DNA of 64,000 nt. Source: Clavibacter capsici. Lineage in GTDB: Bacteria > Actinomycetota > Actinomycetes > Actinomycetales > Microbacteriaceae. The notes beneath the pieces were generated by a model, which was not told the origin of the DNA, searched no databases, and saw nothing but the letters and a program-made list of their open reading frames with translations. Each line of letters starts with the position of its first letter. The first letter of the stretch is position 1. The position numbers were made by a program, and so were the translations under genes. Location: contig NZ_CP012573.1 of NCBI RefSeq assembly GCF_001280205.1, positions 682,001 to 746,000 on the forward strand, in the 5' to 3' direction. Shown piece after piece: positions 1 through 64,000 of this stretch.

Positions 1-433
1 CGGTGGTGTCGTAGATCTGCGGCAGGACGACGCCCGCGTAGCGGACGTCGTCGATCCTGTCGTTGTAGCCGGAGTACGAGACGCACTCGTCGACGTCGTT
101 GTAGGCCAGCCCACCCGGCCTGACCGAGTAGCCCTGGACGCGGAAGGACCGGATGTTCTGCCCTCCGTGGGCGACCGGGATCCAGTGCGTCTGGAACACG
201 AACCGGAACAGCGGGCCGGGCCACTTGGGCGCCGGTCCGGGCTTGGCTCCCGGGATGGTGATCTAGGAGGCGTCGACGGGGGTGGACGCGGGCACCGCGG
301 CTGCCGGGGCAGCGGACGCCGGCGCGATGCCGAGGCCCAAGGTGGCGGAGAGCGCGATGGTGGCGGCGGCGGCGATGGTCCCCGCGCGACGGAGGCGACG
401 CGGGGATCGGGTCGAGGGCGTGGTGGATGGCAT
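1..433 (-). pseudogene. Secreted protein gene with in-frame amber stop, partial
   Basis: Reading leftward from an ATG at 433, the frame encodes a clear export signal: basic stretch SPRRLRRAG, an Ala-rich hydrophobic core and a likely cleavage site ASA-AP near residue 41. A TAG at 265-263 (codon 57) then stops it. The same frame stays open for the next 87 codons to the window edge and looks protein-like, with FRFVFQTHW, AYNDVDECVSYSGYNDR and YAGVVLPQIYD. Open frame on both sides of the stop argues for one secreted protein interrupted by a single substitution, by suppression, or by a base-call error. I do not recognise the family. The gene runs out of the window, so its full length is unknown. 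Confidence 0.6.
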
Positions 434-503
434 GGTGATGGTGCTCCGTTCTCGGCGAGCAGGAGGACCGAGTCGCTGCCGCCCTGGCCGCCCGGATGCT
501 ATT

Positions 504-513
504 TCCTATAGGA
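504..513. promoter_or_regulatory. Palindromic operator TCCTATAGGA, copy 1
   Basis: A perfect 10-bp palindrome lies 45 bp upstream of the ATG at 559. The embedded TATAGG (507-512) could be the -10 box, so a bound repressor would block transcription. The same decamer recurs at 12860-12869 before the dihydroxyacetone-kinase-type operon, which encodes an FCD GntR regulator. That regulator is the likely binder; this is inference. Confidence 0.55.
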
Positions 514-558
514 TCTGGATCCCGGGCATCCGGGACCCGACGACCGCGATGGAGCAGC

Positions 559-1536
559 ATGCCGGAGACACCCGCGACCCACCCCGCCCCGGCGTTCACG
601 GCCGCGGACTGGCCCATCGCCACCTGCCTGCACTCCTTCTCCACCGTCGGCCGCGACGGCACCGCCCTCCACGACGCGGACGCCGCCGTCTGGGACCGCA
701 TGTTCGCCGACATCGCCCGCGAGGGCTTCACCCTCGCCGAGCTCGCCGACAGCCACGTCCGCCCCGCCGACCTCGAGCCCTCCCGCCGCGACGAGCTCGT
801 CGCCATCGCCCGCGACCACGGCGTCGGCATCCCGTCGGTCCACCTGCAGCGGCAGAGCGTGATCATGCCGGGCCACGAGGAGCAGAACCTCGCCTACGCC
901 CACCGCACCATCGATGCGATCGCGGAGATGGGCATGGAGGTCTTCTCGACGGGCCTGCACCAGCCGTTCAGCGACGCGCAGCGGAAGGCGCTGTGGTTCT
1001 GGACGGCCGAGGGTCCGAAGGACCCCGACGATCCCGAGGTGTGGGACGCCGCCGTCACGCGCCTCCGCGAGCTCGGCCGGCACGCGGCGCAGCTGGGCCT
1101 GCGCATGGCGCTCGAGATGTACGAGGACACCTACCTCGGCACGGCCGACAGCGCCGTGCGGCTCGTGGAGGAGATCGGCCTCGACAACGTCGGCCTCAAC
1201 CCGGACGTCGCGAACCTCATCCGCCTGCACCGCCCGGTCGAGAGCTGGCGCGAGCTGTACGCGAGGACGCTGCCGTACGCCAACTACTGGCACGTGAAGA
1301 ACTACATGCGCGACGAGGCCGCCGACGGCAGCTGGGCGACCAGCGTGCCCACGACCATGCGGGCCGGCCTCATCGACTACCGGCAGGTGATCCGCGACGC
1401 GGTCGAGCTCGGCTTCGACGGGATCATCCTCACCGAGCAGTACGGCGGCGACAGCCTCGGCGTCTGCGCGGAGAACCGCGACTACATCCGCACGCTGCTT
1501 CCGCAGACGCGCGACGCAGAGGGAGAGGCACCATGA
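559..1536 (+). CDS. Sugar isomerase/decarboxylase-type TIM barrel (AP_endonuc_2)
   Basis: A 325-residue protein of the xylose-isomerase-like TIM-barrel superfamily, which includes sugar-phosphate isomerases, epimerases and 3-oxo-acid sugar decarboxylases. Likely metal-binding positions lie at the strand ends: ALEMYED, GLNPDVANL, YWHVKNY and ILTEQYGGD. The ATG at 559 is chosen because GGAG precedes it by 4 nt; an in-frame ATG at 496 lies upstream of the operator and would put it inside the coding region. The stop overlaps the next gene as ATGA, so the two are an operon. The operator at 504-513 links it to the tetrose-phosphate operon at 9008-12825. In D-apionate catabolism a TIM-barrel enzyme of this superfamily yields L-erythrulose; whether this protein does so is a hypothesis. 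Confidence 0.75.
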   Translation: MPETPATHPAPAFTAADWPIATCLHSFSTVGRDGTALHDADAAVWDRMFADIAREGFTLAELADSHVRPADLEPSRRDELVAIARDHGVGIPSVHLQRQSVIMPGHEEQNLAYAHRTIDAIAEMGMEVFSTGLHQPFSDAQRKALWFWTAEGPKDPDDPEVWDAAVTRLRELGRHAAQLGLRMALEMYEDTYLGTADSAVRLVEEIGLDNVGLNPDVANLIRLHRPVESWRELYARTLPYANYWHVKNYMRDEAADGSWATSVPTTMRAGLIDYRQVIRDAVELGFDGIILTEQYGGDSLGVCAENRDYIRTLLPQTRDAEGEAP

Positions 1537-2498
1537 CCGACCAGCACAGCACCGCACGCAGCATCGCCATCGTCGGATCCGGCTACATGGGCGGGGGCAT
1601 CGCGCAGGTGCTCGCCCTCGCGGGCGCGCAGGTGCGCATCGCCGACATCTCGGAGGAGATCGCCGTCGCGAACCACGCGCGCCTCATCGCCGAGGCGGAG
1701 CGGTTCGTCGCCGACGGGCTGTTCCCCGCCGACGCCGTGGAGCGGATCCGCGCGGCGGTGACGCCCGCCGCGTCCATCGAGGAGGCCGTCGAGGGCGCCG
1801 ACCTCATCGAGGAGGCGGTGCCGGAGAAGCTCGAGATCAAGCACGCGACGCTGCGGCGGATCTCGGCGGCGGCGCGCCCCGACGCGGTCATCGGATCCAA
1901 CACCTCGACGATCCTCATCTCCTCGCTCGCCGAGGCCGTCACGAACCCGGAGCGGTTCCTCGGCGTGCACTTCTCGAACCCGGCGCCCTTCATCCCGGGC
2001 GTCGAGCTGATCCCGCACGCGGGCACGGCGGAGTCGGCCATCGCCATGGTCGAGGGGATCGTCGCGGCCACCGGCAAGGAGACCGCGCGCGTGACGGACT
2101 CCACGGGCTTCGTGCTCAACCGCCTCCAGTACGCGCTCTTCCACGAGGCGACCCAGATCGTGGAGGAGGGCATCGCGACCCCCGAGGACATCGACACGAT
2201 CGTCCGCACGACCTTCGGCTTCCGCCTGCCGGTGTTCGGCCCGTTCGCGATCGCCGACATGGCCGGCCTCGACGTCTACGCCTTCTGCTACGCGTCGCTG
2301 CAGACCCGCTGGCCCGAGCGCTTCGCCACCCCGGCCTCGCTCCAGGCGCACGTGGACGCGGGCGAGTACGGCACGAAGACCGGATCCGGCTACCTCGACG
2401 TGCCCGCCGAGCGCACCGAGGCGCTCGTCGCGTATCGGAACAAGGCGTACGTGGCGATCAAGCAGCTGATGGACGACCTGGGCCCGGCGCCGATCTAG
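1533..2498 (+). CDS. 3-hydroxyacyl-CoA dehydrogenase-family NAD-dependent oxidoreductase
   Basis: This 321-residue protein has an N-terminal Rossmann fold (IAIVGSGYMGGGIAQ, residues about 10-25) and the 3HCDH signature in order: NTSTILISSLA, HFSNPAPFIPGVELI and DSTGFVLNRLQYALFHEA. The C-terminal helical domain contains FGPFAIADMAGLDV. The family oxidises 3-hydroxyacyl-CoA, but close relatives act on hydroxy acids such as gulonate or carnitine. No CoA-ligase or thiolase lies nearby, and it is translationally coupled (ATGA) to a sugar-type TIM barrel, so a hydroxy-acid or sugar-acid substrate is more likely than fatty acids. Substrate is not determined. Confidence 0.8.
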   Translation: MTDQHSTARSIAIVGSGYMGGGIAQVLALAGAQVRIADISEEIAVANHARLIAEAERFVADGLFPADAVERIRAAVTPAASIEEAVEGADLIEEAVPEKLEIKHATLRRISAAARPDAVIGSNTSTILISSLAEAVTNPERFLGVHFSNPAPFIPGVELIPHAGTAESAIAMVEGIVAATGKETARVTDSTGFVLNRLQYALFHEATQIVEEGIATPEDIDTIVRTTFGFRLPVFGPFAIADMAGLDVYAFCYASLQTRWPERFATPASLQAHVDAGEYGTKTGSGYLDVPAERTEALVAYRNKAYVAIKQLMDDLGPAPI

Positions 2499-2526
2499 GC
2501 GTCCCGGCACCACCGGCCGCGCCGCG

Positions 2527-2874
2527 TCAGGGCTGCGACGCGGCCGGGTAGTGGAACTCGACGCCGATGCCGCCGACGTCGCCCGACCAGACCACGTCCG
2601 ATCCGCGTCGCCGCAGCGGGTCGGTGAGGAGGTCGACGCCGTCCGCCAGGCCGATGTCGGCGATCCACGCCTCCACGATCTCGCGACGGCACTCGGCGGC
2701 GTACCCGTCGGCGCTGCCCGTGAAGTGCAGGTAGTCGCCCTCGCCGATGCCCCAGGCGAGCGGCAGCAGCCCGCGTCGGGCGCCCTCCTCGTTCCAGGCG
2801 ACGGCGACGATGAGCTCGACGTCGAGCCGCGTCAGCGACCGTCGGCCGAGGGAGGGCTCGTGACCTGCGGGCAT
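2527..2874 (-). CDS. Hypothetical protein, 115 residues
   Basis: This is a convergent neighbour of the dehydrogenase, with only 28 bp between stops. The protein starts MPAGHEPS and contains DVELIVAVAWNEEGARRG, GIGEGDYLHFTGSADGYAAE and GVEFHYPAASQ at its end. The ATG at 2874 is preferred because AGGGG lies just upstream on the minus strand; the frame is open further upstream, but that part has no gene-like composition. No signal peptide or membrane segment. I do not recognise the family. Confidence 0.55.
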   Translation of the reverse strand: MPAGHEPSLGRRSLTRLDVELIVAVAWNEEGARRGLLPLAWGIGEGDYLHFTGSADGYAAECRREIVEAWIADIGLADGVDLLTDPLRRRGSDVVWSGDVGGIGVEFHYPAASQP

Positions 2875-3590
2875 GGCATCCCCTGACTGGAGGCGCATCG
2901 GAGGGCGGGGCCCGTCTGCCGGACGGCGACGGGGTCGTTCGATGGGAACCCGGCGCGCGCACGGGGGATGGCGGTCATCGCGCGCCGGGTCCCGCTCCAC
3001 GCGGGCCGCTTCGGGTCAGCCGCACGGGAGATCTGGGGCATCAGCACCGCTCCGCATGTCGATGACGTGCACGCGGGGCGGGTCCCGTCGACGCGGTCCG
3101 GGCATCCGTGGATGCCGGGTGGCGGGGCGAGGCGTTCGTCGTGCGCATGCGGTCCGTCTTCCGAGGCGGCCGCACCGGCGGACGGCACGCGATGGCATGG
3201 CGTCGATCGATGCGGCATCTTCTCCCGGGGCCGTGTCGGAACCCGGGACAGGCTGGCCGGCGACTCGTGGTCGTCGGCTGGCCGTGCGCTGCGGGGACTG
3301 GGCAGTGGAGCTGTGCTGTTGTTCGAGATGAACGTATTACATGGAGCTGGAACGCGCCAGCGGCAGATCCGACGGATCTCGCGGACGGATCCCGAGCGGG
3401 ATCTCGCCCTCCTCCGATCGCGGTGATCCCGGGCATCGCGCCGGCCCGACGCGCCTCCCGTAGCACATCCGGGCGCCGCGCGCGATGGGGTCGGGTCCGC
3501 TCCGGCCCGGTGTACGGTCGTCAGCACACGGGCGGCACCTGGACCTCGCGCTTCCGTTCCCCGTCGACGGACGCCAGAGGATGCACCCCC
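2875..3590. other. 716-bp stretch with no recognised gene
   Basis: Open frames on both strands here encode arginine/proline/serine-rich strings without family motifs or sensible start sites, so I call no gene. A short stem GATCCC/GGGATC with a 4-nt loop lies at 3388-3403. TACGGT at 3512-3517 could be the -10 box of the GAF-ANTAR gene that begins at 3591. The length is unusual for this tightly packed window and could hold an untranslated RNA, but I see no structure strong enough to say so. Confidence 0.4.
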
Positions 3591-4328
3591 ATGCCCCCAC
3601 CATCAGCCATCGGATCCAGCCCGCCCATGCCCGAGCGCCGCCGCTACCTCGACGCGCTGCACGCCCTCCAGGAGGCGACCGCGAAGGACGCCGACCTGTG
3701 CTCCCCGTTCGTGCGGGCCCTCGGGATGACCGGCGCCGCGGTGTCCACCCTCGGCCCGCCGCTCGGCTCGGAGACCATCGGCGCCTCGGATCCCGGCGCC
3801 GCGCGCCTCGACGAGCTGCAGCTCGACCTCGGCGAGGGCCCCTGCTGGGAGGCGCTCGCGTCGCGCCGGCCCGTGCTCGAACCCGACGTCCAGGGGTCCG
3901 CGAGCACGTCGTGGCCGCTCGCCCGCCAGGCCATGCACGAGTCCGGGCTGGGCGCGGTCTTCGCGTTCCCCCTCGTCGTGGCCAGCGTCGACATCGGCGC
4001 CGTCGACCTCTACTCGGACACGCCCCGCCACCTCTCGACCCAGCAGATCGACGACGCGACGAACCTCTCCCGGGTCCTCGCCCGCCAGGTCCTCCGCCGC
4101 GCGCTCCTGTCCCTCACGGAGTCGGGGGAGGATGCTGGGGCGTGGGACGGGCAGTACTCCCGCCGGGAGCTGCACCAGGCGACGGGGATGGTCATCGCGC
4201 AGATGGGACTCTCCGCCGCGGATGCCCTGCTGGTCCTGCGCGGACACGCGTTCGCCACGAACAGGCCCGTCCGCGACGTCGCGAACGACGTCGTCGAGCG
4301 GCGACTCGACTTCACACCCGCCCGCTGA
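3591..4328 (+). CDS. GAF-ANTAR domain regulator
   Basis: A 245-residue cytoplasmic protein. A GAF-type sensor domain spans about residues 20-155 (GEGPCWEAL, FAFPLVVASVDIGAVDLY). A C-terminal ANTAR RNA-binding domain spans about 175-240 (RRELHQATGMVIAQMGLSAA, ALLVLRGHAFATNRPV). ANTAR proteins act on nascent RNA stem-loops to prevent termination, and GAF domains bind small ligands. Ligand and target RNA are unknown. Start 3591 has AGAGG 10 nt upstream. The next gene, 37 bp downstream, is a second GAF-ANTAR protein, so the two probably form an operon from a tandem duplication. Confidence 0.85.
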   Translation: MPPPSAIGSSPPMPERRRYLDALHALQEATAKDADLCSPFVRALGMTGAAVSTLGPPLGSETIGASDPGAARLDELQLDLGEGPCWEALASRRPVLEPDVQGSASTSWPLARQAMHESGLGAVFAFPLVVASVDIGAVDLYSDTPRHLSTQQIDDATNLSRVLARQVLRRALLSLTESGEDAGAWDGQYSRRELHQATGMVIAQMGLSAADALLVLRGHAFATNRPVRDVANDVVERRLDFTPAR

Positions 4329-4365
4329 CCACCGTCCGCCCGGACCAGAGGACCGAGGAACACCC

Positions 4366-5106
4366 ATGACGAACACCCGAGAGGAGCTCCTCGTGCGTGC
4401 CTTCGTCACGCTCGCGGACTCCATGGTCACCGACTACGACATGATCGACCTGCTCCAGACGCTCGTCGACCAGGCCACCGACCTCTTCGACGCCGCGGCG
4501 TCCGGGATCATCCTGGGGCCGGACGCCGAGCACCTCGAGGTGGTGGTCTCCACGAGCGAGAGGAGCCGCTTCGTCGGGCTCATGCAGCTGCGCGCCGGTG
4601 AGGGGCCGTGCGTCGAGGCCGTCACGACCGGCCGCGTCGTGTCCGTGGCGGACACCGCCGAGATCGCCGACAGGTGGCCGGCGTTCGCGGAGGCCGCCGC
4701 CGGCGAGGGGTACGTCTCCGTGCACGCGATCCCGCTGCGGCTCCGCGGGCAGATGCTCGGCTCGCTCAACCTCTTCCGCAACCACGAGGGCGCGCTCAAC
4801 GAGGCGGACGCCATCGCCGCGCAGGCCCTGGCGGACGTGGCGACCATCAGCGTGCTGCAGGAGCGCAGCATCCGCGACAGCAACATGGTGCGCGACCAGC
4901 TCCACCGGGCCCTGGACAGCCGCGTGGTCATCGAGCAGGCGAAGGGCATCATCGCGCAGCTGCGCGGCGTCGACATGGACGAGGCGTTCCAGATGCTCCG
5001 GAGCCACGCGCGCGAGCGCCGCGTCACGCTCGCCGTCGTCTCGGCCGAGGTCGTGGAGGGCCGCGACACGAGCTCCCTCGTGCGGTCCACCGCCGCGCGC
5101 CGCTAG
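4366..5106 (+). CDS. GAF-ANTAR domain regulator
   Basis: This 246-residue paralogue of the gene just upstream has a GAF domain at about residues 10-165 (GEGPCVEAVTTGRVVSV, HAIPLRLRGQMLGSLNLF). The ANTAR domain at about 176-235 is the better conserved of the two (SRVVIEQAKGIIAQLRGVDM, EAFQMLRSHARERRV). The GAGGAA upstream of the ATG supports the start. It would act as a ligand-controlled antiterminator together with, or in parallel to, its neighbour. The last codons overlap the end of the convergent small gene below by a few bases. Confidence 0.88.
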   Translation: MTNTREELLVRAFVTLADSMVTDYDMIDLLQTLVDQATDLFDAAASGIILGPDAEHLEVVVSTSERSRFVGLMQLRAGEGPCVEAVTTGRVVSVADTAEIADRWPAFAEAAAGEGYVSVHAIPLRLRGQMLGSLNLFRNHEGALNEADAIAAQALADVATISVLQERSIRDSNMVRDQLHRALDSRVVIEQAKGIIAQLRGVDMDEAFQMLRSHARERRVTLAVVSAEVVEGRDTSSLVRSTAARR

Positions 5107-5338
5107 GCCGTCCGGGCGATCAGCCGCCGGAGGAGCGCGCGATCCTCCGGCGTCGTGCCGCTCCGCTCGCGCACCTCGTCCGCGATCTCGACGAGGCGCG
5201 GGAGGTGGGCTCGGCCCCGCAGTAGGTCACGCCGAGCGGCTCGAGCAGCCGCTCGTGCAGGGCGACGAGGGCGCGTCTGCCGAGCGCGGAGGCGTCGCGC
5301 CGCGACGGCGCCGAGGGCGTGCGCGCCGGGACGCTCAC
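5103..5338 (-). pseudogene. Small conserved-type gene, frameshifted at a C run
   Basis: The frame begins at a GTG (5338) overlapping the stop of the DUF7882 gene (GTGA) and reads SALGRRALVALHERLLEPLG. It then loses sense after GVTYCGAEP. The neighbouring frame continues with gene-like sequence, HLPRLVEIADEVRERSG then TPEDRALLRRLIARTA, and stops at 5103. Adding one C to the run at 5215-5218 joins both parts into a single 78-residue protein (GVTYCGGRAHLPRLV). It is therefore either a recent frameshift or a homopolymer base-call error. Function is unknown; the coupling to the DUF7882 gene suggests they work together. Confidence 0.6.
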
Positions 5339-5667
5339 GACCGGGCTCCGCCCGCGACGGCGAACCCCTCGGACGCGGGCTCGTGGACGAGGTGCAGGCC
5401 GGCGGACGTGTTCGCCGTGGCGACCAGCAGCTCCACCCACCGCGGGTTCAGGGCGGGCTTCCGGTTGCCGGAGAACCGGAAGCGGAGCGGCAGCTCGGGG
5501 GCGAGCCAGACGGAGCTGCGGCCGCTGCCATCGGCGCGGTCCTCGACCCAGGAGAAGGGGAAGCTCTCCTTGCGCCGGAGCTTGGTGAAGATCACCACCT
5601 GCAGGTGCGCGAGCGGCCGGTCGTCGATGTCGATGTGCGTCGCGGTGTCGTAGATCAGCTGTCCCAT
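5335..5667 (-). CDS. DUF7882 family small protein
   Basis: This 110-residue cytoplasmic protein begins MGQLIYDTATHIDIDDRPL and continues AHLQVVIFTKLRRKESFPFS. That pattern is typical of the small Microbacteriaceae DUF7882 proteins, often mislabelled as ATP-dependent DNA ligase although no ligase motif is present. The middle part carries SSVWLAPELPLRFRFSG and NPRWVELLVATANTSAGL. GGGAGCTCC precedes the ATG. Its function is unknown. It is the first gene of a minus-strand pair with the frameshifted small gene at 5103-5338 and is divergent from the gene at 5909. Confidence 0.75.
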   Translation of the reverse strand: MGQLIYDTATHIDIDDRPLAHLQVVIFTKLRRKESFPFSWVEDRADGSGRSSVWLAPELPLRFRFSGNRKPALNPRWVELLVATANTSAGLHLVHEPASEGFAVAGGARS

Positions 5668-5896
5668 GGTGGAGCTCCCTCGTGCGTCGGATGCGGCGGG
5701 TCGCCCCGCCGGGTGATCGTCGGATCGCGATGCGGTGCGGGAGGCGGACCCCGGGCGGACGCATGCAGCGGTCGAACGGCTCGGGGATCTGGGAGCTCAT
5801 TACGAGTCTATGGGAGGCGATCCGAGATGGCGACCCCGCGCCCACGACCCTCGACGGCCCGTTGTCAATGCCACCCCCGGGATCCGTCGGCGCGCC

Positions 5897-5909
5897 TACG
5901 TTCAGGGGA
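5897..5909 (+). promoter_or_regulatory. Leaderless promoter -10 box TACGTT
   Basis: TACGTT at 5897-5902 is followed by exactly six bases and then the ATG at 5909. Transcription would start at or next to the A of ATG, giving a leaderless mRNA. No separate ribosome-binding site with usable spacing is present. The remaining 5668-5896 stretch between the divergent genes shows nothing else I can name. Confidence 0.5.
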
Positions 5910-6196
5910 TGAAGCATGTGACGTACGCGGAGAAGACCCTGCTGGTGGGCGACGAGATGGCGGACGTCATGATGGAGTGGTCGGCCGCGTTGGCGAGCGA
6001 CGGCGACGACGTCCTCGCCACGTTCCAGATCGGCGTCGGCTCGCCGGTCATGGTCGAGACGAGCTCGACGACCCTGCCGGAGCCCGACAACTCCGAGGTG
6101 GTCGATCGGCTGCGCGCGCTCCTCGAGCGCCGGGCGACGCCGCGCTCCATCGTCACGGAGGCCCCGCGGAGCGATCCCGACGACCTCCTGGAGTGA
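5909..6196 (+). CDS. Hypothetical protein, 95 residues
   Basis: The protein begins MKHVTYAEKTLLVGDEMADV and continues with MMEWSAALAS and FQIGVGSPVMVETSSTTLPE, ending in an acidic tail. It is cytoplasmic, with no membrane segment. The start at 5909 is chosen because the promoter box is placed for a leaderless mRNA; the upstream in-frame ATG at 5735 would add a stretch with no gene-like character. It lies beside a DUF7882 gene, a common setting in this family of bacteria. Function unknown. Confidence 0.65.
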   Translation: MKHVTYAEKTLLVGDEMADVMMEWSAALASDGDDVLATFQIGVGSPVMVETSSTTLPEPDNSEVVDRLRALLERRATPRSIVTEAPRSDPDDLLE

Positions 6197-6212
6197 CGCG
6201 GGAACCTGGCCG

Positions 6213-6971
6213 TCAGTCGTCGACGAGCGAGGCGGCGAACGCGAGGACGTGCCGGGCCACCTCGGTCGGGTGCGAGTGCGGGACGTTGTGCGCGGCGCCC
6301 GCCACCTCGACCGTCCTCCCGTCGGCGACGAGACGGGCCAGCTCGGCGTCCCAGCGGGCCGGGGCGACGGGATCCCCGGACCCGCGGAGCACGAGGAGCG
6401 GAGCGGTGACCGCGGGGAGGCGCTCGGCGGTCGGGTAGCGGAGCATGGAGCGGACGCCCGCCGCGAAGGACAGCAGCCCGCCCCGGACGTAGTCGCGTGC
6501 CACCATGGCGCCCGTCACCGGGGGCTCGAGCACCATGTCGAGCAGGAGCCGGCGCGCCTGGCCGACCGCGCTCGCCGCGTGCGTGTCGACCACCGGTCCG
6601 ATCAGCACGACGCCGCGGACGAGGTCCGGCCGCAGGCGCGCGACCTCGATCGCGACCTGCGCGCCCAGGGAGTGGCCGAGGACCACCAGGCTGCGCGGGC
6701 GGATGCCGCCCCGGTCGAGGGCGGGCAGCAGCGCCTCGGCCATCTCCTCCACGCTGACGCGGCGCCGCGCCCCCGGTGCGCGGCCGAAGCCGGGCAGGTC
6801 GGGAGCGAGCACCGTGCCGTGGTCGACGAGCGCGCGGGCGAGGCGGCTGAACGCGAGGTGCGACAGCCCGACCCCGTGGATGAGGAGGAACGTCGGCCGC
6901 GCCGGACCCGACGGGTCGGGCCGCCGGAGCGCGGCGGCAGGGGCGCCCGCCCGCGCCGAGGACCAGGCCAC
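6213..6971 (-). CDS. Alpha/beta hydrolase
   Basis: A cytoplasmic alpha/beta-hydrolase fold protein. The oxyanion region is LLIHGVGLSH, the nucleophile elbow VVLGHSLGAQVA, the acid residue probably in LRGSGDPVAP and the histidine in GAAHNVPHSHP, so the triad looks complete. Substrate is unknown. A conventional GTG start at 6971 gives 252 residues but has no ribosome-binding site. A good GGAGG (7038-7034) sits 5 nt before an in-frame ATC at 7028, which would give 271 residues, so the real start is open. It follows the desaturase in the same direction, so lipid-related work is possible but unproven. Confidence 0.75.
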   Translation of the reverse strand: MAWSSARAGAPAAALRRPDPSGPARPTFLLIHGVGLSHLAFSRLARALVDHGTVLAPDLPGFGRAPGARRRVSVEEMAEALLPALDRGGIRPRSLVVLGHSLGAQVAIEVARLRPDLVRGVVLIGPVVDTHAASAVGQARRLLLDMVLEPPVTGAMVARDYVRGGLLSFAAGVRSMLRYPTAERLPAVTAPLLVLRGSGDPVAPARWDAELARLVADGRTVEVAGAAHNVPHSHPTEVARHVLAFAASLVDD

Positions 6972-7054
6972 CCGGGGCGGGGCGGACGGTCGGCCGTCGG
7001 CGCGCGGCGGCAGGGGCGTCGGGGCGATGGGGACCTCCGGAGGGGGCGGTGGGA

Positions 7055-8152
7055 TCAGCGGCCGAAGGCGGCGGATGCGGGGCAGTCGAACGGGTCGCCG
7101 CCGGCGGAGAGGCCCACGCGGTTGAGGTAGGCGATGACGATGCCGTAGGAGGCCAGCAGCGTGGTCTCGGTGTACGGGATGTCGTGGGTCGCGCAGTACT
7201 CCTTGGCGATGACCTGGGCCCTCTTGAGGGCGGGCCGGGGCATGTTGGGGAAGAGGTGGTGCTCGATCTGGTAGTTGAGGCCGCCCATGTAGATGTCGGT
7301 GAGCCAGGTGCTCCTGATGTTCCGCGACGTGAGGACCTGGCGGCGGAGGAAGTCGACCTTGGAGTCCTTCGGCAGGACGGGCATGCCCTTGTGGTTCGGG
7401 GCGAACGAGGCGCCCATGTACACGCCGAAGACCGCCAGCTGGACGCCGACGAAGGCGAAGGCCATGCCGAGGGGCAGGAAGAAGAAGACGACCGCGAGGT
7501 AGGCGATGATCCGCGTGGAGAGCATCGAGATCTCGAGCCAGCGCTTGTCGACCTTGCCACGACCGAACACCGTGCGGAGCGACGTCACGTGCAGGTTCAG
7601 CCCCTCCAGGGTCAGCAGCGGGAAGAACAGCCAGCCCTGGCGGCGGATGACCGCACCGGCGAGGCCGCGCGCACCCCGCGCGTCCTCCGCGCGGAAGACG
7701 AGCACGCCGGGGGCGATGTCCGGGTCCTTCGCGACCACGTTCGGGTTCGCGTGGTGGCGGGAGTGCTTGGTCATCCACCAGGAGTAGCTGATCCCGACGA
7801 AGAGGTTCGCGAGCGTGCGGCCCGCGATGTCGTTCGCCCGGCCGGAGGTGAAGACCTGGCGGTGCGAGGCCTCGTGGGCGAGGAAGGCGAACTGCGTGAA
7901 CACGATGCCGAGTCCCGCGGCGACGAGCAGCTGGAACCAGGAGTCGCCGAGCAGCACGAAGCCGACCACCGCGCCGCCGAGCGCCGCGACGGTGGCGGCG
8001 AACATCACGGCGTAGAAGCCGACGCGGCGCCGGAGCAGCCCGGCCTCGCGGATCACCCGCAGGAGGCCCGAGTACTCGGAGGTGGGGGCGGCGCCGCCGC
8101 CGCGCCCGGGGCGGGTCAGCACGATGCGGGGTGCTGCGGAGGTGTCGGTCAT
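7055..8152 (-). CDS. Membrane fatty acid desaturase
   Basis: This is a 365-residue integral membrane di-iron desaturase. All three histidine boxes are present: HEASH (about 93-97), HSRHH (130-134) and QIEHH (295-299). The glutamine-led third box is typical of front-end and acyl-lipid desaturases. Hydrophobic segments lie around residues 44-90 and 212-250. It inserts a double bond into acyl chains of membrane lipids, using electrons from ferredoxin or cytochrome-type partners that are not in the window. ATG 8152 is preceded by AGGGAACGAG. The divergent control region with repeated TTAGCGCAC suggests regulated expression. Confidence 0.88.
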   Translation of the reverse strand: MTDTSAAPRIVLTRPGRGGGAAPTSEYSGLLRVIREAGLLRRRVGFYAVMFAATVAALGGAVVGFVLLGDSWFQLLVAAGLGIVFTQFAFLAHEASHRQVFTSGRANDIAGRTLANLFVGISYSWWMTKHSRHHANPNVVAKDPDIAPGVLVFRAEDARGARGLAGAVIRRQGWLFFPLLTLEGLNLHVTSLRTVFGRGKVDKRWLEISMLSTRIIAYLAVVFFFLPLGMAFAFVGVQLAVFGVYMGASFAPNHKGMPVLPKDSKVDFLRRQVLTSRNIRSTWLTDIYMGGLNYQIEHHLFPNMPRPALKRAQVIAKEYCATHDIPYTETTLLASYGIVIAYLNRVGLSAGGDPFDCPASAAFGR

Positions 8153-8389
8153 GATGTGCTCGTTCCCTGGCCAGGTGGAGCGGATCGCCGAGGCGTCCCG
8201 CTGGATGTCACGTCGTGGATGGGCGACGCGTGCGGCCGAGGTCCGGGGCAACACCTCGAGCCTGGCACCGAACCCGGGCGGCTGCGCACAGGTCGCACGC
8301 AGGCGCAGGCGCAGGCGGAGGCTCCCGCGTCGCGCCTCCCGCGCCCGCGGACCGACTCCTCGTCGCCGGAGTCAACCCCCACGGCATAT

Positions 8390-8416
8390 TTAGCGCACAA
8401 TTACTTAGCGCACTAA
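8390..8416. promoter_or_regulatory. Direct repeat TTAGCGCAC, divergent control region
   Basis: In an unusually A+T-rich patch of the 336-bp gap 8153-8488 (between desaturase and small membrane protein), TTAGCGCAC occurs at 8390-8398 and 8405-8413. The second copy extends to TTAGCGCACTAA, a near-palindrome. On the plus strand TTAGCG (8390-8395) and TAATAA (8414-8419) are spaced 18 bp like -35 and -10 boxes. A MarR- or TetR-type repressor site is a reasonable guess; no such gene is in the window. The rest of the gap shows no gene. Confidence 0.45.
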
Positions 8417-8488
8417 TAACCGGCTAGCGTCATCGGTGGCACTGCGCGTGGCATCCCACATCGCGGCCGGATCCTCGAGGGAACGAAC

Positions 8489-8764
8489 ATGAGCTCCACC
8501 ACCACCGCCCGCACGACCCGCCTCTCCACCGAGACCAAGGCGTCGTTCAAGACGACCGAGTTCTTCGCGTACATCGCGATCCTCATCGGCATCTTCGTCG
8601 CGTCGGCCATGGTCGACAACGGCGACGACGGCCAGGGCTTCGGCGCCGACCACGCCTGGCTCTACGCCACGATCCTCACCGTCGGATACATGGTGAGCCG
8701 CGGCATCGCGAAGTCCGGCAGCCGCGAGTTCTACGACCGCGACGCCGACGGCGACCGCCGCTAG
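8489..8764 (+). CDS. Small membrane protein, 91 residues
   Basis: GAGGGAACGAAC precedes the ATG. After a Thr/Ser-rich cytoplasmic start the protein has two membrane helices, FFAYIAILIGIFVASAMV (about 30-47) and HAWLYATILTVGYMVSRGI (about 60-78), followed by a charged tail DRDADGDRR. The loop between them is acidic (DNGDDGQG). No domain is recognised. It is divergent from the desaturase and shares its control region, so the two may respond to the same membrane or lipid signal. A strong terminator follows. Confidence 0.75.
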   Translation: MSSTTTARTTRLSTETKASFKTTEFFAYIAILIGIFVASAMVDNGDDGQGFGADHAWLYATILTVGYMVSRGIAKSGSREFYDRDADGDRR

Positions 8765-8795
8765 CTCACCCGCGCCGCGCCTCCGGGTGCGGACA

Positions 8796-8830
8796 GCACG
8801 AAGGCCCCCGCGGTGCGGGGGCCTTCGTGC
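8796..8830. terminator. Bidirectional intrinsic terminator
   Basis: A perfect 16-bp stem (8796-8811 with 8815-8830) encloses a GGT loop. It sits between the ends of the small membrane gene (plus) and the 38-residue gene (minus), so it can serve both. There is no long T tract, as usual at this G+C content. Confidence 0.8.
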
Positions 8831-8839
8831 GTGCGGGGG

Positions 8840-8956
8840 TCAGCCGGAGGGGTTCTCGACCGGCTTGTCCTCGGCGTCGGTGCCGGTCTCCGGGTCGACC
8901 TCGGCCGGGTCGGTGGGCTCGTCGTGCTCGGGCGTGGGGGAGGGCGTGCCGCTCAT
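8840..8956 (-). CDS. Short acidic protein, 38 residues
   Basis: An ATG at 8956 opens a 38-residue frame ending in TGA at 8840, beside the terminator. The peptide starts MSGTPSPTPEHDEPTDPAEV and ends DKPVENPSG. It is rich in Asp, Glu, Pro and Thr with no hydrophobic segment, so it should be an acidic, disordered cytoplasmic protein. The precise fit between a terminator and an upstream gap, and my general memory of similar small acidic proteins in Microbacteriaceae, support it as a real gene. Function unknown. Confidence 0.6.
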   Translation of the reverse strand: MSGTPSPTPEHDEPTDPAEVDPETGTDAEDKPVENPSG

Positions 8957-9007
8957 GGTGCTCCGATCGTGTGGCCCGCAGCCCGGATGACCGACGGAGG
9001 CCCGACC

Positions 9008-9742
9008 CTACTCGCGGACCGCGCCCGCCGACGGGTCGACGGCGTCGTGCCGCGACCGCTCGCGCACCCGCTCGATGTGCGCGCGCATCGCGGCGGCCGC
9101 GGCATCGGGGCCCTCGGCGACGGCGTCGATGATCGCGCGGTGCTCGTGGACGGCGTCGTCGGCGTCGTGCACGCCCGTGCGGAGGTTCTGGCGCATGCGG
9201 TGGACGCGGGTGGAGATCGCCTCGGACATGTCGAGGAGGAACGGGTTGCCGGTCGCCTCGAAGATCCGGTGGTGGAAGTCCCAGTCGACGACGAAGTACT
9301 CGCGGATGAGGCCGACCGGCATCTCGCCGCCGCCCGCCGCCGCGCGCACGCGCCTCGTCGTCGCGCGGTGCGCCGCGAGGGCCTCCTCGAGCGCGGGCAC
9401 GAGGCGCGCGGGATCCGCGGCGGCCAGCGCCGTCGCCCCGCCCTCGAGCACGAGCCGCGCGTCGAACAGGGCCTCCAGCTGCTCGCCCGCGATGGGCGGC
9501 GCCACCCGGTAGCCCTTGTGCGCCTCGCGAGCGACGAGGCCCGTGCGCTCCAGCTGCACGAGCGCCTCGCGCACGGGCGTGGGCGAGACGTGGAGGTCGC
9601 GCGCGATCTGGTCGATGGCGAGGCGGGAGCCGGGCTCCATCCGGGATCCCATCAGCATGTCGAGCACGAGGTCGTAGACGCGGTCGCGCAGCCCCTGCCG
9701 GGCGGGCAGCGCGGTCGCGTCGAGCGGGAGGCCGGAGGTCAC
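9008..9742 (-). CDS. GntR-family regulator, FCD type
   Basis: This 244-residue DNA-binding protein has an N-terminal winged helix (residues about 15-80; LAIDQIARDLHVSPTPVREA then LVQLERTGLVAREAHKGYRV). A C-terminal FCD ligand/metal domain follows (DARLVLEGGATALAA, VDWDFHHRIFEATGNPFL, EHRAIIDAVAEG, AMRAHIERV). It is the last gene of the minus-strand tetrose-phosphate operon, 15 bp after the TpiA-like gene, with a GTG start and no clear ribosome-binding site. It probably represses its own operon and the 559-2498 genes through the TCCTATAGGA sites. The ligand is probably a four-carbon sugar or acid; that is inference. Confidence 0.88.
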   Translation of the reverse strand: MTSGLPLDATALPARQGLRDRVYDLVLDMLMGSRMEPGSRLAIDQIARDLHVSPTPVREALVQLERTGLVAREAHKGYRVAPPIAGEQLEALFDARLVLEGGATALAAADPARLVPALEEALAAHRATTRRVRAAAGGGEMPVGLIREYFVVDWDFHHRIFEATGNPFLLDMSEAISTRVHRMRQNLRTGVHDADDAVHEHRAIIDAVAEGPDAAAAAMRAHIERVRERSRHDAVDPSAGAVRE

Positions 9743-9757
9743 CAGGACAGTCTGCCG

Positions 9758-10567
9758 TCAGCGCGTGCCGTCGGGCGCCGTCCGGGCCGCGGCGCGCGCG
9801 TGCACCTCGTCGAGGATCATCGCGACGGCGCGCGGATCGTGGGCGAAGCGGCCGAGGAACAGGCCGTCGACGTCGTCGCCGATGCGGGTGAGGAGGCCGG
9901 GTCCGGCGCTGCCGCCGTAGATGACGCGGGATCCCGGGCGGGCGTCGAGCGCGCGCACGCGGGCGCGGAGCTGTCGGCACACGGCGCGGATGTGCGCGTC
10001 GGAGGCGGGCTCGGGCGCGCCGATCGCCCATTGCGGCTCGTAGGCGACGACGATGCGGCCGCCGTGCCCCGCGTCCGCTGCCACGGCGAGCGCGTCGTCG
10101 AGCTGGCGGAGGCACTCCCGGGCCGCGTCGTGCGGATCCTGCCGCGCCTCCTCGCCGAGGCAGAGGATCGGCACCAGCCCGGCCGCGAGCGCCGCGTCGG
10201 CCTTCCGCCGCACGACCTCGTCGGTCTCGCCGAAGAGCCGCCGCCGCTCGGCGTGCCCGACCTCGACGAACAAGCCGCCCAGCTCGCGGATCTGCCCGCC
10301 GGACACCTCGCCCGTGAAGGCCCCGGACACCTCGGCCGCGAGATCCTGCGCGCCGACGGCGGCGAGCCCGTCGAGGATCCCGACCGCGGCCGGCACCGAC
10401 AGGTACGACGGCAGCACCACGAGCTCGGCCTCGCCGCCCGCGGTCGCCGGGTGGGCCCGCGCGATGTCCGCGACGGCCGTGCACCACGCGACCGTCTCGG
10501 CGTGCCCGAGGTACATCTTCAGGCTCACGCCGATAACGACCGGCGGCGCGGCGGGCGTCGCGGGCAC
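9758..10567 (-). CDS. Triosephosphate-isomerase-like tetrulose-phosphate isomerase
   Basis: A 269-residue TIM-family barrel. The N-terminal lysine motif reads VIGVSLKMYLGH where glycolytic TpiA has GNWKMN. The catalytic histidine (EVGHAERRRLFGE) and glutamate (VVAYEPQWAIGA) are kept, as is the phosphate loop YGGSAGPGLL. The altered first motif and the neighbours match the TpiA-like enzymes of tetritol catabolism (LerI/EryH type), which interconvert L-erythrulose 1-phosphate and D-erythrulose 4-phosphate. It starts at a GTG 4 bp after the RpiB-like stop. Ordinary glycolytic function is less likely. Confidence 0.8.
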   Translation of the reverse strand: MPATPAAPPVVIGVSLKMYLGHAETVAWCTAVADIARAHPATAGGEAELVVLPSYLSVPAAVGILDGLAAVGAQDLAAEVSGAFTGEVSGGQIRELGGLFVEVGHAERRRLFGETDEVVRRKADAALAAGLVPILCLGEEARQDPHDAARECLRQLDDALAVAADAGHGGRIVVAYEPQWAIGAPEPASDAHIRAVCRQLRARVRALDARPGSRVIYGGSAGPGLLTRIGDDVDGLFLGRFAHDPRAVAMILDEVHARAAARTAPDGTR

Positions 10568-10571
10568 GGCC

Positions 10572-11033
10572 CTACTTCGCCTCGTACGCGCGGATCTCGT
10601 CGACCTTGTCGGCCGACGCGCTCGTCGTGTCGAACTCGTACGTCAGCCACTCGCGCACGTTCCGCCGCGCGAGCTCCAGCCCCACGACGCGCTGGCCCAT
10701 GCAGAGCACCTGCGCGTCGTTGGAGAGCACGCTGCGCTCCACCGAGAAGCCGTCGTGCGCCGTGACCGCGCGGACGCCGGCCACCTTGTTCGCCGCGATG
10801 GCCATCCCGAGGCCCGTGCCGCAGATCAGCACGGCCCGGTCGGCCTCGCCGCGCGCGACCATCTCGGCCGCCGTGGTCGCGACGGTCGGGTAGTTGGTGT
10901 GGCCGTCGGCGTCGACGCCCACGTCCACCACCGAGGCCACGAGGCCGCTCGCCTCGAGGTCGGCCTTGATGGCCTCCTTGTGCTCGTAGCCCGCGTCGTC
11001 CGCGCCGACGACGATCCGCCAGGTCCTGGTCAT
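10572..11033 (-). CDS. RpiB/LacAB-family isomerase, likely D-erythrulose-4-phosphate isomerase
   Basis: This 153-residue RpiB-family protein carries [18 protein letters not shown] at the start, [14 protein letters not shown], the anion-hole and catalytic-cysteine segment [18 protein letters not shown], and a C-terminal helix [10 protein letters not shown]. Family members interconvert aldose and ketose phosphates. Beside a Dak-type kinase and a TpiA-like isomerase, the fitting role is D-erythrulose 4-phosphate to D-erythrose 4-phosphate, which feeds the pentose phosphate pathway. GAGGAGG precedes the ATG. Ribose-5-phosphate isomerase remains an alternative. Confidence 0.82.
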
Positions 11034-11088
11034 GCTGTCCTCCTCGTTGCCGTGCTGGTGGTGCCGGTGATTCCGGTGCCGGTGGGTC

Positions 11089-12825
11089 TCACCGGTCGGC
11101 GAGCGCGCGGCCGACGGCCGCCGTGATGAGCGCGAGCGACACGGCGCCGGGATCGGCCGTGCCGACCGAGCGCTCGCCGTGCGACCGCGCGCGCCCCATG
11201 CCGGGCTTCAGCGCCGCCGTCGCGTCCGCGGCCTCCTGCGCCGCGTCGCTCGCGGCGGCCCAGGCGTCGTCGAGCGACGCGCCGGATCCGACCCGCTCGG
11301 CGAGCACGTCGGCGAACGGCACGAGCGCGTCGACCATGGTCTTGTCGCCGAGCGCCGCCTTGCCGTGGCCCATCACGGCGTCGCGCGCGTCGGCCACCCC
11401 GCGGGCCACGTCGTCGGCCGTCGGGGGCTCCGCCGCCTCGTCGTCGAGCGCGTCGCCGACCGCCTGAAGGATGAGCCCCCACAGCGCGCCGGAGGTGCCG
11501 CCGCCCTTGTCGGACCAGGCGTCGCCGGCCAGTCGGAGGACCGTGCGCGCGCCGGCGCCCGCCTCGACGGCGGACGCGGCCCGCTCGGAGGCCGCGCGGG
11601 ATCCGCGCAGCATGCCGATGCCGTGGTCCCCGTCACCCGCGACGGAGTCGAGGCGCCCGAGCTCGTCGGCGGCCTCCGCGACCACCGCGTGCACGGCCTC
11701 GAGGGCCGCGGCCACGCGCGCCGCCGTGCGCCGGGACGCCTCGGTCGCCTCCGGGATGGCCGCGTCGACCTCGTCGTCCTCGCGCGCGTCCACCGTCTGC
11801 AGCGCGGATCCGTCGAAGGCGCCGCTGCGGAACGCCGGGGTGTCCGCGGGCGCGGTCCACAGCCGCTCGAGCTCCTCGTCGAGCCAGAACAGGGTGAGGG
11901 AGGCGCCGGCCATGTCGAAGCTGGTGCAGAACTCGCCGACCTGCGGATCCACGAGCGTGATCCCGGCCTCCTCGAGCAGGTCCGCGACGCGCGTGAACAC
12001 GACGAACAGCTCCTCGTTCTTCACGGAGCCGAGGCCGTTGAGCACCGGCACGACGCGCGCGCCGCGCACCTCGACCCCGTCGGGGACCTCGGCGTCGGCG
12101 AGCAGCTTCGTCACGAACAGCTCGGCCAGGCCGTCGGCGGAGGGGATGTCGGTCTCGTCGATCCCGGGCTCGCCGTGGATCCCGAGCCCGATCGCCATGC
12201 GCCCCTCCGGCACCGAGAACAGCGGCTCGTCGGCGCCGGGCAGCGTGCAGCCCGTGAAGGCGACGCCCATCGAGCGGGTGCGGGCGTTGGCGAGCCGGGC
12301 GACGCGCTCGGTGTCGTCGAGGTCGTACCCCGCCGCGGATGCCGCGCCCGCCGCCTTGAAGACGGTCAGGTCCCCGGCGATCCCGCGGCGCCGGGCCTGC
12401 TGGTCGGGCGCGGCGCTGAAGATGTCGTCGGTGACCACGACCGTGCGGCAGTCGATCCCGTCGCGCCGCACGCGCTCCTGCGCGTCGTCGAAGTGGAGCA
12501 CGTCGCCCGCGTAGTTGCCGTAGAGGAGGAGCGCGCCGCGGCCCTGCTCGCTGGAGCGGATCACCGACTCGACCTGGTGCGCCGACGGCGAGGCGAAGAG
12601 GTTGCCCATCGCGGCGCCGTGCGCGAGGCCGGGGCCGACGAGCCCGCCGAACGCGGGGTAGTGGCCGGACCCGCCGCCGATGACGACGGCCACCTCGGGG
12701 TCGGCCGAGCGGGTGGAGCGGGAGACGCCGCCGTGCACCCGCCGCACCCAGCGTCCGTTGGCGCGGACGAAGCCCGCCGTCATGTCATCGGCGAAGTCCG
12801 CCGGGTCGTTCCAGAGCCGGGTCAT
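11089..12825 (-). CDS. Fused DhaK-DhaL dihydroxyacetone/erythrulose kinase
   Basis: A 578-residue ATP-dependent kinase. The DhaK part (about 1-330) carries [18 protein letters not shown] and [11 protein letters not shown], whose histidine binds the ketose covalently. The DhaL part (about 370-575) carries [46 protein letters not shown] and [20 protein letters not shown]. The ATG at 12825 is preferred over one at 12843 because AGGAGG lies 8 nt before it. It is first in the operon, so in context its substrate is probably L- or D-erythrulose, as in mycobacterial LerK/DerK, with dihydroxyacetone as the alternative. Confidence 0.85.
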
Positions 12826-12858
12826 CCGTGGAGTCCTCCTCATCGAGCACGTGAGGAG

Positions 12859-12870
12859 ATCCTATAGGAT
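12859..12870. promoter_or_regulatory. Palindromic operator ATCCTATAGGAT, copy 2
   Basis: A perfect 12-bp palindrome lies 33 bp upstream of the kinase ATG. It contains the TCCTATAGGA found at 504-513, and the embedded TATAGG could be the minus-strand -10 box. It is the likely autoregulatory site of the FCD regulator encoded at the end of this operon. Confidence 0.6.
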
Positions 12871-12911
12871 ATTGGATCCGATCGGCAGGGGCGGGTGGCC
12901 GACCCCCGCGG

Positions 12912-13505
12912 TCAGCCGCGCGCCGCCCACTCCTCGGCGAGCAGGGCGTAGCCGACCCCGTCGATCCAGCCGAGGTCACGGTGCAGCGAGTCGGCGACGG
13001 CGTACGACTCCCGCCGCATGCCGACGCGCTCGGCCAGCCGGAGCGACGGGGCGTTGTCGGCGAAGGCGCTCGCGACCACCCGCCGGACGCCGAGCCCCTG
13101 GAAGGCGATCCGCAGCGCCTCCCGCACCGCCTCGGTGGCGAGGCCGCGTCCGCCGACGGACGGATCCAGGGTCCAGCCGAGCTCCGCCTGCGTGCCGACC
13201 GCGAGGTGCGCGACCTCGCGCTGTCCCCAGGCGTCCTCGACCCGCACCATGAGGTCGCCGACGACGCGGCCGTCGAGCTCGAGCACGAGCTGGTCGCGGA
13301 GCATCGCGGCGCTGCCCTCGATCCACGCGGCCTCGTCGACCGGCCTCGAGGTGACCCAGCGGGTGACCTCGTCGAGCCGGCGGTACGCCCACATCGCGGG
13401 GGCGTCGGTGGCGGCCATGCGGCGGATCAGGAGCCGCTCGGTGCGGACCGGCCAGGGCACGCGGTCGAGCGGGGCGGCGGTGGGCACGTCGTCGTGGCGG
13501 GTCAT
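12912..13505 (-). CDS. GNAT N-acetyltransferase (RimJ/RimL type)
   Basis: A 197-residue acetyl-CoA-dependent acetyltransferase. The N-terminus VRTERLLIRRMAATDAPAMW is typical of the RimJ/RimL group. The acetyl-CoA loop appears in ELGWTLDPSVGGRGLATEAV, followed by NAPSLRLAERVGMRRE. The acceptor is unknown. The ATG has no ribosome-binding site; CACGAT lies exactly six bases upstream on the minus strand, so the mRNA may be leaderless and the gene has its own promoter. It stands between two sugar operons without obvious connection to them. Confidence 0.85.
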   Translation of the reverse strand: MTRHDDVPTAAPLDRVPWPVRTERLLIRRMAATDAPAMWAYRRLDEVTRWVTSRPVDEAAWIEGSAAMLRDQLVLELDGRVVGDLMVRVEDAWGQREVAHLAVGTQAELGWTLDPSVGGRGLATEAVREALRIAFQGLGVRRVVASAFADNAPSLRLAERVGMRRESYAVADSLHRDLGWIDGVGYALLAEEWAARG

Positions 13506-13545
13506 CCGCCCATCGTGGCAGCGCGCGGGGGCCGACCCGCCGGGG

Positions 13546-14307
13546 TCACCGGTCGACGAGCGTGATCTCGAACGCGTAGAGGTCGGGCCGGTAGCAGTGC
13601 TGGCCGTGCTCCACGGCGCGGCCCGAGCTGTCGAAGGCCGTGCGCGACATGGTGAGCACGGCGCCGCCCCGCGGCAGGTCGAGCAGGCGCGCCTCGGAGG
13701 CGGTGGCCGCGCGGGCGCCGATGCGCTGCTTGGCGACCCGCATGGTCACGCCGCGGCCGCGCAGCAGCTGGTACAGCCCGTGGGTGGTGAGCTCCTCGGG
13801 GTCCAGGTCGACGAACGGCTCGGGCAGCACGTTGTCGAGCACCGCGAGCGGCACGCCGTCGGCGGTGCGCAGCCGGGTGAGGTGCAGCACGGGGCTGCCG
13901 ACCTCGACGCCGAGCGCCTCCGCGATCCGCTCGTCGGCCTCGCCGCGCGACGACGACAGCATCTGCGTGGCCGGCGTCTGGCCCTGCCGCTCGAGGTCCT
14001 CGTGGAGGCTCGTGAGCTCGACGTTCCGCGTGACGCGGCCGTGCACGACCTGCGTGCCGATCCCCCGGCGGCGGACCAGCAGGCCCTTGTCGACGAGGTC
14101 CTGGATCGCCCGCCGGATGGTGGGGCGGGAGAGCCCGAGCCGGTTGCCGAGCGCGATCTCGTTCTCGAGCCGGGCGCCGGCCGGCAGCGTGCCGTCGTGG
14201 ATCGCGGTCTCCAGCAGGTTGGCCACCTGGTAGTAGAGCGGCACGGGGCCGGAGCGGTCGAGCGCGAGGAACAGGTCGGGGGGCAGGATCTGCTCCGGTT
14301 GCGTCAC
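13546..14307 (-). CDS. GntR-family regulator, HutC/UTRA type
   Basis: This 253-residue repressor has an N-terminal winged helix (about 20-90; IALGNRLGLSRPTIRRAIQD then LVDKGLLVRRRGIGTQVV) and a C-terminal UTRA ligand domain (SPVLHLTRLRTADGVPLAV, YQLLRGRGVTM, GGAVLTMSRTAFDSSG). The GTG start has GAGGGAG upstream. It is the last gene after the sugar ABC transporter on the minus strand and should regulate that operon, probably through the inverted repeat at 17443-17462. The ligand is probably the transported sugar or its phosphate. Confidence 0.87.
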   Translation of the reverse strand: MTQPEQILPPDLFLALDRSGPVPLYYQVANLLETAIHDGTLPAGARLENEIALGNRLGLSRPTIRRAIQDLVDKGLLVRRRGIGTQVVHGRVTRNVELTSLHEDLERQGQTPATQMLSSSRGEADERIAEALGVEVGSPVLHLTRLRTADGVPLAVLDNVLPEPFVDLDPEELTTHGLYQLLRGRGVTMRVAKQRIGARAATASEARLLDLPRGGAVLTMSRTAFDSSGRAVEHGQHCYRPDLYAFEITLVDR

Positions 14308-14360
14308 GTGGATCGCTCCCTCGTAGGTCAGGTCAACGCCTCATCCTGGCATGCGGGCGT

Positions 14361-15272
14361 TCAGCGGCCCTCCGGCGCCTGGCCCCCGTCCGGGCCGCCG
14401 TCCCGCGCCAGCTCGTGCGCCAGCGAGTCGAGCTCGGCGCCGCCCGCCATGAGGCTCGTGAGCTCGCCGAGCGTGATCTCGTCCTTCTCGAACGTGCCGA
14501 GGCTGGATCCGCGGTTGAGCAGCAGGAACCGGTCGCCCACCGGGAACGCGTGGTGCGGGTTGTGCGTGATGAAGACGACGCCCAGCCCCCGGTCGCGGGA
14601 GCGCGCGATGTAGCGGAGCACGACGCCCGACTGCCTCATGCCGAGGGCGGCGGTCGGCTCGTCGAGGATCAGCACGCGCGCGCCGAAGTGCACGGCGCGC
14701 GCGATGGCGACGCACTGGCGCTCGCCGCCGGACAGCGTGCCGATGGGCTGGTCGACGTCGCGCAGGTCGATGCCCATCTGCGCGAGCTGCTCGTGCGTGA
14801 TCGCCTTCATGGCCCTCACGTCGAGCCGGCGGAACGGCCCCTTCCCCTTCGTGATCTCGGAGCCGAGGAAGAAGTTCCGCCACACGGGCATGAGCGGCAC
14901 GACGGCGAGGTCCTGGTAGACGGTCGCGATGCCGGCCTGCAGCGCCTGGCGCGGGGATCCGAGCACCACGGGCTCGCCGTCGAGGAGCATGGTGCCCTCG
15001 CTCGGCGCGTGCACGCCCGCGAGCATCTTGATGAAGGTCGACTTGCCGGCGCCGTTGTCGCCGAGCACGCACGTGACCTCGCCGGCGGCGACCACGGTCG
15101 AGACGCCCGTGAGCGCGTTCACGGCGCCGTACGACTTGCCGATGTCGCGGACCTCGAGGATGGTCGTGCCGACCGGCGGCAGCGGGGGAGCGGTCCTCCC
15201 GCCCGCCTCCTCGGCCGCGCCGGGGACGGCACCGGCCAGGGGCTCGGGCACGGGGGTCGTCCCGGCGCTCAT
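14361..15272 (-). CDS. Sugar ABC transporter ATPase (single nucleotide-binding domain)
   Basis: A 303-residue cytoplasmic ATPase of the carbohydrate-uptake-2 group. It has Walker [19 protein letters not shown]-loop [10 protein letters not shown], signature [15 protein letters not shown], Walker [13 protein letters not shown] and switch histidine FITHNPHHA. Unlike RbsA it has only one nucleotide-binding domain, so it must act as a homodimer. An extra Pro/Ala-rich stretch of about 35 residues precedes the domain. The ATG overlaps the permease stop (ATGA). Confidence 0.88.
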
Positions 15273-16312
15273 CGTCCGCCTCCCGCCCGCGTGCGCACCA
15301 GGGTGTTGAGGAGCACCGCGGCGAGCAGCATGCCGCCGAGGATCGTGCGCAGCCAGTTCGTGTCCCACTGGGCGAAGGTGATGCCCTGGAAGACCATGCC
15401 GTAGATGAGCGCGCCCAGCGCGGCGCCGATGGCGGATCCGAACCCGCCCGTGAGCAGGCACCCGCCGACCACCGCGCAGATGATGTAGATGAACTCCTGG
15501 CCGACGCCCGTGTTCGCCTGCACCGTGGAGGTGCGGAACAGGCTGATCATGCCGACGAGCCAGGCCGCGCCCGCGGTGCCCATGAAGAGGCCGATCTTGG
15601 TCTTCACGACCGGCACGCCCACCTGGCGGGCGGACTCCTTGGCGCCGCCGACCGCGAGGATCCAGTTGCCGGCGCGCGTGCGCAGCAGGATCCACGTCGC
15701 GACCGCCGTCACGACGGCCCACCACAGCACCGAGACGTAGAACGTGCCGTCGCCGACCTGGAGCGACGAGCCGAAGACCGGCTGGATCTGGTCGTAGGAC
15801 GGCACCTTCGTCATTCCCTGGATCGCGACCTGGCCGGTGATCAGCTTGGTGACCGCGAGGTCCACGCCCGCGAGCGCGAAGAACGTGCCGAGCGTGACGA
15901 TGAAGCTCGGCAGCCCCGTCTTCATCACGAGGAACCCGTTGAGCGCGCCGATCGCGAGGGCCGCGGCGAGCGAGACGAGCACGGCCACCCAGATGCTGAG
16001 GCCGTAGTGCGAGGTGAGGACGCCGACGACGAGGGCGGAGAAGCCCGTCATCACGCCGGCCGAGAGGTCGAACTCGCCGCCGATCATGAGCATCGCGACG
16101 GCGACGGCCATGATCCCGAAGGTCGAGGCCGACTCGAGCCACACGCCGGCGCCCGCGAGCGTGAGGAACTGCGGCGTGTAGAGGGAGAAGAACACGAGCA
16201 CGGCGAGGGCGGCGACGAGGGCGCCGATCTCCGGACGGGCGAGGATCTTGCGGATCGGCCGGTCCTCGAGGCGCGGCCTCGTGGCGATCGTCACGATGTC
16301 CGTGGTGGTCAA
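15269..16312 (-). CDS. Sugar ABC transporter permease (RbsC-like)
   Basis: This 347-residue inner-membrane permease of the ribose/xylose/inositol type has about ten hydrophobic segments. Typical motifs are [34 protein letters not shown] and the ending [19 protein letters not shown]. The start is a TTG at 16312 with AAGGAG (16324-16319) six bases before it; no ATG or GTG fits as well. It lies between the ATPase gene, which it overlaps, and the binding-protein gene 71 bp upstream. Confidence 0.87.
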
Positions 16313-16383
16313 CGCGGGCTCCTTCGGTGAGCGGGGAGGGGCGGTGCGGGAGGCGGCGCGGGCATGCGCCGGGGGGGCGTGGA

Positions 16384-17361
16384 CTAGCGCGTGCCGTTCT
16401 TCGCGAACTCGGCGACCTGCGCCGCGTTCTCCTTCGTGACGAACGCGGGGCCCGAGTACACGGGCTGGCCGCCGCCGATGACGTTGCCGTTGGTGGCGTA
16501 GAGGTCGAGCGCGGTGATGCCGAGGAAGCCCTGCACGTACGGCTGCTGGTCGACGGCGAACAGGATCGAGCCGGACTCGACCGCGCCGACGACGTCCTCC
16601 GAGAGGTCGAACGTGCCGATCTGCGCCGTGCTCCCCGACTCCTCGACCGCGCCGACCGCGTCGATCGCGTACTGGCCGCCGAGCGTGAGCACGCCGTCGA
16701 TGGACGGATCCGCCTGCAGCTTCGACTTGATGGTCGCCTTCACCTCGGCGTCGTTCGTGCCGTCGACCTGGAGGTTCGCCATCCGCCCGGAGAAGGCGCT
16801 CGCCGCGGAGGAGCAGCGCTCCTCGAGCCCGACGTTGCCGGCCTCCTGGATCACGCAGAGCGCGTTCTCCAGCCCCGCGTCGCCGAGGCGCTTGCCGACG
16901 GCCTCGCCCGCGACCGTCTCGCTCTGGCCGACGTGGGTGAGGGCGCCGAACTCGGCCGAGCGCTCGATGCCGGAGTTGATCGTGACGACGGGGATGCCGG
17001 CGGCCACGGCCTTCTCGACGCTGTCCTTGACGCCGTCCGGGTTCGCCATCGAGACGACGATGCCGTCGACCTGCTGCGCCACGGCGTTGTCGATGAGCTG
17101 GGACTGCTTGGCGGGATCCGGGTCGGCGTTGTAGGTGACCGTCGCGCCGTACTGGCCGCCGGCCTTCTCGGCGCCCGACTTCACGCGGTCCCAGAAGGCG
17201 TCGCCCGGGCCGGAGTGCGTGACCACCGCGAAGGTGAGGTCGCCGCCGCCCGCGCCGCCGCCGGCGGTCGGCGCGGTCTCCTGGCCGGTGCCCGCGCACG
17301 AGGTGAGGAGGAGGCCCGCCGCGGCCGCGAGGCCGAGGGTGGCGAGGGATCGGTTCTTCAT
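16384..17361 (-). CDS. Sugar-binding lipoprotein of ABC transporter (RbsB-like)
   Basis: A 325-residue periplasmic-binding-fold protein. The signal sequence [20 protein letters not shown] ends in the lipobox LLTSC, so it is anchored at the outer face of the membrane. The sugar-binding fold shows [50 protein letters not shown] and [16 protein letters not shown], typical of the ribose/xylose/inositol group. AAGGAG six bases before the ATG at 17361 decides the start over an upstream ATG at 17427. It is first in the transporter operon and lies just behind the operator at 17443. Confidence 0.9.
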
Positions 17362-17442
17362 CGAATGCTCCTTGTCGGGCGGACGCCCCGCGGGGGTCCT
17401 GGACGTCGTCGTCGGGGTGATCCTCATCCCACCCGACTGCCT

Positions 17443-17462
17443 TTGTCAACACATGCTGACAA
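17443..17462. promoter_or_regulatory. Inverted repeat TTGTCA-N8-TGACAA upstream of sugar ABC operon
   Basis: The 20-bp element TTGTCAACACATGCTGACAA has perfect 6-bp arms and lies 82 bp upstream of the binding-protein ATG. Its size and position fit a dimeric GntR-type repressor; the UTRA-type regulator at 13546-14307 at the end of the same operon is the natural candidate. Confidence 0.6.
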
Positions 17463-17558
17463 GACGCCTTCGGAGGCGCGCTGCCATCGGGTCGACCGGC
17501 TCGTCGGGCCCGACAGATCAGTCTGCCCTCTCGTCGGGTCCTCTCGGCGCGCGACGGC

Positions 17559-17592
17559 GGCGCCCGTCCGCCGTCGAGGGCGGACGGGCGCC
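17559..17592 (-). terminator. Strong hairpin after the inositol-dehydrogenase-like gene
   Basis: A perfect 14-bp G+C stem (17559-17572 with 17579-17592) encloses loop GTCGAG, 22 bp beyond the stop of the minus-strand oxidoreductase. It separates the two-gene unit 17614-19580 from the transporter operon and probably ends the former. Confidence 0.65.
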
Positions 17593-17613
17593 GTCCGGCG
17601 GGTCGTGCGGGGG

Positions 17614-18621
17614 TCAGAGCGAGACGGGCACCGCCACCCGCTCGACGGCCGAGCGCTGCGCCGCGTCGGCGAGCACGAGCGCCGCGCGGCCGTCCGCGAA
17701 CGTCGGGCTGTCGGACGCCTCGCCGCGGGCCAGGCGGATGAAGGCGCGCAGCTCGGCCGAGTACGCCGCGGCGTAGCGCTCCAGGAAGAAGTCCTGGTAG
17801 GGCGGCTTGCCCTCGACGCTGGTGGCGGTCGAGACGCTGACGAGGCTCGTGAGCGCGTTCGCCACCTGGAGGGATCCGCGCGCGCCGAACGCCTCGATCC
17901 GCTGGTCGTAGCCCACCGCGCTGTGCCGGGAGTTCGTGATGACGACGAGCGCGCCCGTGGACGCCCGGAGCGTCACGACCGCGGTGTCGAAGTCGCCGTG
18001 CTCGCGCGCGCCCGGGTCGAAGGTCGTGGATCCGGTCGCCTGCACCTCCACGATGTCCGGCAGGAAGAAGCGCGCCATGTCGAGGTCGTGGATCGTCATG
18101 TCGCGGAAGATCCCGCCGGAGACGCCCACGTACGCGGCGGGCGGCGCGGAGGGATCGCGGCTCACGATCGACAGCTGCTCCAGCTCGCCGATCTCGCCCG
18201 CGGCCACCCGGGCGCGCGCCTCCCGGAACGCCGGGTCGAACCGCCGGTTGAAGCCGAGCGCGACGGGGACGCCCGCCGACATGACGCGGGGGAGGAGGGC
18301 GTCGACCCGCGCGATGTCGAGGTCGATGGGCTTCTCGCAGAGCACGGGCAGGCCGTGGTCGACGGCGGCGGCGATGAGGTCGACGTGCGTCGGCGTGGGC
18401 GAGGCGACGAGCACCGCGTCGATCCCGCCGGACGCCATCATCTCCGCCGCGTCCGTCGTCACCCGGCCGCCGAGGCGCGCGGAGAGGGCGCGGGCGCCGT
18501 CGACGAACGGGTCGCAGATCCACGCGAGCTCGGCGTCCGGATCCGCCGCGATGTTCGCCGCGTGGACCTGGCCGATGCGGCCGGTGCCGATCAGGCCGAA
18601 GCGCAGGGGGGTCGTGGTCAT
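17614..18621 (-). CDS. iolG: Gfo/Idh/MocA oxidoreductase, myo-inositol 2-dehydrogenase-like
   Basis: A 335-residue NAD(P)-dependent oxidoreductase. The N-terminal Rossmann fold reads LRFGLIGTGRIGQVHAANI. The Gfo/Idh catalytic region has LCEKPIDLDIARVDALL, GFNRRFDPAFREARARVAAG and the histidine segment GGIFRDMTIHDLDMARFF. The segment ITNSRHSAVGYDQRIEAFGA is typical of inositol dehydrogenases. Likely reaction: myo-inositol or a related cyclitol or sugar to its keto form. GAGGAC precedes the ATG. It is co-directional with an IolE-like gene and lies beside a ribose/inositol-type transporter. Other Gfo/Idh substrates, including apiose, cannot be excluded. Confidence 0.75.
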   Translation of the reverse strand: MTTTPLRFGLIGTGRIGQVHAANIAADPDAELAWICDPFVDGARALSARLGGRVTTDAAEMMASGGIDAVLVASPTPTHVDLIAAAVDHGLPVLCEKPIDLDIARVDALLPRVMSAGVPVALGFNRRFDPAFREARARVAAGEIGELEQLSIVSRDPSAPPAAYVGVSGGIFRDMTIHDLDMARFFLPDIVEVQATGSTTFDPGAREHGDFDTAVVTLRASTGALVVITNSRHSAVGYDQRIEAFGARGSLQVANALTSLVSVSTATSVEGKPPYQDFFLERYAAAYSAELRAFIRLARGEASDSPTFADGRAALVLADAAQRSAVERVAVPVSL

Positions 18622-18662
18622 GGCGGCGTCCTCGTGTCTCGTCGGTTCTCGTGCGGGTCGCG

Positions 18663-19580
18663 TCAGGCCCAGGGGCGGAGGGCCTCGCGGTTCACGCGCT
18701 GGTCCTCCGCGCGCTCGGCCAGGAAGGCGCGGATGTCCGCGTCGGGGGCGTTGAGCACGTCCTGCTCCACCACGATCCAGCCGTCGTACCCGTGCGCCTC
18801 GATCGCGGTCATCGCGCTCGCGAGGTCGACGTCGCCGCGGCCGAACGCCGCGAACGCGCCCGACGACCAGACCTCGCGCATCCCGCCGCCCGCGGCGAGG
18901 ACGCGGCGGAGCTCGGCGCCGTCGACGTCCTTGACGTGCAGGTGCGTGATGCGCGATCCCCAGCGCGCGACGGCCTGGACCGGGTCGCCGCCCGCGATGA
19001 CGAGGTGGCCGGTGTCGAGGGTGAGCCCCACGTCGACGGCGTCGAGGAAGCGGTCGACCTCCGCGGGCGACTCGACGAACGTGCCCGCGTGGTGGTGGAA
19101 GGTCGGCTCGAAGCCCGCCTCCCGCGTGATCTCGGCGGCGCGCGCGGCGTTGCGGACGAGGCGCGACCAGGCGGCGTCGCCCAGCGGGTCGGCCTCGGCG
19201 CCGCGGCCGGGGGCGGCGGCGCGCACCGCGGATCCGGCGTCGGCGAGCGTCGGCAGCGGCAGCCGCGCGGGCCCGGACTCGGCGGCCTCCTGGAACGCGC
19301 GCAGGGACGCGCGCAGCTCGGGCAGCGACGCCGCGAACGCGTCGTCGTCGGAGAGGGGCAGCTGGATCCAGCCGCCGGCGAGCTCGAGGCCCGCCCCGGC
19401 GAGGCGGTCGCGCAGCTCGCGCCCGCGACCGAGGTAGCCGACCGGGCCGAGGTCGATGCCCGCGTAGCCGGCCTCGGCGAGCGCCTCCACCATGTCGTCG
19501 GGCGTCACGACCTCCGCGCCCTCGGGCGTCAGCTCGAACACGCCGAAGCTCACCGGGGCGCCGGCGACGGTGGCCCTCAC
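18663..19580 (-). CDS. IolE-like sugar isomerase/dehydratase TIM barrel
   Basis: This 305-residue protein of the AP_endonuc_2/xylose-isomerase-like superfamily carries PVSFGVFELTPEGAEVVTPD, GYAGIDLGPVGYLG, TFHHHAGTFVESPAEVDRFL, LTLDTGHLVIAGGDP, ITHLHVKDVDG and GWIVVEQDVLNAP. The last motifs are those of myo-inosose 2-dehydratase (IolE) and IolI-type isomerases and include the probable metal ligands. It starts with a GTG at 19580 that overlaps the stop of a 23-codon upstream frame (GTGA). The inositol-dehydrogenase-like gene follows 41 bp later. Confidence 0.75.
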   Translation of the reverse strand: MRATVAGAPVSFGVFELTPEGAEVVTPDDMVEALAEAGYAGIDLGPVGYLGRGRELRDRLAGAGLELAGGWIQLPLSDDDAFAASLPELRASLRAFQEAAESGPARLPLPTLADAGSAVRAAAPGRGAEADPLGDAAWSRLVRNAARAAEITREAGFEPTFHHHAGTFVESPAEVDRFLDAVDVGLTLDTGHLVIAGGDPVQAVARWGSRITHLHVKDVDGAELRRVLAAGGGMREVWSSGAFAAFGRGDVDLASAMTAIEAHGYDGWIVVEQDVLNAPDADIRAFLAERAEDQRVNREALRPWA

Positions 19581-19648
19581 GCGACGGATCCGGCGGGGCG
19601 GGGCGACCGCGCGACGCGGACGGCGGGGGTGATGCGGGTCTGGACCAT
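19577..19648 (-). other. Possible 23-codon leader peptide coupled to the IolE-like gene
   Basis: An ATG at 19648 opens a 23-codon frame beginning MVQTRITPAVRVARSPRPAG. Its TGA overlaps the GTG start of the IolE-like gene (GTGA). The peptide is basic and has no stalling motif that I recognise. Terminal overlap suggests translational coupling, but the frame could also be chance in G+C-rich DNA. Confidence 0.3.
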
Positions 19649-19879
19649 GCGGCGTCGCTCTGCTCCTCGGGCCGTCGAGCGCGGATGTTTGTCCTGACGA
19701 TAGTACGTGGAGATCGGCCCCGCCACGCTCCCGCGCGCACCGACCGGCGGCCCCGGCGGCGATCGCATGACGAGCCGGTGACGATCCGGTTGCGGCCGGC
19801 CGCGGGGACGGCGGCCCGGCTTACGCTCGACCAGTGATCCCCCATGTGGGGGAACCGCGACGCCGAGGGGGACGACGCC
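19581..19879. other. Divergent intergenic region with -10 box and 5' hairpin
   Basis: Toward the nuclease gene, TACGCT at 19822-19827 could be a -10 box, placing the start of transcription near 19834. The new RNA would then carry a hairpin TCCCC/GGGGA at 19838-19853, before the ribosome-binding site GAGGGGG. Toward the IolE-like gene, TACTAT (minus strand, near 19705) is a possible -10 box. No gene other than the short leader frame is seen. Confidence 0.4.
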
Positions 19880-22024
19880 ATGACCGAGACCGACACCGCA
19901 GCCGCATCCGGATCCCGGGAGCGCCGACCCGGATCGGCCCGCCGCGTCGCCCGCCCGCTCGCCGTCGCGACCGCGCTGGCCCTCGGCCTCTCGGCGCTCG
20001 TCGCCGCTCCGGCCGAGGCCGTCACCGTCTCGATCGCCGACGTGCAGGGCACCGGCAGCGCGACCCCGTTCGCCGGGAAGGCCGTGACCGTCGAGGGCGT
20101 CGTCACCGCCGACTACCGCGGGGCCAGCGGCTACGCGGGGCTCGTGATCCAGACCGCGGGCTCGGGCGGCCCGACGGACGCCACGCCCGGGGCCTCCGAC
20201 GCGGTCTTCGTCTACCTCGGCAGCCAGGACCCGGCCGTCGCGATCGGCGACCTCGTGCGCGTCACGGGCACCGCATCCGAGCGCCAGGGCCAGACGCAGG
20301 TCTCCGCGACCGCGACCGACCTCGTGCAGGCGGCGGTCGGGGTGCCCGCGGCGACCCCGCTGCCCGACACGCTCCGCGGCGCCGACCGCGAGTCGCTGGA
20401 GAGCATGCTCGTCACGCCCACGGGTGACTACCGCGTCGGATCCGCGCACCAGCTCGAGACGTACGGCACCCTCTGGCTGAGCGCGGGCGCCGAGCTCCCG
20501 GTCAAGGCCACCGACGTGGTCCGGCCGGGTGCCGAGGCCGACCGCATCGCCGCGGACAACCGCGCGCGCCGGCTCCTCCTCGACGACGGCTACAACATCC
20601 AGCTCACGAACGCCGCGTACCCGGCCGGCGCGACGCAGCCGTACTACACGGCCGACCGGGTCGTCCGGAACGGCGACGTGCCCGTCTTCCCGTCCACGCC
20701 CTACGTGCTCGCCTTCGGCTTCGACGACTGGCGCCTCCAGCCCACGACGCCGCTCACCTCGCTCGACGCCGCCGGCCGCGTGCCGACGTTCACGGCCGGG
20801 AACCCGCGGCCGGCGTCCTCGCCCGAGGTCGGCGGCGACGTCCGCATCGCCGGGTTCAACGTCCTCAACTACTTCACGACGCTCGGGGAGCGCGGCGCGA
20901 GGACGGCGGAGGAGTTCCAGCGGCAGCGCGCGAAGATCGTCACGGCCATCACCGGGCTCGACGCGCAGGTGGTCACGCTCATGGAGATCGAGAACTCCAC
21001 CCGCTTCGGCGAGCCGGCCGACACCGCGACCGCCGACCTCGTGCGCGGCCTCAACGACGCCGCCGGGAAGCGCGTGTGGGACTACGTGCGCACCCCGGCC
21101 GTGCTCGCGACCACGCCGACGGACGAGATCCAGAACGCGATCATCTACCGCACGGACGCCGTGACGCCCGTCGGCGCCTCCGCCACCCAGGTCGACGAGA
21201 CGGTGTGGGGCAACGCGCGCGAGCCGATCGCGCAGTCGTTCCGCGGCGCCGACCGCACCTTCACGGTGGTCGCGAACCACCTCAAGTCGAAGTCGGGCTC
21301 GGGCACGCAGCCCGCCGACGGCCAGGGCTTCTTCAACGCCGACCGTGTCGCGCAGGCGAAGGCCGTCGCGCGCTTCGCGTCCGAGTTGCAGGTCTCCAGC
21401 GGATCCGACCTCCTCTACCTCCTCGGCGACTTCAACGCGTACTCGGAGGAGGACCCGATCCAGGTGCTCCGCGACGCCGGCTTCGTCGACCTCGTGCCCG
21501 CGAAGGCGCCGGGGGAGCGCACGTACTCGTTCGACGGCGAGGTCGGATCCCTCGACCACGTCCTCGCGACCGGCGCGGGAGCCGCGCGCGTCACGGGCGT
21601 GGGCGTCTGGGACGTCAACGCGCCCGAGTGGGCCGAGCGCGAGTACGGCGGCGCCGCCACCGACGGATCCAGCGCCTTCCGCTCGAGCGACCACGACCCC
21701 GTGAAGGTCGGCCTCGACACGATCCGCGACCCCTCGACGCTGGTCGGGTACGCCGACCGCCTCCTCGTCCGGAGCGGGCAGCCGGTGCGGTACACCGTGA
21801 AGCTGGCTGCCGGCGGAGCGACCGCGCCCACGGGCCGCGTGCAGGTCCTCGACCGGGGCCGCGCCATCGCCTCCGTCGACCTGACCGCCGCCGACGCCGG
21901 CCGCGCGACCGTCACGCTGCCGAGGCTCTCCCGCGGGATCCACCTGCTCACCGCGTCCTACGCGGGCGGCGACGAGGCGAAGGCGTCGAGCAGCGTCTGG
22001 CCGTCGATCGTGCTCGTCTGGTAG
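19880..22024 (+). CDS. Secreted ExeM/NucH-type endonuclease/exonuclease/phosphatase protein
   Basis: A 714-residue exported protein. The Arg-rich start and hydrophobic stretch AVATALALGLSALVAAPAEA form a signal peptide. An OB-like domain follows (about 40-140, VTVSIADVQGTGSATPFAGK). Then comes an EEP nuclease domain (about 315-610) with FNVLNYFTTLG, VVTLMEIENS, VVANHLKSKSGSG, LLGDFNAYSEEDPI, GSLDHVLATG and SSDHDPVKVGL, which supply the metal and catalytic residues. An Ig-like domain (about 625-710) ends the protein. It probably degrades extracellular DNA or nucleotides. GAGGGGGAC before the ATG at 19880 decides the start. No LPxTG anchor. Confidence 0.85.
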   Translation: MTETDTAAASGSRERRPGSARRVARPLAVATALALGLSALVAAPAEAVTVSIADVQGTGSATPFAGKAVTVEGVVTADYRGASGYAGLVIQTAGSGGPTDATPGASDAVFVYLGSQDPAVAIGDLVRVTGTASERQGQTQVSATATDLVQAAVGVPAATPLPDTLRGADRESLESMLVTPTGDYRVGSAHQLETYGTLWLSAGAELPVKATDVVRPGAEADRIAADNRARRLLLDDGYNIQLTNAAYPAGATQPYYTADRVVRNGDVPVFPSTPYVLAFGFDDWRLQPTTPLTSLDAAGRVPTFTAGNPRPASSPEVGGDVRIAGFNVLNYFTTLGERGARTAEEFQRQRAKIVTAITGLDAQVVTLMEIENSTRFGEPADTATADLVRGLNDAAGKRVWDYVRTPAVLATTPTDEIQNAIIYRTDAVTPVGASATQVDETVWGNAREPIAQSFRGADRTFTVVANHLKSKSGSGTQPADGQGFFNADRVAQAKAVARFASELQVSSGSDLLYLLGDFNAYSEEDPIQVLRDAGFVDLVPAKAPGERTYSFDGEVGSLDHVLATGAGAARVTGVGVWDVNAPEWAEREYGGAATDGSSAFRSSDHDPVKVGLDTIRDPSTLVGYADRLLVRSGQPVRYTVKLAAGGATAPTGRVQVLDRGRAIASVDLTAADAGRATVTLPRLSRGIHLLTASYAGGDEAKASSSVWPSIVLVW

Positions 22025-22109
22025 CCGCCCCGCCCCCGCGTGGAATGCGCGGGGGCGGCACCCGGTTGCACCCCGTGACCGCACGAGAGACACGAGAAGA
22101 GGACGCCCC

Positions 22110-22511
22110 ATGGCCACCACCGAGCTGACCGCAGAGAACTTCGAGAGCATCGTCGACTCCAACGGCATCGTCGTCGTCGACTTCTGGGCCGACTGGTGCG
22201 GCCCCTGCAAGCAGTTCGCCCCCGTCTTCGACAAGTCGAGCGAGAAGCACGCCGACATCGTCCACGGCAAGGTCGACACCGAGGCGCAGCAGTTCCTCGC
22301 GCAGCAGGCGAACATCTCCGCCATCCCGACGCTCATGATCTTCAAGGACCAGACGCTGATCTTCAGCCAGGCGGGCGCGCTGCCCGCGCCGGCCCTCGAG
22401 TCCCTCATCGAGGAGGTCCGCGCCGTCGACGTGGCCGCCCTCAAGGAGCAGGCCGCCGCCGAGGCCGCGCAGGCGACGCCCGGCGCGAGCGCGGACCCGA
22501 CCGCGATCTGA
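22110..22511 (+). CDS. Thioredoxin
   Basis: This 133-residue cytoplasmic redox protein has the thioredoxin fold with active site DFWADWCGPCKQF (about residues 26-38) and the cis-proline segment ISAIPTLMIFKDQ. Compared with the usual 105-110 residues it has an extra Ala-rich tail (EQAAAEAAQATPGASADP), which looks flexible. It reduces disulfides in target proteins with electrons from thioredoxin reductase, which is not in the window. GAAGAGGAC precedes the ATG, and a strong terminator follows the stop. Confidence 0.92.
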   Translation: MATTELTAENFESIVDSNGIVVVDFWADWCGPCKQFAPVFDKSSEKHADIVHGKVDTEAQQFLAQQANISAIPTLMIFKDQTLIFSQAGALPAPALESLIEEVRAVDVAALKEQAAAEAAQATPGASADPTAI

Positions 22512-22526
22512 CCCGCGCCTGATCCA

Positions 22527-22565
22527 CGCCGACGGCCCCTCCCCATGCGGGAGGGGCCGTCGGCG
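22527..22565 (+). terminator. Intrinsic terminator after thioredoxin
   Basis: A perfect 17-bp stem (22527-22543 with 22549-22565) encloses a 5-nt loop and starts 15 bp after the thioredoxin stop. It separates the gene from recQ. Confidence 0.85.
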
Positions 22566-22622
22566 TCCCCACCGCTCGCACCGCCCCGGTCCCGTCCGCG
22601 GGCCCCGGATACGATGGCCCCG

Positions 22623-24497
22623 ATGACCTCCACCCCTCCCGCTCCGGCCGGATCCCCCGCGCTCGCACCCGCCCTCGAGCGCCTCGGCACCGTCTTCGGG
22701 TACGACGCCTTCCGGGGCGACCAGCAGGAGATCGTCGAGCACGTCATCGGCGGCGGCGACGCGCTGGTGCTCATGCCCACGGGCGGTGGCAAGTCGCTCT
22801 GCTACCAGATCCCGAGCCTCGTCCGCGAGGGCACGGGCGTGGTCATCTCGCCGCTCATCGCGCTCATGCAGGACCAGGTCGACGCCCTCCGCGCCGTCGG
22901 CGTGCGGGCCGCGTTCCTCAACTCCACGCAGGACCTCGAGACCAGCCGCGAGGTCGAGCGCGCCCTGCTCGACGGCGACCTCGACCTGCTCTACCTCGCG
23001 CCCGAGCGCCTCATCCTCGACCGGATGGGGCGCCTCCTCGACGAGGCGCGCATCGCCCTCTTCGCCATCGACGAGGCGCACTGCGTCTCCCAGTGGGGCC
23101 ACGACTTCCGCAAGGACTACCTCGCGCTGTCCATGCTCCAGGAGCGCTGGCCCGAGGTCCCGCGCATCGCGCTCACCGCCACGGCCAACGAGGCCACGCA
23201 CGCCGACATCACGGCGCGCCTCGGCCTCCAGGACGCGCGCCACTTCGTCTCCTCCTTCGACCGGCCGAACATCCGCTACCGCATCGTGCCCAAGGCCGAG
23301 CCGCGCAAGCAGCTGGTCGACCTCATCCGGAACGAGCACGCGGGCGACGCCGGCATCGTCTACTGCCTGAGCCGGAAGACCGTGGAGCAGACGGCCGAGG
23401 CGCTGAACAAGCAGGGGATCACCGCGCTGCCGTACCACGCGGGCCTCGACGCCGCCGTGCGCCAGCGCAACCAGGCGCGCTTCCTCCGCGAGGACGGCAT
23501 CGTCATGTGCGCCACCATCGCGTTCGGCATGGGGATAGACAAGCCGGACGTGCGCTTCGTCGCCCACATCGACCTGCCGAAGTCCATCGAGGGCTACTAC
23601 CAGGAGACCGGTCGCGCGGGCCGCGACGGCCTCCCGTCCACCGCCTGGCTCGCCTACGGCCTGCAGGACGTGGTGCAGCAGCGCCGCATGATCGACCAGT
23701 CCGAGGGCGACGCGCAGCACCGCCGCCGGCTGTCGCAGCACCTCGACGCGATGCTCGCGCTGTGCGAGACCGTCGGCTGCCGCCGCGTGCAGCTCCTCCG
23801 CTACTTCGGCGAGGAGACGGGTCCCTGCGGCAACTGCGACACCTGCCTCGAGCCGGTCGAGACGTGGGACGCGACGGTGCCGTCGCAGAAGCTCCTGTCC
23901 ACCATCGTGCGGCTGCAGCGTGAGCGCGGCCAGCGCTTCGGGGCCGCGCACCTCATCGACATCCTGCTCGGCAATGCGACCGACCGCGTGCGCCAGCAGG
24001 GGCACGACCAGCTCGCCACCTTCGGCATCGGCACCGAGCTCACCGACGTGCAGTGGCGCGGCGTCGTCCGCCAGCTGCTCGCGCAGGGCCTCCTCGGCGT
24101 GAGCGACGACGGCTACGGCACCCTCGTCATCACGGCGGGCAGCGGCGACGTGCTCACCGGATCCCGCCAGGTGCCCATGCGGCAGGAGCCCGAGCGCATC
24201 GTGCGCGGCCGCGGCACGCGCACCACCCGGGCCAAGGGCGGCCAGGTCGTCGACCTGCCCGAGGAGGCGCAGGGCCTGTTCGAGGCCCTCCGCGCGTGGC
24301 GCTCGGAGCAGGCGAAGGAGCAGGGCGTGCCCGCGTACGTCGTGTTCGCCGACGTCACGCTGCGCGAGGTCGCCACCGTGCGCCCGCAGGATCTCGGGCA
24401 GCTCGCCGGCATCACGGGCGTCGGCCAGAAGAAGCTCGACACCTACGGCGAGGGGCTCCTCGCGGTGGTCGCCGCGGGATCCGACGCCGCCGGGTAG
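22623..24497 (+). CDS. recQ: ATP-dependent DNA helicase RecQ
   Basis: A 624-residue 3'-5' DNA helicase. The order is helicase core with Walker [14 protein letters not shown] (about 52-64), [24 protein letters not shown] and [12 protein letters not shown]; zinc site [13 protein letters not shown] with CGNCDTC; RQC winged helix; and a C-terminal HRDC domain ([15 protein letters not shown]). It unwinds recombination and replication intermediates. TACGAT at 22610-22615 lies 7 bases before the ATG at 22623 and there is no ribosome-binding site, which points to a leaderless mRNA and decides this start over upstream ATGs, one of them inside the preceding terminator. Confidence 0.95.
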
Positions 24498-24850
24498 CGC
24501 CGAGGGCGGGGGAGAGGGACCCGATCCCGAGCCTCGAGGGCTGCGGGACCGGGCCGCGCACACGGCCGACTTTTACCCGAAGACCGGCCCGGCGCTGGCG
24601 GGACAGCTCACCCGAAGAGCTGTCGCCGTTGCCCACGATCGTACTGGTCCGACCGTCCGCCCCATGCGGGCTGTGGGCAGTCGGTGCGAGCGGTGCCCGT
24701 CCGTCCCGCTGACGGCGCCCGGGCGTCGCCCTGATGTAAACAGCGTGTAACGGGAGGTCGCGGACGCGACCCGGCCATTGCCAACACCCGTACGCGTATT
24801 TGTAATATGTCACCTACCACCGGCCACCCGAGGCGGGGCGAGGGAGTGAC
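24498..24850. other. Intergenic region between recQ and the GH127 operon
   Basis: This 353-bp gap holds a perfect 8-bp stem (24602-24609 with 24617-24624, loop ACCCGAA), perhaps the end of the recQ transcript, and then the promoter and operator of the GH127 operon at 24778-24813. ACCCGAAGA occurs twice, at 24575 and 24610. No gene seen. Confidence 0.5.
24778..24813 (+). promoter_or_regulatory. Promoter and operator (GTAATATGTCAC) of the GH127-peptide operon
   Basis: TTGCCA (24778-24783) and TAATAT (24803-24808) are spaced 19 bp like -35 and -10 boxes, about 40 bp before the ATG at 24851. The 12-mer GTAATATGTCAC at 24802-24813 overlaps the -10 box. Its exact reverse complement occurs at 35942-35953 before the hydroxyproline operon. 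The FCD regulator encoded between the two (35188) is the likely binder. Confidence 0.6.
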
Positions 24851-26854
24851 ATGGCAGTCAGCGGAGCAGGCGCGGACGACATCCGCGCCGCAGCACGTCG
24901 CCCGGCCGTGCTCCCCACCACCGGATCCCGGCAGCCGCTCGGGGCCGGGGAGGTCGCCCTGGAGGGCGGCCTGCTCGGCGCGTGGCAGGAGCGCAACCGG
25001 GAGCGGACCATCCCGCACGCGATCGCGTCGATGGCCGCCGCCGGCAACCTCGACGACCTCCGCGCGGCGGTGGACGGCCCCGGCGAGCGGCCCGTGCCGC
25101 GCTATCCGTTCCTCGACACCGACGTCTACAAGACCCTCGAGGGCGTCGCGTACGAGGTCGGGCGCGGCGTCGCCACCCCGGGGATGCGCGCCTTCCTCGC
25201 CGAGGCGACGGACGTGCTCGAGCGCGTGCAGGCCGACGACGGCTACATCGGCTCGTACGTGCAGCGGCCCGGATCCGACCGCGAGCCCTGGTCGGACCTC
25301 GCCTGGGGCCACGAGCTCTACAACCTCGGGCACCTGATCCAGGCCGCCGTCGCCGACTCCCGGCAGGGCGGCGAGGGCCGCCTCCTCGCGGTCGCCCGCC
25401 GGTTCGCCGACGCCGCGGTGCGGGAGTTCGGCCCCGACGGGCGCGCCGAGGTGTGCGGGCACCCCGAGGTCGAGATGGCGCTCGTCGAGCTGCACCGCGA
25501 GACGGGGGAGCGCGCGTACCTCGACCTCGCGTCCGCGTTCGTCGACCGGCGCGGCCACGGCACGGTCGCCACGCGGATCTTCCCGGCCGAGTACTTCCAG
25601 GACGCGCATCCGTTCCGGGAGATGCCCGCCGTCACGGGTCACGCCGTGCGCATGGCGTACCTGGCCGCGGGCGCCACGGACGTGGCGACGGAGACGGGCG
25701 ACGCGGAGCTGCTCGCCGCCTCCATCCGCCTCTTCGACGACGCCGTGCGCACCCGCCTCTACGTCACGGGCGGGCTCGGCAGCCGCCACTCGGACGAGGC
25801 CATCGGCGACGCCTACGAGCTGCCGAGCGAGCGCTCCTACAGCGAGACGTGCGCCGCGATCGCCGTGATGCAGTGGGCCTGGCGCCTCTTCCTCGCGACC
25901 GGCGAGCCGCGGTTCCTCGACGCGCACGAGACGGTGCTGCTGAACGCCTACGCCGTGGGCCTCTCCGCGGACGGCACGGGCTTCTTCTACGACAACCCGC
26001 TCCAGCGACGCCCCGACCACCACGCGCAGTCGGGCGCGGAGGTCGAGGGCGAGCTCCTCCGCCGGCCGTGGTTCACCTGCCCGTGCTGCCCGCCGAACAT
26101 CGTGCGCTGGATGAGCGAGCTGCAGGACCACGTGGCGGTGCGGGACGGCGACGACCTCGTGATCGCGCACCCGGCCGCGTGCGTGATCCGCACCGCCGCG
26201 CTCGACGTGCGCGTCACGACCGCGTACCCGTGGGACGGGTCGATCCGCGTCGAGGTGCTGCGCGCGTCCGGTGCGGAGGCCGGCATCGTGCTGCGCCGCC
26301 CGGGCTGGTGCCGCTCGGCGACCGCGGTCGTGCAGGGCGCCGACGGTTCCGCCGAGGTCGACGCGGCGGCCGCCGACCGGTGGATCCGCGCCACCCGCGC
26401 CTGGGCCCCCGGGGACGCGCTCGTGGTCGAGCTCGACATGCCCGTGCGCGCCCTCGGATCCCACCCGCACCTCGACGCGACGCGCGGCAGCCTCGCGGTC
26501 GCCCGCGGCCCCGTGGTCTACGCCGTCGAGCAGGAGGACGCCGGCGCACCCGTCGACGACCTGCTCCTCGACCCGCGCGACCTGGCGGCGGCGCGCACCG
26601 TGCCGCTGCCGGTCGACGCGCCGTGGGGTCCCGCGTCCGCCGCCACGGATCCCGCGTCCGGCGTCGCGCTTTCGCTCCGTCTCCGCCGCGCGGTGCCCGC
26701 ACCCGACGAGCTCTACCCCGAGGTCGTCCCCGGCACCGCCGCCCCCGCCCCGTCGGCCGACCCCGTCGACGCGGTCCTCGTCCCGTACGCCCTGTGGGGC
26801 AACCGGGACGCGGGGGCGATGCGCGTCTGGATCCGCGCGGCCGACACCGGCTGA
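24851..26854 (+). CDS. GH127 beta-L-arabinofuranosidase (HypBA1-like)
   Basis: A 667-residue (alpha/alpha)6-barrel glycosidase. GH127 hallmarks are EVCGHPEVEMALVELHRETG, VTGHAVRMAYLAAG, YVTGGLGSRHSDE, GDAYELPSERSYSETCAAIA and the cysteine cluster FTCPCCPPNIVRWMSEL, which supplies the zinc and nucleophile cysteines. A beta-sandwich follows from about residue 430. In Bifidobacterium the family removes beta-L-arabinofuranose from hydroxyproline-linked chains of plant extensins. There is no signal peptide, so it should work on imported glycopeptides. It is first in a run with a peptide transporter and two proline-specific peptidases. Confidence 0.88.
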   Translation: MAVSGAGADDIRAAARRPAVLPTTGSRQPLGAGEVALEGGLLGAWQERNRERTIPHAIASMAAAGNLDDLRAAVDGPGERPVPRYPFLDTDVYKTLEGVAYEVGRGVATPGMRAFLAEATDVLERVQADDGYIGSYVQRPGSDREPWSDLAWGHELYNLGHLIQAAVADSRQGGEGRLLAVARRFADAAVREFGPDGRAEVCGHPEVEMALVELHRETGERAYLDLASAFVDRRGHGTVATRIFPAEYFQDAHPFREMPAVTGHAVRMAYLAAGATDVATETGDAELLAASIRLFDDAVRTRLYVTGGLGSRHSDEAIGDAYELPSERSYSETCAAIAVMQWAWRLFLATGEPRFLDAHETVLLNAYAVGLSADGTGFFYDNPLQRRPDHHAQSGAEVEGELLRRPWFTCPCCPPNIVRWMSELQDHVAVRDGDDLVIAHPAACVIRTAALDVRVTTAYPWDGSIRVEVLRASGAEAGIVLRRPGWCRSATAVVQGADGSAEVDAAAADRWIRATRAWAPGDALVVELDMPVRALGSHPHLDATRGSLAVARGPVVYAVEQEDAGAPVDDLLLDPRDLAAARTVPLPVDAPWGPASAATDPASGVALSLRLRRAVPAPDELYPEVVPGTAAPAPSADPVDAVLVPYALWGNRDAGAMRVWIRAADTG

Positions 26855-26874
26855 CGCCCCGTCCGCGCGCGGCA

Positions 26875-26897
26875 CCCCGGATCCACCCGATCCGGGG
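26875..26897 (+). other. Intercistronic stem-loop before the binding-protein gene
   Basis: A perfect 9-bp stem CCCCGGATC/GATCCGGGG with a 5-nt loop lies in the 144-bp gap after the GH127 gene. Such hairpins before binding-protein genes can stabilise the downstream mRNA or partly terminate the upstream one, giving more binding protein than enzyme. Confidence 0.5.
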
Positions 26898-26998
26898 CGA
26901 TCGCGCGCACCTCCACCTCCCCTCCCACCCATCGCACGACCCCGTCCGTCACTCCCCACCCGGTGCGCTCCGGCCGCCATCCACGAAACGAGAGTCCG

Positions 26999-28681
26999 AT
27001 GAACAGACGAATCACCGCAGTCGGGCTGGCCGTCGCCGCCAGCCTCGCCCTCACGTCCTGCGCCGGCGCCGGAGGCGGCGGCGGGAGCGGCGACGTCACC
27101 GGCCCGGCCGACACCGGCGGCACCATGCACGTGCTGCAGAGCACCGACTTCTCGCACCTCGACCCGGAGATGGGGTACGACACCGGCGTCCAGAACCTCT
27201 ACCGGCTCATCTACCGCACGCTGACGACGTCGTCGGGGAAGGACGGCGCGACGATCGCCCCCGACCTCGCGACCGACACGGGCACCCCCAACGAGGACGC
27301 GACGGTGTGGACCTTCACGCTGAAGGACGGTCTCAAGTTCGAGGACGGCTCCCCGATCACGAGCGAGTCCGTCAAGTTCGGCGTCGAGCGCTCGTTCGAC
27401 CCGGCGCTCGCCATCGGCACGCCGTACACGCGCCTCTACCTCGCCGGCGCCGAGTCGTACAAGGGGCCCTACGAGTCGGGCGACCTCTCCTCCATCGAGA
27501 CCCCGGACGAGAGGACCATCGTCTTCCACCTCAACCGCCCGGTGCCGGAGTTCGCGAGCGTCGCGGCGCAGAGCACGTTCACGCCGTTCCCGGCGGACAA
27601 GGAGAAGGTGACGGTCACGAGCATCGACCAGCAGCCGATCGCCTCCGGCCCGTACCGGGTCACGGCCCGCACCGCGGGATCCTCCCTCACCCTCGAGCGG
27701 AACCCCGAGTGGGACCAGGCCACCGACGACGTGCGCACGGCCAAGCCCGACGCGTGGCAGTTCACCATCGGACTCGACCAGGCCACCATCGACGAGCGCA
27801 TGCTCGCCGGGCAGGGCGACGACAAGCAGGCGATCGCCGGCGCGATCACGGCCGCCTCGGTGTCCCGGATCCAGACGCCCGCGCTCAAGGCGCGCACCGT
27901 CTCCGGCGACTTCGGCTGCACCACCTACCTCGGCCTCAACACGACGAAGCCGCACCTCGACGACGTCCGCGTCCGCCAGGCGATCGCCTACGCGGTCGAC
28001 AAGAAGTCCCTCGCGGACGTCGCCGGCGGGCCCATGCTCGCGTCGCCGGCCTCGACGATGCTCACCCCCACCATCCCCGGGCACAAGGACTTCGACCTGT
28101 ACCCGAGCACCGACAGCGCGGGCGACGTCGACAAGGCGAAGGCGCTGCTGACCGAGGCCGGGCTCCCCGACGGCTTCACCATGACGCTCGACGTGCGCAA
28201 CCTGCCCACGGCGCAGAAGCAGGCAGAGGCGCTGCAGCAGTCGCTCGCCAAGGCGGGCATCACGCTCGAGCTCAACATCATCGACACCGCCACGTACTAC
28301 GAGACCATCGGCACCCCGTCGCAGCAGCACGACGCCGCCGTCACGGGCTGGTGCCCCGACTGGCGCTCCGCCAGCACCGTCCTGCCGACGCTCTTCGACG
28401 GCCGCCAGATCAGCGAGAAGGGCAACAACGACCTGTCGCAGCTCGACGACCCGGCGGTGAACGCCAAGATCGACGAGGTGTCCGCCATGACCGACCTCGA
28501 CGCGGCGAAGACGGCGTGGGGCGACCTCGACGAGCAGATCCAGCAGCTCGCGCCGACCGTGCCGCTCCTCTTCGGACAGACCGTCATGGTGGTCGGGCAG
28601 GACGTGCGGAACGCCTACTCGAACCCCCTCTGGGCAGGCGGCATCGACTTCGCCACCATCGGCCTCCACACGGGGAAGTAG
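26999..28681 (+). CDS. Oligopeptide-binding lipoprotein (SBP family 5)
   Basis: This 560-residue ABC solute-binding lipoprotein has the signal sequence MNRRITAVGLAVAASLALTS with lipobox LALTSC and a Gly-rich linker. The family-5 fold shows MGYDTGVQNLYRLIYRTL, TFTLKDGLKFEDGSPITSES, DDVRVRQAIAYAVDKKSL and WCPDWRSASTVLPTLF. Family 5 binds di- and oligopeptides and some glycans. Between an arabinosidase gene and proline-specific peptidases, its ligand is likely an arabinosylated hydroxyproline-rich peptide. The ATG at 26999 is preferred over 26963 because the signal peptide starts there. Confidence 0.9.
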   Translation: MNRRITAVGLAVAASLALTSCAGAGGGGGSGDVTGPADTGGTMHVLQSTDFSHLDPEMGYDTGVQNLYRLIYRTLTTSSGKDGATIAPDLATDTGTPNEDATVWTFTLKDGLKFEDGSPITSESVKFGVERSFDPALAIGTPYTRLYLAGAESYKGPYESGDLSSIETPDERTIVFHLNRPVPEFASVAAQSTFTPFPADKEKVTVTSIDQQPIASGPYRVTARTAGSSLTLERNPEWDQATDDVRTAKPDAWQFTIGLDQATIDERMLAGQGDDKQAIAGAITAASVSRIQTPALKARTVSGDFGCTTYLGLNTTKPHLDDVRVRQAIAYAVDKKSLADVAGGPMLASPASTMLTPTIPGHKDFDLYPSTDSAGDVDKAKALLTEAGLPDGFTMTLDVRNLPTAQKQAEALQQSLAKAGITLELNIIDTATYYETIGTPSQQHDAAVTGWCPDWRSASTVLPTLFDGRQISEKGNNDLSQLDDPAVNAKIDEVSAMTDLDAAKTAWGDLDEQIQQLAPTVPLLFGQTVMVVGQDVRNAYSNPLWAGGIDFATIGLHTGK

Positions 28682-28684
28682 GCG

Positions 28685-29647
28685 GTGACCGCCGCACTCC
28701 AGGGCGCCCCGGTGCCCGACTCCGCCCCCGCGTACCCGACGGGACGGCCGCCGGCCGTCACGCCGGCCACGCGCGTGGTCGCCGCCCTCCGGTCGACGCC
28801 GTCCGTGATCGCGAGCGCCGCGTTCGTGGTGCTCGTCCTCGTGCTCGCGGTGTTCGCGCCGCTCCTGTCCGGGATCACCGGGTGGGGGCCGACGACCTTC
28901 GACGCCACGGCCGTGGACCCCGTCCTCGGCGGCCTGCCCGTCGGCCCGTTCGGCGGCGTGAGCGCCTCGCACTGGTTCGGCGTCGAGCCGCAGAACGGGC
29001 GCGACATCTTCGCCCGCATCGCGTACGGCGCCCGGGTGTCCCTGCTCATCGCGGTCTCCGCCACGGTCGTCACCACGACGGTCGGCGTGGTGCTCGGCAT
29101 GGTCGCGGGCTACTTCGGCGGGATCGTCGACCAGGTCGTGTCGCGGGTCATGGACTTCCTCATGGCCTTCCCGGCGCTGATCTTCATGATCGCCATCCTG
29201 TCGGCGCTGCCCGCGGGCAACCGGCCGGCGCTCCTCGTCGTGGTGCTCAGCATCTTCGGCTGGCCGTACACGGCGCGCATCGTGCGCGGCCAGACCATGA
29301 CGATCCGCACCCGGGACTTCGTGGAGGCGGCCCGGGCGTCCGGCGCCTCCTCGATGCGGGTGGTCTTCCGGGAGGTGCTGCCGAACCTGCGCGGCACGAT
29401 CATCGTGCTCGCCACGCTCGCGGTGCCGAGCTACATCGGCACCGAGGCGGGCCTGTCGTTCCTGGGTGTCGGCGTGCAGCCGCCGACGCCGTCGTGGGGC
29501 CAGATGATCGCCGACTCGGTGGCCTGGTACACGGTCGACCCCGCGTACTTCATCGTGCCGGGCTCGTTCCTCTTCCTCACCGTGCTGTCGTTCACGGTCT
29601 TCGGCGACCACCTCCGCACCGCGCTCGAGCAGGGGGAGGCGGCATGA
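28685..29647 (+). CDS. Peptide ABC transporter permease (DppC-like)
   Basis: A 320-residue membrane permease starting at a GTG 3 bp after the binding-protein stop. It has one N-terminal helix (VIASAAFVVLVLVLAVFAPL), an outer loop and the binding-protein-dependent transport domain with DFLMAFPALIFMIAIL and the EAA-loop DFVEAARASGASSMRVVFRE. The C-type permease precedes the B-type here, the reverse of the common order. Its stop overlaps the next start (ATGA). Confidence 0.9.
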   Translation: MTAALQGAPVPDSAPAYPTGRPPAVTPATRVVAALRSTPSVIASAAFVVLVLVLAVFAPLLSGITGWGPTTFDATAVDPVLGGLPVGPFGGVSASHWFGVEPQNGRDIFARIAYGARVSLLIAVSATVVTTTVGVVLGMVAGYFGGIVDQVVSRVMDFLMAFPALIFMIAILSALPAGNRPALLVVVLSIFGWPYTARIVRGQTMTIRTRDFVEAARASGASSMRVVFREVLPNLRGTIIVLATLAVPSYIGTEAGLSFLGVGVQPPTPSWGQMIADSVAWYTVDPAYFIVPGSFLFLTVLSFTVFGDHLRTALEQGEAA

Positions 29648-30636
29648 TCGGCTACCTCGTCCGCCGGGCCGGATCCGCGCTGATCGTGCTCGCGCTCATC
29701 AGCCTGTTCACCTACATGATCTTCTTCCTGCTCCAGCCGGACCCCGCCGTCACCATCTGCGGCAAGACCTGCACGCCGGACAAGATCGACTCCATCCGCC
29801 AGCTCCTCGGCCTCGACCGGCCGTTCTGGGCGCAGTACGGCGACTTCCTCGCCGGCATCTTCACGGGCCGCTCGTACGGCGAGGGCGCGACCGCGATCCA
29901 GTGCGCGGCGCCGTGCCTCGGCTTCAGCTTCCAGACGCAGCAGTCGGTGCTCGACATGATCGTGTCCCGCCTGCCCGTGAGCATCACGCTCGCGGTCGGC
30001 GCGGCGGTCCTCTGGGTCGTCTTCGGCGTGGCCGGCGGCCTCGTCAGCGCGATCAAGCAGGGCACCGTGTGGGACCGGGCCGCCATGACGGCGGCGCTGA
30101 CCGGGATCAGCGTGCCGACGTACTTCGCGGCGCTGCTCCTGCAGTACGTGCTCGTGGTGCAGCTGCAGGTGCTGCCGTTCCCGCAGTCCGTGGACTTCGG
30201 CGACGACCCCGTCGTGTGGCTCCAGTCCTACATCATGCCGTGGCTCGTGCTCGCCCTCGGGTACGCGTCCGTGTACGCGCGGATCGTGCGGGCCAACGTG
30301 ATCGACACGCTGCAGGAGGACTACCTGCGCACCGCGCGGGCCAAGGGCCTGTCGGCGGCGCTCGTGATCCGCCGGCACGCGCTGCGGCCGTCGCTCACGC
30401 CCGTCGTCACCCTGTTCGGCATGGACTTCGCCGGGCTGCTCGGCGGGGCCCTCATCACGGAGACCGTCTTCGGGCTCAACGGCGTCGGCAAGCTCGCCGC
30501 CGACTCCATCGCCAAGAACGACCAGCCCGTCATCATGGGCGTCACGCTCCTCGCCGCGGCCTTCGTGGTCGTCGGGAACGTGGTCGTCGACGTGCTGTAC
30601 ACCGTGCTCGACCCCCGAGTGAGGATCACCGCGTGA
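29644..30636 (+). CDS. Peptide ABC transporter permease (DppB-like)
   Basis: This 330-residue permease has the typical B-type start, MIGYLVRRAGSALIVLALIS, and a 65-residue outer loop with LGLDRPFWAQYGDFL. The transport domain shows the EAA motif DYLRTARAKGLSAALVIRRH and ends in the conserved DVLYTVLDPRVR. Two cysteines in the loop (ICGKTC) may form a disulfide. It pairs with the C-type permease in the membrane channel. Its TGA overlaps the GTG of the ATPase gene (GTGA). Confidence 0.9.
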   Translation: MIGYLVRRAGSALIVLALISLFTYMIFFLLQPDPAVTICGKTCTPDKIDSIRQLLGLDRPFWAQYGDFLAGIFTGRSYGEGATAIQCAAPCLGFSFQTQQSVLDMIVSRLPVSITLAVGAAVLWVVFGVAGGLVSAIKQGTVWDRAAMTAALTGISVPTYFAALLLQYVLVVQLQVLPFPQSVDFGDDPVVWLQSYIMPWLVLALGYASVYARIVRANVIDTLQEDYLRTARAKGLSAALVIRRHALRPSLTPVVTLFGMDFAGLLGGALITETVFGLNGVGKLAADSIAKNDQPVIMGVTLLAAAFVVVGNVVVDVLYTVLDPRVRITA

Positions 30637-31499
30637 CCGCCACCGCACCGCACCAGCCGCCCGCCCGGGCCGTCCCCGGGACCCCGCTCCTCGAGGTCGA
30701 GCACCTCACCATCGCGTTCCCCACCTCGCGGGGGCCGGTCGAGGTGGTGAAGGACCTCTCCTTCCGCGTGGAGCCCGACAGCACCCTCGGCATCGTGGGG
30801 GAGTCGGGCTCCGGCAAGTCGATGACCTCGCTCGCCGTCATGGGACTCGTGCCCCGCGGCGGCGAGGTCACCGGCAGCATCCGGCTCGCGGGCGAGGAGC
30901 TCGTCGGGCGGTCGGACAGGGAGCTGCGCGCGATGCGGGGCGACCGGATGGCCATGGTGTTCCAGGATCCGCTGTCCTCGCTCAACCCCTACTTCACCGT
31001 GGGGCTGCAGATCGAGGAGGCGTACCGGGCGCACCGTCCGGGATCCCGGAAGGCCGTGCGGTCGACGGTGGTCGCGGCGCTCGAGCGGGTCGGCATCACG
31101 GAGGCCTCGACGCGCGTGGACCACTACCCGCACCAGTTCTCCGGCGGCATGCGCCAGCGCATCATGATCGCGATGGCGCTGTGCCTCGAGCCCGAGCTGC
31201 TGATCGCGGACGAGCCGACCACGGCGCTCGACGTGACGGTGCAGGCGCAGATCCTCGACCTGCTGCGCTCCATCCGCGCCGAGACGGGGATGGGGATGCT
31301 CGTGATCACGCACGACCTCGCCGTCGTGTCCTCCCTCGCCGACGAGGTGCTCGTCATGCAGGGCGGGCACCGCGTGGAGAGCGGCACCGCCGAGCGCGTG
31401 TTCACCGCGCCGGAGGACCCGTACACGCACGCCCTGCTCGAGGCGATCCCCCGCATCGACGCCGCCTACGACCGACCGACGACGGGATCCGCCTCATGA
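30633..31499 (+). CDS. Peptide ABC transporter ATPase (DppD-like)
   Basis: A 288-residue cytoplasmic ATPase with Walker [21 protein letters not shown]-loop [17 protein letters not shown], signature [15 protein letters not shown], Walker [19 protein letters not shown] and switch VITHDLAVV. The short C-terminal extension ([17 protein letters not shown]) is typical of oligopeptide transporters, although the cysteine cluster that binds iron-sulfur in some DppD proteins is absent. GTG start, overlapping the upstream stop. Confidence 0.9.
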
Positions 31500-32419
31500 G
31501 CACGCACGACGCCCCCACCGGGACCCCGGAGCCCTTCCTCTCCGCCCGCGACCTCGTGAAGGAGTACGTGACGCGCGGCGGCCGCGGGCTCCGACCGCCC
31601 GTGCGCCGCTTCCGCGCCGTCGACGGCGTGAGCCTCGACGTGCCGACCGGGCAGACGCTCTCGATCGTGGGGGAGTCCGGATCCGGCAAGTCGACGACCG
31701 CGCGCATCGTCGCCCACCTGCTCGACCCCACGTCCGGCACGTTCGCGCTGAAGGGCGAGGACATGACGCACGCGACGGGCGCCCGGCTGCGGGAGTTCCG
31801 GCGGCAGGTGCAGGTGGTGTTCCAGGATCCGGCGTCGTCGCTCAACCCGCGGCACACGGTGGAGCAGATCATCAGCGCGCCCCTGCGGTACCAGGGCATC
31901 ACGACGCCCGGCGGGCACGGGAGGCTCGTGCGCGACCTGCTCGACCGGGTGGGCCTGGACCCGGACCACGCGCAGCGCTACCCGGCCCAGTTCTCCGGCG
32001 GGCAGTGCCAGCGCATCGGGATCGCGCGGGCGCTCGCCGTGAGCCCGGGCCTCATCGTGTGCGACGAGGCGGTCTCCGCGCTCGACGTGACGGTGCAGGC
32101 GCGGGTCATCGCGCTGCTGCGCGACCTCCAGCGCGAGCGCGGCCTCAGCTACGTCTTCATCGCGCACGACCTCGCCGTCGTGCGGCAGCTCTCCGACCGC
32201 GTCGCCGTGATGAGCGCCGGGAAGGTCGTGGAGGAGGGGACGCGCGACGACGTCTTCGAGCGCCCGCAGCACCCGTACACGCGGTCGCTGCTGGACGCCG
32301 TGCCGCGCATCGATCCCGAGTGGGACCGCCGTCGCGAGGCCGCGCGGGCCGCCGCGGGGCTCGCGCCGGGATCGCTCAGCACGGGCGCCGTGCGCACGTC
32401 GGACGGGTCGGCCGCGTGA
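31496..32419 (+). CDS. Peptide ABC transporter ATPase (DppF-like)
   Basis: A 307-residue ATPase partner of the preceding gene product. Walker A is [21 protein letters not shown]-loop VVFQDPASSLNPRHTVEQII, signature FSGGQCQRIGIARALAV and Walker [20 protein letters not shown]. Walker B has Asp-Glu-Ala where Asp-Glu-Pro is usual, which occurs in F-type subunits. The C-terminal RPQHPYTRSLLDAVPRIDP is typical. The ATG overlaps the upstream TGA, and its own TGA overlaps the GTG of the hydrolase gene. Confidence 0.9.
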   Translation: MSTHDAPTGTPEPFLSARDLVKEYVTRGGRGLRPPVRRFRAVDGVSLDVPTGQTLSIVGESGSGKSTTARIVAHLLDPTSGTFALKGEDMTHATGARLREFRRQVQVVFQDPASSLNPRHTVEQIISAPLRYQGITTPGGHGRLVRDLLDRVGLDPDHAQRYPAQFSGGQCQRIGIARALAVSPGLIVCDEAVSALDVTVQARVIALLRDLQRERGLSYVFIAHDLAVVRQLSDRVAVMSAGKVVEEGTRDDVFERPQHPYTRSLLDAVPRIDPEWDRRREAARAAAGLAPGSLSTGAVRTSDGSAA

Positions 32420-33723
32420 TCGTCGGATCGGCGACCGTCCCCGGCGTGCACGTCACCGACCACCAGGTCGAGGTGCCGCTCGACTGGGCGGCGGCGCGCG
32501 CCGGCGAGCCCACGGCGACGATCACCGTCTTCGCCCGCGAGCTCGTCGCCCCCGACCGCCGGGCCGACGACCTGCCCGCGCTCCTCTACCTCCAGGGCGG
32601 GCCGGGCGGGAAGTCGCCGCGCGTCATCGACGACGGCGGCTGGATCGGCCACGCCCTCCGCACGCACCGCGTGGTGCTCCTCGACCAGCGCGGCACCGGG
32701 CGGAGCACGCCCGTCACGGCGCGCACCATGCTGCGCTTCGGTGAGGACCACGCATCCGCCGCCCGGTACCTCGCGCTCTTCCGGGCCGACTCGATCGTGC
32801 AGGACGCGGAGGCGCTCCGGCAGCACCTCGAGGGCGGGCGCCGCTGGTCGACGCTCGGCCAGAGCTACGGCGGCTTCCTCACGCTCACCTACCTGTCGCT
32901 CGCGCCGGAGGCCCTGTCGGCCTGCTACGTGACGGGGGGCCTCGCCTCCCTCGACCCCTCCGCCGAGGAGGTGTACCGCCGCACCTACCCGCGCACGGTC
33001 GCCAAGAACGCCGGCTACCACGCGCGCTACCCGGGCGACGTCGGGATCCTGTCGCGCCTCGCCGACCGGCTCGCGGCGGGCGACGTGACGCTGCCCGACG
33101 GCGACGCGCTCACGGTCCGCCGCCTGCAGACCATCGGGATCGACCTCGGCATGGGGCCCGGGCGGGAGCGGATCCACGCGCTGCTCGACGAGGCGCTCGA
33201 CGACCGCGGCGAGCCCACCGACGTGCTGCTCGCCGAGATCCAGCGCCTCACCTCCTACGCCGCCAACCCGCTGTTCGCGGCGATGCAGGAGAGCATCTAC
33301 GCGTCCGGCACCCGTCCCGCCACCGCGTGGGCCGCCGAGCGGGAGCGCGGCCGGCACCCGGCCTTCGCGCCGAGCGCCCGGCCGCTGCTGCTCACCGGCG
33401 AGATGATGTACCCCTGGATGTTCGAGGAGATCCGGCTGCTGCGCCCCTTCCGCGGCGCGGTCGAGGAGATGGCGCGGCGCGACGACTGGCCCGAGCTCTA
33501 CGACCCGGCCCGGCTCGCCGCCAACGAGGTGCCCGTCGCCGCCGCGATCTACCACGACGACATGTACGTGGACGCGGGCCTGCAGCAGGAGACGGTCGCG
33601 CGCGTGGGGAGCGCCCGCGCGTGGATCACGAACGAGCACGAGCACGACGGACTGGGGGCGCCCGGCGTCCTCGGCCGGCTGATGGACACGATCGCCCGCG
33701 ATGGAGGAGGCCTGCCCCGATGA
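32416..33723 (+). CDS. Alpha/beta hydrolase, proline iminopeptidase-like (S33)
   Basis: This 435-residue cytoplasmic peptidase of the S33 type has the oxyanion region LLYLQGGPGGKSPRVIDD, VVLLDQRGTGRSTPV, nucleophile elbow TLGQSYGGFLTLTY, acid region YHDDMYVDAG and histidine region TNEHEHDGLG. It is larger than prolyl aminopeptidase (about 320) because of an extended cap and resembles the longer X-Pro-cleaving hydrolases. In this operon it should remove N-terminal proline or hydroxyproline from imported peptides. GTG start overlapping the transporter gene; its stop overlaps the next start. Confidence 0.85.
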   Translation: MIVGSATVPGVHVTDHQVEVPLDWAAARAGEPTATITVFARELVAPDRRADDLPALLYLQGGPGGKSPRVIDDGGWIGHALRTHRVVLLDQRGTGRSTPVTARTMLRFGEDHASAARYLALFRADSIVQDAEALRQHLEGGRRWSTLGQSYGGFLTLTYLSLAPEALSACYVTGGLASLDPSAEEVYRRTYPRTVAKNAGYHARYPGDVGILSRLADRLAAGDVTLPDGDALTVRRLQTIGIDLGMGPGRERIHALLDEALDDRGEPTDVLLAEIQRLTSYAANPLFAAMQESIYASGTRPATAWAAERERGRHPAFAPSARPLLLTGEMMYPWMFEEIRLLRPFRGAVEEMARRDDWPELYDPARLAANEVPVAAAIYHDDMYVDAGLQQETVARVGSARAWITNEHEHDGLGAPGVLGRLMDTIARDGGGLPR

Positions 33724-35168
33724 CCGACACGACCCACGACACGACCGCGGCGACGCCGCCCGCCGACGACCGCCGTCCGCCCCGCCTCGCCGAGGTGCCC
33801 GCGTTCCGCGAGCTCATGGCGGGCGGGTGGATCACGCCCGATCGCACGCCGACGACCGTGCCCGGCGCCGTCGAGGCGGCCGCCGCGCACCGGGCCCGGC
33901 TGAGCGCCGCGATGCCGGGCGTGACGATGGCGGTCGTGAGCGGGTACGCGCCCACCCGCAACGACGACTGCCGCTACGCCTTCCGCGCCGACAGCGACTT
34001 CGTCTGGCTCACGGGCGTGCAGATCGAGGGCGCCGTGCTCGTGATGCACGCGGTGCCGGGCGGCCACGACGCCGTGCTGCACGTGCCCGCGCCCGCGCAC
34101 CCGGGCGACCCGCGGTTCTTCTCCGACGCCGACCACGGCGAGCTCTGGGTCGGCCCCGCGCCCGCGCACGCCGACTGGCAGCGAGCGCTCGGGATCCCGG
34201 TGCGCGACCCCGACCGCCTCGCGCGCGACCTCGCCGGCGTCCGTGACGTGCGCCGCGCGGGCGCCGTCACGGGCGTCCCGTCCGCCCTCGCCGACGTGCC
34301 CCGCGACGCCGGCCTCGTGGCGGGGATCGGCGAGCTGCGCGTGATCAAGGACGCGTGGGAGATCGAGGAGCTGCGCCGCGCGGTCGACGACACGGTCGAG
34401 GGCTTCGCCGAGGTCGTCCGGGCGATCCCCGAGGCCCGGTCCCACGGGGGCGAGCGCTGGCTGCAGGGCACCTTCGACCGGCATGCGCGCACGGTCGGCA
34501 ACGGCCCCGGCTACGCCACCATCGTGGGGGGCGGCGGCCACGCGACGATCCTGCACTGGGTGCGCTGCGACGGCCCCCTCCGCGACGGCGAGCTCGTGCT
34601 CCTCGACATGGGCGTGGAGGCCCGGAGCCTCTACACGGCCGACGTCACCCGCACGATCCCCGTGGACGGCTCGTTCACGCCCGAGCAGCGGCTCGTGCAC
34701 GACGTCGTCGAGCGCGCGCACCGCGCCGGCCTCGAGGCGGTGGCCCCCGGCCGTCCGCTCGTCGACTTCCACCACGCGTCCATGGAGGTGGTCGCGCAGG
34801 GGCTCGACGACCTCGGGATCCTGCCCGTCTCGGTCGACGAGGCGCTCTCCCCGGCCGGCCAGCACCACCGGCGCTGGCTGGTCTGCGGGATCGGGCACCA
34901 CCTCGGCCTCGACGTGCACGACTGCTCGGGCGCCGGGACCGCCGCGTACGCCCGCGAGGTGGAGGCGGGCATGGTGCTGACGGTCGAGCCCGGCCTCTAC
35001 TTCCCGCCGGACGACGCGATGGTGCCGCCGGAGCTCCGGGGCATCGGCGTGCGGATCGAAGACGATATCGTGGTGACGCAGACGGGGTCCGACGTGCTGT
35101 CGGACGCGCTGCCGATCGACGCACGGGGCCTGGAGTCCTGGATGCGCGAGCAGGGGACCCCGTCCTGA
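33720..35168 (+). CDS. M24B Xaa-Pro aminopeptidase
   Basis: A 482-residue cytoplasmic metallopeptidase. The N-terminal creatinase-like domain has YAFRADSDFVWLTGVQIEGA. The pita-bread domain supplies all five metal ligands in VLLDMGVEARSLYTADVTRT, ICGIGHHLGLDVHD (read VCGIGHHLGLDVHD), LTVEPGLYFPP and GIGVRIEDDIVV. It releases an N-terminal residue when proline, or an imino acid like it, is second. Together with the S33 hydrolase it would dismantle proline/hydroxyproline-rich peptides. It is last in a chain of overlapping genes from 28685. Confidence 0.9.
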   Translation: MTDTTHDTTAATPPADDRRPPRLAEVPAFRELMAGGWITPDRTPTTVPGAVEAAAAHRARLSAAMPGVTMAVVSGYAPTRNDDCRYAFRADSDFVWLTGVQIEGAVLVMHAVPGGHDAVLHVPAPAHPGDPRFFSDADHGELWVGPAPAHADWQRALGIPVRDPDRLARDLAGVRDVRRAGAVTGVPSALADVPRDAGLVAGIGELRVIKDAWEIEELRRAVDDTVEGFAEVVRAIPEARSHGGERWLQGTFDRHARTVGNGPGYATIVGGGGHATILHWVRCDGPLRDGELVLLDMGVEARSLYTADVTRTIPVDGSFTPEQRLVHDVVERAHRAGLEAVAPGRPLVDFHHASMEVVAQGLDDLGILPVSVDEALSPAGQHHRRWLVCGIGHHLGLDVHDCSGAGTAAYAREVEAGMVLTVEPGLYFPPDDAMVPPELRGIGVRIEDDIVVTQTGSDVLSDALPIDARGLESWMREQGTPS

Positions 35169-35187
35169 CCCGAGGAGGAGGACCCGC

Positions 35188-35901
35188 GTGAGCCTCTCCG
35201 CACTGCGTCCCGCACCGCCCCGCGCGAGCCTGCGCGAGCACGTGCACCAGGCCCTGTCCGCGGCCATCGTCTCCGGCGAGCTGGAGCCGGGCACGCTCAT
35301 CACGGTGCCGACGCTCGCGGTGCGCTTCGACGTCTCCGCCACCCCCGTGCGCGAGGCGATGCTCGAGCTCGAGAAGCGCGGGTTCGTCGAGACCGTGCGC
35401 AACAAGGGCTTCCGCGTCACGGCGGTGAGCGACGAGGAGCTCGGCCACCTCGTGCAGGTGCGCCAGCTCCTCGAGGCGCCGGCCATGGAGCGGCTCGCGG
35501 GGCGGGTGCCCGACCGGGAGCTGCCTGACCTGGAGGCGCTCGCCGACCGGATCGAGCAGGGTGCGCGCGACGGCGACCTCCGCGCGTACCTCGAGGCCGA
35601 CCAGGAGTTCCACCTGTCGCTCACGCGCATGCTCGGGAACCCCGTCCTCACGGAGTCCATCGCGGACCTCCGCTCGCGCACGCGCCTCGTCGGCCTCGCG
35701 TCGATGAAGGAGAGCGCCATGCTCGACGCGTCGGCCGCCGAGCACCACGAGCTGCTGCGGGCGCTCGTCGCGGGCGACGGCGCCGCGGCGCACGAGCTCA
35801 TGGTGCGGCACATCCGCCACGCCACCGGCTGGTGGGCGGGTCGCGGCGAGGCCGAGGACGAGGGCGACGGCGTCGTGGATCCCGCTTCCGCGCGGGCCTG
35901 A
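35188..35901 (+). CDS. GntR-family regulator, FCD type
   Basis: A 237-residue repressor. The winged helix (about 12-75) has ITVPTLAVRFDVSATPVREA and MLELEKRGFVETVRNKGFRV. The FCD domain has LVQVRQLLEAPAMERLAG, LEADQEFHLSLTRMLGNPVL, AAEHHELLRALVAGDG and LMVRHIRHATGWW, with the usual Asp/His metal residues. GAGGAGGAGG precedes the GTG. It lies between the glycopeptide operon and the hydroxyproline operon, and the same 12-mer lies before both, so it probably coordinates them. The inducer may be hydroxyproline or a pathway intermediate. Confidence 0.88.
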   Translation: MSLSALRPAPPRASLREHVHQALSAAIVSGELEPGTLITVPTLAVRFDVSATPVREAMLELEKRGFVETVRNKGFRVTAVSDEELGHLVQVRQLLEAPAMERLAGRVPDRELPDLEALADRIEQGARDGDLRAYLEADQEFHLSLTRMLGNPVLTESIADLRSRTRLVGLASMKESAMLDASAAEHHELLRALVAGDGAAAHELMVRHIRHATGWWAGRGEAEDEGDGVVDPASARA

Positions 35902-35941
35902 GCCGGTTCCTCCACGGGGAGCTTCCCCTGCCGCACGATGT

Positions 35942-35953
35942 GTGACATATTAC
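35942..35953. promoter_or_regulatory. Operator GTGACATATTAC of the hydroxyproline operon
   Basis: This 12-mer is the exact reverse complement of 24802-24813. It lies 61 bp before the ATG at 36015, and the CATATT inside it (35946-35951) could be the -10 box. A short GGGGA/TCCCC hairpin at 35916-35928 lies between it and the regulator gene. Confidence 0.6.
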
Positions 35954-36014
35954 TGTCATCGCCGACCACCGCCGCCTGATCCAGGCGCTTCCGACCCGTG
36001 AGACGAGGGACCGC

Positions 36015-37226
36015 ATGACGCGTCACGTGGTCGTCGTCGGGGGAGGCATCGTCGGCGCCGCGTGCGCCCGGTCGCTCGCCCGGGCCGGGATCCGCGTCAC
36101 GGTCGTCGAGCGGGCCGCGGTCGCGTCCGGCACGAGCGCGCAGGGCGAGGGCAACATCCTCGTGTCCGACAAGGGCCCCGGCGCGGAGCTCGAGCTCGCG
36201 CAGCTCGCCGCCCGCCGCTGGCCCGAGGTCGCCGCCGAGCTCGCGGACGAGCTGGGCGACGCTCTCCCCTCCATCGAGTACGAGCCCAAGGGCGGGCTCG
36301 TCGTCACGACCACCGACGAGGGCGCGGATCCCCTCCTCTCCTTCGCGGCGACCCAGCGCTCCGCGGGCGTCGCCGCGATCCCCGTCGACGTGCGCCGCGC
36401 CCTCGAGCTGGAGCCGTGGCTGAACCCCGCGATCACCGCGGCCGTGCACTACCCCGAGGACGCGCAGGTGCAGCCCGCCATCGCGACCGAGGCGCTCGCG
36501 GCCTCGGCCCGGCGGGCGGGCGCCGTCGTGCGCACCGGCGTCGAGGTCATCGGGCCGCTGCTCGACGCGGACGGCGCGCTCCGCGGCGTGCGGACGAGCG
36601 CGGGCGACATCCCCGCCGACGACGTGCTCGTCGCCGCGGGGCCCTGGTCGGGGGAGGTGGCGCGCGCCCTCGGCGTCGAGCTGCCCGTGCTGCCGCGGCG
36701 CGGGGTCGTGCTCGTCACCACGCGCATGCCCCACCGCATCCTCCACAAGGTCTACGACGGCGACTACGTGGGCGCCGTCGGCTCCGGCGACGGGGCGCTG
36801 CAGACCTCGGGCGTCGTCGAGTCGACGCCGTCCGGGACGGTGCTCATCGGATCCAGCCGCGAGCGCGTCGGCTTCGACGCGTCGCTGCGCGTGGCCGTGC
36901 TCGAGGAGCTCGCCGCGAAGGCCGTGCGGCTGTTCCCCTTCCTCGCCGACGCGAACGCCATGCGGTCCTACGGCGGCTTCCGCCCGTACCTGCCCGACCA
37001 CCTGCCCGTCGTCGGCCCGGATCCGCGGCTGCCGGGCCTCTGGCACGCGAGCGGGCACGAGGGCGCCGGGATCGGGCTGTCGGTCGCGACGGCCGACCTC
37101 ATCGCGGCGCAGATGACGGGCGCGGCGACACCGCTCGACGTGCGGCCGTTCTCGGTCGCGCGCGCCTCGCTCGGGCTCGCGATGCCCGGGGCCGTGGCGG
37201 CCGACCCGCAGCGGGTGCGCGCGTGA
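36015..37226 (+). CDS. D-hydroxyproline dehydrogenase, FAD (DAO-type) subunit
   Basis: This 403-residue flavoprotein of the D-amino-acid-oxidase family has the FAD site RHVVVVGGGIVGAACARSLA, EGNILVSDKGPGAELELAQL, and the C-terminal region YGGFRPYLPDHLPVVGPDP with GLWHASGHEGAGIGLSVATA. The next two genes encode a small 2Fe-2S protein and a second flavoprotein, which is the make-up of the heteromeric D-hydroxyproline dehydrogenases that oxidise cis-4-hydroxy-D-proline. GAGGGA precedes the ATG. It is first in the operon. Sarcosine or another imino acid is a less likely substrate given the downstream epimerase and deaminase. Confidence 0.85.
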   Translation: MTRHVVVVGGGIVGAACARSLARAGIRVTVVERAAVASGTSAQGEGNILVSDKGPGAELELAQLAARRWPEVAAELADELGDALPSIEYEPKGGLVVTTTDEGADPLLSFAATQRSAGVAAIPVDVRRALELEPWLNPAITAAVHYPEDAQVQPAIATEALAASARRAGAVVRTGVEVIGPLLDADGALRGVRTSAGDIPADDVLVAAGPWSGEVARALGVELPVLPRRGVVLVTTRMPHRILHKVYDGDYVGAVGSGDGALQTSGVVESTPSGTVLIGSSRERVGFDASLRVAVLEELAAKAVRLFPFLADANAMRSYGGFRPYLPDHLPVVGPDPRLPGLWHASGHEGAGIGLSVATADLIAAQMTGAATPLDVRPFSVARASLGLAMPGAVAADPQRVRA

Positions 37227-37564
37227 CGCCGCGGCGCGTGGATCCGGCCTGCGACCCGATCCGGCCGGCACCCGGCGATGCCGTGCGCTTCACCGTGGAC
37301 GGGGATCCCGTCGAGGGCCTGCGCGGCCAGACCATCGCGGGCGCGCTCCTCGCCTCCGGCACGCTCGCCTGGCGCACGACCGCGAGCGCGGGGCGCCCGC
37401 GCGGCGTCTTCTGCGGGATCGGCGTGTGCTTCGACTGCACCGTCACCGTGAACGGCCTGCCCGACGTGCGCGCCTGCCAGCGCCGCGCGGTCGAGGGCGA
37501 CGTGGTGGAGACCGGACCGGGCGCGACCGTGCCCGACGCCGACGCGGCGGGGGAGGCCTCGTGA
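37223..37564 (+). CDS. D-hydroxyproline dehydrogenase, 2Fe-2S subunit
   Basis: A 113-residue ferredoxin-like protein. The cluster ligands are seen in VFCGIGVCFDCTVTVNG and the later VRACQRRAV (C-x4-C-x2-C-x11-C), the pattern of the small subunit in sarcosine-oxidase-alpha-like and D-hydroxyproline dehydrogenase complexes. The segment FTVDGDPVEGLRGQTIAGAL is also typical. It passes electrons between the two flavoprotein subunits. It starts at a GTG overlapping the upstream TGA and overlaps the next gene in the same way, so subunit amounts are probably coupled. Confidence 0.87.
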   Translation: MTPRRVDPACDPIRPAPGDAVRFTVDGDPVEGLRGQTIAGALLASGTLAWRTTASAGRPRGVFCGIGVCFDCTVTVNGLPDVRACQRRAVEGDVVETGPGATVPDADAAGEAS

Positions 37565-39152
37565 GCGCCGCGGACGACCGGCGGCACGTCGTCGTGGTCG
37601 GCGCGGGACCCGCGGGGCTCGCCGCCGCGGTCGTCGCCCGGGGTCGCGGGGCGCGGGTCACGCTGCTCGACGCGTCGGACGAGCTGGGCGGCCAGTACTG
37701 GCGGCACCTGCCGGCCTCGCGGCCGGCCGCGCGCGAGCGGATCCTGCACCACGGCTGGGACGCGTTCACCGCGCTCCGCGAGCGGCTCGCGGCCGACGAC
37801 GGCTGCGCGATCGTGACCGGCGCGCAGGTGTGGGCGATCGAGCGGCCGGCCGACGGCGCCGTCCACGCTCCCGCCGCGGTGCTCCACGTGCTCGTCGGCC
37901 AGGTCGACGGATCCCGCCGCGCACCCCTGACCCTCCGCCCGGACGCGCTCGTCCTCGCGACCGGCGCGCACGACCGCACGCTGCCCTTCCCCGGCTGGGA
38001 CCTGCCGGGCGTCTTCACCGCGGGTGCCGCCCAGGCGCTGGCGAAGGGCGAGCGCGTGGCGATCGGCGACCGGGTGGTCGTCGCCGGCGCGGGCCCCTTC
38101 CTCCTCCCCGTCGCCGTCTCGCTCGTGCAGGCCGGGGCGCGCGTCGTGGGGATCCACGAGGCCGCGCGCGTGCCGGCGCTCGCGCGCGGCTGGCTGCGGG
38201 ATCCGCTCGGCCTCGCCCGGGCGCCGCACAAGGCCGCCGAGCTCGCGGGGTACGTCTCCGTGCTGGCGCGCGAGCGGATCGGGTACGCCACCGGCAGCGC
38301 GGTCGTCGCCGCGCACGGGACCGACCGCGTCGAGGCCGTCACCGTGCAGCGCCTCGACGCGTCGTGGGCGCCGATCCCGGGCACCGAGCGGCGGATCGCC
38401 GTGGACGCCGTGTGCGTCGGCCACGGGTTCACGCCGCGCCTCGAGCTGCCCATCGCCGCGGGGTGCCGCATCGGGCCCGACCGGTTCGTCGAGGTCGACG
38501 CGTCGCAGGGAGCTGGACCGGCGGGCGTCTACGCCGCCGGCGAGATCACGGGCATCGGGGGAGTGGACCAGGCGCTCGCGGAGGGCGAGGTCGCGGGGCA
38601 CTGCGCCGCGGGCGGATCCCCGTCCGACGCCGCCGTCGCGCCCGCCGTCCGCCGCCGCGCGGTCGCGCACGACGTGGCCGGCCGCATCGAGGCCGCGCAC
38701 GGGATCCGCCCCGGCTGGACCGGCTGGCTGCGCGACGACACGCTCGCGTGCCGCTGCGAGGAGGTGCCCGTCGGCCGGATCCGCGCGACCGCCCGCGCCG
38801 CCTCCTCCACCGACCTGCGCTCCATGAAGCTCGCCACGCGCGCCGGCCTCGGCATCTGCCAGGGCCGCGTGTGCGGGCGGACCGTGGAGGAGCTGCTCGC
38901 GGCGGACGCGCCGGCGTGCGGAGCCGCACCCGCCGTGCCGCCCGCCTCCGCCGCCCCCGGCTCCGACCGCCGCCCCATCGCCTCGCCCGTGCGCCTCGGC
39001 GAGCTCGCCGCCGCCCACGACCGCCGCGACGCCGGACCCCCGTCCCTCGCCGCGGCCGCCCCGGCGTCGACGACCCGCCGCCGGAGCCCGCTCCCGCCTC
39101 CCCGACCACCCCCGCACCGCCCCGCACCACCGACCGGAAGGACACGCCATGA
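37561..39152 (+). CDS. D-hydroxyproline dehydrogenase, FAD/NAD and BFD-like subunit, frameshifted at C-terminus
   Basis: The flavoprotein has its first dinucleotide site at VVVVGAGPAGLAAAVVARG and a second at VVVAGAGPFLLPVAVSLVQA. A C-terminal cysteine domain follows (CRCEEVPVGRIRAT, GICQGRVCGRTVEEL), and RPIASPVRLGELA is close to the natural end. Soon after, at the C run 39059-39062, the frame slips: as written it stays open through the whole next gene to 40077. Adding one C restores a short Pro-rich tail (DDPPPEPAPAS) and a TGA at 39150-39152 that overlaps the next ATG. The end given is the repaired one. GTG start. Confidence 0.8.
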
Positions 39153-40066
39153 CCGCACCCGCCCTGGACCTCGGAGGCGTCGTCGTCGCCACCACGCTGC
39201 CGTTCCGCGAGGACGCGTCGGCCCCCGCCGGCCTCGCCGTCGACTACGACGCGTACGCCCGGCACTGCGACTGGCTCATGGCGAACGGCTGCCGCGGCGT
39301 CGGGCCGAACGGATCCCTCGGCGAGTACTCGTCGCTCACCGACGAGGAGCGCCGGAAGGTCGTGCAGGTCGCGGTCGAGACGGTCGGCGACCGCGGGATC
39401 GTCGTCGCGGGCGTGCACGGCGTCGGCTGGCACCAGGCGAGGAAGTGGGCCGAGCTCGCGGCCGAGGACGGCGCCGACGGCGTGCTGCTCCTGCCGCCCA
39501 CCATCTACCGGGCGAGCGACGACGAGGTCGTCGAGCACTACGCGCGCGTCGACGAGGTGGGCCTGCCGATCATGGCCTACAACAACCCGTTCGACACCAA
39601 GGTCGACCTGACGCCCGAGCTCCTCCGACGGCTCGACGCGCTCGAGAACGTCGTGGCGATCAAGGAGTTCTCCGGCGACATCCGCCGCGTGACGGAGATC
39701 CAGGACCTGACGGGCCTCGACGTGATCGCGGGCGCCGACGACCTGCTGCTCGAGTCGCTCATCATGGGCGCGGTCGGCTGGTTCGCGGGCTACCCGAACG
39801 CCTTCCCGCGCGAGGCCGTCGAGCTCTACGGGCTCGCGACCAGCGGCCGCATCGAGGAGGCGAAGGAGCTGTACCGCCACCTCGTGCCCGTGTTCCGCTG
39901 GGACTCGCGCACCGAGTTCGTGCAGGCCATCAAGCTGTCGATCGACGTGGCCGGCGAGAGCACGGGCGGCCCCACGCGTCCGCCGCGCGCGCCGCTGCCG
40001 GCCGCCGTCGCGGAGCAGGTCACGCGCGACACCCGCCGCGCGCTCGACCACCTCGCCGGACGATGA
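39149..40066 (+). CDS. DapA-family lyase, likely pyrroline-4-hydroxy-2-carboxylate deaminase
   Basis: A 305-residue class I aldolase-type barrel. Typical segments are GVGPNGSLGEYSSLTDEERR near residue 50, the tyrosine region MAYNNPFDTKVDLTPELL and the Schiff-base lysine in VVAIKEFSGDIRRV. True dihydrodipicolinate synthases have GTTGE at the first site; GSLGE is common in deaminating relatives. Between D-hydroxyproline dehydrogenase and the semialdehyde dehydrogenase it should convert 1-pyrroline-4-hydroxy-2-carboxylate to 2-oxoglutarate semialdehyde plus ammonia. The upstream frame fully overlaps it only because of the frameshift noted there. Confidence 0.85.
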   Translation: MTAPALDLGGVVVATTLPFREDASAPAGLAVDYDAYARHCDWLMANGCRGVGPNGSLGEYSSLTDEERRKVVQVAVETVGDRGIVVAGVHGVGWHQARKWAELAAEDGADGVLLLPPTIYRASDDEVVEHYARVDEVGLPIMAYNNPFDTKVDLTPELLRRLDALENVVAIKEFSGDIRRVTEIQDLTGLDVIAGADDLLLESLIMGAVGWFAGYPNAFPREAVELYGLATSGRIEEAKELYRHLVPVFRWDSRTEFVQAIKLSIDVAGESTGGPTRPPRAPLPAAVAEQVTRDTRRALDHLAGR

Positions 40067-40073
40067 TCGACGG

Positions 40074-41075
40074 ATGAGGTCCTCCCGCGTCTTCCACGCC
40101 GTCGACTCGCACACGGAGGGCATGCCGACCCGCGTCGTCACGAGCGGCTTCGGCGTGATCCCCGGCTCCACCATGAACGAGCGCCGCCTGCACCTCATCG
40201 AGAACCTCGACCACCTGCGGCTCCTGCTCATGACCGAGCCGCGCGGCCATGCGGCCATGAGCGGCGCGATCCTGCAGCCGCCCACGCGCGACGACTGCGA
40301 CTGGGGCGTCCTCTACATCGAGGTGTCCGGCTGCCTGCCGATGTGCGGCCACGGCACCATCGGCGTCGCGACCGTGCTGGTGGAGACCGGGCTCGTGGAG
40401 GTGCAGGAGCCGGTCACCACCATCCGGCTCGACACCCCGGCGGGCCTCGTGATCGCGCGGGTCGACGTCGAGGACGGGCGCGCCGCGTCGGTCACGATCG
40501 AGAACGTGCCCTCGTACGTGGAGCGGCTCGACGCCTCGATCGAGGTGCCCGGCTACGGCACCGTGCCGTACAGCCTCGCGTTCGGCGGCAACTTCTACGC
40601 GGTCGTGGAGCTGGACGACGTGGGGCTGCCGTTCGACCGGGAGCGTCAGCAGGAGATCCTCCAGGCCGGGCTCGCGATCATGGGCGCGATCAACGACCAG
40701 GACGCGCCGTCGCATCCGGAGATCACGGGCGTCGACCACTGCCACCACGTCGAGTTCCTCGCGCCCGGATCGGACGCCGGGCTCTCCCGGCACGCCATGG
40801 CGATCCACCCCGGCTGGTTCGACCGCTCGCCGTGCGGCACCGGCACGTCCGCGCGCATGGCCGAGCTGTGGGCGCGCGGCGAGCTGGCGGTCGGCGACGA
40901 GTTCGTCAACGAGTCGTTCATCGGCAGCCGCTTCACCGGCCGGATCCTCCGGGAGACGACCGTCGCCGGCCGGCCCGCGATCATCCCGGCCATCACGGGC
41001 CGCGCGTGGATCACCGGCATGGGCCAGTACCTGCTCGATCCCACCGACCCGTTCCCGAGCGGCTTCCGGTTCTGA
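40074..41075 (+). CDS. 4-hydroxyproline 2-epimerase (proline racemase family)
   Basis: A 333-residue member of the proline racemase family. The two catalytic cysteines are present, in CLPMCGHGTIGVATVLVETG and DRSPCGTGTSARMAEL; AVDSHTEGMPTRVV begins the fold. A Cys/Cys pair is used by both proline racemases and hydroxyproline epimerases. With D-hydroxyproline dehydrogenase in the same operon the epimerase role is clear by context: trans-4-hydroxy-L-proline to cis-4-hydroxy-D-proline. The ATG follows the DapA-family stop by 7 bp, with only a weak ribosome-binding site. Confidence 0.88.
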   Translation: MRSSRVFHAVDSHTEGMPTRVVTSGFGVIPGSTMNERRLHLIENLDHLRLLLMTEPRGHAAMSGAILQPPTRDDCDWGVLYIEVSGCLPMCGHGTIGVATVLVETGLVEVQEPVTTIRLDTPAGLVIARVDVEDGRAASVTIENVPSYVERLDASIEVPGYGTVPYSLAFGGNFYAVVELDDVGLPFDRERQQEILQAGLAIMGAINDQDAPSHPEITGVDHCHHVEFLAPGSDAGLSRHAMAIHPGWFDRSPCGTGTSARMAELWARGELAVGDEFVNESFIGSRFTGRILRETTVAGRPAIIPAITGRAWITGMGQYLLDPTDPFPSGFRF

Positions 41076-41100
41076 GCCGACGCCCCCACCGAGGAGAGAC

Positions 41101-42600
41101 ATGACCCCGCACGAGACCGACCCGACCACCGACCCGACCGTGGCGGAGACCGTGGACGCCGTCGCCGCGCGCGCCGCGGAGGCCGCCGCCCCGCTCGCCG
41201 CCCTCGCCCCGGCCGCCCGCGCCCGCGCGCTCGAGGCGGTGGCCGACGCGCTCGAGGCGATCCGCCCCGAGCTGCTGCCCGTCGCGGAGCGGGAGACCGC
41301 GCTCGCGCCCGGCCGCCTCGCGGGGGAGCTGACGCGCACCACCGTGCAGCTGCGGATCCTCGCGGCGGCCGTCCGCGACGGCCGGTACCTGGACGCGCGC
41401 ATCGACCACGCGGATCCGGAGGCCGCGCCCACCCCGCGCCCCGACATCCGCCGGTGCCTCGTGCCCGTCGGCCCGGTGCTCAACTTCGCGGCGTCGAACT
41501 TCCCGTTCGCGTTCTCGGTCGCGGGCGGGGACACGGCTTCGGCGCTCGCCGTCGGCTGCCCGGTCGTGGTCAAGGCGCACCCGGGGCACCCCGAGCTGTC
41601 GCGCCGCGTCGCGGCCGCCGCCTCCGCCGCGCTCGTCGAGGCCGGCCTGCCCGAGGGCGCGCTCCAGCTGATCGAGGGCGAGGAGGCGGGGCTCGCGATG
41701 CTGCGCGACCCGCGGATCCGCGCCGCCACCTTCACGGGGTCGCTCCGCGCCGGCCGCTTCCTCGCCGACGTCGCCGCGGCCCGCCCCGACCCGATCCCGT
41801 TCTTCGGGGAGCTGGGCAGCGTCAACCCGGTCGTCCTCACCGAGCGCGCGGTCGCGGAGCGCGGGGAGGGCATCGCGCGCGCCCTCGTGGCGAGCGCCGC
41901 CGGATCCGCCGGGCAGCTCTGCACCGCGCCCGGCATCGTGCTGGTCCCCGCGGGCCACGGCCTCGACGCCGTGCTCGCGGAGGAGGCCGGCGCCGTCGCG
42001 CCGCACGGCATGCTCAACGGGAGGATCGCCGAGGGCTACGCCGACGGCCGCGCCGCCGCGATCGCGGTCGACGGCGTGCGCCTCGTGGCCGAGGGCCGCG
42101 CGCCCGCGGGCGACGACGGATCCGTCACCCCCACGATCGCCGCCGTCGCGCTCGCCGACTTCGAGGCCGCGGGCGACGCGCTCCGCCACGAGGTCTTCGG
42201 CCCGTTCGCGCTCCTCGTGGAGTACCCCGCGGGCACCGACCTCGCGGCGCTCGCCGCCCGCACGTTCACGGGCGAGCTGACCGCGAGCGTCCACCTCGGC
42301 GAGGGCGAGGCCGACGAGGCCGCGGCCCGGCTGATCCGCGTGCTCGCCGCCCGCGCCGGCCGCGTGCTCGTCGACGCCTGGCCGACCGGCGTCTCCGTCA
42401 CCGACGCGCAGCAGCACGGCGGACCCTGGCCCGCCACCACGCTCGACCGCGGCACGAGCGTCGGCACCGCGTCGCTCGACCGGCTCCTCCGCGGCGTCGC
42501 GTTCCAGGGCGTGCCCGACGCGCTCCTGCCCGAGCCGCTGCGCACCGCGAACCCGTGGGGCGTGCCGCAGCGGGTGAGCGCGCGCGGCGCCCGCGCGTAG
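41101..42600 (+). CDS. 2-oxoglutarate semialdehyde dehydrogenase
   Basis: This 499-residue aldehyde dehydrogenase has NFAASNFPFAFSVAGGDTAS, VVKAHPGHPELSRR, TFTGSLRAGRFLADV, catalytic Glu in FFGELGSVNPVVLTE and catalytic Cys in AGQLCTAPGIVLVP, the pattern of KGSADH enzymes. It finishes the pathway by oxidising the semialdehyde to 2-oxoglutarate with NAD(P). GAGGAGAG precedes the ATG. It is the last gene of the operon that starts at 36015. Confidence 0.9.
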   Translation: MTPHETDPTTDPTVAETVDAVAARAAEAAAPLAALAPAARARALEAVADALEAIRPELLPVAERETALAPGRLAGELTRTTVQLRILAAAVRDGRYLDARIDHADPEAAPTPRPDIRRCLVPVGPVLNFAASNFPFAFSVAGGDTASALAVGCPVVVKAHPGHPELSRRVAAAASAALVEAGLPEGALQLIEGEEAGLAMLRDPRIRAATFTGSLRAGRFLADVAAARPDPIPFFGELGSVNPVVLTERAVAERGEGIARALVASAAGSAGQLCTAPGIVLVPAGHGLDAVLAEEAGAVAPHGMLNGRIAEGYADGRAAAIAVDGVRLVAEGRAPAGDDGSVTPTIAAVALADFEAAGDALRHEVFGPFALLVEYPAGTDLAALAARTFTGELTASVHLGEGEADEAAARLIRVLAARAGRVLVDAWPTGVSVTDAQQHGGPWPATTLDRGTSVGTASLDRLLRGVAFQGVPDALLPEPLRTANPWGVPQRVSARGARA

Positions 42601-42759
42601 GCCGGATCCGCTCCGGGCTGAGGGTTCCCACAACCTCCGCCCGCCCGCCGCGGGAGCGCGTTGGAGGCCCGCGACGTGATATTCGGCAGGTGGAGGATCC
42701 GTGCATAGCGTGGCCGGTGCCGGCAGGGACGCCGGCGCAGGCGACGGCACGGAGGATCC

Positions 42760-44979
42760 ATGGTCGACACGGCGGCACGAGGACGCACCACCCGCGGCAC
42801 GAGGGGACGAGGCCCCGCCGCGGGCCCGCAGGACGGCGGCGCGCCCCACGAGGGCGCGCTCCGCGAGGCGGGCGTCCCCGTCGCCGGGGACGTGGACGCC
42901 GAGGTCGCGCAGGAGCTCGACCGCACCGACGGGCGCGCGGACACGGGGGCCGGTCCGCGCGTCGACATCGAGGGGCTGGGCCGCGTGCTCCTCGGCCGAT
43001 GGGCCGACGTCCGTCGCTCGTCCCGTGAGCTGACGAGCCGCCCCGAGCTGCACCGCGTCGAGGGGCTCGACATGCACCAGCACCGGGCGCGCGTGCGCCA
43101 GCAGCTGGAGGTGCTCGTCGAGCACGGCGGCGTGCACCGCGCCTTCCCCGTGTCCGTCGGGGGGCTCGAGGACCACGGCGGCAACATCGCCGGCTTCGAG
43201 GAGCTCGTCGCGGCGGATCCGTCGCTCCAGATCAAGGCCGGCGTGCAGTGGGGCCTGTTCGGCTCCGCGGTGATGCACCTCGGCACCGAGCGCCACCACC
43301 GCGAGCTGCTGCCCGGGATCATGACGCTCGAGATCCCCGGCGCGTTCGCCATGACCGAGACCGGCCACGGCTCCGACGTCGCGAGCATCGGCACGACCGC
43401 GACCTACGATCCCGGCACGGGCGAGTTCGACCTGCACACCCCGTTCCGCGCCGCGTGGAAGGACTACCTCGGCAACGCCGCGGTGGACGGCCGCGCCGCC
43501 ACGGTGTTCGCGCAGCTCGTCACGCAGGGCGTGAACCACGGCGTGCACTGCTTCTACGTGCCGCTGCGCGACGAGACCGGCGCGTTCCTGCCCGGCGTCG
43601 GCGGCGAGGACGACGGCCTCAAGGGCGGCCTCAACGGGATCGACAACGGCCGCCTGCACTTCGACCACGTGCGCGTGCCGCGCGCGAACCTCCTCAACCG
43701 CTACGGCGACGTGGCCGAGGACGGCACCTACACGTCCGAGATCGCGAGCCCCGGGCGTCGCTTCTTCACCATGCTCGGCACGCTCGTGCAGGGCCGCGTC
43801 TCGCTCGACGGCGCCGCGACCAGCGCCGCCAAGATCGCGCTGCAGATCGCGGTCACCTACGGCAACGAGCGCCGCCAGTTCGTCGCGGGCGGCACCGACG
43901 AGGAGGTGCTGCTCGACTACCAGCGGCACCAGCGCCGGCTGATCCCGCGCATCGCCACGACCTACGCCGCGTCCTTCGCGCACGAGAAGCTCCTCGCGCA
44001 GTTCGACTCCGTGTTCTCCGGCAGGACCGACACGGACGAGGACCGGCAGGACCTCGAGACGCTCGCCGCCGCGCTCAAGCCGCTCAGCACCTGGCACGCG
44101 CTCGACACGATCCAGGAGGCCCGCGAGGCGTGCGGCGGCCAGGGCTTCCTCGCCGAGAACCGCCTCGTCGGCCTCCGCGCCGACCTCGACGTCTACGCGA
44201 CCTTCGAGGGCGACAACACGGTGCTCCTCCAGCTCGTCGCCAAGCGCCTGCTCACCGACGTGAACAAGCGCTTCGCGAAGGCCGACTTCGGGGTGCTCGC
44301 GCGCTACGCGGTCGAGCAGGCCGCGGACCGCACGCTGCGCTCGACCGGCCTGCGCACGCTCGGGCAGGCGCTCGCGGACCGGGGATCCACCGCCCGCTCG
44401 GTCGGGCAGCTCCGCGAGACCGAGACCCAGCGCGCGCTGCTGACCGGACGCGTGGAGACGATGGTCGGCGAGATCGCGACCGCCCTCCGCGCCACGAGGA
44501 AGATGGCGCCGGCCGAGGCCGCCGCGCTCTTCAACCGGCACCAGGACGCGCTCATCGAGGCGGCCCGCGCGCACGCGCAGCTGCTGCAGTGGGAGGCGTT
44601 CACCGAGGCGCTGGACCCCGCGTCGGAGACCGGCCGCGCCATGGACGACGGCACCCGCCGGATCCTCACCTGGACCCGCGACCTGTTCGGCCTCCGCCTC
44701 ATCGAGGAGGACCTGGCCTGGTACCTCATCCACGGCCGCATCAGCTCGGCGCGCGCCCGCGCCGTCACGGCCTACGTCGACCGGCTCGTCGCGCGCCTCC
44801 GCCCGCACGCGCAGGACCTCGTCGACTCCTTCGGCTACACGCCGGCGCACGTGCGCGCGGCGGTCGCGTCGGGCGAGGAGCGTGCCCGCCAGGACGAGGC
44901 GCGCGCGTACCGCGACGCCCGGATCGCGGACGGCTCCGCGCCGCGCATGGAGAAGAGCGAGAAGAAGAAGGCGCGGTAG
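42760..44979 (+). CDS. Acyl-CoA oxidase/dehydrogenase
   Basis: This 739-residue flavoprotein has a full acyl-CoA oxidase layout: N-terminal helical domain (about 70-190), beta domain with IPGAFAMTETGHGSDVASIG, DHVRVPRANLLNRYGDVAED, and helical C-terminal half with EAREACGGQGFLAENRLVGL followed by DLDVYATFEGDNTVLLQLVA. It oxidises acyl-CoA to enoyl-CoA, passing electrons to oxygen (oxidase) or to an acceptor. An extra 60-residue polar N-terminal stretch and a Lys-rich end (KSEKKKAR) are unusual. GGAGG precedes the ATG. It has its own 159-bp upstream region and is not part of the hydroxyproline operon. Confidence 0.9.
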   Translation: MVDTAARGRTTRGTRGRGPAAGPQDGGAPHEGALREAGVPVAGDVDAEVAQELDRTDGRADTGAGPRVDIEGLGRVLLGRWADVRRSSRELTSRPELHRVEGLDMHQHRARVRQQLEVLVEHGGVHRAFPVSVGGLEDHGGNIAGFEELVAADPSLQIKAGVQWGLFGSAVMHLGTERHHRELLPGIMTLEIPGAFAMTETGHGSDVASIGTTATYDPGTGEFDLHTPFRAAWKDYLGNAAVDGRAATVFAQLVTQGVNHGVHCFYVPLRDETGAFLPGVGGEDDGLKGGLNGIDNGRLHFDHVRVPRANLLNRYGDVAEDGTYTSEIASPGRRFFTMLGTLVQGRVSLDGAATSAAKIALQIAVTYGNERRQFVAGGTDEEVLLDYQRHQRRLIPRIATTYAASFAHEKLLAQFDSVFSGRTDTDEDRQDLETLAAALKPLSTWHALDTIQEAREACGGQGFLAENRLVGLRADLDVYATFEGDNTVLLQLVAKRLLTDVNKRFAKADFGVLARYAVEQAADRTLRSTGLRTLGQALADRGSTARSVGQLRETETQRALLTGRVETMVGEIATALRATRKMAPAEAAALFNRHQDALIEAARAHAQLLQWEAFTEALDPASETGRAMDDGTRRILTWTRDLFGLRLIEEDLAWYLIHGRISSARARAVTAYVDRLVARLRPHAQDLVDSFGYTPAHVRAAVASGEERARQDEARAYRDARIADGSAPRMEKSEKKKAR

Positions 44980-44996
44980 CCCGGCGCGGGGCGGGT

Positions 44997-45608
44997 CTAG
45001 GCGTGCAGCGCCCGGTCCGCCGGTCCCGTGCGCCACGACGCGAAGCGGGCCGTGAATCCCGCGCGGGTGGGGGCGCAGCAGAAGGGGCCGGCGGTCGCCG
45101 CGGCGTCGGGATCCAGCGGCGCGACCCGCACGAGGCGCCAGGGCTCGTCGTCGACCCGGGCGCGCACCGTGAGGGCGTCGCCGGAGCGGCTCGCGCGGAT
45201 GGTGACGAGCCGGCCCGACCAGCCGGGCACCGGGGCGAGCGACCAGTCGGAGACGCCGCGCGTGACGACCGCGCCGAGGCCGTCCTCGCCGTCGCTGCGC
45301 TCGACGCCCGCCTTGATCCACGTCTCCGCGTCGACCCGCACGAAGACGCCCGCCTGGTCGAACTGCTCGCGGAGATCCAGCGTGAACGCCACCTCCACCG
45401 CGGTGCCCGGCGCGAGCGGGGCGAGCAGCGCGTGCTCGGTGTCGTGCACGAAGCCGTAGGAGGTGGTGCGCCACGCGTCGCTGCCCTCGCGGGCGGTCAC
45501 GTCCATGCCGCTGTCGTGGATCTGCACGGCCTCCGGCTCGGTCGTCCAGGCGCCCCGGGCCCAGGGGACGTCGGCGAGGTCGGCGGGGATCGCGGAGGAG
45601 TCGCTCAT
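44997..45608 (-). CDS. DUF1349 concanavalin-like protein
   Basis: A 203-residue cytoplasmic protein of the DUF1349 beta-sandwich group. Characteristic segments are REQFDQAGVFVRVDAETWIK, AGVERSDGEDGLGAVVTRGV and VRVAPLDPDAAATAGPFCCA. The family resembles concanavalin-type lectins and glucanases; enzymatic activity is not shown. TAGCCT lies exactly six bases upstream of the ATG on the minus strand and there is no ribosome-binding site, so the mRNA is probably leaderless. It converges on the acyl-CoA oxidase gene. Confidence 0.85.
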   Translation of the reverse strand: MSDSSAIPADLADVPWARGAWTTEPEAVQIHDSGMDVTAREGSDAWRTTSYGFVHDTEHALLAPLAPGTAVEVAFTLDLREQFDQAGVFVRVDAETWIKAGVERSDGEDGLGAVVTRGVSDWSLAPVPGWSGRLVTIRASRSGDALTVRARVDDEPWRLVRVAPLDPDAAATAGPFCCAPTRAGFTARFASWRTGPADRALHA

Positions 45609-45663
45609 GCGACGAGGCTACGGCCGCGGGCCGAGCGCGCGCATCCCGAGGGCGCCCGCCCCG

Positions 45664-46401
45664 TCAGCCGGCGGCGGGCCGCGGTTCGCCGAGGAACGGC
45701 ATGATCGCCTCGGCCCAGTGCGCGTGCATCACCCGGTAGGAGAAGCGGTCGCGGACGTGCAGGCGCGTGCCCGAGATGTCCGGGTAGGGGGCGTGGACCA
45801 CGCCGTGCTCCGGGTCGTCCAGCAGGGCCGTCGCGCGGTTGAGCCGGGACACCTGGGTCTGCAGCAGCTTCCGGGCGATCATGGGGATCGGCTGGAACCT
45901 GTCCATCGGCGGGATGCCCGTGACGACGACGCGGCACCCGTCACCGGCATGGGCGCGGATGGTGCCGACGATGCCGGTCAGCCGGTCGATCCACTCCTCG
46001 GCCGAGGTCGCGACGAGCACGTCGGGGATGCCGAGCGCGACCACCGCGAGGTCGAGGGGCGCGGCCACGCGGTCGGCGACGGCGGAGGCGGCCTTGCGCG
46101 CCGTCATGTCGTACGCCGCGATGCTCTCCCACCCCACGCCGCGGCCCGTGCTCGCCGCGCGCCGCGACGCGACCTGCGCGGGCATGGCCATGCCGGAGAG
46201 GAGCACGCCGTAGCCGGCCACGCCGATGTCGCCGAGGAACAGGATCCGCTCCGGATCCGGCCCCGGGACGCTGGCCGCGTCGTCGTGCGGCGGGAAGATC
46301 GCGGCCTCCATCTCGCGCATGTAGACGTGGAGGTGCAGGCGCAGGGTGGGGCGCCCGACGAGCGCGGCCGCGGCGGAGACCAGCGGCGCCAGCGGCCGCA
46401 T
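45664..46401 (-). CDS. SGNH/GDSL-like protein with degenerate active site
   Basis: The fold of an SGNH hydrolase is recognisable: block I as ILFLGDIGVAGYGVLLSG, block III as VVALGIPDVLVA, and a C-terminal DRFSYRVMHAHWAEAIMPF. The catalytic serine expected in GDSx is isoleucine (GDIG) and the usual Gly-x-Asn-Asp reads GIPD, so ordinary esterase chemistry should be lost. The protein has 245 residues from the ATG at 46401; a GTG at 46440 would add 13. No ribosome-binding site settles the choice. An N-terminal hydrophobic stretch (LAPLVSAAAALVG) could be a weak membrane anchor. Confidence 0.7.
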   Translation of the reverse strand: MRPLAPLVSAAAALVGRPTLRLHLHVYMREMEAAIFPPHDDAASVPGPDPERILFLGDIGVAGYGVLLSGMAMPAQVASRRAASTGRGVGWESIAAYDMTARKAASAVADRVAAPLDLAVVALGIPDVLVATSAEEWIDRLTGIVGTIRAHAGDGCRVVVTGIPPMDRFQPIPMIARKLLQTQVSRLNRATALLDDPEHGVVHAPYPDISGTRLHVRDRFSYRVMHAHWAEAIMPFLGEPRPAAG

Positions 46402-46600
46402 GGCCGCCCGGCGACCGGTCTCCGGCGACGATCGCCTCACGGGCAGGGCGGGCAATGGATCCTCGTCTCCGGGTGGGATGCGTGCGACTGACTGGAAGGC
46501 TACGCGGCGCCGGCCGGTGCGCCGACCCCCGTCCTGGTGTCGCGGGCGCTCGCCGGGGCCGGCCGCGCCCGGGCACGCCGGCCGCCCGTAGGCTCGTCGC

Positions 46601-47578
46601 ATGCAGAGCCTCTTCCCCGAGATCGACCCGCACGACACCGGCATGCTCGACGTGGGGGACGGCCAGCTCCTGTACTGGGAGGTCTCGGGGAACCCCGACG
46701 GGATCCCCGTCGTCTTCCTGCACGGCGGGCCGGGCGGCGGCACGAGCCCGACCCACCGGCGCCTGTTCGACCCGGCGCGCTACCGCATCGTGCTCGTCGA
46801 CCAGCGCGGCTGCGGGCGGAGCACCCCGCACGTCTCCGAGCCCTCGGCCGACCTCTCCGTCAACACCACCTGGCACCTCGTGGCCGACCTCGAGCGGCTC
46901 CGCGAGCACCTGGGCGTCGAGCGCTGGCTGGTGTTCGGCGGATCCTGGGGCTCGACCCTCGCGCTCGCCTACGCCGAGACGTACCCCGCGCGCGTGACCG
47001 GCCTGATCCTCCGCGGCATCTTCACGCTCCGCGCCAGCGAGCTCGACTGGTTCTACGAGGGCCCCGCCGGCATGGTCTACCCCGACGGTTGGGAGGCGTT
47101 CACCGCCCCCGTCCCCGGCGTCGAGCGCGGCGGGATCATCGCGGCGTACGCGCGGCTCCTCGCGGATCCCGACCCCGCGGTGCACGGGCCGGCCGCGGTC
47201 GCCTGGTCCACGTGGGAGGCGTCGGGCATCACGCTGCTGCCGAAGCCCGAGGTCGTCGCCCGGTTCGCCGAGCCGACGTACGCGCTCGCGTTCGCGCGCA
47301 TCGAGAACCACTACTTCATGCACGGCGGGTGGATGGAGGACGGCCAGCTCATCCGCGACGCCCACCTCCTCCGCGGGATCCCGACGGAGATCGTGCAGGG
47401 CCGCTACGACATGTGCACCCCGCCCGCCACCGCCTGGGACCTGCACCGGGCGCTCCCCGAGGCGCGCTTCACGATGGTGCCGGACGCGGGGCACGCGTTC
47501 GACGAGCCGGGGATCCTCGACGCGCTGCTCGAGGCGACCGAGCGCGCGGCCGACCGGCTCGGGGCTCCGGCCGCCTGA
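46601..47578 (+). CDS. pip: Prolyl aminopeptidase (proline iminopeptidase)
   Basis: This 325-residue S33 peptidase matches the family length. It has VVFLHGGPGGGTSPTHRRLF, VLVDQRGCGRSTPH, nucleophile WLVFGGSWGSTLALAYAE, acid QGRYDMCTPP and histidine VPDAGHAFDEPG. It removes N-terminal proline from peptides in the cytoplasm. TAGGCT at 46589-46594 followed by six bases and the ATG indicates a leaderless mRNA. It is separate from the glycopeptide operon and divergent from the SGNH-like gene, so it is probably the housekeeping enzyme. Confidence 0.93.
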   Translation: MQSLFPEIDPHDTGMLDVGDGQLLYWEVSGNPDGIPVVFLHGGPGGGTSPTHRRLFDPARYRIVLVDQRGCGRSTPHVSEPSADLSVNTTWHLVADLERLREHLGVERWLVFGGSWGSTLALAYAETYPARVTGLILRGIFTLRASELDWFYEGPAGMVYPDGWEAFTAPVPGVERGGIIAAYARLLADPDPAVHGPAAVAWSTWEASGITLLPKPEVVARFAEPTYALAFARIENHYFMHGGWMEDGQLIRDAHLLRGIPTEIVQGRYDMCTPPATAWDLHRALPEARFTMVPDAGHAFDEPGILDALLEATERAADRLGAPAA

Positions 47579-47617
47579 TCGCGCGACGGCCGGGCCGGCC
47601 GGCGACGGCGGATCCGG

Positions 47618-48115
47618 CTAGCGGCCGACCAGCGACGGCGTCCCGTGCCCGGCCGGCTGCGGGAGCGTCGCGAGCGGCGAGGCGGCCGCCGCGCCGACGC
47701 CGCTGAGCACGTCGAGCGCGCGGCGCAGCCGGGTGCTCGAGGTGTGCATCGTGTACGGGAAGTACACGACCTCCACGCCGACGGCCGCGAACTCGGCCTC
47801 CAGGCGCTCGCCCTTCGGGGTGCCGCGCCAGTCGTCGCCCTTGAAGAAGACGTCGAAGCCGACCTCGCGCCACGTGTCGAGCTTGTCGGGCAGCGTCTCC
47901 GCGCGCGCCTCGTCGACGTAGCTGATGTGGCTGACGATCTCGAGGCGCTCGGCGAGCGGCACCACGGGCGTGATGCCCTTGTTCAGCTCGAGCATCTCGT
48001 CGGAGACCACGCCCGCGATGAGGACGTCGCAGCGGCTCTTGGCGTGCTTGAGGATGTTGAGGTGGCCGACGTGGAACAGGTCGAATGCTCCAGCGGCGTA
48101 GCCGATACGGGTCAT
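47618..48115 (-). CDS. tagD: TagD-like cytidylyltransferase
   Basis: This 165-residue nucleotidyltransferase has YAAGAFDLFHVGHLNILKHA with the HxGH motif near residue 15, IVSHISYVDEARAETLPDK, FFKGDDWRGTPKGERLE and the C-terminal nucleotide motif as HTSSTRLRRAL in place of RTEGISTT. These are features of glycerol-3-phosphate cytidylyltransferase, which makes CDP-glycerol for teichoic acids. About 25 residues at the C-terminus are extra. It faces away from the exopolysaccharide locus, where a CDP-alcohol phosphotransferase gene (54273) could use its product. Confidence 0.82.
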   Translation of the reverse strand: MTRIGYAAGAFDLFHVGHLNILKHAKSRCDVLIAGVVSDEMLELNKGITPVVPLAERLEIVSHISYVDEARAETLPDKLDTWREVGFDVFFKGDDWRGTPKGERLEAEFAAVGVEVVYFPYTMHTSSTRLRRALDVLSGVGAAAASPLATLPQPAGHGTPSLVGR

Positions 48116-48490
48116 GGCTCGTCGTTCTTCCGGGTGGCCGCGACCGGGCGCGGGTACGCCGGGGTGCGGGATCGGGTGCAGCCCGGTGCGGGTACGCCGG
48201 GCGGGGCCGCGCCGCTCGTGCGACGCGGGTACGTCGGCCGCCTGGGTGGGGCGGCGGGGAGCGGGTGGGCCTGCCGGTGATCTTACGGGCGACCCGGCCG
48301 ATCGCGGAAGGAGGATACCCGAACGGGGGGCATCCCCGGGATCCCGCGGTACTGGTCCCGGCACCGGCATCGTGACCTCCATTCGGGGGACACGACGGGC
48401 CGTTTCTGGGTTACATTCAACGAACCCCACCCATCTGGTGGGTTTTCATCAGCCTGTCTGACGGACCGATCCGAGCGAGGACCCGCCCGC
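48116..48490. other. Divergent control region with three GCGGGTACGYCGG repeats and a 5' hairpin
   Basis: Three copies of GCGGGTACGYCGG start at 48150, 48188 and 48225, spaced 37-38 bp. Toward the beta-helix gene, TACATT (48412-48417) is a possible -10 box; transcription would start near 48424. A hairpin CCCACC/GGTGGG (48426-48431, 48437-48442) followed by TTTT would lie at the very 5' end of the RNA. The repeats could be operator sites. No gene is seen. Confidence 0.4.
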
Positions 48491-51110
48491 ATGCACCCCC
48501 ACCCGAACCCCATCCGCACCCATGAGCACGAGGAGCCCGTCGCCCGGACGCGCTCCCTCCGCCCCGCGCTGGCCGTGGCCGTCGCGATCGCCCTCGCCGT
48601 CCCGGCCGTCCTCACCGCCCCGAGCCCGCGCACGCGGCCGGCGGCCAGGGCCTCGTCGCCGGCGCGCCCGTGTTCTCCGACTCCTTCACCCGCAGCGCGA
48701 GCGGGGGATGGGGCGCCCCGTCCGGTGCCGCCGCCTACTCGCACGACGTGTCCTCCTCCTTCCGCGTGAACGGCGCGCGCGGCGTCATCGACCTCGGGCG
48801 CTCCGGCACCGCGGCCGCCGCCACCCTTCCGACGTCGGTGCCCGCCGACAGCGAGTCGACGGTGCGCATCACCATGCCGCGCGTCCCCTCCGCCGGCAAC
48901 GGCGTCTCGGCCGGGCTCCAGCAGCGCGTCACCGGGTCGTCCTACTACCAGTCGACCGTGCGGGTCGACAGCGGCGGCACGGCCTGGCTGTCCATCATCC
49001 GCGTCACCGGGTCGACGGCCACGCAGACCACCCTCGTGCCCGGCGCCGTCGTGGCCCGCGGCGTGCAGCCCGGCCAGGCGATCACGCTCCAGTCGCGCGT
49101 CTCCGGCAGCGGCACCGTGTCCGTGGACGCCCGCGCCTGGCTCGACGGGCAGGCCACCCCGGCCTGGCAGGCGGTGACGGCCGACACGAGCGGGGCGCGC
49201 CTCGCGTCGGGATCCGGCGCGCGCGTCTGGTCGTACCTCTCGGCCTCCTCCGACCCCCAGGCCGTCTCCTTCGACGACCTCGCCGTCCGGCCGCTGACGG
49301 CGTCCTCGGCGCCCGTCACGCCCACGCCGACGCCCGCGCCGACGACGCCGGCGCCCGCTCCGGCCCCGCACCGGCGCCCGCTCCCGCGACGGGCACCGGC
49401 ACGGGCGACGCCGAGCAGGCGATCCCGCTGGCCGACGCCCGGCCCGGGTCGGGCGCGGCGCCCATCGGCTCGACGCGCTTCCCCGTGCCCTCGAACGCGC
49501 TGTTCGTCGCGACGACCGGCTCCGACGCGGCGTCCGGGTCGGCATCCGCGCCGTTCCGCACCATCCAGCGCGCCGTCGACGTCGCGGCCTCCGGGCGCAC
49601 GATCGTCGTGCGCGGCGGCACGTACCACGAGTCCGTCGTCATGCCGAAGGGCGAGGCGCTCGCGCTGCAGTCGTACCCGGGCGAGAAGGTCTGGCTCGAC
49701 GGCTCCCGGAAGCTCACCCAGTGGGTCGCGTCCGGGTCCGCCTGGTACGCACCCGGGTGGGACCTGTCGTTCGACACCAGCCCCACCTACACGCGCGGCG
49801 CGCCGGACGGCACCGCCGCCAGCTGGTCGTTCGTGAACCCCGCCTTCCCGCTCGCGGCCCACCCCGACCAGGTCTGGTTCGGCGGCACCGCGCAGAGGCA
49901 GGTCGCGACCCGGGCGCAGGTGGTGCCGGGCACGTTCTTCGTCGACCGCGCCGCCGACCGCCTCTACGTCGGATCCGACCCGCGCTCCTCCAGCGTGCGC
50001 TCGAGCGACCTCATCAGCGCGCTCCAGGTGCGCGGGGACGGCAGCACCGTGCGGGGCATCGGCATCCGCCGCTACGCCCCCTCCGTCCCGGACCAGGGCG
50101 CGGTGCAGATCCACGGCACGCGCGTCGCCTTCGAGGACGTCGCCATCACCGACATCGCGACCATCGGGCTCTCGGTCATGGCGACCGACGCCCGGCTGAC
50201 CGGGGTGACCGCGGCCCGCAACGGCATGCTCGGGATGCGCGCGGTCTACGCGGACCGCCTCGTGGCCACGCGGCTGCTCGTCGCCGACAACAACCTCGAG
50301 CGCTTCAACCGCGCTCCCGTGTCGGGCGGGTTCAAGATCGGCCGGTCGCGCGACATCCGGGTGCTCGACAGCGACTTCCAGCGCAACGCCGGCAACGGCC
50401 TGTGGTTCGACGAGTCCGTGCACGGCATCACGCTCACGGGCAACGACGTGCTCGACAACACCGGCGCGGGCATCGTGCTCGAGCTCTCCGCATCCGCGAC
50501 GGTCGCCGACAACGTCATCGCCCGCAGCGGCGAGGAGGGGCTCTGGATCGAGAACTCCGGCCACATCGGCGTCTGGAACAACACGTTCACCGCGAACGAC
50601 CGGGACATCGACATCTCGCAGGGCGACCGGATCGCGACGAACCTGGCCACCGCCGGCCACGACCCGCGGCAGAAGCTGCCGGACCCCACGGTGACGTGGG
50701 TCGTGACCGACATCACGATCTCGAACAACGTGCTCCAGGGCAGCACCGGCAACGCGCTGCTCGCGGTGGAGGACCACACGCACAAGCGGTCCGCCGCGCA
50801 GATGGGCGTCCGCGCATCCGGCAACGTGTACCAGCGCGACCGCGCGGACAGCCCGGGATGGGCGGTCGTCTGGAGCCGCGGCCCGGGCAACCCGGCCGTC
50901 TACGGCACCCTGGCCGCGTTCCGCGACGCGACGGGCAACGACCGGACGAGCGTCGAGGTGATCGGCCGCAGGGTCCTCGGCTCCGACCTGCGCATCACGG
51001 GCGAGATCGCGTCCCTGCAGTCGCGCGTCGCCGTGGGCGTCCCGGCGCTCATCGGCTCGCTCACGGGCATCGTCACGGGCTCCCGGGTCGTCGGGGCGAC
51101 CGCGGGCTGA
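48491..51110 (+). pseudogene. Secreted right-handed beta-helix protein, two frameshifts
   Basis: The gene reads in three frames. First comes a signal peptide (RSLRPALAVAVAIALAVPAV). After the C run 48618-48621 it continues in the next frame with EPAHAAGG, then SDSFTRSASGGWGAPSGAA, a concanavalin-like module of about 200 residues. After a TPTP linker and the C run 49364-49367 the third frame holds a pectate-lyase-like beta-helix (ALFVATTGSDAASGSASAPF, RTIQRAVDVAASGRTIVVRG, and repeats such as NVIARSGEEGLWIENSG). Adding one C at each run gives a single 873-residue exported protein, so both breaks may be base-call errors. It probably binds, trims or modifies the exported polysaccharide made by the downstream genes. 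Confidence 0.7.
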
Positions 51111-51125
51111 TCCGCGCGCTCCCCA

Positions 51126-51160
51126 CGACGGGCCGATCCCCACCGGGGGTCGGCCCGTCG
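51126..51160 (+). terminator. Intrinsic terminator after the beta-helix gene
   Basis: A 16-bp stem with one G-T pair (51126-51141 with 51145-51160) encloses loop ACC, 15 bp after the stop. Confidence 0.8.
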
Positions 51161-51497
51161 CCGCGTGAGGGGATGACCGTCCCCCGAAGGGGGAGGGGCC
51201 GCGAGGCTCAGGGAGCGTTTAGCATTGCCACCGTCACCACACGGTGTTCACCCGTCGTACCCGCGACGGTCACTCCCCGGACCCGGCCCACCCAGCCGGA
51301 TCCGTCATGGAGGCACGCACCCGACGAGGTCTACCCGGACCCCGTCGCACCCCGCACCACCCACCTGTAACCCGAAACGCAGGCACACACCCGATGAACC
51401 CGTCATCGGCGCACGACCGTACCCGCGGTCCGCGCCTCCCCGCGCCCACCCGACCCCACGACACCCCGCGACCGCTCGACGCGCTGCCCGGCACGCG
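51161..51497 (+). other. Promoter region and long leader of the polysaccharide operon
   Basis: TAGCAT (51220-51225) could be the -10 box, which would leave a leader of about 265 nt before the ATG at 51498. A 35-codon frame starting at 51394 (MNPSSAHDRTRGPRLPAPTR) ends in a TGA overlapping that ATG. The leader is Pro/Arg-codon rich. Either the short frame couples translation or it is a by-product of base composition; I see no known riboswitch. Confidence 0.4.
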
Positions 51498-53042
51498 ATG
51501 AGCACGACGAGGAACCGCCCCGCGACCCGGGGCGAGCGCACCCGCGTGCGCCCGGAGCGCCGCTCCGCGCACCGCCCGATCATCGGATGCGGCGTCGCAC
51601 CCGCCGCCCCCGTCATCCCCTCGGGCCGCCGCTGGGCCCGCGACTACCGCACCCGTCTCATCGCCACCGACTGGGCGATCATCATCGCCACCGTCCTCGC
51701 CGCGCAGCTCGCGCGCTTCGGCACGGGCGACGCGGCGGTCGACGCCGGCTCGCTGCAGCTGGACTACGGCATCGTCTCGGTGGTCGTCGTGGCCGCGTGG
51801 ATCGCGGTGCTCGGCGCCTTCCGCACCCGCGACGCCCGCATCGTCGGCGTCGGCGTGGCCGAGTACAAGCGCGTCGTCAACGCCTCGGCCATCACGTTCG
51901 GCGCGCTCGCGGTCGGCTTCCTGCTCCTCAAGGTCGACATCGCCCGCGGCTACGTGGTGCTCGCCTTCCCGCTCGGCGTGGTCGCGCTGCTCGTGGCCCG
52001 CTGGAGCTGGCGCCGCTGGCTCCTCCGCCGCCGGATGCAGGGCGCGCACCTGTCGCGCGTCGTGGTCGTGGGATCCCGGGCCGACGTCGAGGACGTCTCC
52101 GCGCAGATCCTGCTGCGGCCCGCCTCCGGCTACGCGGTCGTGGGCGTCGCGATCGACGAGCACGTGGACGGCCTCGAGGTCGCCGGGCGCACGATCCCCG
52201 TCGTCTCCGACCTCGGATCCGTCGCCGCGGCCGCCGCCCGCACCGCCGCCGACGCCGTCATCGTCGCCAGCCAGCCGCGCGCCGGCAGCAACGCCGTCCG
52301 CACGCTCGGCTGGGAGCTGGAGGGCTCGTCGATCGAGCTCGTGCTCGCGTCGCGCCTCACGGACGTCGCCGGCCCCCGGATCCACTTCCGCCCGGTCGAG
52401 GGCCTCCCGCTCATCCACGTGGAGATCCCGCAGTTCGAGGGCGGCAAGCACGTGATGAAGCGCGCGCTCGACATCGCGGTCTCCGGCCTCGCGCTCGTGG
52501 TCCTCGCGCCCGTCATGCTCCTCCTCGCGGTCGTGGTGCGCCTCGACAGCCCGGGCGGCGCGATCTTCCGCCAGGAGCGCGTCGGCAAGGCCGGCGAGGG
52601 GTTCCACATGCTCAAGTTCCGGTCGATGCGGGTCACCGCGGAGGCGGAGCTGGCGGCGCTGGCCGCGGCGAACGAGGGATCCGGCCCGCTGTTCAAGATG
52701 CGGCGCGACCCGCGCGTCACCCGCGTCGGCGCGGTGCTCCGCCGCTACTCGCTCGACGAGCTGCCGCAGCTGTGGAACATCCTCGTCGGCGACATGAGCC
52801 TCGTGGGCCCGCGTCCGCCGCTGCGCACCGAGGTGCAGGGCTACGAGAGCCACGTGCACCGCCGTCTGTTCATCAAGCCCGGCCTCACGGGCATGTGGCA
52901 GGTGAACGGCCGGAGCGACCTGAGCTGGGACGAGAGCGTCCGGCTCGACCTGTACTACGTCGAGAACTGGTCCCTGACCGGCGACGTCATGATCATGTGG
53001 CGCACCTTCCGGGTGCTCACCCGACCCGTAGGGGCTTACTGA
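51498..53042 (+). CDS. Polyprenyl-phosphate phosphoglycosyl transferase (WbaP/CpsE-like)
   Basis: A 514-residue membrane enzyme. Four to five hydrophobic helices (about 50-170) are followed by a Rossmann-like CoA-binding-type domain (SRVVVVGSRADVEDVSAQIL). A re-entrant helix and the catalytic phosphoglycosyl transferase domain come next: HVMKRALDIAVSGLALVVLA, QERVGKAGEGFHMLKFRSM, RRYSLDELPQLWNILVGDMS and LVGPRPPLRTEV. It transfers the first sugar phosphate to undecaprenyl phosphate and so starts repeat-unit assembly. The start at 51498 overlaps a short upstream frame; an earlier in-frame ATG would add a Pro/Arg-rich stretch without gene-like character. Confidence 0.9.
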   Translation: MSTTRNRPATRGERTRVRPERRSAHRPIIGCGVAPAAPVIPSGRRWARDYRTRLIATDWAIIIATVLAAQLARFGTGDAAVDAGSLQLDYGIVSVVVVAAWIAVLGAFRTRDARIVGVGVAEYKRVVNASAITFGALAVGFLLLKVDIARGYVVLAFPLGVVALLVARWSWRRWLLRRRMQGAHLSRVVVVGSRADVEDVSAQILLRPASGYAVVGVAIDEHVDGLEVAGRTIPVVSDLGSVAAAAARTAADAVIVASQPRAGSNAVRTLGWELEGSSIELVLASRLTDVAGPRIHFRPVEGLPLIHVEIPQFEGGKHVMKRALDIAVSGLALVVLAPVMLLLAVVVRLDSPGGAIFRQERVGKAGEGFHMLKFRSMRVTAEAELAALAAANEGSGPLFKMRRDPRVTRVGAVLRRYSLDELPQLWNILVGDMSLVGPRPPLRTEVQGYESHVHRRLFIKPGLTGMWQVNGRSDLSWDESVRLDLYYVENWSLTGDVMIMWRTFRVLTRPVGAY

Positions 53043-53043
53043 A

Positions 53044-54276
53044 ATGTCTGTCATCGAACCGCGTCGTCTCCGCATCGCCATGGTCGGCACCCGAGGGGTC
53101 CCCGCCGCCTACGGCGGATTCGAGACCGCCATCGAGGAGATCGGGCAGCGCCTCGCCGCCCGCGGCCACGACGTCACCGTCTACTGCCGCTCGGCGAACC
53201 GCTCGCGTCCCCGCACCCACCTCGGCATGACGCTCGTGCACCTGCCCGCGCTCAAGACCAAGTCGATCGAGACGCTCAGCCACACCGCGCTGTCCGCTAT
53301 CCACCTCGCCCTCGGCAAGCGCCAGGACGCCGCCTTCGTGTTCAACGCCGCCAACGCGCCGTTCGTCCCCCTCATCCGCTCGCGCGGCGCGGCCACGGCC
53401 GTGCACGTGGACGGCCTCGAGTGGAAGCGCGGCAAGTGGGGCCGCATGGGCAAGAAGTACTACCGCGTGGCCGAGCAGATGGCGGTGAAGAACGCCGACG
53501 CGCTCATCTCCGACGCCCAGGGCATCGCCGACTACTACGACCACGAGTTCGGGATCCCCACGGAGCTGCTCACCTACGGCGCCAACATCCTGCGCGACCC
53601 CGCGAGCGACCGGCTCGCCGAGCTCGGCCTCGAGCCCGGCCAGTACCACCTCGTCGTCGCGCGCTTCGAGCCGGAGAACCACGTCGACGTCATCGTCGAC
53701 GGGTACACCGCGTCGAAGGCGACCCTCCCGCTCGTCGTCGTCGGATCCGCGCCGTACTCCGCCGCGTACACCGACCGCATCGAGCAGGTCGCCTCGGCCG
53801 ACCCCCGCATCCAGCGCCTCGGGGGCGTGTGGGACCAGGAGCAGCTCGACCAGCTCTACGCGCACGCGCTCACCTACGTCCACGGCCACTCGGTCGGCGG
53901 CACGAACCCGTCGCTGCTGCGCGCCATGGGCGCCGCGACCGCGACCCTCGCGAACGACAACGTCTTCAACCGCGACGTGCTCGGCGAGGACGGCCGCTTC
54001 TGGTCGGACGCCGCCGGCGTCGCCGCGCTCGTCGAGGGCGCCGAGGCCAACGCGTCGGAGGCCGTCGCGATCGGCCGCCGCCTGCAGGAGCGCGCCGAGG
54101 AGACCTACGACTGGGACGCCATCGCCGACGGCTACGAGGAGCTCGCCGCCCGCATGGTGCGCGGCTACTCGACCCGCGGCCTGAGCCGCGGCGTCCGCTC
54201 CGCCACGCGCTGGGAGCCGGAGCTGCGCGCGACGGACGCCGGCCGCACCTCCTTCCTCCTCGAGGAGAGCCGATGA
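53044..54276 (+). CDS. Glycosyltransferase with DUF1972 N-domain (rhamnosyltransferase-like)
   Basis: A 410-residue GT-B enzyme. The N-terminal DUF1972 domain has RIAMVGTRGVPAAYGGFETA, typical of rhamnosyl- and related transferases. The donor domain shows LVVARFEPENHVDVIVDGY, QLYAHALTYVHGHSVGGTNP and SLLRAMGAATATLANDNVFN, where a Gly-Thr-Asn-Pro motif stands in place of the usual acidic EX7E start. It adds a sugar to the lipid-linked unit at the inner membrane face. It starts 1 bp after the upstream stop and overlaps the next gene (ATGA). Confidence 0.87.
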   Translation: MSVIEPRRLRIAMVGTRGVPAAYGGFETAIEEIGQRLAARGHDVTVYCRSANRSRPRTHLGMTLVHLPALKTKSIETLSHTALSAIHLALGKRQDAAFVFNAANAPFVPLIRSRGAATAVHVDGLEWKRGKWGRMGKKYYRVAEQMAVKNADALISDAQGIADYYDHEFGIPTELLTYGANILRDPASDRLAELGLEPGQYHLVVARFEPENHVDVIVDGYTASKATLPLVVVGSAPYSAAYTDRIEQVASADPRIQRLGGVWDQEQLDQLYAHALTYVHGHSVGGTNPSLLRAMGAATATLANDNVFNRDVLGEDGRFWSDAAGVAALVEGAEANASEAVAIGRRLQERAEETYDWDAIADGYEELAARMVRGYSTRGLSRGVRSATRWEPELRATDAGRTSFLLEESR

Positions 54277-55079
54277 CCGCCACCGCCGCCGACCCGCGCG
54301 CCGAGTCGTACGCCGACGTCGTCCGCCGCCTGGCGAGCGCCCAGAAGAAGGCGGCCCGCGGGGCGCCCGCGTACTCGATCCGCGTCAACCGCCCGGCCGG
54401 GCGCCTGCTCGCCGCGTGGGCGTACCGCCAGGGGCTGACCCCGAACCAGGTGACCGCGATCAGCGCCGCCTTCACGTTCACGGGCATCGCGCTCGTCGCG
54501 CTGGTGCAGCCCGCCGCCTGGCTCGGCATCGCCGTGTGGCTGCTGCTCGCGGTGGGCTACGCGTTCGACTCGGCCGACGGCCAGGTCGCGCGCCTCCGCG
54601 GCGGCGGCTCGCTCTCCGGCGAGTGGCTCGACCACGTGGTCGACTGCATCAAGATCTCGTCGCTGCACCTCGCGGTGCTCGTGTCCATGTACCGCTGGCC
54701 CGCCACGGACTCCGACGCGTGGCTGCTCGTGCCCGTCGTCTACGCGATCGTGGCCGCCGCGAGCTTCTTCGCGATGATCCTCAACGACCAGCTCAAGCGC
54801 GTCCACCAGGTCGCGGGCGGCCCCGCGCCCGAGGCCGGCCGCTCGACGCTCCTGCGCTCGCTGCTCGTGATCCCCACCGACTACGGCTTCCTCTGCATCG
54901 TGTTCGCGCTGCTCGGCGCCCCGGTGGTGTTCCTCGCGGTATACGCGCTGATGATGCTGGCGAACGCGGGACACCTCGCGCTCGCGTCGGTGAAGTGGTT
55001 CCGCGACATGGGCGCGCTCGACGCGCGCCGTGCCGAGGCCGCCGCGGCGACCGCCGGATCCGCCCGGGTGAGCGCGTGA
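54273..55079 (+). CDS. CDP-alcohol phosphatidyltransferase family membrane protein
   Basis: This 268-residue membrane enzyme has the CDP-alcohol phosphotransferase signature complete in YAFDSADGQVARLRGGGSLS followed by GEWLDHVVDCIK (D-x2-DG-x2-AR, then G-x3-D-x3-D). Five to six helices are predicted. The family moves a phospho-alcohol group from a CDP-alcohol to a hydroxyl acceptor. Inside a polysaccharide operon and not beside phospholipid genes, it may add phosphoglycerol or a similar group to the glycan or its lipid carrier, using the product of the TagD-like enzyme. Both ends overlap neighbouring genes. Confidence 0.87.
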   Translation: MTATAADPRAESYADVVRRLASAQKKAARGAPAYSIRVNRPAGRLLAAWAYRQGLTPNQVTAISAAFTFTGIALVALVQPAAWLGIAVWLLLAVGYAFDSADGQVARLRGGGSLSGEWLDHVVDCIKISSLHLAVLVSMYRWPATDSDAWLLVPVVYAIVAAASFFAMILNDQLKRVHQVAGGPAPEAGRSTLLRSLLVIPTDYGFLCIVFALLGAPVVFLAVYALMMLANAGHLALASVKWFRDMGALDARRAEAAAATAGSARVSA

Positions 55080-56317
55080 CCGCGTTCGCCGGCGTCGAGC
55101 GCGCGCTCGCCGAGGCCGACGACGAGGGCGCGGACCTCCGCGGCCGCACCGTCCTCGTCGCGCACCCGAGCGCCGAGCTCTACGGATCCGACCGCGTGCT
55201 GCTCGAGAGCGTCGCGGGCCTCGTGTCCGCGGGCGCCCGCACGGTCGTGACCCTGCCGTCCGACGGCCCGCTGGTCGACGCCCTCACCGGCGTCGGCGCG
55301 GTCGTGCACCGCGCGCCCACGCCCGTGCTGCGGAAGGCGATGCTGCGCCCGCGCGGCTTCGCGTCCCTCGTCGGCCAGTCGGTCCGCGGCCTCTCCGCGG
55401 GCATCGGCCTCGTGCGGCGCACGCGGCCGGACGCGGTCTACGTCAACACCGTGACGATCCCGCTCTGGATCCTCGTCGGCCGCCTCACCGGCCGCCCGGT
55501 CCTCGCGCACGTGCACGAGGCGGAGGGATCCGCGTCGCGCGCGGTCGGCACGGCGCTCGCCCTGCCGCTCGCGCTCGCCACGAGCGTCGTCGCGAACAGC
55601 CGGTACAGCGTCGAGGTCCTCGGCCGCGCCCTCCCGCGGGTCGCGCGCCGGGCCGTGGTCGTGCACAACGGCGTGCCCGGCCCCGCGGACGTCGTGCCGG
55701 CGCGCGCGACGCTCGACGGCGGGCTGCGCGTGCTCTACGTCGGCCGCCTCTCCGACCGCAAGGGCGTGGACGTCGCCGTCGAGGCGATCGTGGAGCTCCG
55801 CGACCGCGGCGTCGCCGCGACCCTCGACATCGTGGGCGCCGTCTTCCCCGGCTACGAGTCGTACGAGGAGCAGCTGCGCACGACGATCCGCGTGCTCGAC
55901 CTCGCGGACCGCGTCACGATGCACGGCTTCCACGCCGACGTGGCCCCGTTCGTGGCCGCCGCCGACGCGTGCGTCGTCCCCTCCCGGGTGGACGAGCCGT
56001 TCGGCAACACGGCCGTCGAGGCCCTGCTGGCCGCGCGGCCCGTGGTGGTCAGCGACACCTCCGGCCTCCGCGAGGCCGCGGGCGGGTACGAGTCGGCGCG
56101 CATGGTGCCGCCCTCGGATCCGGCCGCCCTCGCGGACGCCCTCCAGGACATCGCGACGGACTGGGACGCCTCCCGCGCCCGGGCCGCCCGCGACCGCTTC
56201 CGCGCCGAGCACCGGCACGGACCCGAGCTCTACCGGCGGCGCATCGCGCGGTCGGTGGGCACGATGCTCAGCGCCACGAAGCGCGTCGGCAGCCCCCGAC
56301 CGGCCAGCACCCGCTGA
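55076..56317 (+). CDS. Glycosyltransferase family 4
   Basis: A 413-residue GT-B enzyme starting at a GTG overlapping the upstream TGA. The acceptor domain has VLVAHPSAELYGSDRVLLES and VYVNTVTIPLWILVGRLTGR. The donor domain has LRVLYVGRLSDRKGVDVAVE, MHGFHADVAPFVAAADACVV and the EX7E-type motif PSRVDEPFGNTAVEALLAAR. It probably adds a further sugar to the lipid-linked repeat. GT4 members are retaining enzymes that use nucleotide sugars; the sugar itself cannot be told from sequence. Confidence 0.9.
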   Translation: MTAFAGVERALAEADDEGADLRGRTVLVAHPSAELYGSDRVLLESVAGLVSAGARTVVTLPSDGPLVDALTGVGAVVHRAPTPVLRKAMLRPRGFASLVGQSVRGLSAGIGLVRRTRPDAVYVNTVTIPLWILVGRLTGRPVLAHVHEAEGSASRAVGTALALPLALATSVVANSRYSVEVLGRALPRVARRAVVVHNGVPGPADVVPARATLDGGLRVLYVGRLSDRKGVDVAVEAIVELRDRGVAATLDIVGAVFPGYESYEEQLRTTIRVLDLADRVTMHGFHADVAPFVAAADACVVPSRVDEPFGNTAVEALLAARPVVVSDTSGLREAAGGYESARMVPPSDPAALADALQDIATDWDASRARAARDRFRAEHRHGPELYRRRIARSVGTMLSATKRVGSPRPASTR

Positions 56318-56366
56318 CCACCGGCACCCTCCCTCACCCGCTCCACCCACCCGAAGCAAGGACGAA

Positions 56367-59300
56367 ATGAGCATCATCCCCTCCGCGGGACGTCGCCTGG
56401 CCGCGATGACCGCGGCCGCCGCGGTCATCCTGTCCGCGGTCGTGATCGCGCAGCCCGCGATGGCCGACTCCGCCCCGGTCGACCCGACGGATCCGCGGAC
56501 GCCCGCGACCGTCACCGCCGACCCGCTGCCCACGACCCAGATCGACGGCGTCGCCTGGTCCCAGGTCGTCGTCGGCAACACGGTCTACGTGGCCGGCAAG
56601 TTCCAGAACGCGCGCCCCGCGGGCGCCGCTCCCGGCACGAACCTCACGCCCCGCAGCAACCTGCTCGCGTACGACATCCGCACGGGCGCGCTCATCACGT
56701 CCTTCGCGCCGAAGCTGAACGCCCAGGCGCTCCAGGTCACCGCGTCGCCCGACGGCTCGCGGATCTACGTGGTCGGCGACTTCACCGACATCGACGGCCA
56801 GGGCTTCTACCGCGCGGCGGCGTTCAGCACCGCGACCGGCAAGATCATCCCGTCCTTCCGCCCGATCATGGGCAGCCAGACCCGCACGGTGAGCGCCTCG
56901 AACGACACCGTGTACCTCGGCGGGACCTTCCAGAGCGTCAACGGCGCCGCTCGGAGCTTCCTCGCCGCGGTGTCCGCGGCGAACGGGAGCACCCTCCCGT
57001 TCGTCGCGGACGCGGACACGGTCGTGGACGCGCTCACCCTCACGAAGGACGCGTCCAAGCTCGTCGTCGGCGGCCGCTTCACGCAGCTGTCCGGCACGCC
57101 CACCTACGGGCTCGGCGCGGTCGACCCGTCCTCGGGCGCCGCGCTCCCGTGGGCCGCGAACCAGCAGGTCAAGAACGCCGGCAAGGAGTCCTCGATCACG
57201 AGCCTCTACGCGACGAGCGACCGGGTCTACGGATCCGGCTACACGTTCGGCGCGGGCGGCAACCTCGAGGGCGCGTTCTCGGCCGACCCGAACACCGGCG
57301 TCGTGAACTGGGTCGAGGACTGCCACGGGGACAGCTACTCGGTCTTCGCGACCGAGTCCGTCGCGTACGTCGCGGGCCACCCGCACTACTGCGGCAACAT
57401 CGGCGGCTTCCCGCAGACCGACCCGTGGACGTTCCAGCACAGCATCGCCTTCAGCAAGCAGGCCACGGGCACGGCCACGGCCGACCCGTACGGCTACCAC
57501 AACTGGGCCGGCACCCCGTCCCCGTCGCTGCTGAACTGGTTCCCGAAGTACGTCACGGGCTCCTTCACCGGCCAGGGCCAGGCGGCCTGGAGCGTCAACG
57601 GCAACGACGACTACGTCGTCGTCGGCGGCGAGTTCCCGTACGTGAACACCACCGCCCAGCAGGGCCTCGTGCGCTACGCGACCGCGAAGAACGCACCGAA
57701 CAGGATCGGCCCGAACGGCAACGACCAGCTCGTGCCGAAGACGGTCTCGTACACGAAGGGCGAGGCGCGCGTCGCCTGGCAGGCCACGTTCGACCGCGAC
57801 TCGACGCGCCTCACCTACAAGGTGATCCGCGACGGGAAGACCGCGACCCCCGTCTACCAGGTGACCCAGGACTCCACGTTCTGGCAGCGCCCCTCGATGG
57901 GCTTCATCGACAAGGGCCTCGTGCCCGGCAGCTCGCACACGTACAAGGTCGTCGTCACCGACGGGAACGGCAACGCGGTCGACCGCAACGCCGCCGCCCC
58001 GGTCGTCATCGCCGACCAGTCCGGCAGCGACGCCTACGCCCAGAGCGTGAAGGACGACGGCGCGACCGCGTACTACCCGCTCGACGAGAAGGACGGCACC
58101 GCCGGCCTCGACCACGTCGCGTTCGAGGACCTGCGGGTCGACAACGCGACCCGCGGCGCCGCGGGCCCGCTCGACGGATCCACCGCCACCACCTTCTCCG
58201 GCCAGGACGGGTCCTTCGCGGTCACGCCCCAGGCGGCGGTCTCGCCGAACACCTTCAGCGTGGAGTCGTGGGTCAGGACGACCTCGACCTCGGGCGGCAA
58301 GGTCGTCGGCTACGGCAACAACAGCACCGGCACCTCGGGCAACTACGACCGCATGGTCTACCTCGACAACGACGGCCGGATCTTCTTCGGCGTCTACACC
58401 GGCGCGACCCAGACGCTGAGCTCGGCCCCCGGGTTCAACGACGGCAAGTGGCACCAGATCGTCGCCACGATGAGCTCCGCGGGCATGAAGCTGTTCGTCG
58501 ACGGCAAGCTCGTCGGCCAGCGCGCGGACACCACCGCCGGGCAGGACTACACGGGCTACTGGCGCGTGGGCGGCGACAACCTCGGCGGCTGGCCCAACCA
58601 GCCCCGGAGCTACCACCTCGCCGGCGACATCGCCCAGGTGTCGATCTACCCGACCGCCCTCACGCGCGCCGACGTCGTCGACCACCTGGTCGCGTCCGGC
58701 CGCACCTCGCCCATCCCGCCCGCGCCCGCGGACGCCTACGGCAAGGCCGTCTACGCGGCCGACCCGTCCTCCTACTGGCGCCTCGACGACGCCGACGGCG
58801 CGACGACCCTCAAGGACGCCGGGCAGAACGACGTCGGCGCGAACGTCGGACGCAACGTGCGCTTCGGCCAGGCGGGCGCCCTCTCGGGCTCCGTCGGCCA
58901 GGCGGCCGCGTTCTCCGACAGCATCGCGGTGAGCCAGCAGCGGGTCGCGAACCCGACCGCCTACTCGCTCGAGATGTGGTTCCAGACGACGACGACGCGC
59001 GGCGGCAAGCTGATCGGCTTCGGCGACAACGCGGATCCGTTCGCCTTCTCCGGCAGCTACGACCGCCACGTCTACATGCAGGACGACGGACGCCTGCAGT
59101 TCGGCACGTGGACGGGCCAGACCAACCTCGCGACCTCGCCCCGCGCCTACAACGACGGCCGGTGGCACCACATGGTCGCGTCGCAGGGATCCGACGGCCT
59201 GAAGCTCTACGTGGACGGCGACCTCGTCGGCCAGAACGGCCAGACGCAGGCGCAGGGCTACGACGGCTACTGGCGCATCGGCGGCGACAACACCTGGGGC

Positions 59301-62267
59301 TCCTCCAGCGGCACCTTCGAGGGCCGGATGGACGAGGTCGCGGTCTACCCGACCGTGCTCGCCCCCAGCACCGTCGCGACGCACTTCGCGCTCGGGACGA
59401 CCGGCCGCGTGCCGAACCAGGCCCCGAAGGCCGCGTTCACGCAGCAGGCCGCGTTCCTCGACGCGTCGTACGACGCCGCCGGGTCCACGGACCCCGACGG
59501 CACGATCACGGGCTACGCCTGGGACTTCGGCGACGGCGTCCAGGCGTCCGGCGCGCAGCAGGCGCACGCCTACGCCGCGGCCGGCACCTACACGGTGACG
59601 CTCACGGTGACGGACGACCGCGGCGCGACGGACCGCACGCAGCAGGAGATCACCGTGAAGGCGGCGCCCGCGAACATCGCGCCGACCGCCGTGGTGACCG
59701 CCACCGCGACGGACCTCGACGCGAAGCTCGACGGATCCGCCTCCACGGACGCCGACGGCACCGTGGCCTCCTACGCGTGGGACTTCGGCGACGGCAGCAC
59801 GGGCACCGGCCCGACGCCGACGCACGCCTACGCCGCGGGCGGCACCTACACGGTGACGCTGACGGTCACGGACGACAAGGGCCTCACGGGCACCGCGTCC
59901 ACGCAGGTGCAGGTGACGGCGCCCCCGGTCAACCGGGAGCCCGTCGCGGTCATCGCGTCGACCACGACCGACCTGGTCGCGAACCTCGACGGCCGCGCCT
60001 CCAGCGACCCGGACGGCACCATCGCGTCCTACGCCTGGGAGTTCGGCGACGGGACGACCGGCACCGGTCCCTCCATCGCCCACCCGTACGCGAAGGCCGG
60101 CACCTACACGGTCGCGCTCACGGTGACGGACGACACGGGCGCGACCGGTCGCACGACCGCGAGCGTCACGGTCACCGCCCCGCCCGTGAACCAGGCGCCC
60201 GTCGCCGCGTTCACGAGCACCGCGGCGGGCCTCGTCGCGACCCTCGACGCCTCCGCGTCGAGCGACCCCGACGGCACCGTGGCCTCCTGGTCCTGGGCCT
60301 TCGGCGACGGGACCACCGGCACGGGCCGCACCACGTCCCACGCCTACGCGGCGGCCGGCACCTACGCCGTGTCGCTCACGGTGACGGACGACAAGGGCCT
60401 CGCCACGACGAGCACCTCGCAGGTGACCGTCCAGGCGCCCGCGTCGAACGTGCTCGCGCAGGACGCGTTCGGCCGCACGGTCGCGCAGGGCTGGGGCACG
60501 GCGGACCTCGGCGGCGCCTGGCGCGTCACCGGCGGCACCAGCATCGTCAAGGTGCAGGACGGCACGGGCCAGGTCGTCTCGCCGAAGGGCGAGACCCGCA
60601 CGATGAGCCTCGACGCGGTCTCCACCACGTCGTCGGACATCAGCGCGACCTTCTCGCTCGACTCCGTCCCCACCGGCGGCGGCTCCTACACCCGGGTCGT
60701 CTCGCGCCAGGTCGGCTCGGCCTTCTACCAGACGCAGGTCTGGGTCAAGGCGACCGGGCAGGTCCAGCTGGTGCAGTCGGAGGGCTCGGCGACCGTCGGG
60801 TCGTACATCCTCCCCGGCACCACGTACCAGGCCGGCCAGCAGCTCCGCGTCCGCGTCCTGACGACCGGCACCTCGCCGACCACCGTCAAGGCGAAGGTGT
60901 GGGTCGCCGGCCAGGCCGAGCCCGCCGCGTGGCAGACGAGCGTCACCAGCTCGACCGCCGCGCTGCAGGCCGCGGGCTCCGTCGGGATCCAGACCTACCT
61001 CTCGGGGTCGGCGACGGCTCCCGTCACGACGCGGATCGACGACCTGGTCGTCAGCCGCGACGGCCAGGCGCCCGCGCCGGTGCCGGCGAACCAGGCCCCG
61101 ACGGCGGCGTTCACGTCGACGTCGAAGGACCTGACGGCGTCGTTCGACGGATCCACCTCGGCGGACGCCGACGGCACGGTCGCGTCGTACGCCTGGAGCT
61201 TCGGCGACGGGACGACGGGCACGGGCAGGACGGTCGACCACGCCTACGCCGCGGCGGGCACCTACGCGGTGTCGCTCACGGTGACGGACGACAAGGGCCT
61301 CGTCTCGGCGAAGAAGGACGGCACGGTCACGGTGACCGCGCCGGTCGTCACTCCGGTGCCGGCCAACCAGGCCCCGACGGCGGCGTTCACGTCGACCGCC
61401 AAGGACCTGACGGCGTCGTTCGACGGATCCACCTCGGCGGACGCGGACGGCACGGTCGCCTCGTACGCCTGGAGCTTCGGCGACGGGACGACGGGCACCG
61501 GCAAGACGGTCGACCACGCCTACGCCAAGGCCGGCACCTACGCGGTGTCGCTCACGGTGACGGACGACAAGGGCCTCGCCTCGGCGAAGAAGGACGGCAC
61601 GGTCACGGTGACCGCGCCGGTCGTCACGCCGCCCGCCGCCGGGATCCTCGCGCAGGACACCTTCACCCGCACCGCCGCGAACGGCTGGGGCACGGCGGAG
61701 ACCGGGGGCGCCTGGCGCATCACCGGCAACGCGTCGATCCTCAAGGTGCAGGACGGGAAGGCGCAGGTCGCCAGCCCCGCCGGCGAGACCCGCACCGCGA
61801 GCCTCGACGCCGTGAGCACCACCGCATCGGACGCCCAGGTGGTCTTCGCGCTCGACAAGGTGCCCACGGGCGGCGGCGCGTACGTGCGGATCAACTCGCG
61901 CCAGGTCGGCACGGCCACGTACCAGACGCAGGTCTGGGTGCGGTCGACCGGCCAGGTCATGATCGTGCAGTCGGAGAACGGGACCAACCTGAGGTCGGTC
62001 GTCGTGCCGAACCTCACGTACACGGCCGGGCAGCAGCTCCGCGTCCGCGTGCAGGTCACGGGCACGTCGCCCACCACGATGAACGCGAAGGTCTGGCCCG
62101 TCGGCCAGGCCGAGCCGACGGCGTGGCAGTCGACGACGACCGGATCCCTGGCCGCCCTGCAGACCGCGGGCACGTTCGGGATCCAGACGTACCTGTCGAG
62201 CTCGGCGGCCGGGCCGGTCGCGTTCACGCTCGACGACCTGCTGGTCACGGACGGCACGGCCCGCTGA
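56367..62267 (+). CDS. Giant secreted beta-propeller/LamG/PKD protein
   Basis: This 1966-residue exported protein has a signal peptide ending AMA-DS near residue 33. The order is a beta-propeller-like repeat region (about 50-440; DGSRIYVVGDFTDIDG), a fibronectin-III-like domain (445-552), two LamG domains (560-785 and 790-1010; GYWRVGGDNLGGWPNQPRSY), four PKD domains (1015-1358; YAWDFGDGSTGTGPTPTHAY), a concanavalin-like module (1362-1567), two PKD domains (1576-1753) and a second such module (1758-1966). There is no LPxTG anchor or membrane tail. It lies inside the polysaccharide operon, 49 bp after a glycosyltransferase with AAGGAC before its ATG, so it probably binds the exported glycan or plant surfaces. 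Confidence 0.88.
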   Translation: MSIIPSAGRRLAAMTAAAAVILSAVVIAQPAMADSAPVDPTDPRTPATVTADPLPTTQIDGVAWSQVVVGNTVYVAGKFQNARPAGAAPGTNLTPRSNLLAYDIRTGALITSFAPKLNAQALQVTASPDGSRIYVVGDFTDIDGQGFYRAAAFSTATGKIIPSFRPIMGSQTRTVSASNDTVYLGGTFQSVNGAARSFLAAVSAANGSTLPFVADADTVVDALTLTKDASKLVVGGRFTQLSGTPTYGLGAVDPSSGAALPWAANQQVKNAGKESSITSLYATSDRVYGSGYTFGAGGNLEGAFSADPNTGVVNWVEDCHGDSYSVFATESVAYVAGHPHYCGNIGGFPQTDPWTFQHSIAFSKQATGTATADPYGYHNWAGTPSPSLLNWFPKYVTGSFTGQGQAAWSVNGNDDYVVVGGEFPYVNTTAQQGLVRYATAKNAPNRIGPNGNDQLVPKTVSYTKGEARVAWQATFDRDSTRLTYKVIRDGKTATPVYQVTQDSTFWQRPSMGFIDKGLVPGSSHTYKVVVTDGNGNAVDRNAAAPVVIADQSGSDAYAQSVKDDGATAYYPLDEKDGTAGLDHVAFEDLRVDNATRGAAGPLDGSTATTFSGQDGSFAVTPQAAVSPNTFSVESWVRTTSTSGGKVVGYGNNSTGTSGNYDRMVYLDNDGRIFFGVYTGATQTLSSAPGFNDGKWHQIVATMSSAGMKLFVDGKLVGQRADTTAGQDYTGYWRVGGDNLGGWPNQPRSYHLAGDIAQVSIYPTALTRADVVDHLVASGRTSPIPPAPADAYGKAVYAADPSSYWRLDDADGATTLKDAGQNDVGANVGRNVRFGQAGALSGSVGQAAAFSDSIAVSQQRVANPTAYSLEMWFQTTTTRGGKLIGFGDNADPFAFSGSYDRHVYMQDDGRLQFGTWTGQTNLATSPRAYNDGRWHHMVASQGSDGLKLYVDGDLVGQNGQTQAQGYDGYWRIGGDNTWGSSSGTFEGRMDEVAVYPTVLAPSTVATHFALGTTGRVPNQAPKAAFTQQAAFLDASYDAAGSTDPDGTITGYAWDFGDGVQASGAQQAHAYAAAGTYTVTLTVTDDRGATDRTQQEITVKAAPANIAPTAVVTATATDLDAKLDGSASTDADGTVASYAWDFGDGSTGTGPTPTHAYAAGGTYTVTLTVTDDKGLTGTASTQVQVTAPPVNREPVAVIASTTTDLVANLDGRASSDPDGTIASYAWEFGDGTTGTGPSIAHPYAKAGTYTVALTVTDDTGATGRTTASVTVTAPPVNQAPVAAFTSTAAGLVATLDASASSDPDGTVASWSWAFGDGTTGTGRTTSHAYAAAGTYAVSLTVTDDKGLATTSTSQVTVQAPASNVLAQDAFGRTVAQGWGTADLGGAWRVTGGTSIVKVQDGTGQVVSPKGETRTMSLDAVSTTSSDISATFSLDSVPTGGGSYTRVVSRQVGSAFYQTQVWVKATGQVQLVQSEGSATVGSYILPGTTYQAGQQLRVRVLTTGTSPTTVKAKVWVAGQAEPAAWQTSVTSSTAALQAAGSVGIQTYLSGSATAPVTTRIDDLVVSRDGQAPAPVPANQAPTAAFTSTSKDLTASFDGSTSADADGTVASYAWSFGDGTTGTGRTVDHAYAAAGTYAVSLTVTDDKGLVSAKKDGTVTVTAPVVTPVPANQAPTAAFTSTAKDLTASFDGSTSADADGTVASYAWSFGDGTTGTGKTVDHAYAKAGTYAVSLTVTDDKGLASAKKDGTVTVTAPVVTPPAAGILAQDTFTRTAANGWGTAETGGAWRITGNASILKVQDGKAQVASPAGETRTASLDAVSTTASDAQVVFALDKVPTGGGAYVRINSRQVGTATYQTQVWVRSTGQVMIVQSENGTNLRSVVVPNLTYTAGQQLRVRVQVTGTSPTTMNAKVWPVGQAEPTAWQSTTTGSLAALQTAGTFGIQTYLSSSAAGPVAFTLDDLLVTDGTAR
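61077..61628 (+). repeat. Tandem 276-bp repeat encoding two PKD domains
   Basis: Two copies with a 276-bp period (61077-61352 and 61353-61628) are nearly identical at the DNA level, while the other four PKD domains of the same gene are clearly diverged. This indicates a recent duplication, and the copy number may vary between strains by recombination. Confidence 0.75.
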
Positions 62268-62293
62268 CCCGGACCGGTCGACCGGCCGCTCGT

Positions 62294-62327
62294 CGCGGGC
62301 GGGTCCTCCTCGGAGGGCCCGCCCGCG
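62294..62327 (+). terminator. Intrinsic terminator after the giant secreted protein gene
   Basis: A 15-bp stem with one G-T pair (62294-62308 with 62313-62327) encloses loop CTCG, 26 bp after the stop. It divides the polysaccharide locus into two transcripts or limits read-through. Confidence 0.75.
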
Positions 62328-62405
62328 CGATCGCGTGAGGGGACCGCACGACCGCACGACCCGGACGGGGGGACCCGGACGGGACCTGCCGCCTCCGGCG
62401 CCGGG

Positions 62406-62510
62406 GATAATCGACGAGGGCGACGCGCCCGGGATGCACACGAGGGGGGACACGCGATGCCGCACGCGCACGTCCGTCCCGCCTCCGCCCTCGTCCGGTG
62501 CCGCTCGTGA
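62406..62510 (+). promoter_or_regulatory. Promoter -10 box and coupled 17-codon leader peptide
   Basis: GATAAT (62406-62411) is a good -10 box. An ATG at 62457 with GAGGGGGGAC before it opens the frame MPHAHVRPASALVRCRS. Its TGA (62508-62510) overlaps a GTG (62507) in the polymerase frame. The strong ribosome-binding site belongs to the leader, so translation of the polymerase probably depends on it. Alternatively the leader is the true N-terminus, separated by a frameshift. Confidence 0.45.
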
Positions 62511-63865
62511 GCGCGCTCCTCGCGGGCGACGGCGTCGAGCGCCTCCTCCTCGCGGGCGTCGCGCTCCTGGGCGGGATCCTGCTCCTCCTCCTGCTGCGCC
62601 GGGCGCCGCGGCTCGCCGTGGCCCTCTGGCTCGCCGCCCTGTGCCTCGCACCCATCTGGGCCGGCGTCTCCGTGGCCGGCACCTACCTGCCGCCCGCGAC
62701 GCTCATGGCGCTCGTGGTGATCCTCGCGGCCCTGCCCGTGCCGGGCTTCCGCGTCTCGCCGCTCGACCTCGTCGTCGTCCTGACGGCGGCCGCGGGCGTC
62801 GCCGGGGTGCTGGTGGGCGGGGGCACGGGCGTCGCGGTGCCGGCCCTCGTCACGTTCCTCACCTACGGCCTCAGCGGCTACCTCCTCGGCCGGATCGTGG
62901 TCCACCGGGTCGGGATGGCGCACCTGCACGCGGCCGTCGCCGTCGCGTTCACGGTCGTCGCGGTGCTCGCGGTCGTCGAGTTCGCGCTCACCTGGAACCC
63001 GTTCGTGCTGATCCCGGGCAGCGCCAGCCTCCGGGAGACGTGGGCGACGCTGCAGATCCGCGGCGGCGTCGTCCGGGCCGAGGGCGCGTTCGGCCACTCC
63101 ATCGCGCTCGGCTGCAGCCTCGCCATCGCGATCCCGCTGACCCTCGCCGCCCGCTTCCCCCTCCCCGTGCGGCTCGCGATGACCACGGTGCTCCTCCTCG
63201 GCACGGTGGTCACGTTCAGCCGCGTCGGCATGCTCACCGCGCTCCTCGGCCTCGTGCTGTCGATCGTCTTCCTGCGCGACGCGATCTCGCTCCGCGTGCG
63301 CGTAGCCGTCTCCCTCGCCGTGATCGCCGTGGTCGCGGCCGTCGCGCCCTTCGTGCAGACCGTCTTCGAGGACGCCGGCACGGAGGCCACGAACAGCTCC
63401 GACTACCGCGGCGACCTCTACACGCTCATCCCGGGCATGCGGATCATCGGGCCGGCCGCCTCCGCCCAGCGCCTCACCGACGGGCGCGTGTTCTACGGCG
63501 ACTTCCGCTCGATCGACAGCCAGCTCATCCTCACGGGCCTGACCTCCGGCCTCCTGGTCGCCGGCGCCGCCCTCGTGGCCCTCGCGGTCGGGGTGGGGCT
63601 CGTGCTCCGGGGACGCGCCACCGCGGCGACCATCGCGCTCGTCGCGCAGATCCCCGCGCTCGCCACGGTCGCGCTCATCACCCAGTACGCGACGCTCGTG
63701 TGGTTCCTCGCCGGCGTCGCGGCGACCAGCCAGGTCCTCCGCCGCGACACGGCCCCCGCGCCGCCGCCCGATCCCGTCCCGTCCTCGGCCGACCCCGCCG
63801 CCCGTCCCGACCCCGCGCGCACCACCGCCCTCCCGCCTCTACCCGAGAGAACCCCCTCACGATGA
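62507..63865 (+). CDS. Wzy/O-antigen-ligase-like membrane protein
   Basis: This protein of about 452 residues has ten or more hydrophobic helices, for example RLLLAGVALLGGILLLLLL and ATLMALVVILAALPVPGF. A large outer loop precedes the last helices (NSSDYRGDLYTLIPGMRIIG and FYGDFRSIDSQLILTGLTSG), the usual layout of Wzy polymerases and WaaL ligases. RVGMLTALLGLVLSIVFL fits the conserved Wzy_C region. It would join lipid-linked repeat units outside the membrane. The C-terminus is Pro-rich and polar. The start is taken as GTG 62507, coupled to the leader; GTG 62498 is an in-frame alternative. Confidence 0.75.
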   Translation: MSALLAGDGVERLLLAGVALLGGILLLLLLRRAPRLAVALWLAALCLAPIWAGVSVAGTYLPPATLMALVVILAALPVPGFRVSPLDLVVVLTAAAGVAGVLVGGGTGVAVPALVTFLTYGLSGYLLGRIVVHRVGMAHLHAAVAVAFTVVAVLAVVEFALTWNPFVLIPGSASLRETWATLQIRGGVVRAEGAFGHSIALGCSLAIAIPLTLAARFPLPVRLAMTTVLLLGTVVTFSRVGMLTALLGLVLSIVFLRDAISLRVRVAVSLAVIAVVAAVAPFVQTVFEDAGTEATNSSDYRGDLYTLIPGMRIIGPAASAQRLTDGRVFYGDFRSIDSQLILTGLTSGLLVAGAALVALAVGVGLVLRGRATAATIALVAQIPALATVALITQYATLVWFLAGVAATSQVLRRDTAPAPPPDPVPSSADPAARPDPARTTALPPLPERTPSR

Positions 63866-64000
63866 CGCTCCACGAGTCCACCGCCCTGCTCCGCCGCCTC
63901 TGGTACGTCGTCGTCGCCGCGACGCTCGTCGGGGGCGGGGTCGCGTACGGCCTGTCCCAGCTCGCGACGCCCGTGTACACCGCGCAGTCGCGGCTCTACT
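63862..64000 (+). CDS. Wzz-like chain-length determinant, partial
   Basis: The first 46 codons are in the window. The N-terminus MTLHESTALLRRLWYVVVAA continues into a membrane helix (TLVGGGVAYGLSQLATPVYT) followed by AQSRLY, the standard beginning of Wzz/polysaccharide co-polymerase proteins, some of which are fused to a tyrosine kinase. The ATG overlaps the polymerase TGA. It would control chain length of the polymer made by the upstream gene product. The rest is beyond the window edge. Confidence 0.75.
   Translation, partial: MTLHESTALLRRLWYVVVAATLVGGGVAYGLSQLATPVYTAQSRLY

What the first reader, a model, noticed from the sequence alone, without database searches (positions are those of the whole stretch)
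24851..42600. A complete-looking locus for use of plant hydroxyproline-rich glycoproteins
Seen: GH127 arabinofuranosidase without signal peptide, a five-gene peptide ABC transporter, an S33 proline-type peptidase, an M24B Xaa-Pro peptidase, an FCD regulator, then all enzyme families of the trans-4-hydroxyproline to 2-oxoglutarate route. Known: GH127 HypBA1 releases beta-L-arabinofuranose from hydroxyproline-linked chains of extensins; the four-step hydroxyproline pathway uses exactly these families. Inference: the cell imports arabinosylated extensin peptides whole and dismantles them inside. I know each part from separate systems, but not as one regulated transport-to-central-metabolism unit.
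Basis: partly seen in the sequence, partly recalled or inferred. Interest (0 to 1): 0.88.

Follow-up and report, generated by a model that had tools for sequence, protein, structure and literature searches.

The report
Locus for eating arabinosylated hydroxyproline peptides
A Clavibacter gene set, shared in the same order by other plant- and soil-dwelling actinobacteria, seems to import pieces of the sugar-coated hydroxyproline proteins of plant walls and feed their unusual amino acid into central metabolism under one genetic switch, a coupling that our searches of open papers did not turn up.

Summary
The 15 genes are real and correctly read: GH127, a five-gene Opp-type ABC importer, S33 and M24B peptidases, an FCD regulator, then the trans-4-hydroxyproline enzymes. 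The genus is Clavibacter. The same 15-gene order occurs in 16 genomes of five other genera. Of 71 loci found by GH127 motifs with 50% identity or more, 67 have over 9 kb downstream; 66 of 67 carry the importer and 66 of 67 a peptidase, against 0 of 9 lower-identity GH127 loci. Both promoters share GTGACATATTAC; nothing else in the genome matches the 13-base pattern within one mismatch. It resembles the footprinted operator of the Streptomyces hydroxyproline repressor HypR; that operator itself, TRCAATGTCAC, occurs 34 times in the 80 loci, 33 beside the start of GH127 or the deaminase. The regulator keeps HypR's six metal-site residues. Not shown: ligand of the binding protein, action of this GH127 on Ara-Hyp (its clade is separate from HypBA1), import of whole glycopeptides. 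Many loci, Nonomuraea above all, show no such operator.

The parts
24802..24814 (-). operator-like element GGTGACATATTAC (on + strand GTAATATGTCACC), 36 bp before GH127; abuts a TTGCCA-N17-TGTAAT promoter-like pair seen by eye, not by the scan
24851..26854 (+). GH127 glycosidase, apparently cytosolic; predicted beta-L-arabinofuranosidase (E316, E332, C334, C412, C413 kept)
26999..28681 (+). family-5 solute-binding lipoprotein; nearest solved chain OppA2 (2wok)
28685..29647 (+). ABC permease (OppC-like)
29644..30636 (+). ABC permease (OppB-like)
30633..31499 (+). ABC ATPase (OppD-like)
31496..32419 (+). ABC ATPase (OppF-like)
32446..33723 (+). S33-type hydrolase, prolyl aminopeptidase-like (GQSYG at 138); nearest solved chain Arabidopsis AT3g61540
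33720..35168 (+). M24B Xaa-Pro aminopeptidase-like, metal ligand motifs kept
35188..35901 (+). FCD/GntR regulator, HypR-like (E96, D138, H142, E185, H186, H208)
35941..35953 (+). operator-like element TGTGACATATTAC before the catabolic operon
36015..37226 (+). DAO-family subunit of a predicted three-part cis-4-hydroxy-D-proline dehydrogenase
37223..37564 (+). 2Fe-2S subunit of the predicted dehydrogenase
37561..39152 (+). FAD/NAD + BFD-like subunit; end uncertain, frame not closed where homologues stop
39149..40066 (+). DHDPS family, predicted pyrroline-4-hydroxy-2-carboxylate deaminase (by context)
40074..41075 (+). proline racemase family with two Cys motifs (MCGHGT, SPCGTGT): predicted 4-hydroxyproline epimerase
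41101..42600 (+). aldehyde dehydrogenase, predicted 2-oxoglutarate semialdehyde dehydrogenase (by context)

Best explanation
A HypR-type regulon for hydroxyproline O-arabinosyl peptides. Short Hyp-rich peptides that still carry beta-L-arabinofuranose, made outside by other proteases, are bound by the lipoprotein and taken in by the Opp-type ABC importer. In the cytosol GH127 removes beta-L-arabinofuranose from Hyp; M24B and S33 then open Xaa-Pro/Hyp and N-terminal Pro/Hyp bonds and free trans-4-hydroxy-L-proline. Epimerase, three-subunit dehydrogenase, deaminase and semialdehyde dehydrogenase turn it into 2-oxoglutarate; arabinose enters the cell's own arabinose path (AraA is elsewhere in the genome). 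The FCD regulator represses both operons through one operator and is relieved by an intermediate of Hyp catabolism. Shown by computation: gene set, conservation, shared promoter element. Inferred: repression, effector, ligand, order of steps, substrate of GH127.
For: Families and catalytic motifs. Order GH127-SBP-permC-permB-oppD-oppF-S33-M24B-FCD-DAO-Fer2-Nox-HypD-ProRac-ALDH kept at 51-82% identity in 16 genomes of five genera outside Clavibacter. Of 71 loci found by GH127 motifs with 50% identity or more, 67 have over 9 kb downstream: importer downstream on the same strand in 66, S33 and/or M24B in 66; by the same criteria 0 of 9 lower-identity GH127 loci. All 20 of 119 relatives with this GH127 at 50% or more also have the deaminase, which 32 of 119 have in all. 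Own genome: only the two promoters match the element within one mismatch. HypR 11-mer of PMC6608401: 34 occurrences in 1.63 Mb of the 80 loci, reversed control 0, 33 beside the start of GH127 or the deaminase; in 14 whole genomes chosen because they hold it, 32 occurrences, control 1. Same six metal-site residues as HypR. Clavibacter G013 lacks GH127 to M24B at this place as one block and keeps the Hyp operon. Arthrobacter MYb227 has araA (Pfam) with araB- and araD-like genes (read from the translations) beside GH127.
Against: The GH127 forms its own clade apart from HypBA1, 4qjy and 6ex6; aceric acid hydrolase is its only NCBIfam hit, far under the cut-off. No alpha-arabinosidase or GH121 among the 15 genes, so extensin Ara4 chains would need other enzymes. 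G038 and G249 have importer, S33 and M24B without a GH127 of this clade beside them; six stretches have a different importer and no GH127. S33 stands without the module in 16 of 39 fetched stretches. 26 of 67 loci show no Hyp enzyme within reach. L262 has GH127 and peptidases but no importer over threshold, L266 the importer but no peptidase within reach. The operator core was found within 250 bp before GH127 in 26 of 71 loci, not in 45 (shuffle mean 3.4, maximum 8), though adds sites in some of the 45. G024, G033, G038 and G078 have Hyp genes but no site within one mismatch. HypR of S. coelicolor was not affected by L- or D-Hyp in vitro (PMC6608401). The S33, M24B and semialdehyde dehydrogenase names are under model cut-offs.
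Confidence: 0.72

Rival explanations
1. A Hyp-peptide system for any Hyp source, collagen and gelatin included; GH127 is an accessory that widens it to glycosylated plant peptides but most flux is unglycosylated.
For: Importer, S33 and M24B exist without this GH127 beside them in G038 and G249, and a different importer with S33 in six stretches (G063, G126, G127, G191, G243, G290); S. coelicolor HypR controls a putative secreted M9 collagenase (PMC6608401).
Against: Where this GH127 clade occurs the importer follows it on the same strand in 66 of 67 loci (loci were found through GH127), and many of these promoters carry the operator.
Confidence: 0.2
2. Small Hyp-arabinosides (Ara-Hyp, Ara2-Hyp), not peptides, are imported; the peptidases serve a side role.
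For: Family-5 binding proteins also carry non-peptide ligands (general knowledge); GH127 XeHypBA1 acts on Ara-Hyp (PMC6085000 abstract).
Against: Nearest solved relative is OppA2 (317.5 bits); S33 is in 60 and M24B in 52 of 67 loci on the same strand.
Confidence: 0.15
3. GH127 acts on an unrelated sugar (RG-II aceric acid or another beta-arabinoside) and sits here by history.
For: Separate clade; aceric acid hydrolase model is the only NCBIfam hit.
Against: Linkage across several actinobacterial families and the shared Hyp operator.
Confidence: 0.06
4. Independent neighbouring operons without functional link.
For: Modules can part: G013 lacks one, G142 and G249 have them apart.
Against: In G142 and G249 both parts still carry the element; argue against it.
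Confidence: 0.02

Closest known systems
HypR regulon of Streptomyces coelicolor (PMC6608401; abstract, passages and one section read)
   Same: FCD repressor with the same metal-site residues; operator core ATGTCAC; operon SCO6289-6293 with dehydrogenase subunits, deaminase and epimerase
   Different: there joined to a putative secreted collagenase and a 2-oxoglutarate dehydrogenase/decarboxylase, with a divergent transporter gene SCO6295 whose type I did not see; no GH127 or S33/M24B in the parts read
Bifidobacterium longum HypAA/HypBA2/HypBA1 system (PMC7263609; passages read)
   Same: intracellular GH127 and ABC import, aimed at Hyp-linked beta-arabinofuranosides
   Different: there extracellular GH43 and GH121 cut the sugar off and beta-Ara2 is imported; here a peptide-type importer, peptidases and Hyp catabolism
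Xanthomonas euvesicatoria XeHypBA1/BA2/AA (PMC6085000; abstract read)
   Same: GH127 that releases arabinose from Ara-Hyp, in a plant pathogen
   Different: GH121/GH43 cascade, its operon under HrpX; no Hyp catabolic genes in the abstract
Latescibacteria HRGP proposal (PMC4454575; passages read)
   Same: GH127 taken as evidence for extensin use
   Different: in silico enzyme list, released arabinose imported; no Hyp regulon in the passages
S. meliloti hyp and P. aeruginosa lhp genes (as cited in PMC6608401)
   Same: same Hyp route
   Different: other regulators or effectors; uptake of free Hyp and lack of a glycosidase are recalled

Membership tests
GH127 family | catalytic, middle and C-terminal domains over cut-off | tested here: met
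   274.8, 48.8, 68.5 bits
GH127 family | Zn/Cys catalytic set (Glu, Glu-x-Cys, Cys-Cys) | tested here: met
   E316, E332, C334, C412, C413 invariant in 8 rows and aligned to 3wkw; single roles recalled, Cys nucleophile and Zn in PMC10850190 passages
HypBA1-type beta-L-arabinofuranosidase (structurally known clade) | groups with HypBA1 | tested here: not met
   34 cluster rows and the three known enzymes are split by one branch in all 200 bootstrap trees; against 19 other rows the cluster branch has 88/91 support (the three known rows are partial)
HypBA1-type beta-L-arabinofuranosidase (structurally known clade) | activity on Ara-Hyp | not testable with these tools
   needs enzyme assay
aceric acid hydrolase NF049879 | curated cut-off 950 bits | tested here: not met
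   313.3 bits
trans-4-Hyp to 2-oxoglutarate pathway | epimerase, dehydrogenase, deaminase, semialdehyde dehydrogenase families in one operon | tested here: met
   Pfam families
trans-4-Hyp to 2-oxoglutarate pathway | semialdehyde dehydrogenase model AlphKGSA_gudD cut-off 770 | tested here: not met
   66.3 bits; other semialdehyde dehydrogenase models also far under; role by context
4-hydroxyproline epimerase | two catalytic Cys (not the dehydratase form) | tested here: met
   MCGHGT at 90, SPCGTGT at 252; rule recalled
4-hydroxyproline epimerase | NCBIfam PRK13971 cut-off 376 | tested here: inconclusive
   349.1 bits, best of its family models, proline racemase model 347.9 of 556
prolyl aminopeptidase (S33) | NCBIfam pro_imino_pep cut-offs | tested here: not met
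   37.8 of 259.75 and 33.8 of 167.65; fold family and nucleophile motif present
HypR regulator | FCD with metal-site residues of SCO6294 | tested here: met
   all six at identical positions
HypR regulator | binds the operator | not testable with these tools
   element conserved; binding needs EMSA
Bifidobacterial HRGP import system | GH121 and GH43 in the cluster, sugar SBP | tested here: not met
   none among the 15 genes; SBP_bac_5; genome-wide GH121 or GH43 not searched
Opp-type peptide importer | SBP_bac_5, two BPD_transp_1, two ATPases with oligo_HPY | tested here: met
Opp-type peptide importer | transports peptides | not testable with these tools
   ligand unknown

The most novel reading that the evidence does not exclude
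Actinobacteria have a widespread import-first route for O-arabinosylated hydroxyproline peptides with its own GH127 subfamily. Because an exo-acting beta-arabinofuranosidase would suffice for all-beta Ara3 chains but not for extensin Ara4 (inference), the preferred ligands may be triarabinosylated plant signal peptides and small Hyp glycopeptides of the apoplast, so the bacteria would also erase such signals while feeding.
Probability: 0.12. Interest if true: 0.92.

Novelty: new variant of a known kind. Interest (0 to 1): 0.76.

Why it matters
Hydroxyproline glycoproteins are a major part of plant walls, and the bacterial systems seen in the papers read strip their sugars outside the cell or use free sugar. 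A conserved switch that joins peptide import, deglycosylation, Pro/Hyp peptidases and Hyp catabolism would explain how soil and plant actinobacteria use the whole molecule, would point to a function for a GH127 clade in which we found no characterised member, and makes testable what HypR senses and what family-5 binding proteins carry.

Tried and rejected
A FadR-type operator TNGTN(0-3)ACNA was scanned in promoters of 33 loci and gave only scattered hits; the shared element was seen by reading promoters of 22 loci; a search for perfect gapped palindromes gave nothing consistent. Sigma-70 and terminator scans found nothing useful (0 promoters; 1 terminator-like, at chance). GH127 as a HypBA1 orthologue was rejected by the tree. 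S33 as sole marker of the module was rejected: 16 of 39 stretches hold it without the module. A window scan with up to 3 mismatches does not by itself separate the two sites from chance (2 found, shuffle mean 2.61); with up to 2 mismatches in the whole genome the pattern has 4 matches and its reversed control 3, so the case rests on the 0- and 1-mismatch places and on other genera. Paper searches whose listed results (at most 20 each) did not describe this unit; searches matched 1,253, 90 and 30 papers of which 20, 15 and 15 were listed. The library is open-licence PMC only.

A structure model of GH127 could not be made: the machine was busy each time.
Full report
Observation. The window (GC 74%) is C1:682001-746000 of a 3.24-Mb genome. 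Contigs of same-genus genomes have the lengths of Clavibacter records, so the genus is Clavibacter; the species is not told. Spacing suggests two transcripts, GH127 to FCD and DAO to ALDH, flanked by RecQ and an acyl-CoA oxidase.

Conservation. Within the genus 16 of 18 genomes, own included, have the GH127 orthologue (others 86-92% identity) and 17 of 18 the deaminase. G013 lacks GH127 to M24B at this place: recQ lies next to a 41-residue stub of M24B, and FCD and the Hyp operon follow. G014 (92% complete) has neither orthologue. Outside the genus the complete 15-gene order occurs in 16 genomes of five genus groups: G148, G210, G260, G304; G059, G177; G066, G182, G236, G284, G325, G361, G390; G248; G300, G339. 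Variants: G069 has importer and Hyp operons divergent, without S33 there; G020 has GH127 to M24B without the Hyp operon beside it, which stands elsewhere; G142 has the two parts far apart, each with an FCD gene; G038 and G249 have importer, S33 and M24B without a GH127 of this clade beside them (a 32% homologue lies in the G249 stretch); six stretches (G063, G126, G127, G191, G243, G290) have a different importer and no GH127; G164 has S33, M24B and Hyp genes without an importer. Of 39 S33-centred stretches taken from the places listed (68 of 398 genomes), 15 have GH127 with the importer and 16 hold S33 without the module.

Wider sample. A scan of named genomes by two peptide motifs taken from eight GH127 of the module kept the best 80 of 136 loci, so the sample leans to this clade; neighbours were not used in the search. 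71 have GH127 identity of at least 50%; four of these (L241, L254, L275, L289) have under 9 kb downstream and were dropped from the count. Of the other 67: importer subunits downstream on the same strand in 66, S33 in 60, M24B in 52, one of the two in 66, an FCD gene in 38, and a deaminase, DAO or epimerase in 41. Of the nine loci below 50% none meets these criteria (seven have over 9 kb downstream), though L317 has weaker Opp-type genes (29-52% identity) on the other strand. The 26 loci without a Hyp enzyme in reach lie in genomes of which 25 encode an epimerase homologue at 67-80% identity; L258's does not. The loci come from Microbacteriaceae, Kribbella, Nonomuraea, Streptosporangium, Streptomyces, Arthrobacter, Isoptericola, Krasilnikoviella, Terrabacter, Phytoactinopolyspora and others and are not independent of kinship.

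Operator. DAO promoters of many genera hold ATGTGTGACATATTACTG or a close form, and GH127 promoters hold it inverted, TAATATGTCAC or TAATGTGTCAC. In the own genome TGTGACAYATTAC with up to two mismatches has four matches, reversed control three; the two best (0 and 1 mismatch) are the two promoters. The pattern was taken from these promoters, so the other tests weigh more. In 30 chosen genomes 25 have at least one site within one mismatch, 64 sites in all, against 2 for the reversed pattern; G014, G024, G033, G038 and G078 have none. In G142 and G249, where importer and Hyp operon are far apart, both parts have sites. I did not assign each of the 64 sites. Independent test: PMC6608401 (abstract, passages, one section) footprints HypR of S. 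coelicolor on TACAATGTCAC (9 of 11 positions as in TAATATGTCAC) and lists TGCAATGTCAC as bound in EMSA. TRCAATGTCAC occurs 34 times in the 80 loci (1.63 Mb), reversed control 0. The script placed 17 at the start of GH127 or the deaminase; 16 more are pairs of inverted sites within 60 bp before the aligned part of GH127 in eight Kribbella loci, where the start codon is not fixed; one (L252) follows M24B. In 14 whole genomes of such loci there are 32 occurrences, control 1; in the genomes of L247 and L256 (Kribbella) the only two sites are those before GH127. Against: the core was seen within 250 bp before GH127 in only 26 of 71 loci (shuffle mean 3.4, maximum 8 of 71); some of the 45 others have sites, but most Nonomuraea loci show none. 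The window FCD has E96, D138, H142, E185, H186 and H208, the positions given for HypR.

Function. The GH127 keeps the zinc and cysteine set, but its clade is separate from HypBA1, the Geobacillus enzyme and 6ex6, so substrate is inferred from context. The binding protein is closest to OppA2 among solved chains, which favours peptides. S33 is closest to Arabidopsis AT3g61540. AraA is in the genome. In Arthrobacter MYb227 a LacI gene, araB, araD, araA, a mutarotase-like gene and a second proline-racemase-family gene stand divergent from GH127; AraA and LacI by Pfam, the racemase-family gene by tblastn, the others read from translations. araA lies within the locus in 2 of 71 module loci (L266, L252) and also in one of nine others (L310). 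These fit release of arabinose and Hyp from one substrate, without proving it.

Extra regulon members. In the Microbacterium group an LPXTG-anchored protein with an HEFGH motif is divergent from GH127 with operator-like sites between; 4 of 26 genomes searched have a full-length homologue, all in that group, while G018 of that group and the own genome have none. It could be an extracellular protease for this route; its only family hint is the ATLF domain under the cut-off (21.2 of 27.4 bits) and no solved chain matched. An alanine-symporter-family gene and a second proline-racemase-family gene stand near further sites.

Verdict. A new combination of known parts: HypR-type control of hydroxyproline use extended to peptide import and deglycosylation. 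The coupling is firm by comparative genomics; the chemistry is not tested.

Noticed in passing
window 37561-40077: The FAD/NAD dehydrogenase subunit stays open through the next gene, whereas in 15 other Clavibacter genomes it stops at a 4-base overlap with the deaminase; a frame change in the variable C-terminal tail or a sequencing error is likely.
   Followed up: partly
L218:1858-4164, L217:11304-13601: LPXTG-anchored HEFGH metallopeptidase divergent from GH127 in Microbacterium-group genomes, with operator-like sites between: candidate extracellular partner.
   Followed up: partly
L266:2438-9716: Arthrobacter sp. MYb227 has araA with araB-, araD- and mutarotase-like genes and a LacI gene divergent from the GH127 module.
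   Followed up: partly
L083 (G013): A Clavibacter genome lacks GH127 to M24B at this place as one block, with a 41-residue M24B stub beside recQ.
   Followed up: partly
G000:C1:282177-283322: A second, distant GH127-family gene in the same genome (28% identity in the aligned part), with a very long branch in the tree.
   Followed up: no
L217:6642-10176, L218:5329-8844: Second proline-racemase-family gene with an ornithine-cyclodeaminase-family gene and an alanine symporter near operator sites: perhaps trans-3-hydroxyproline use.
   Followed up: no
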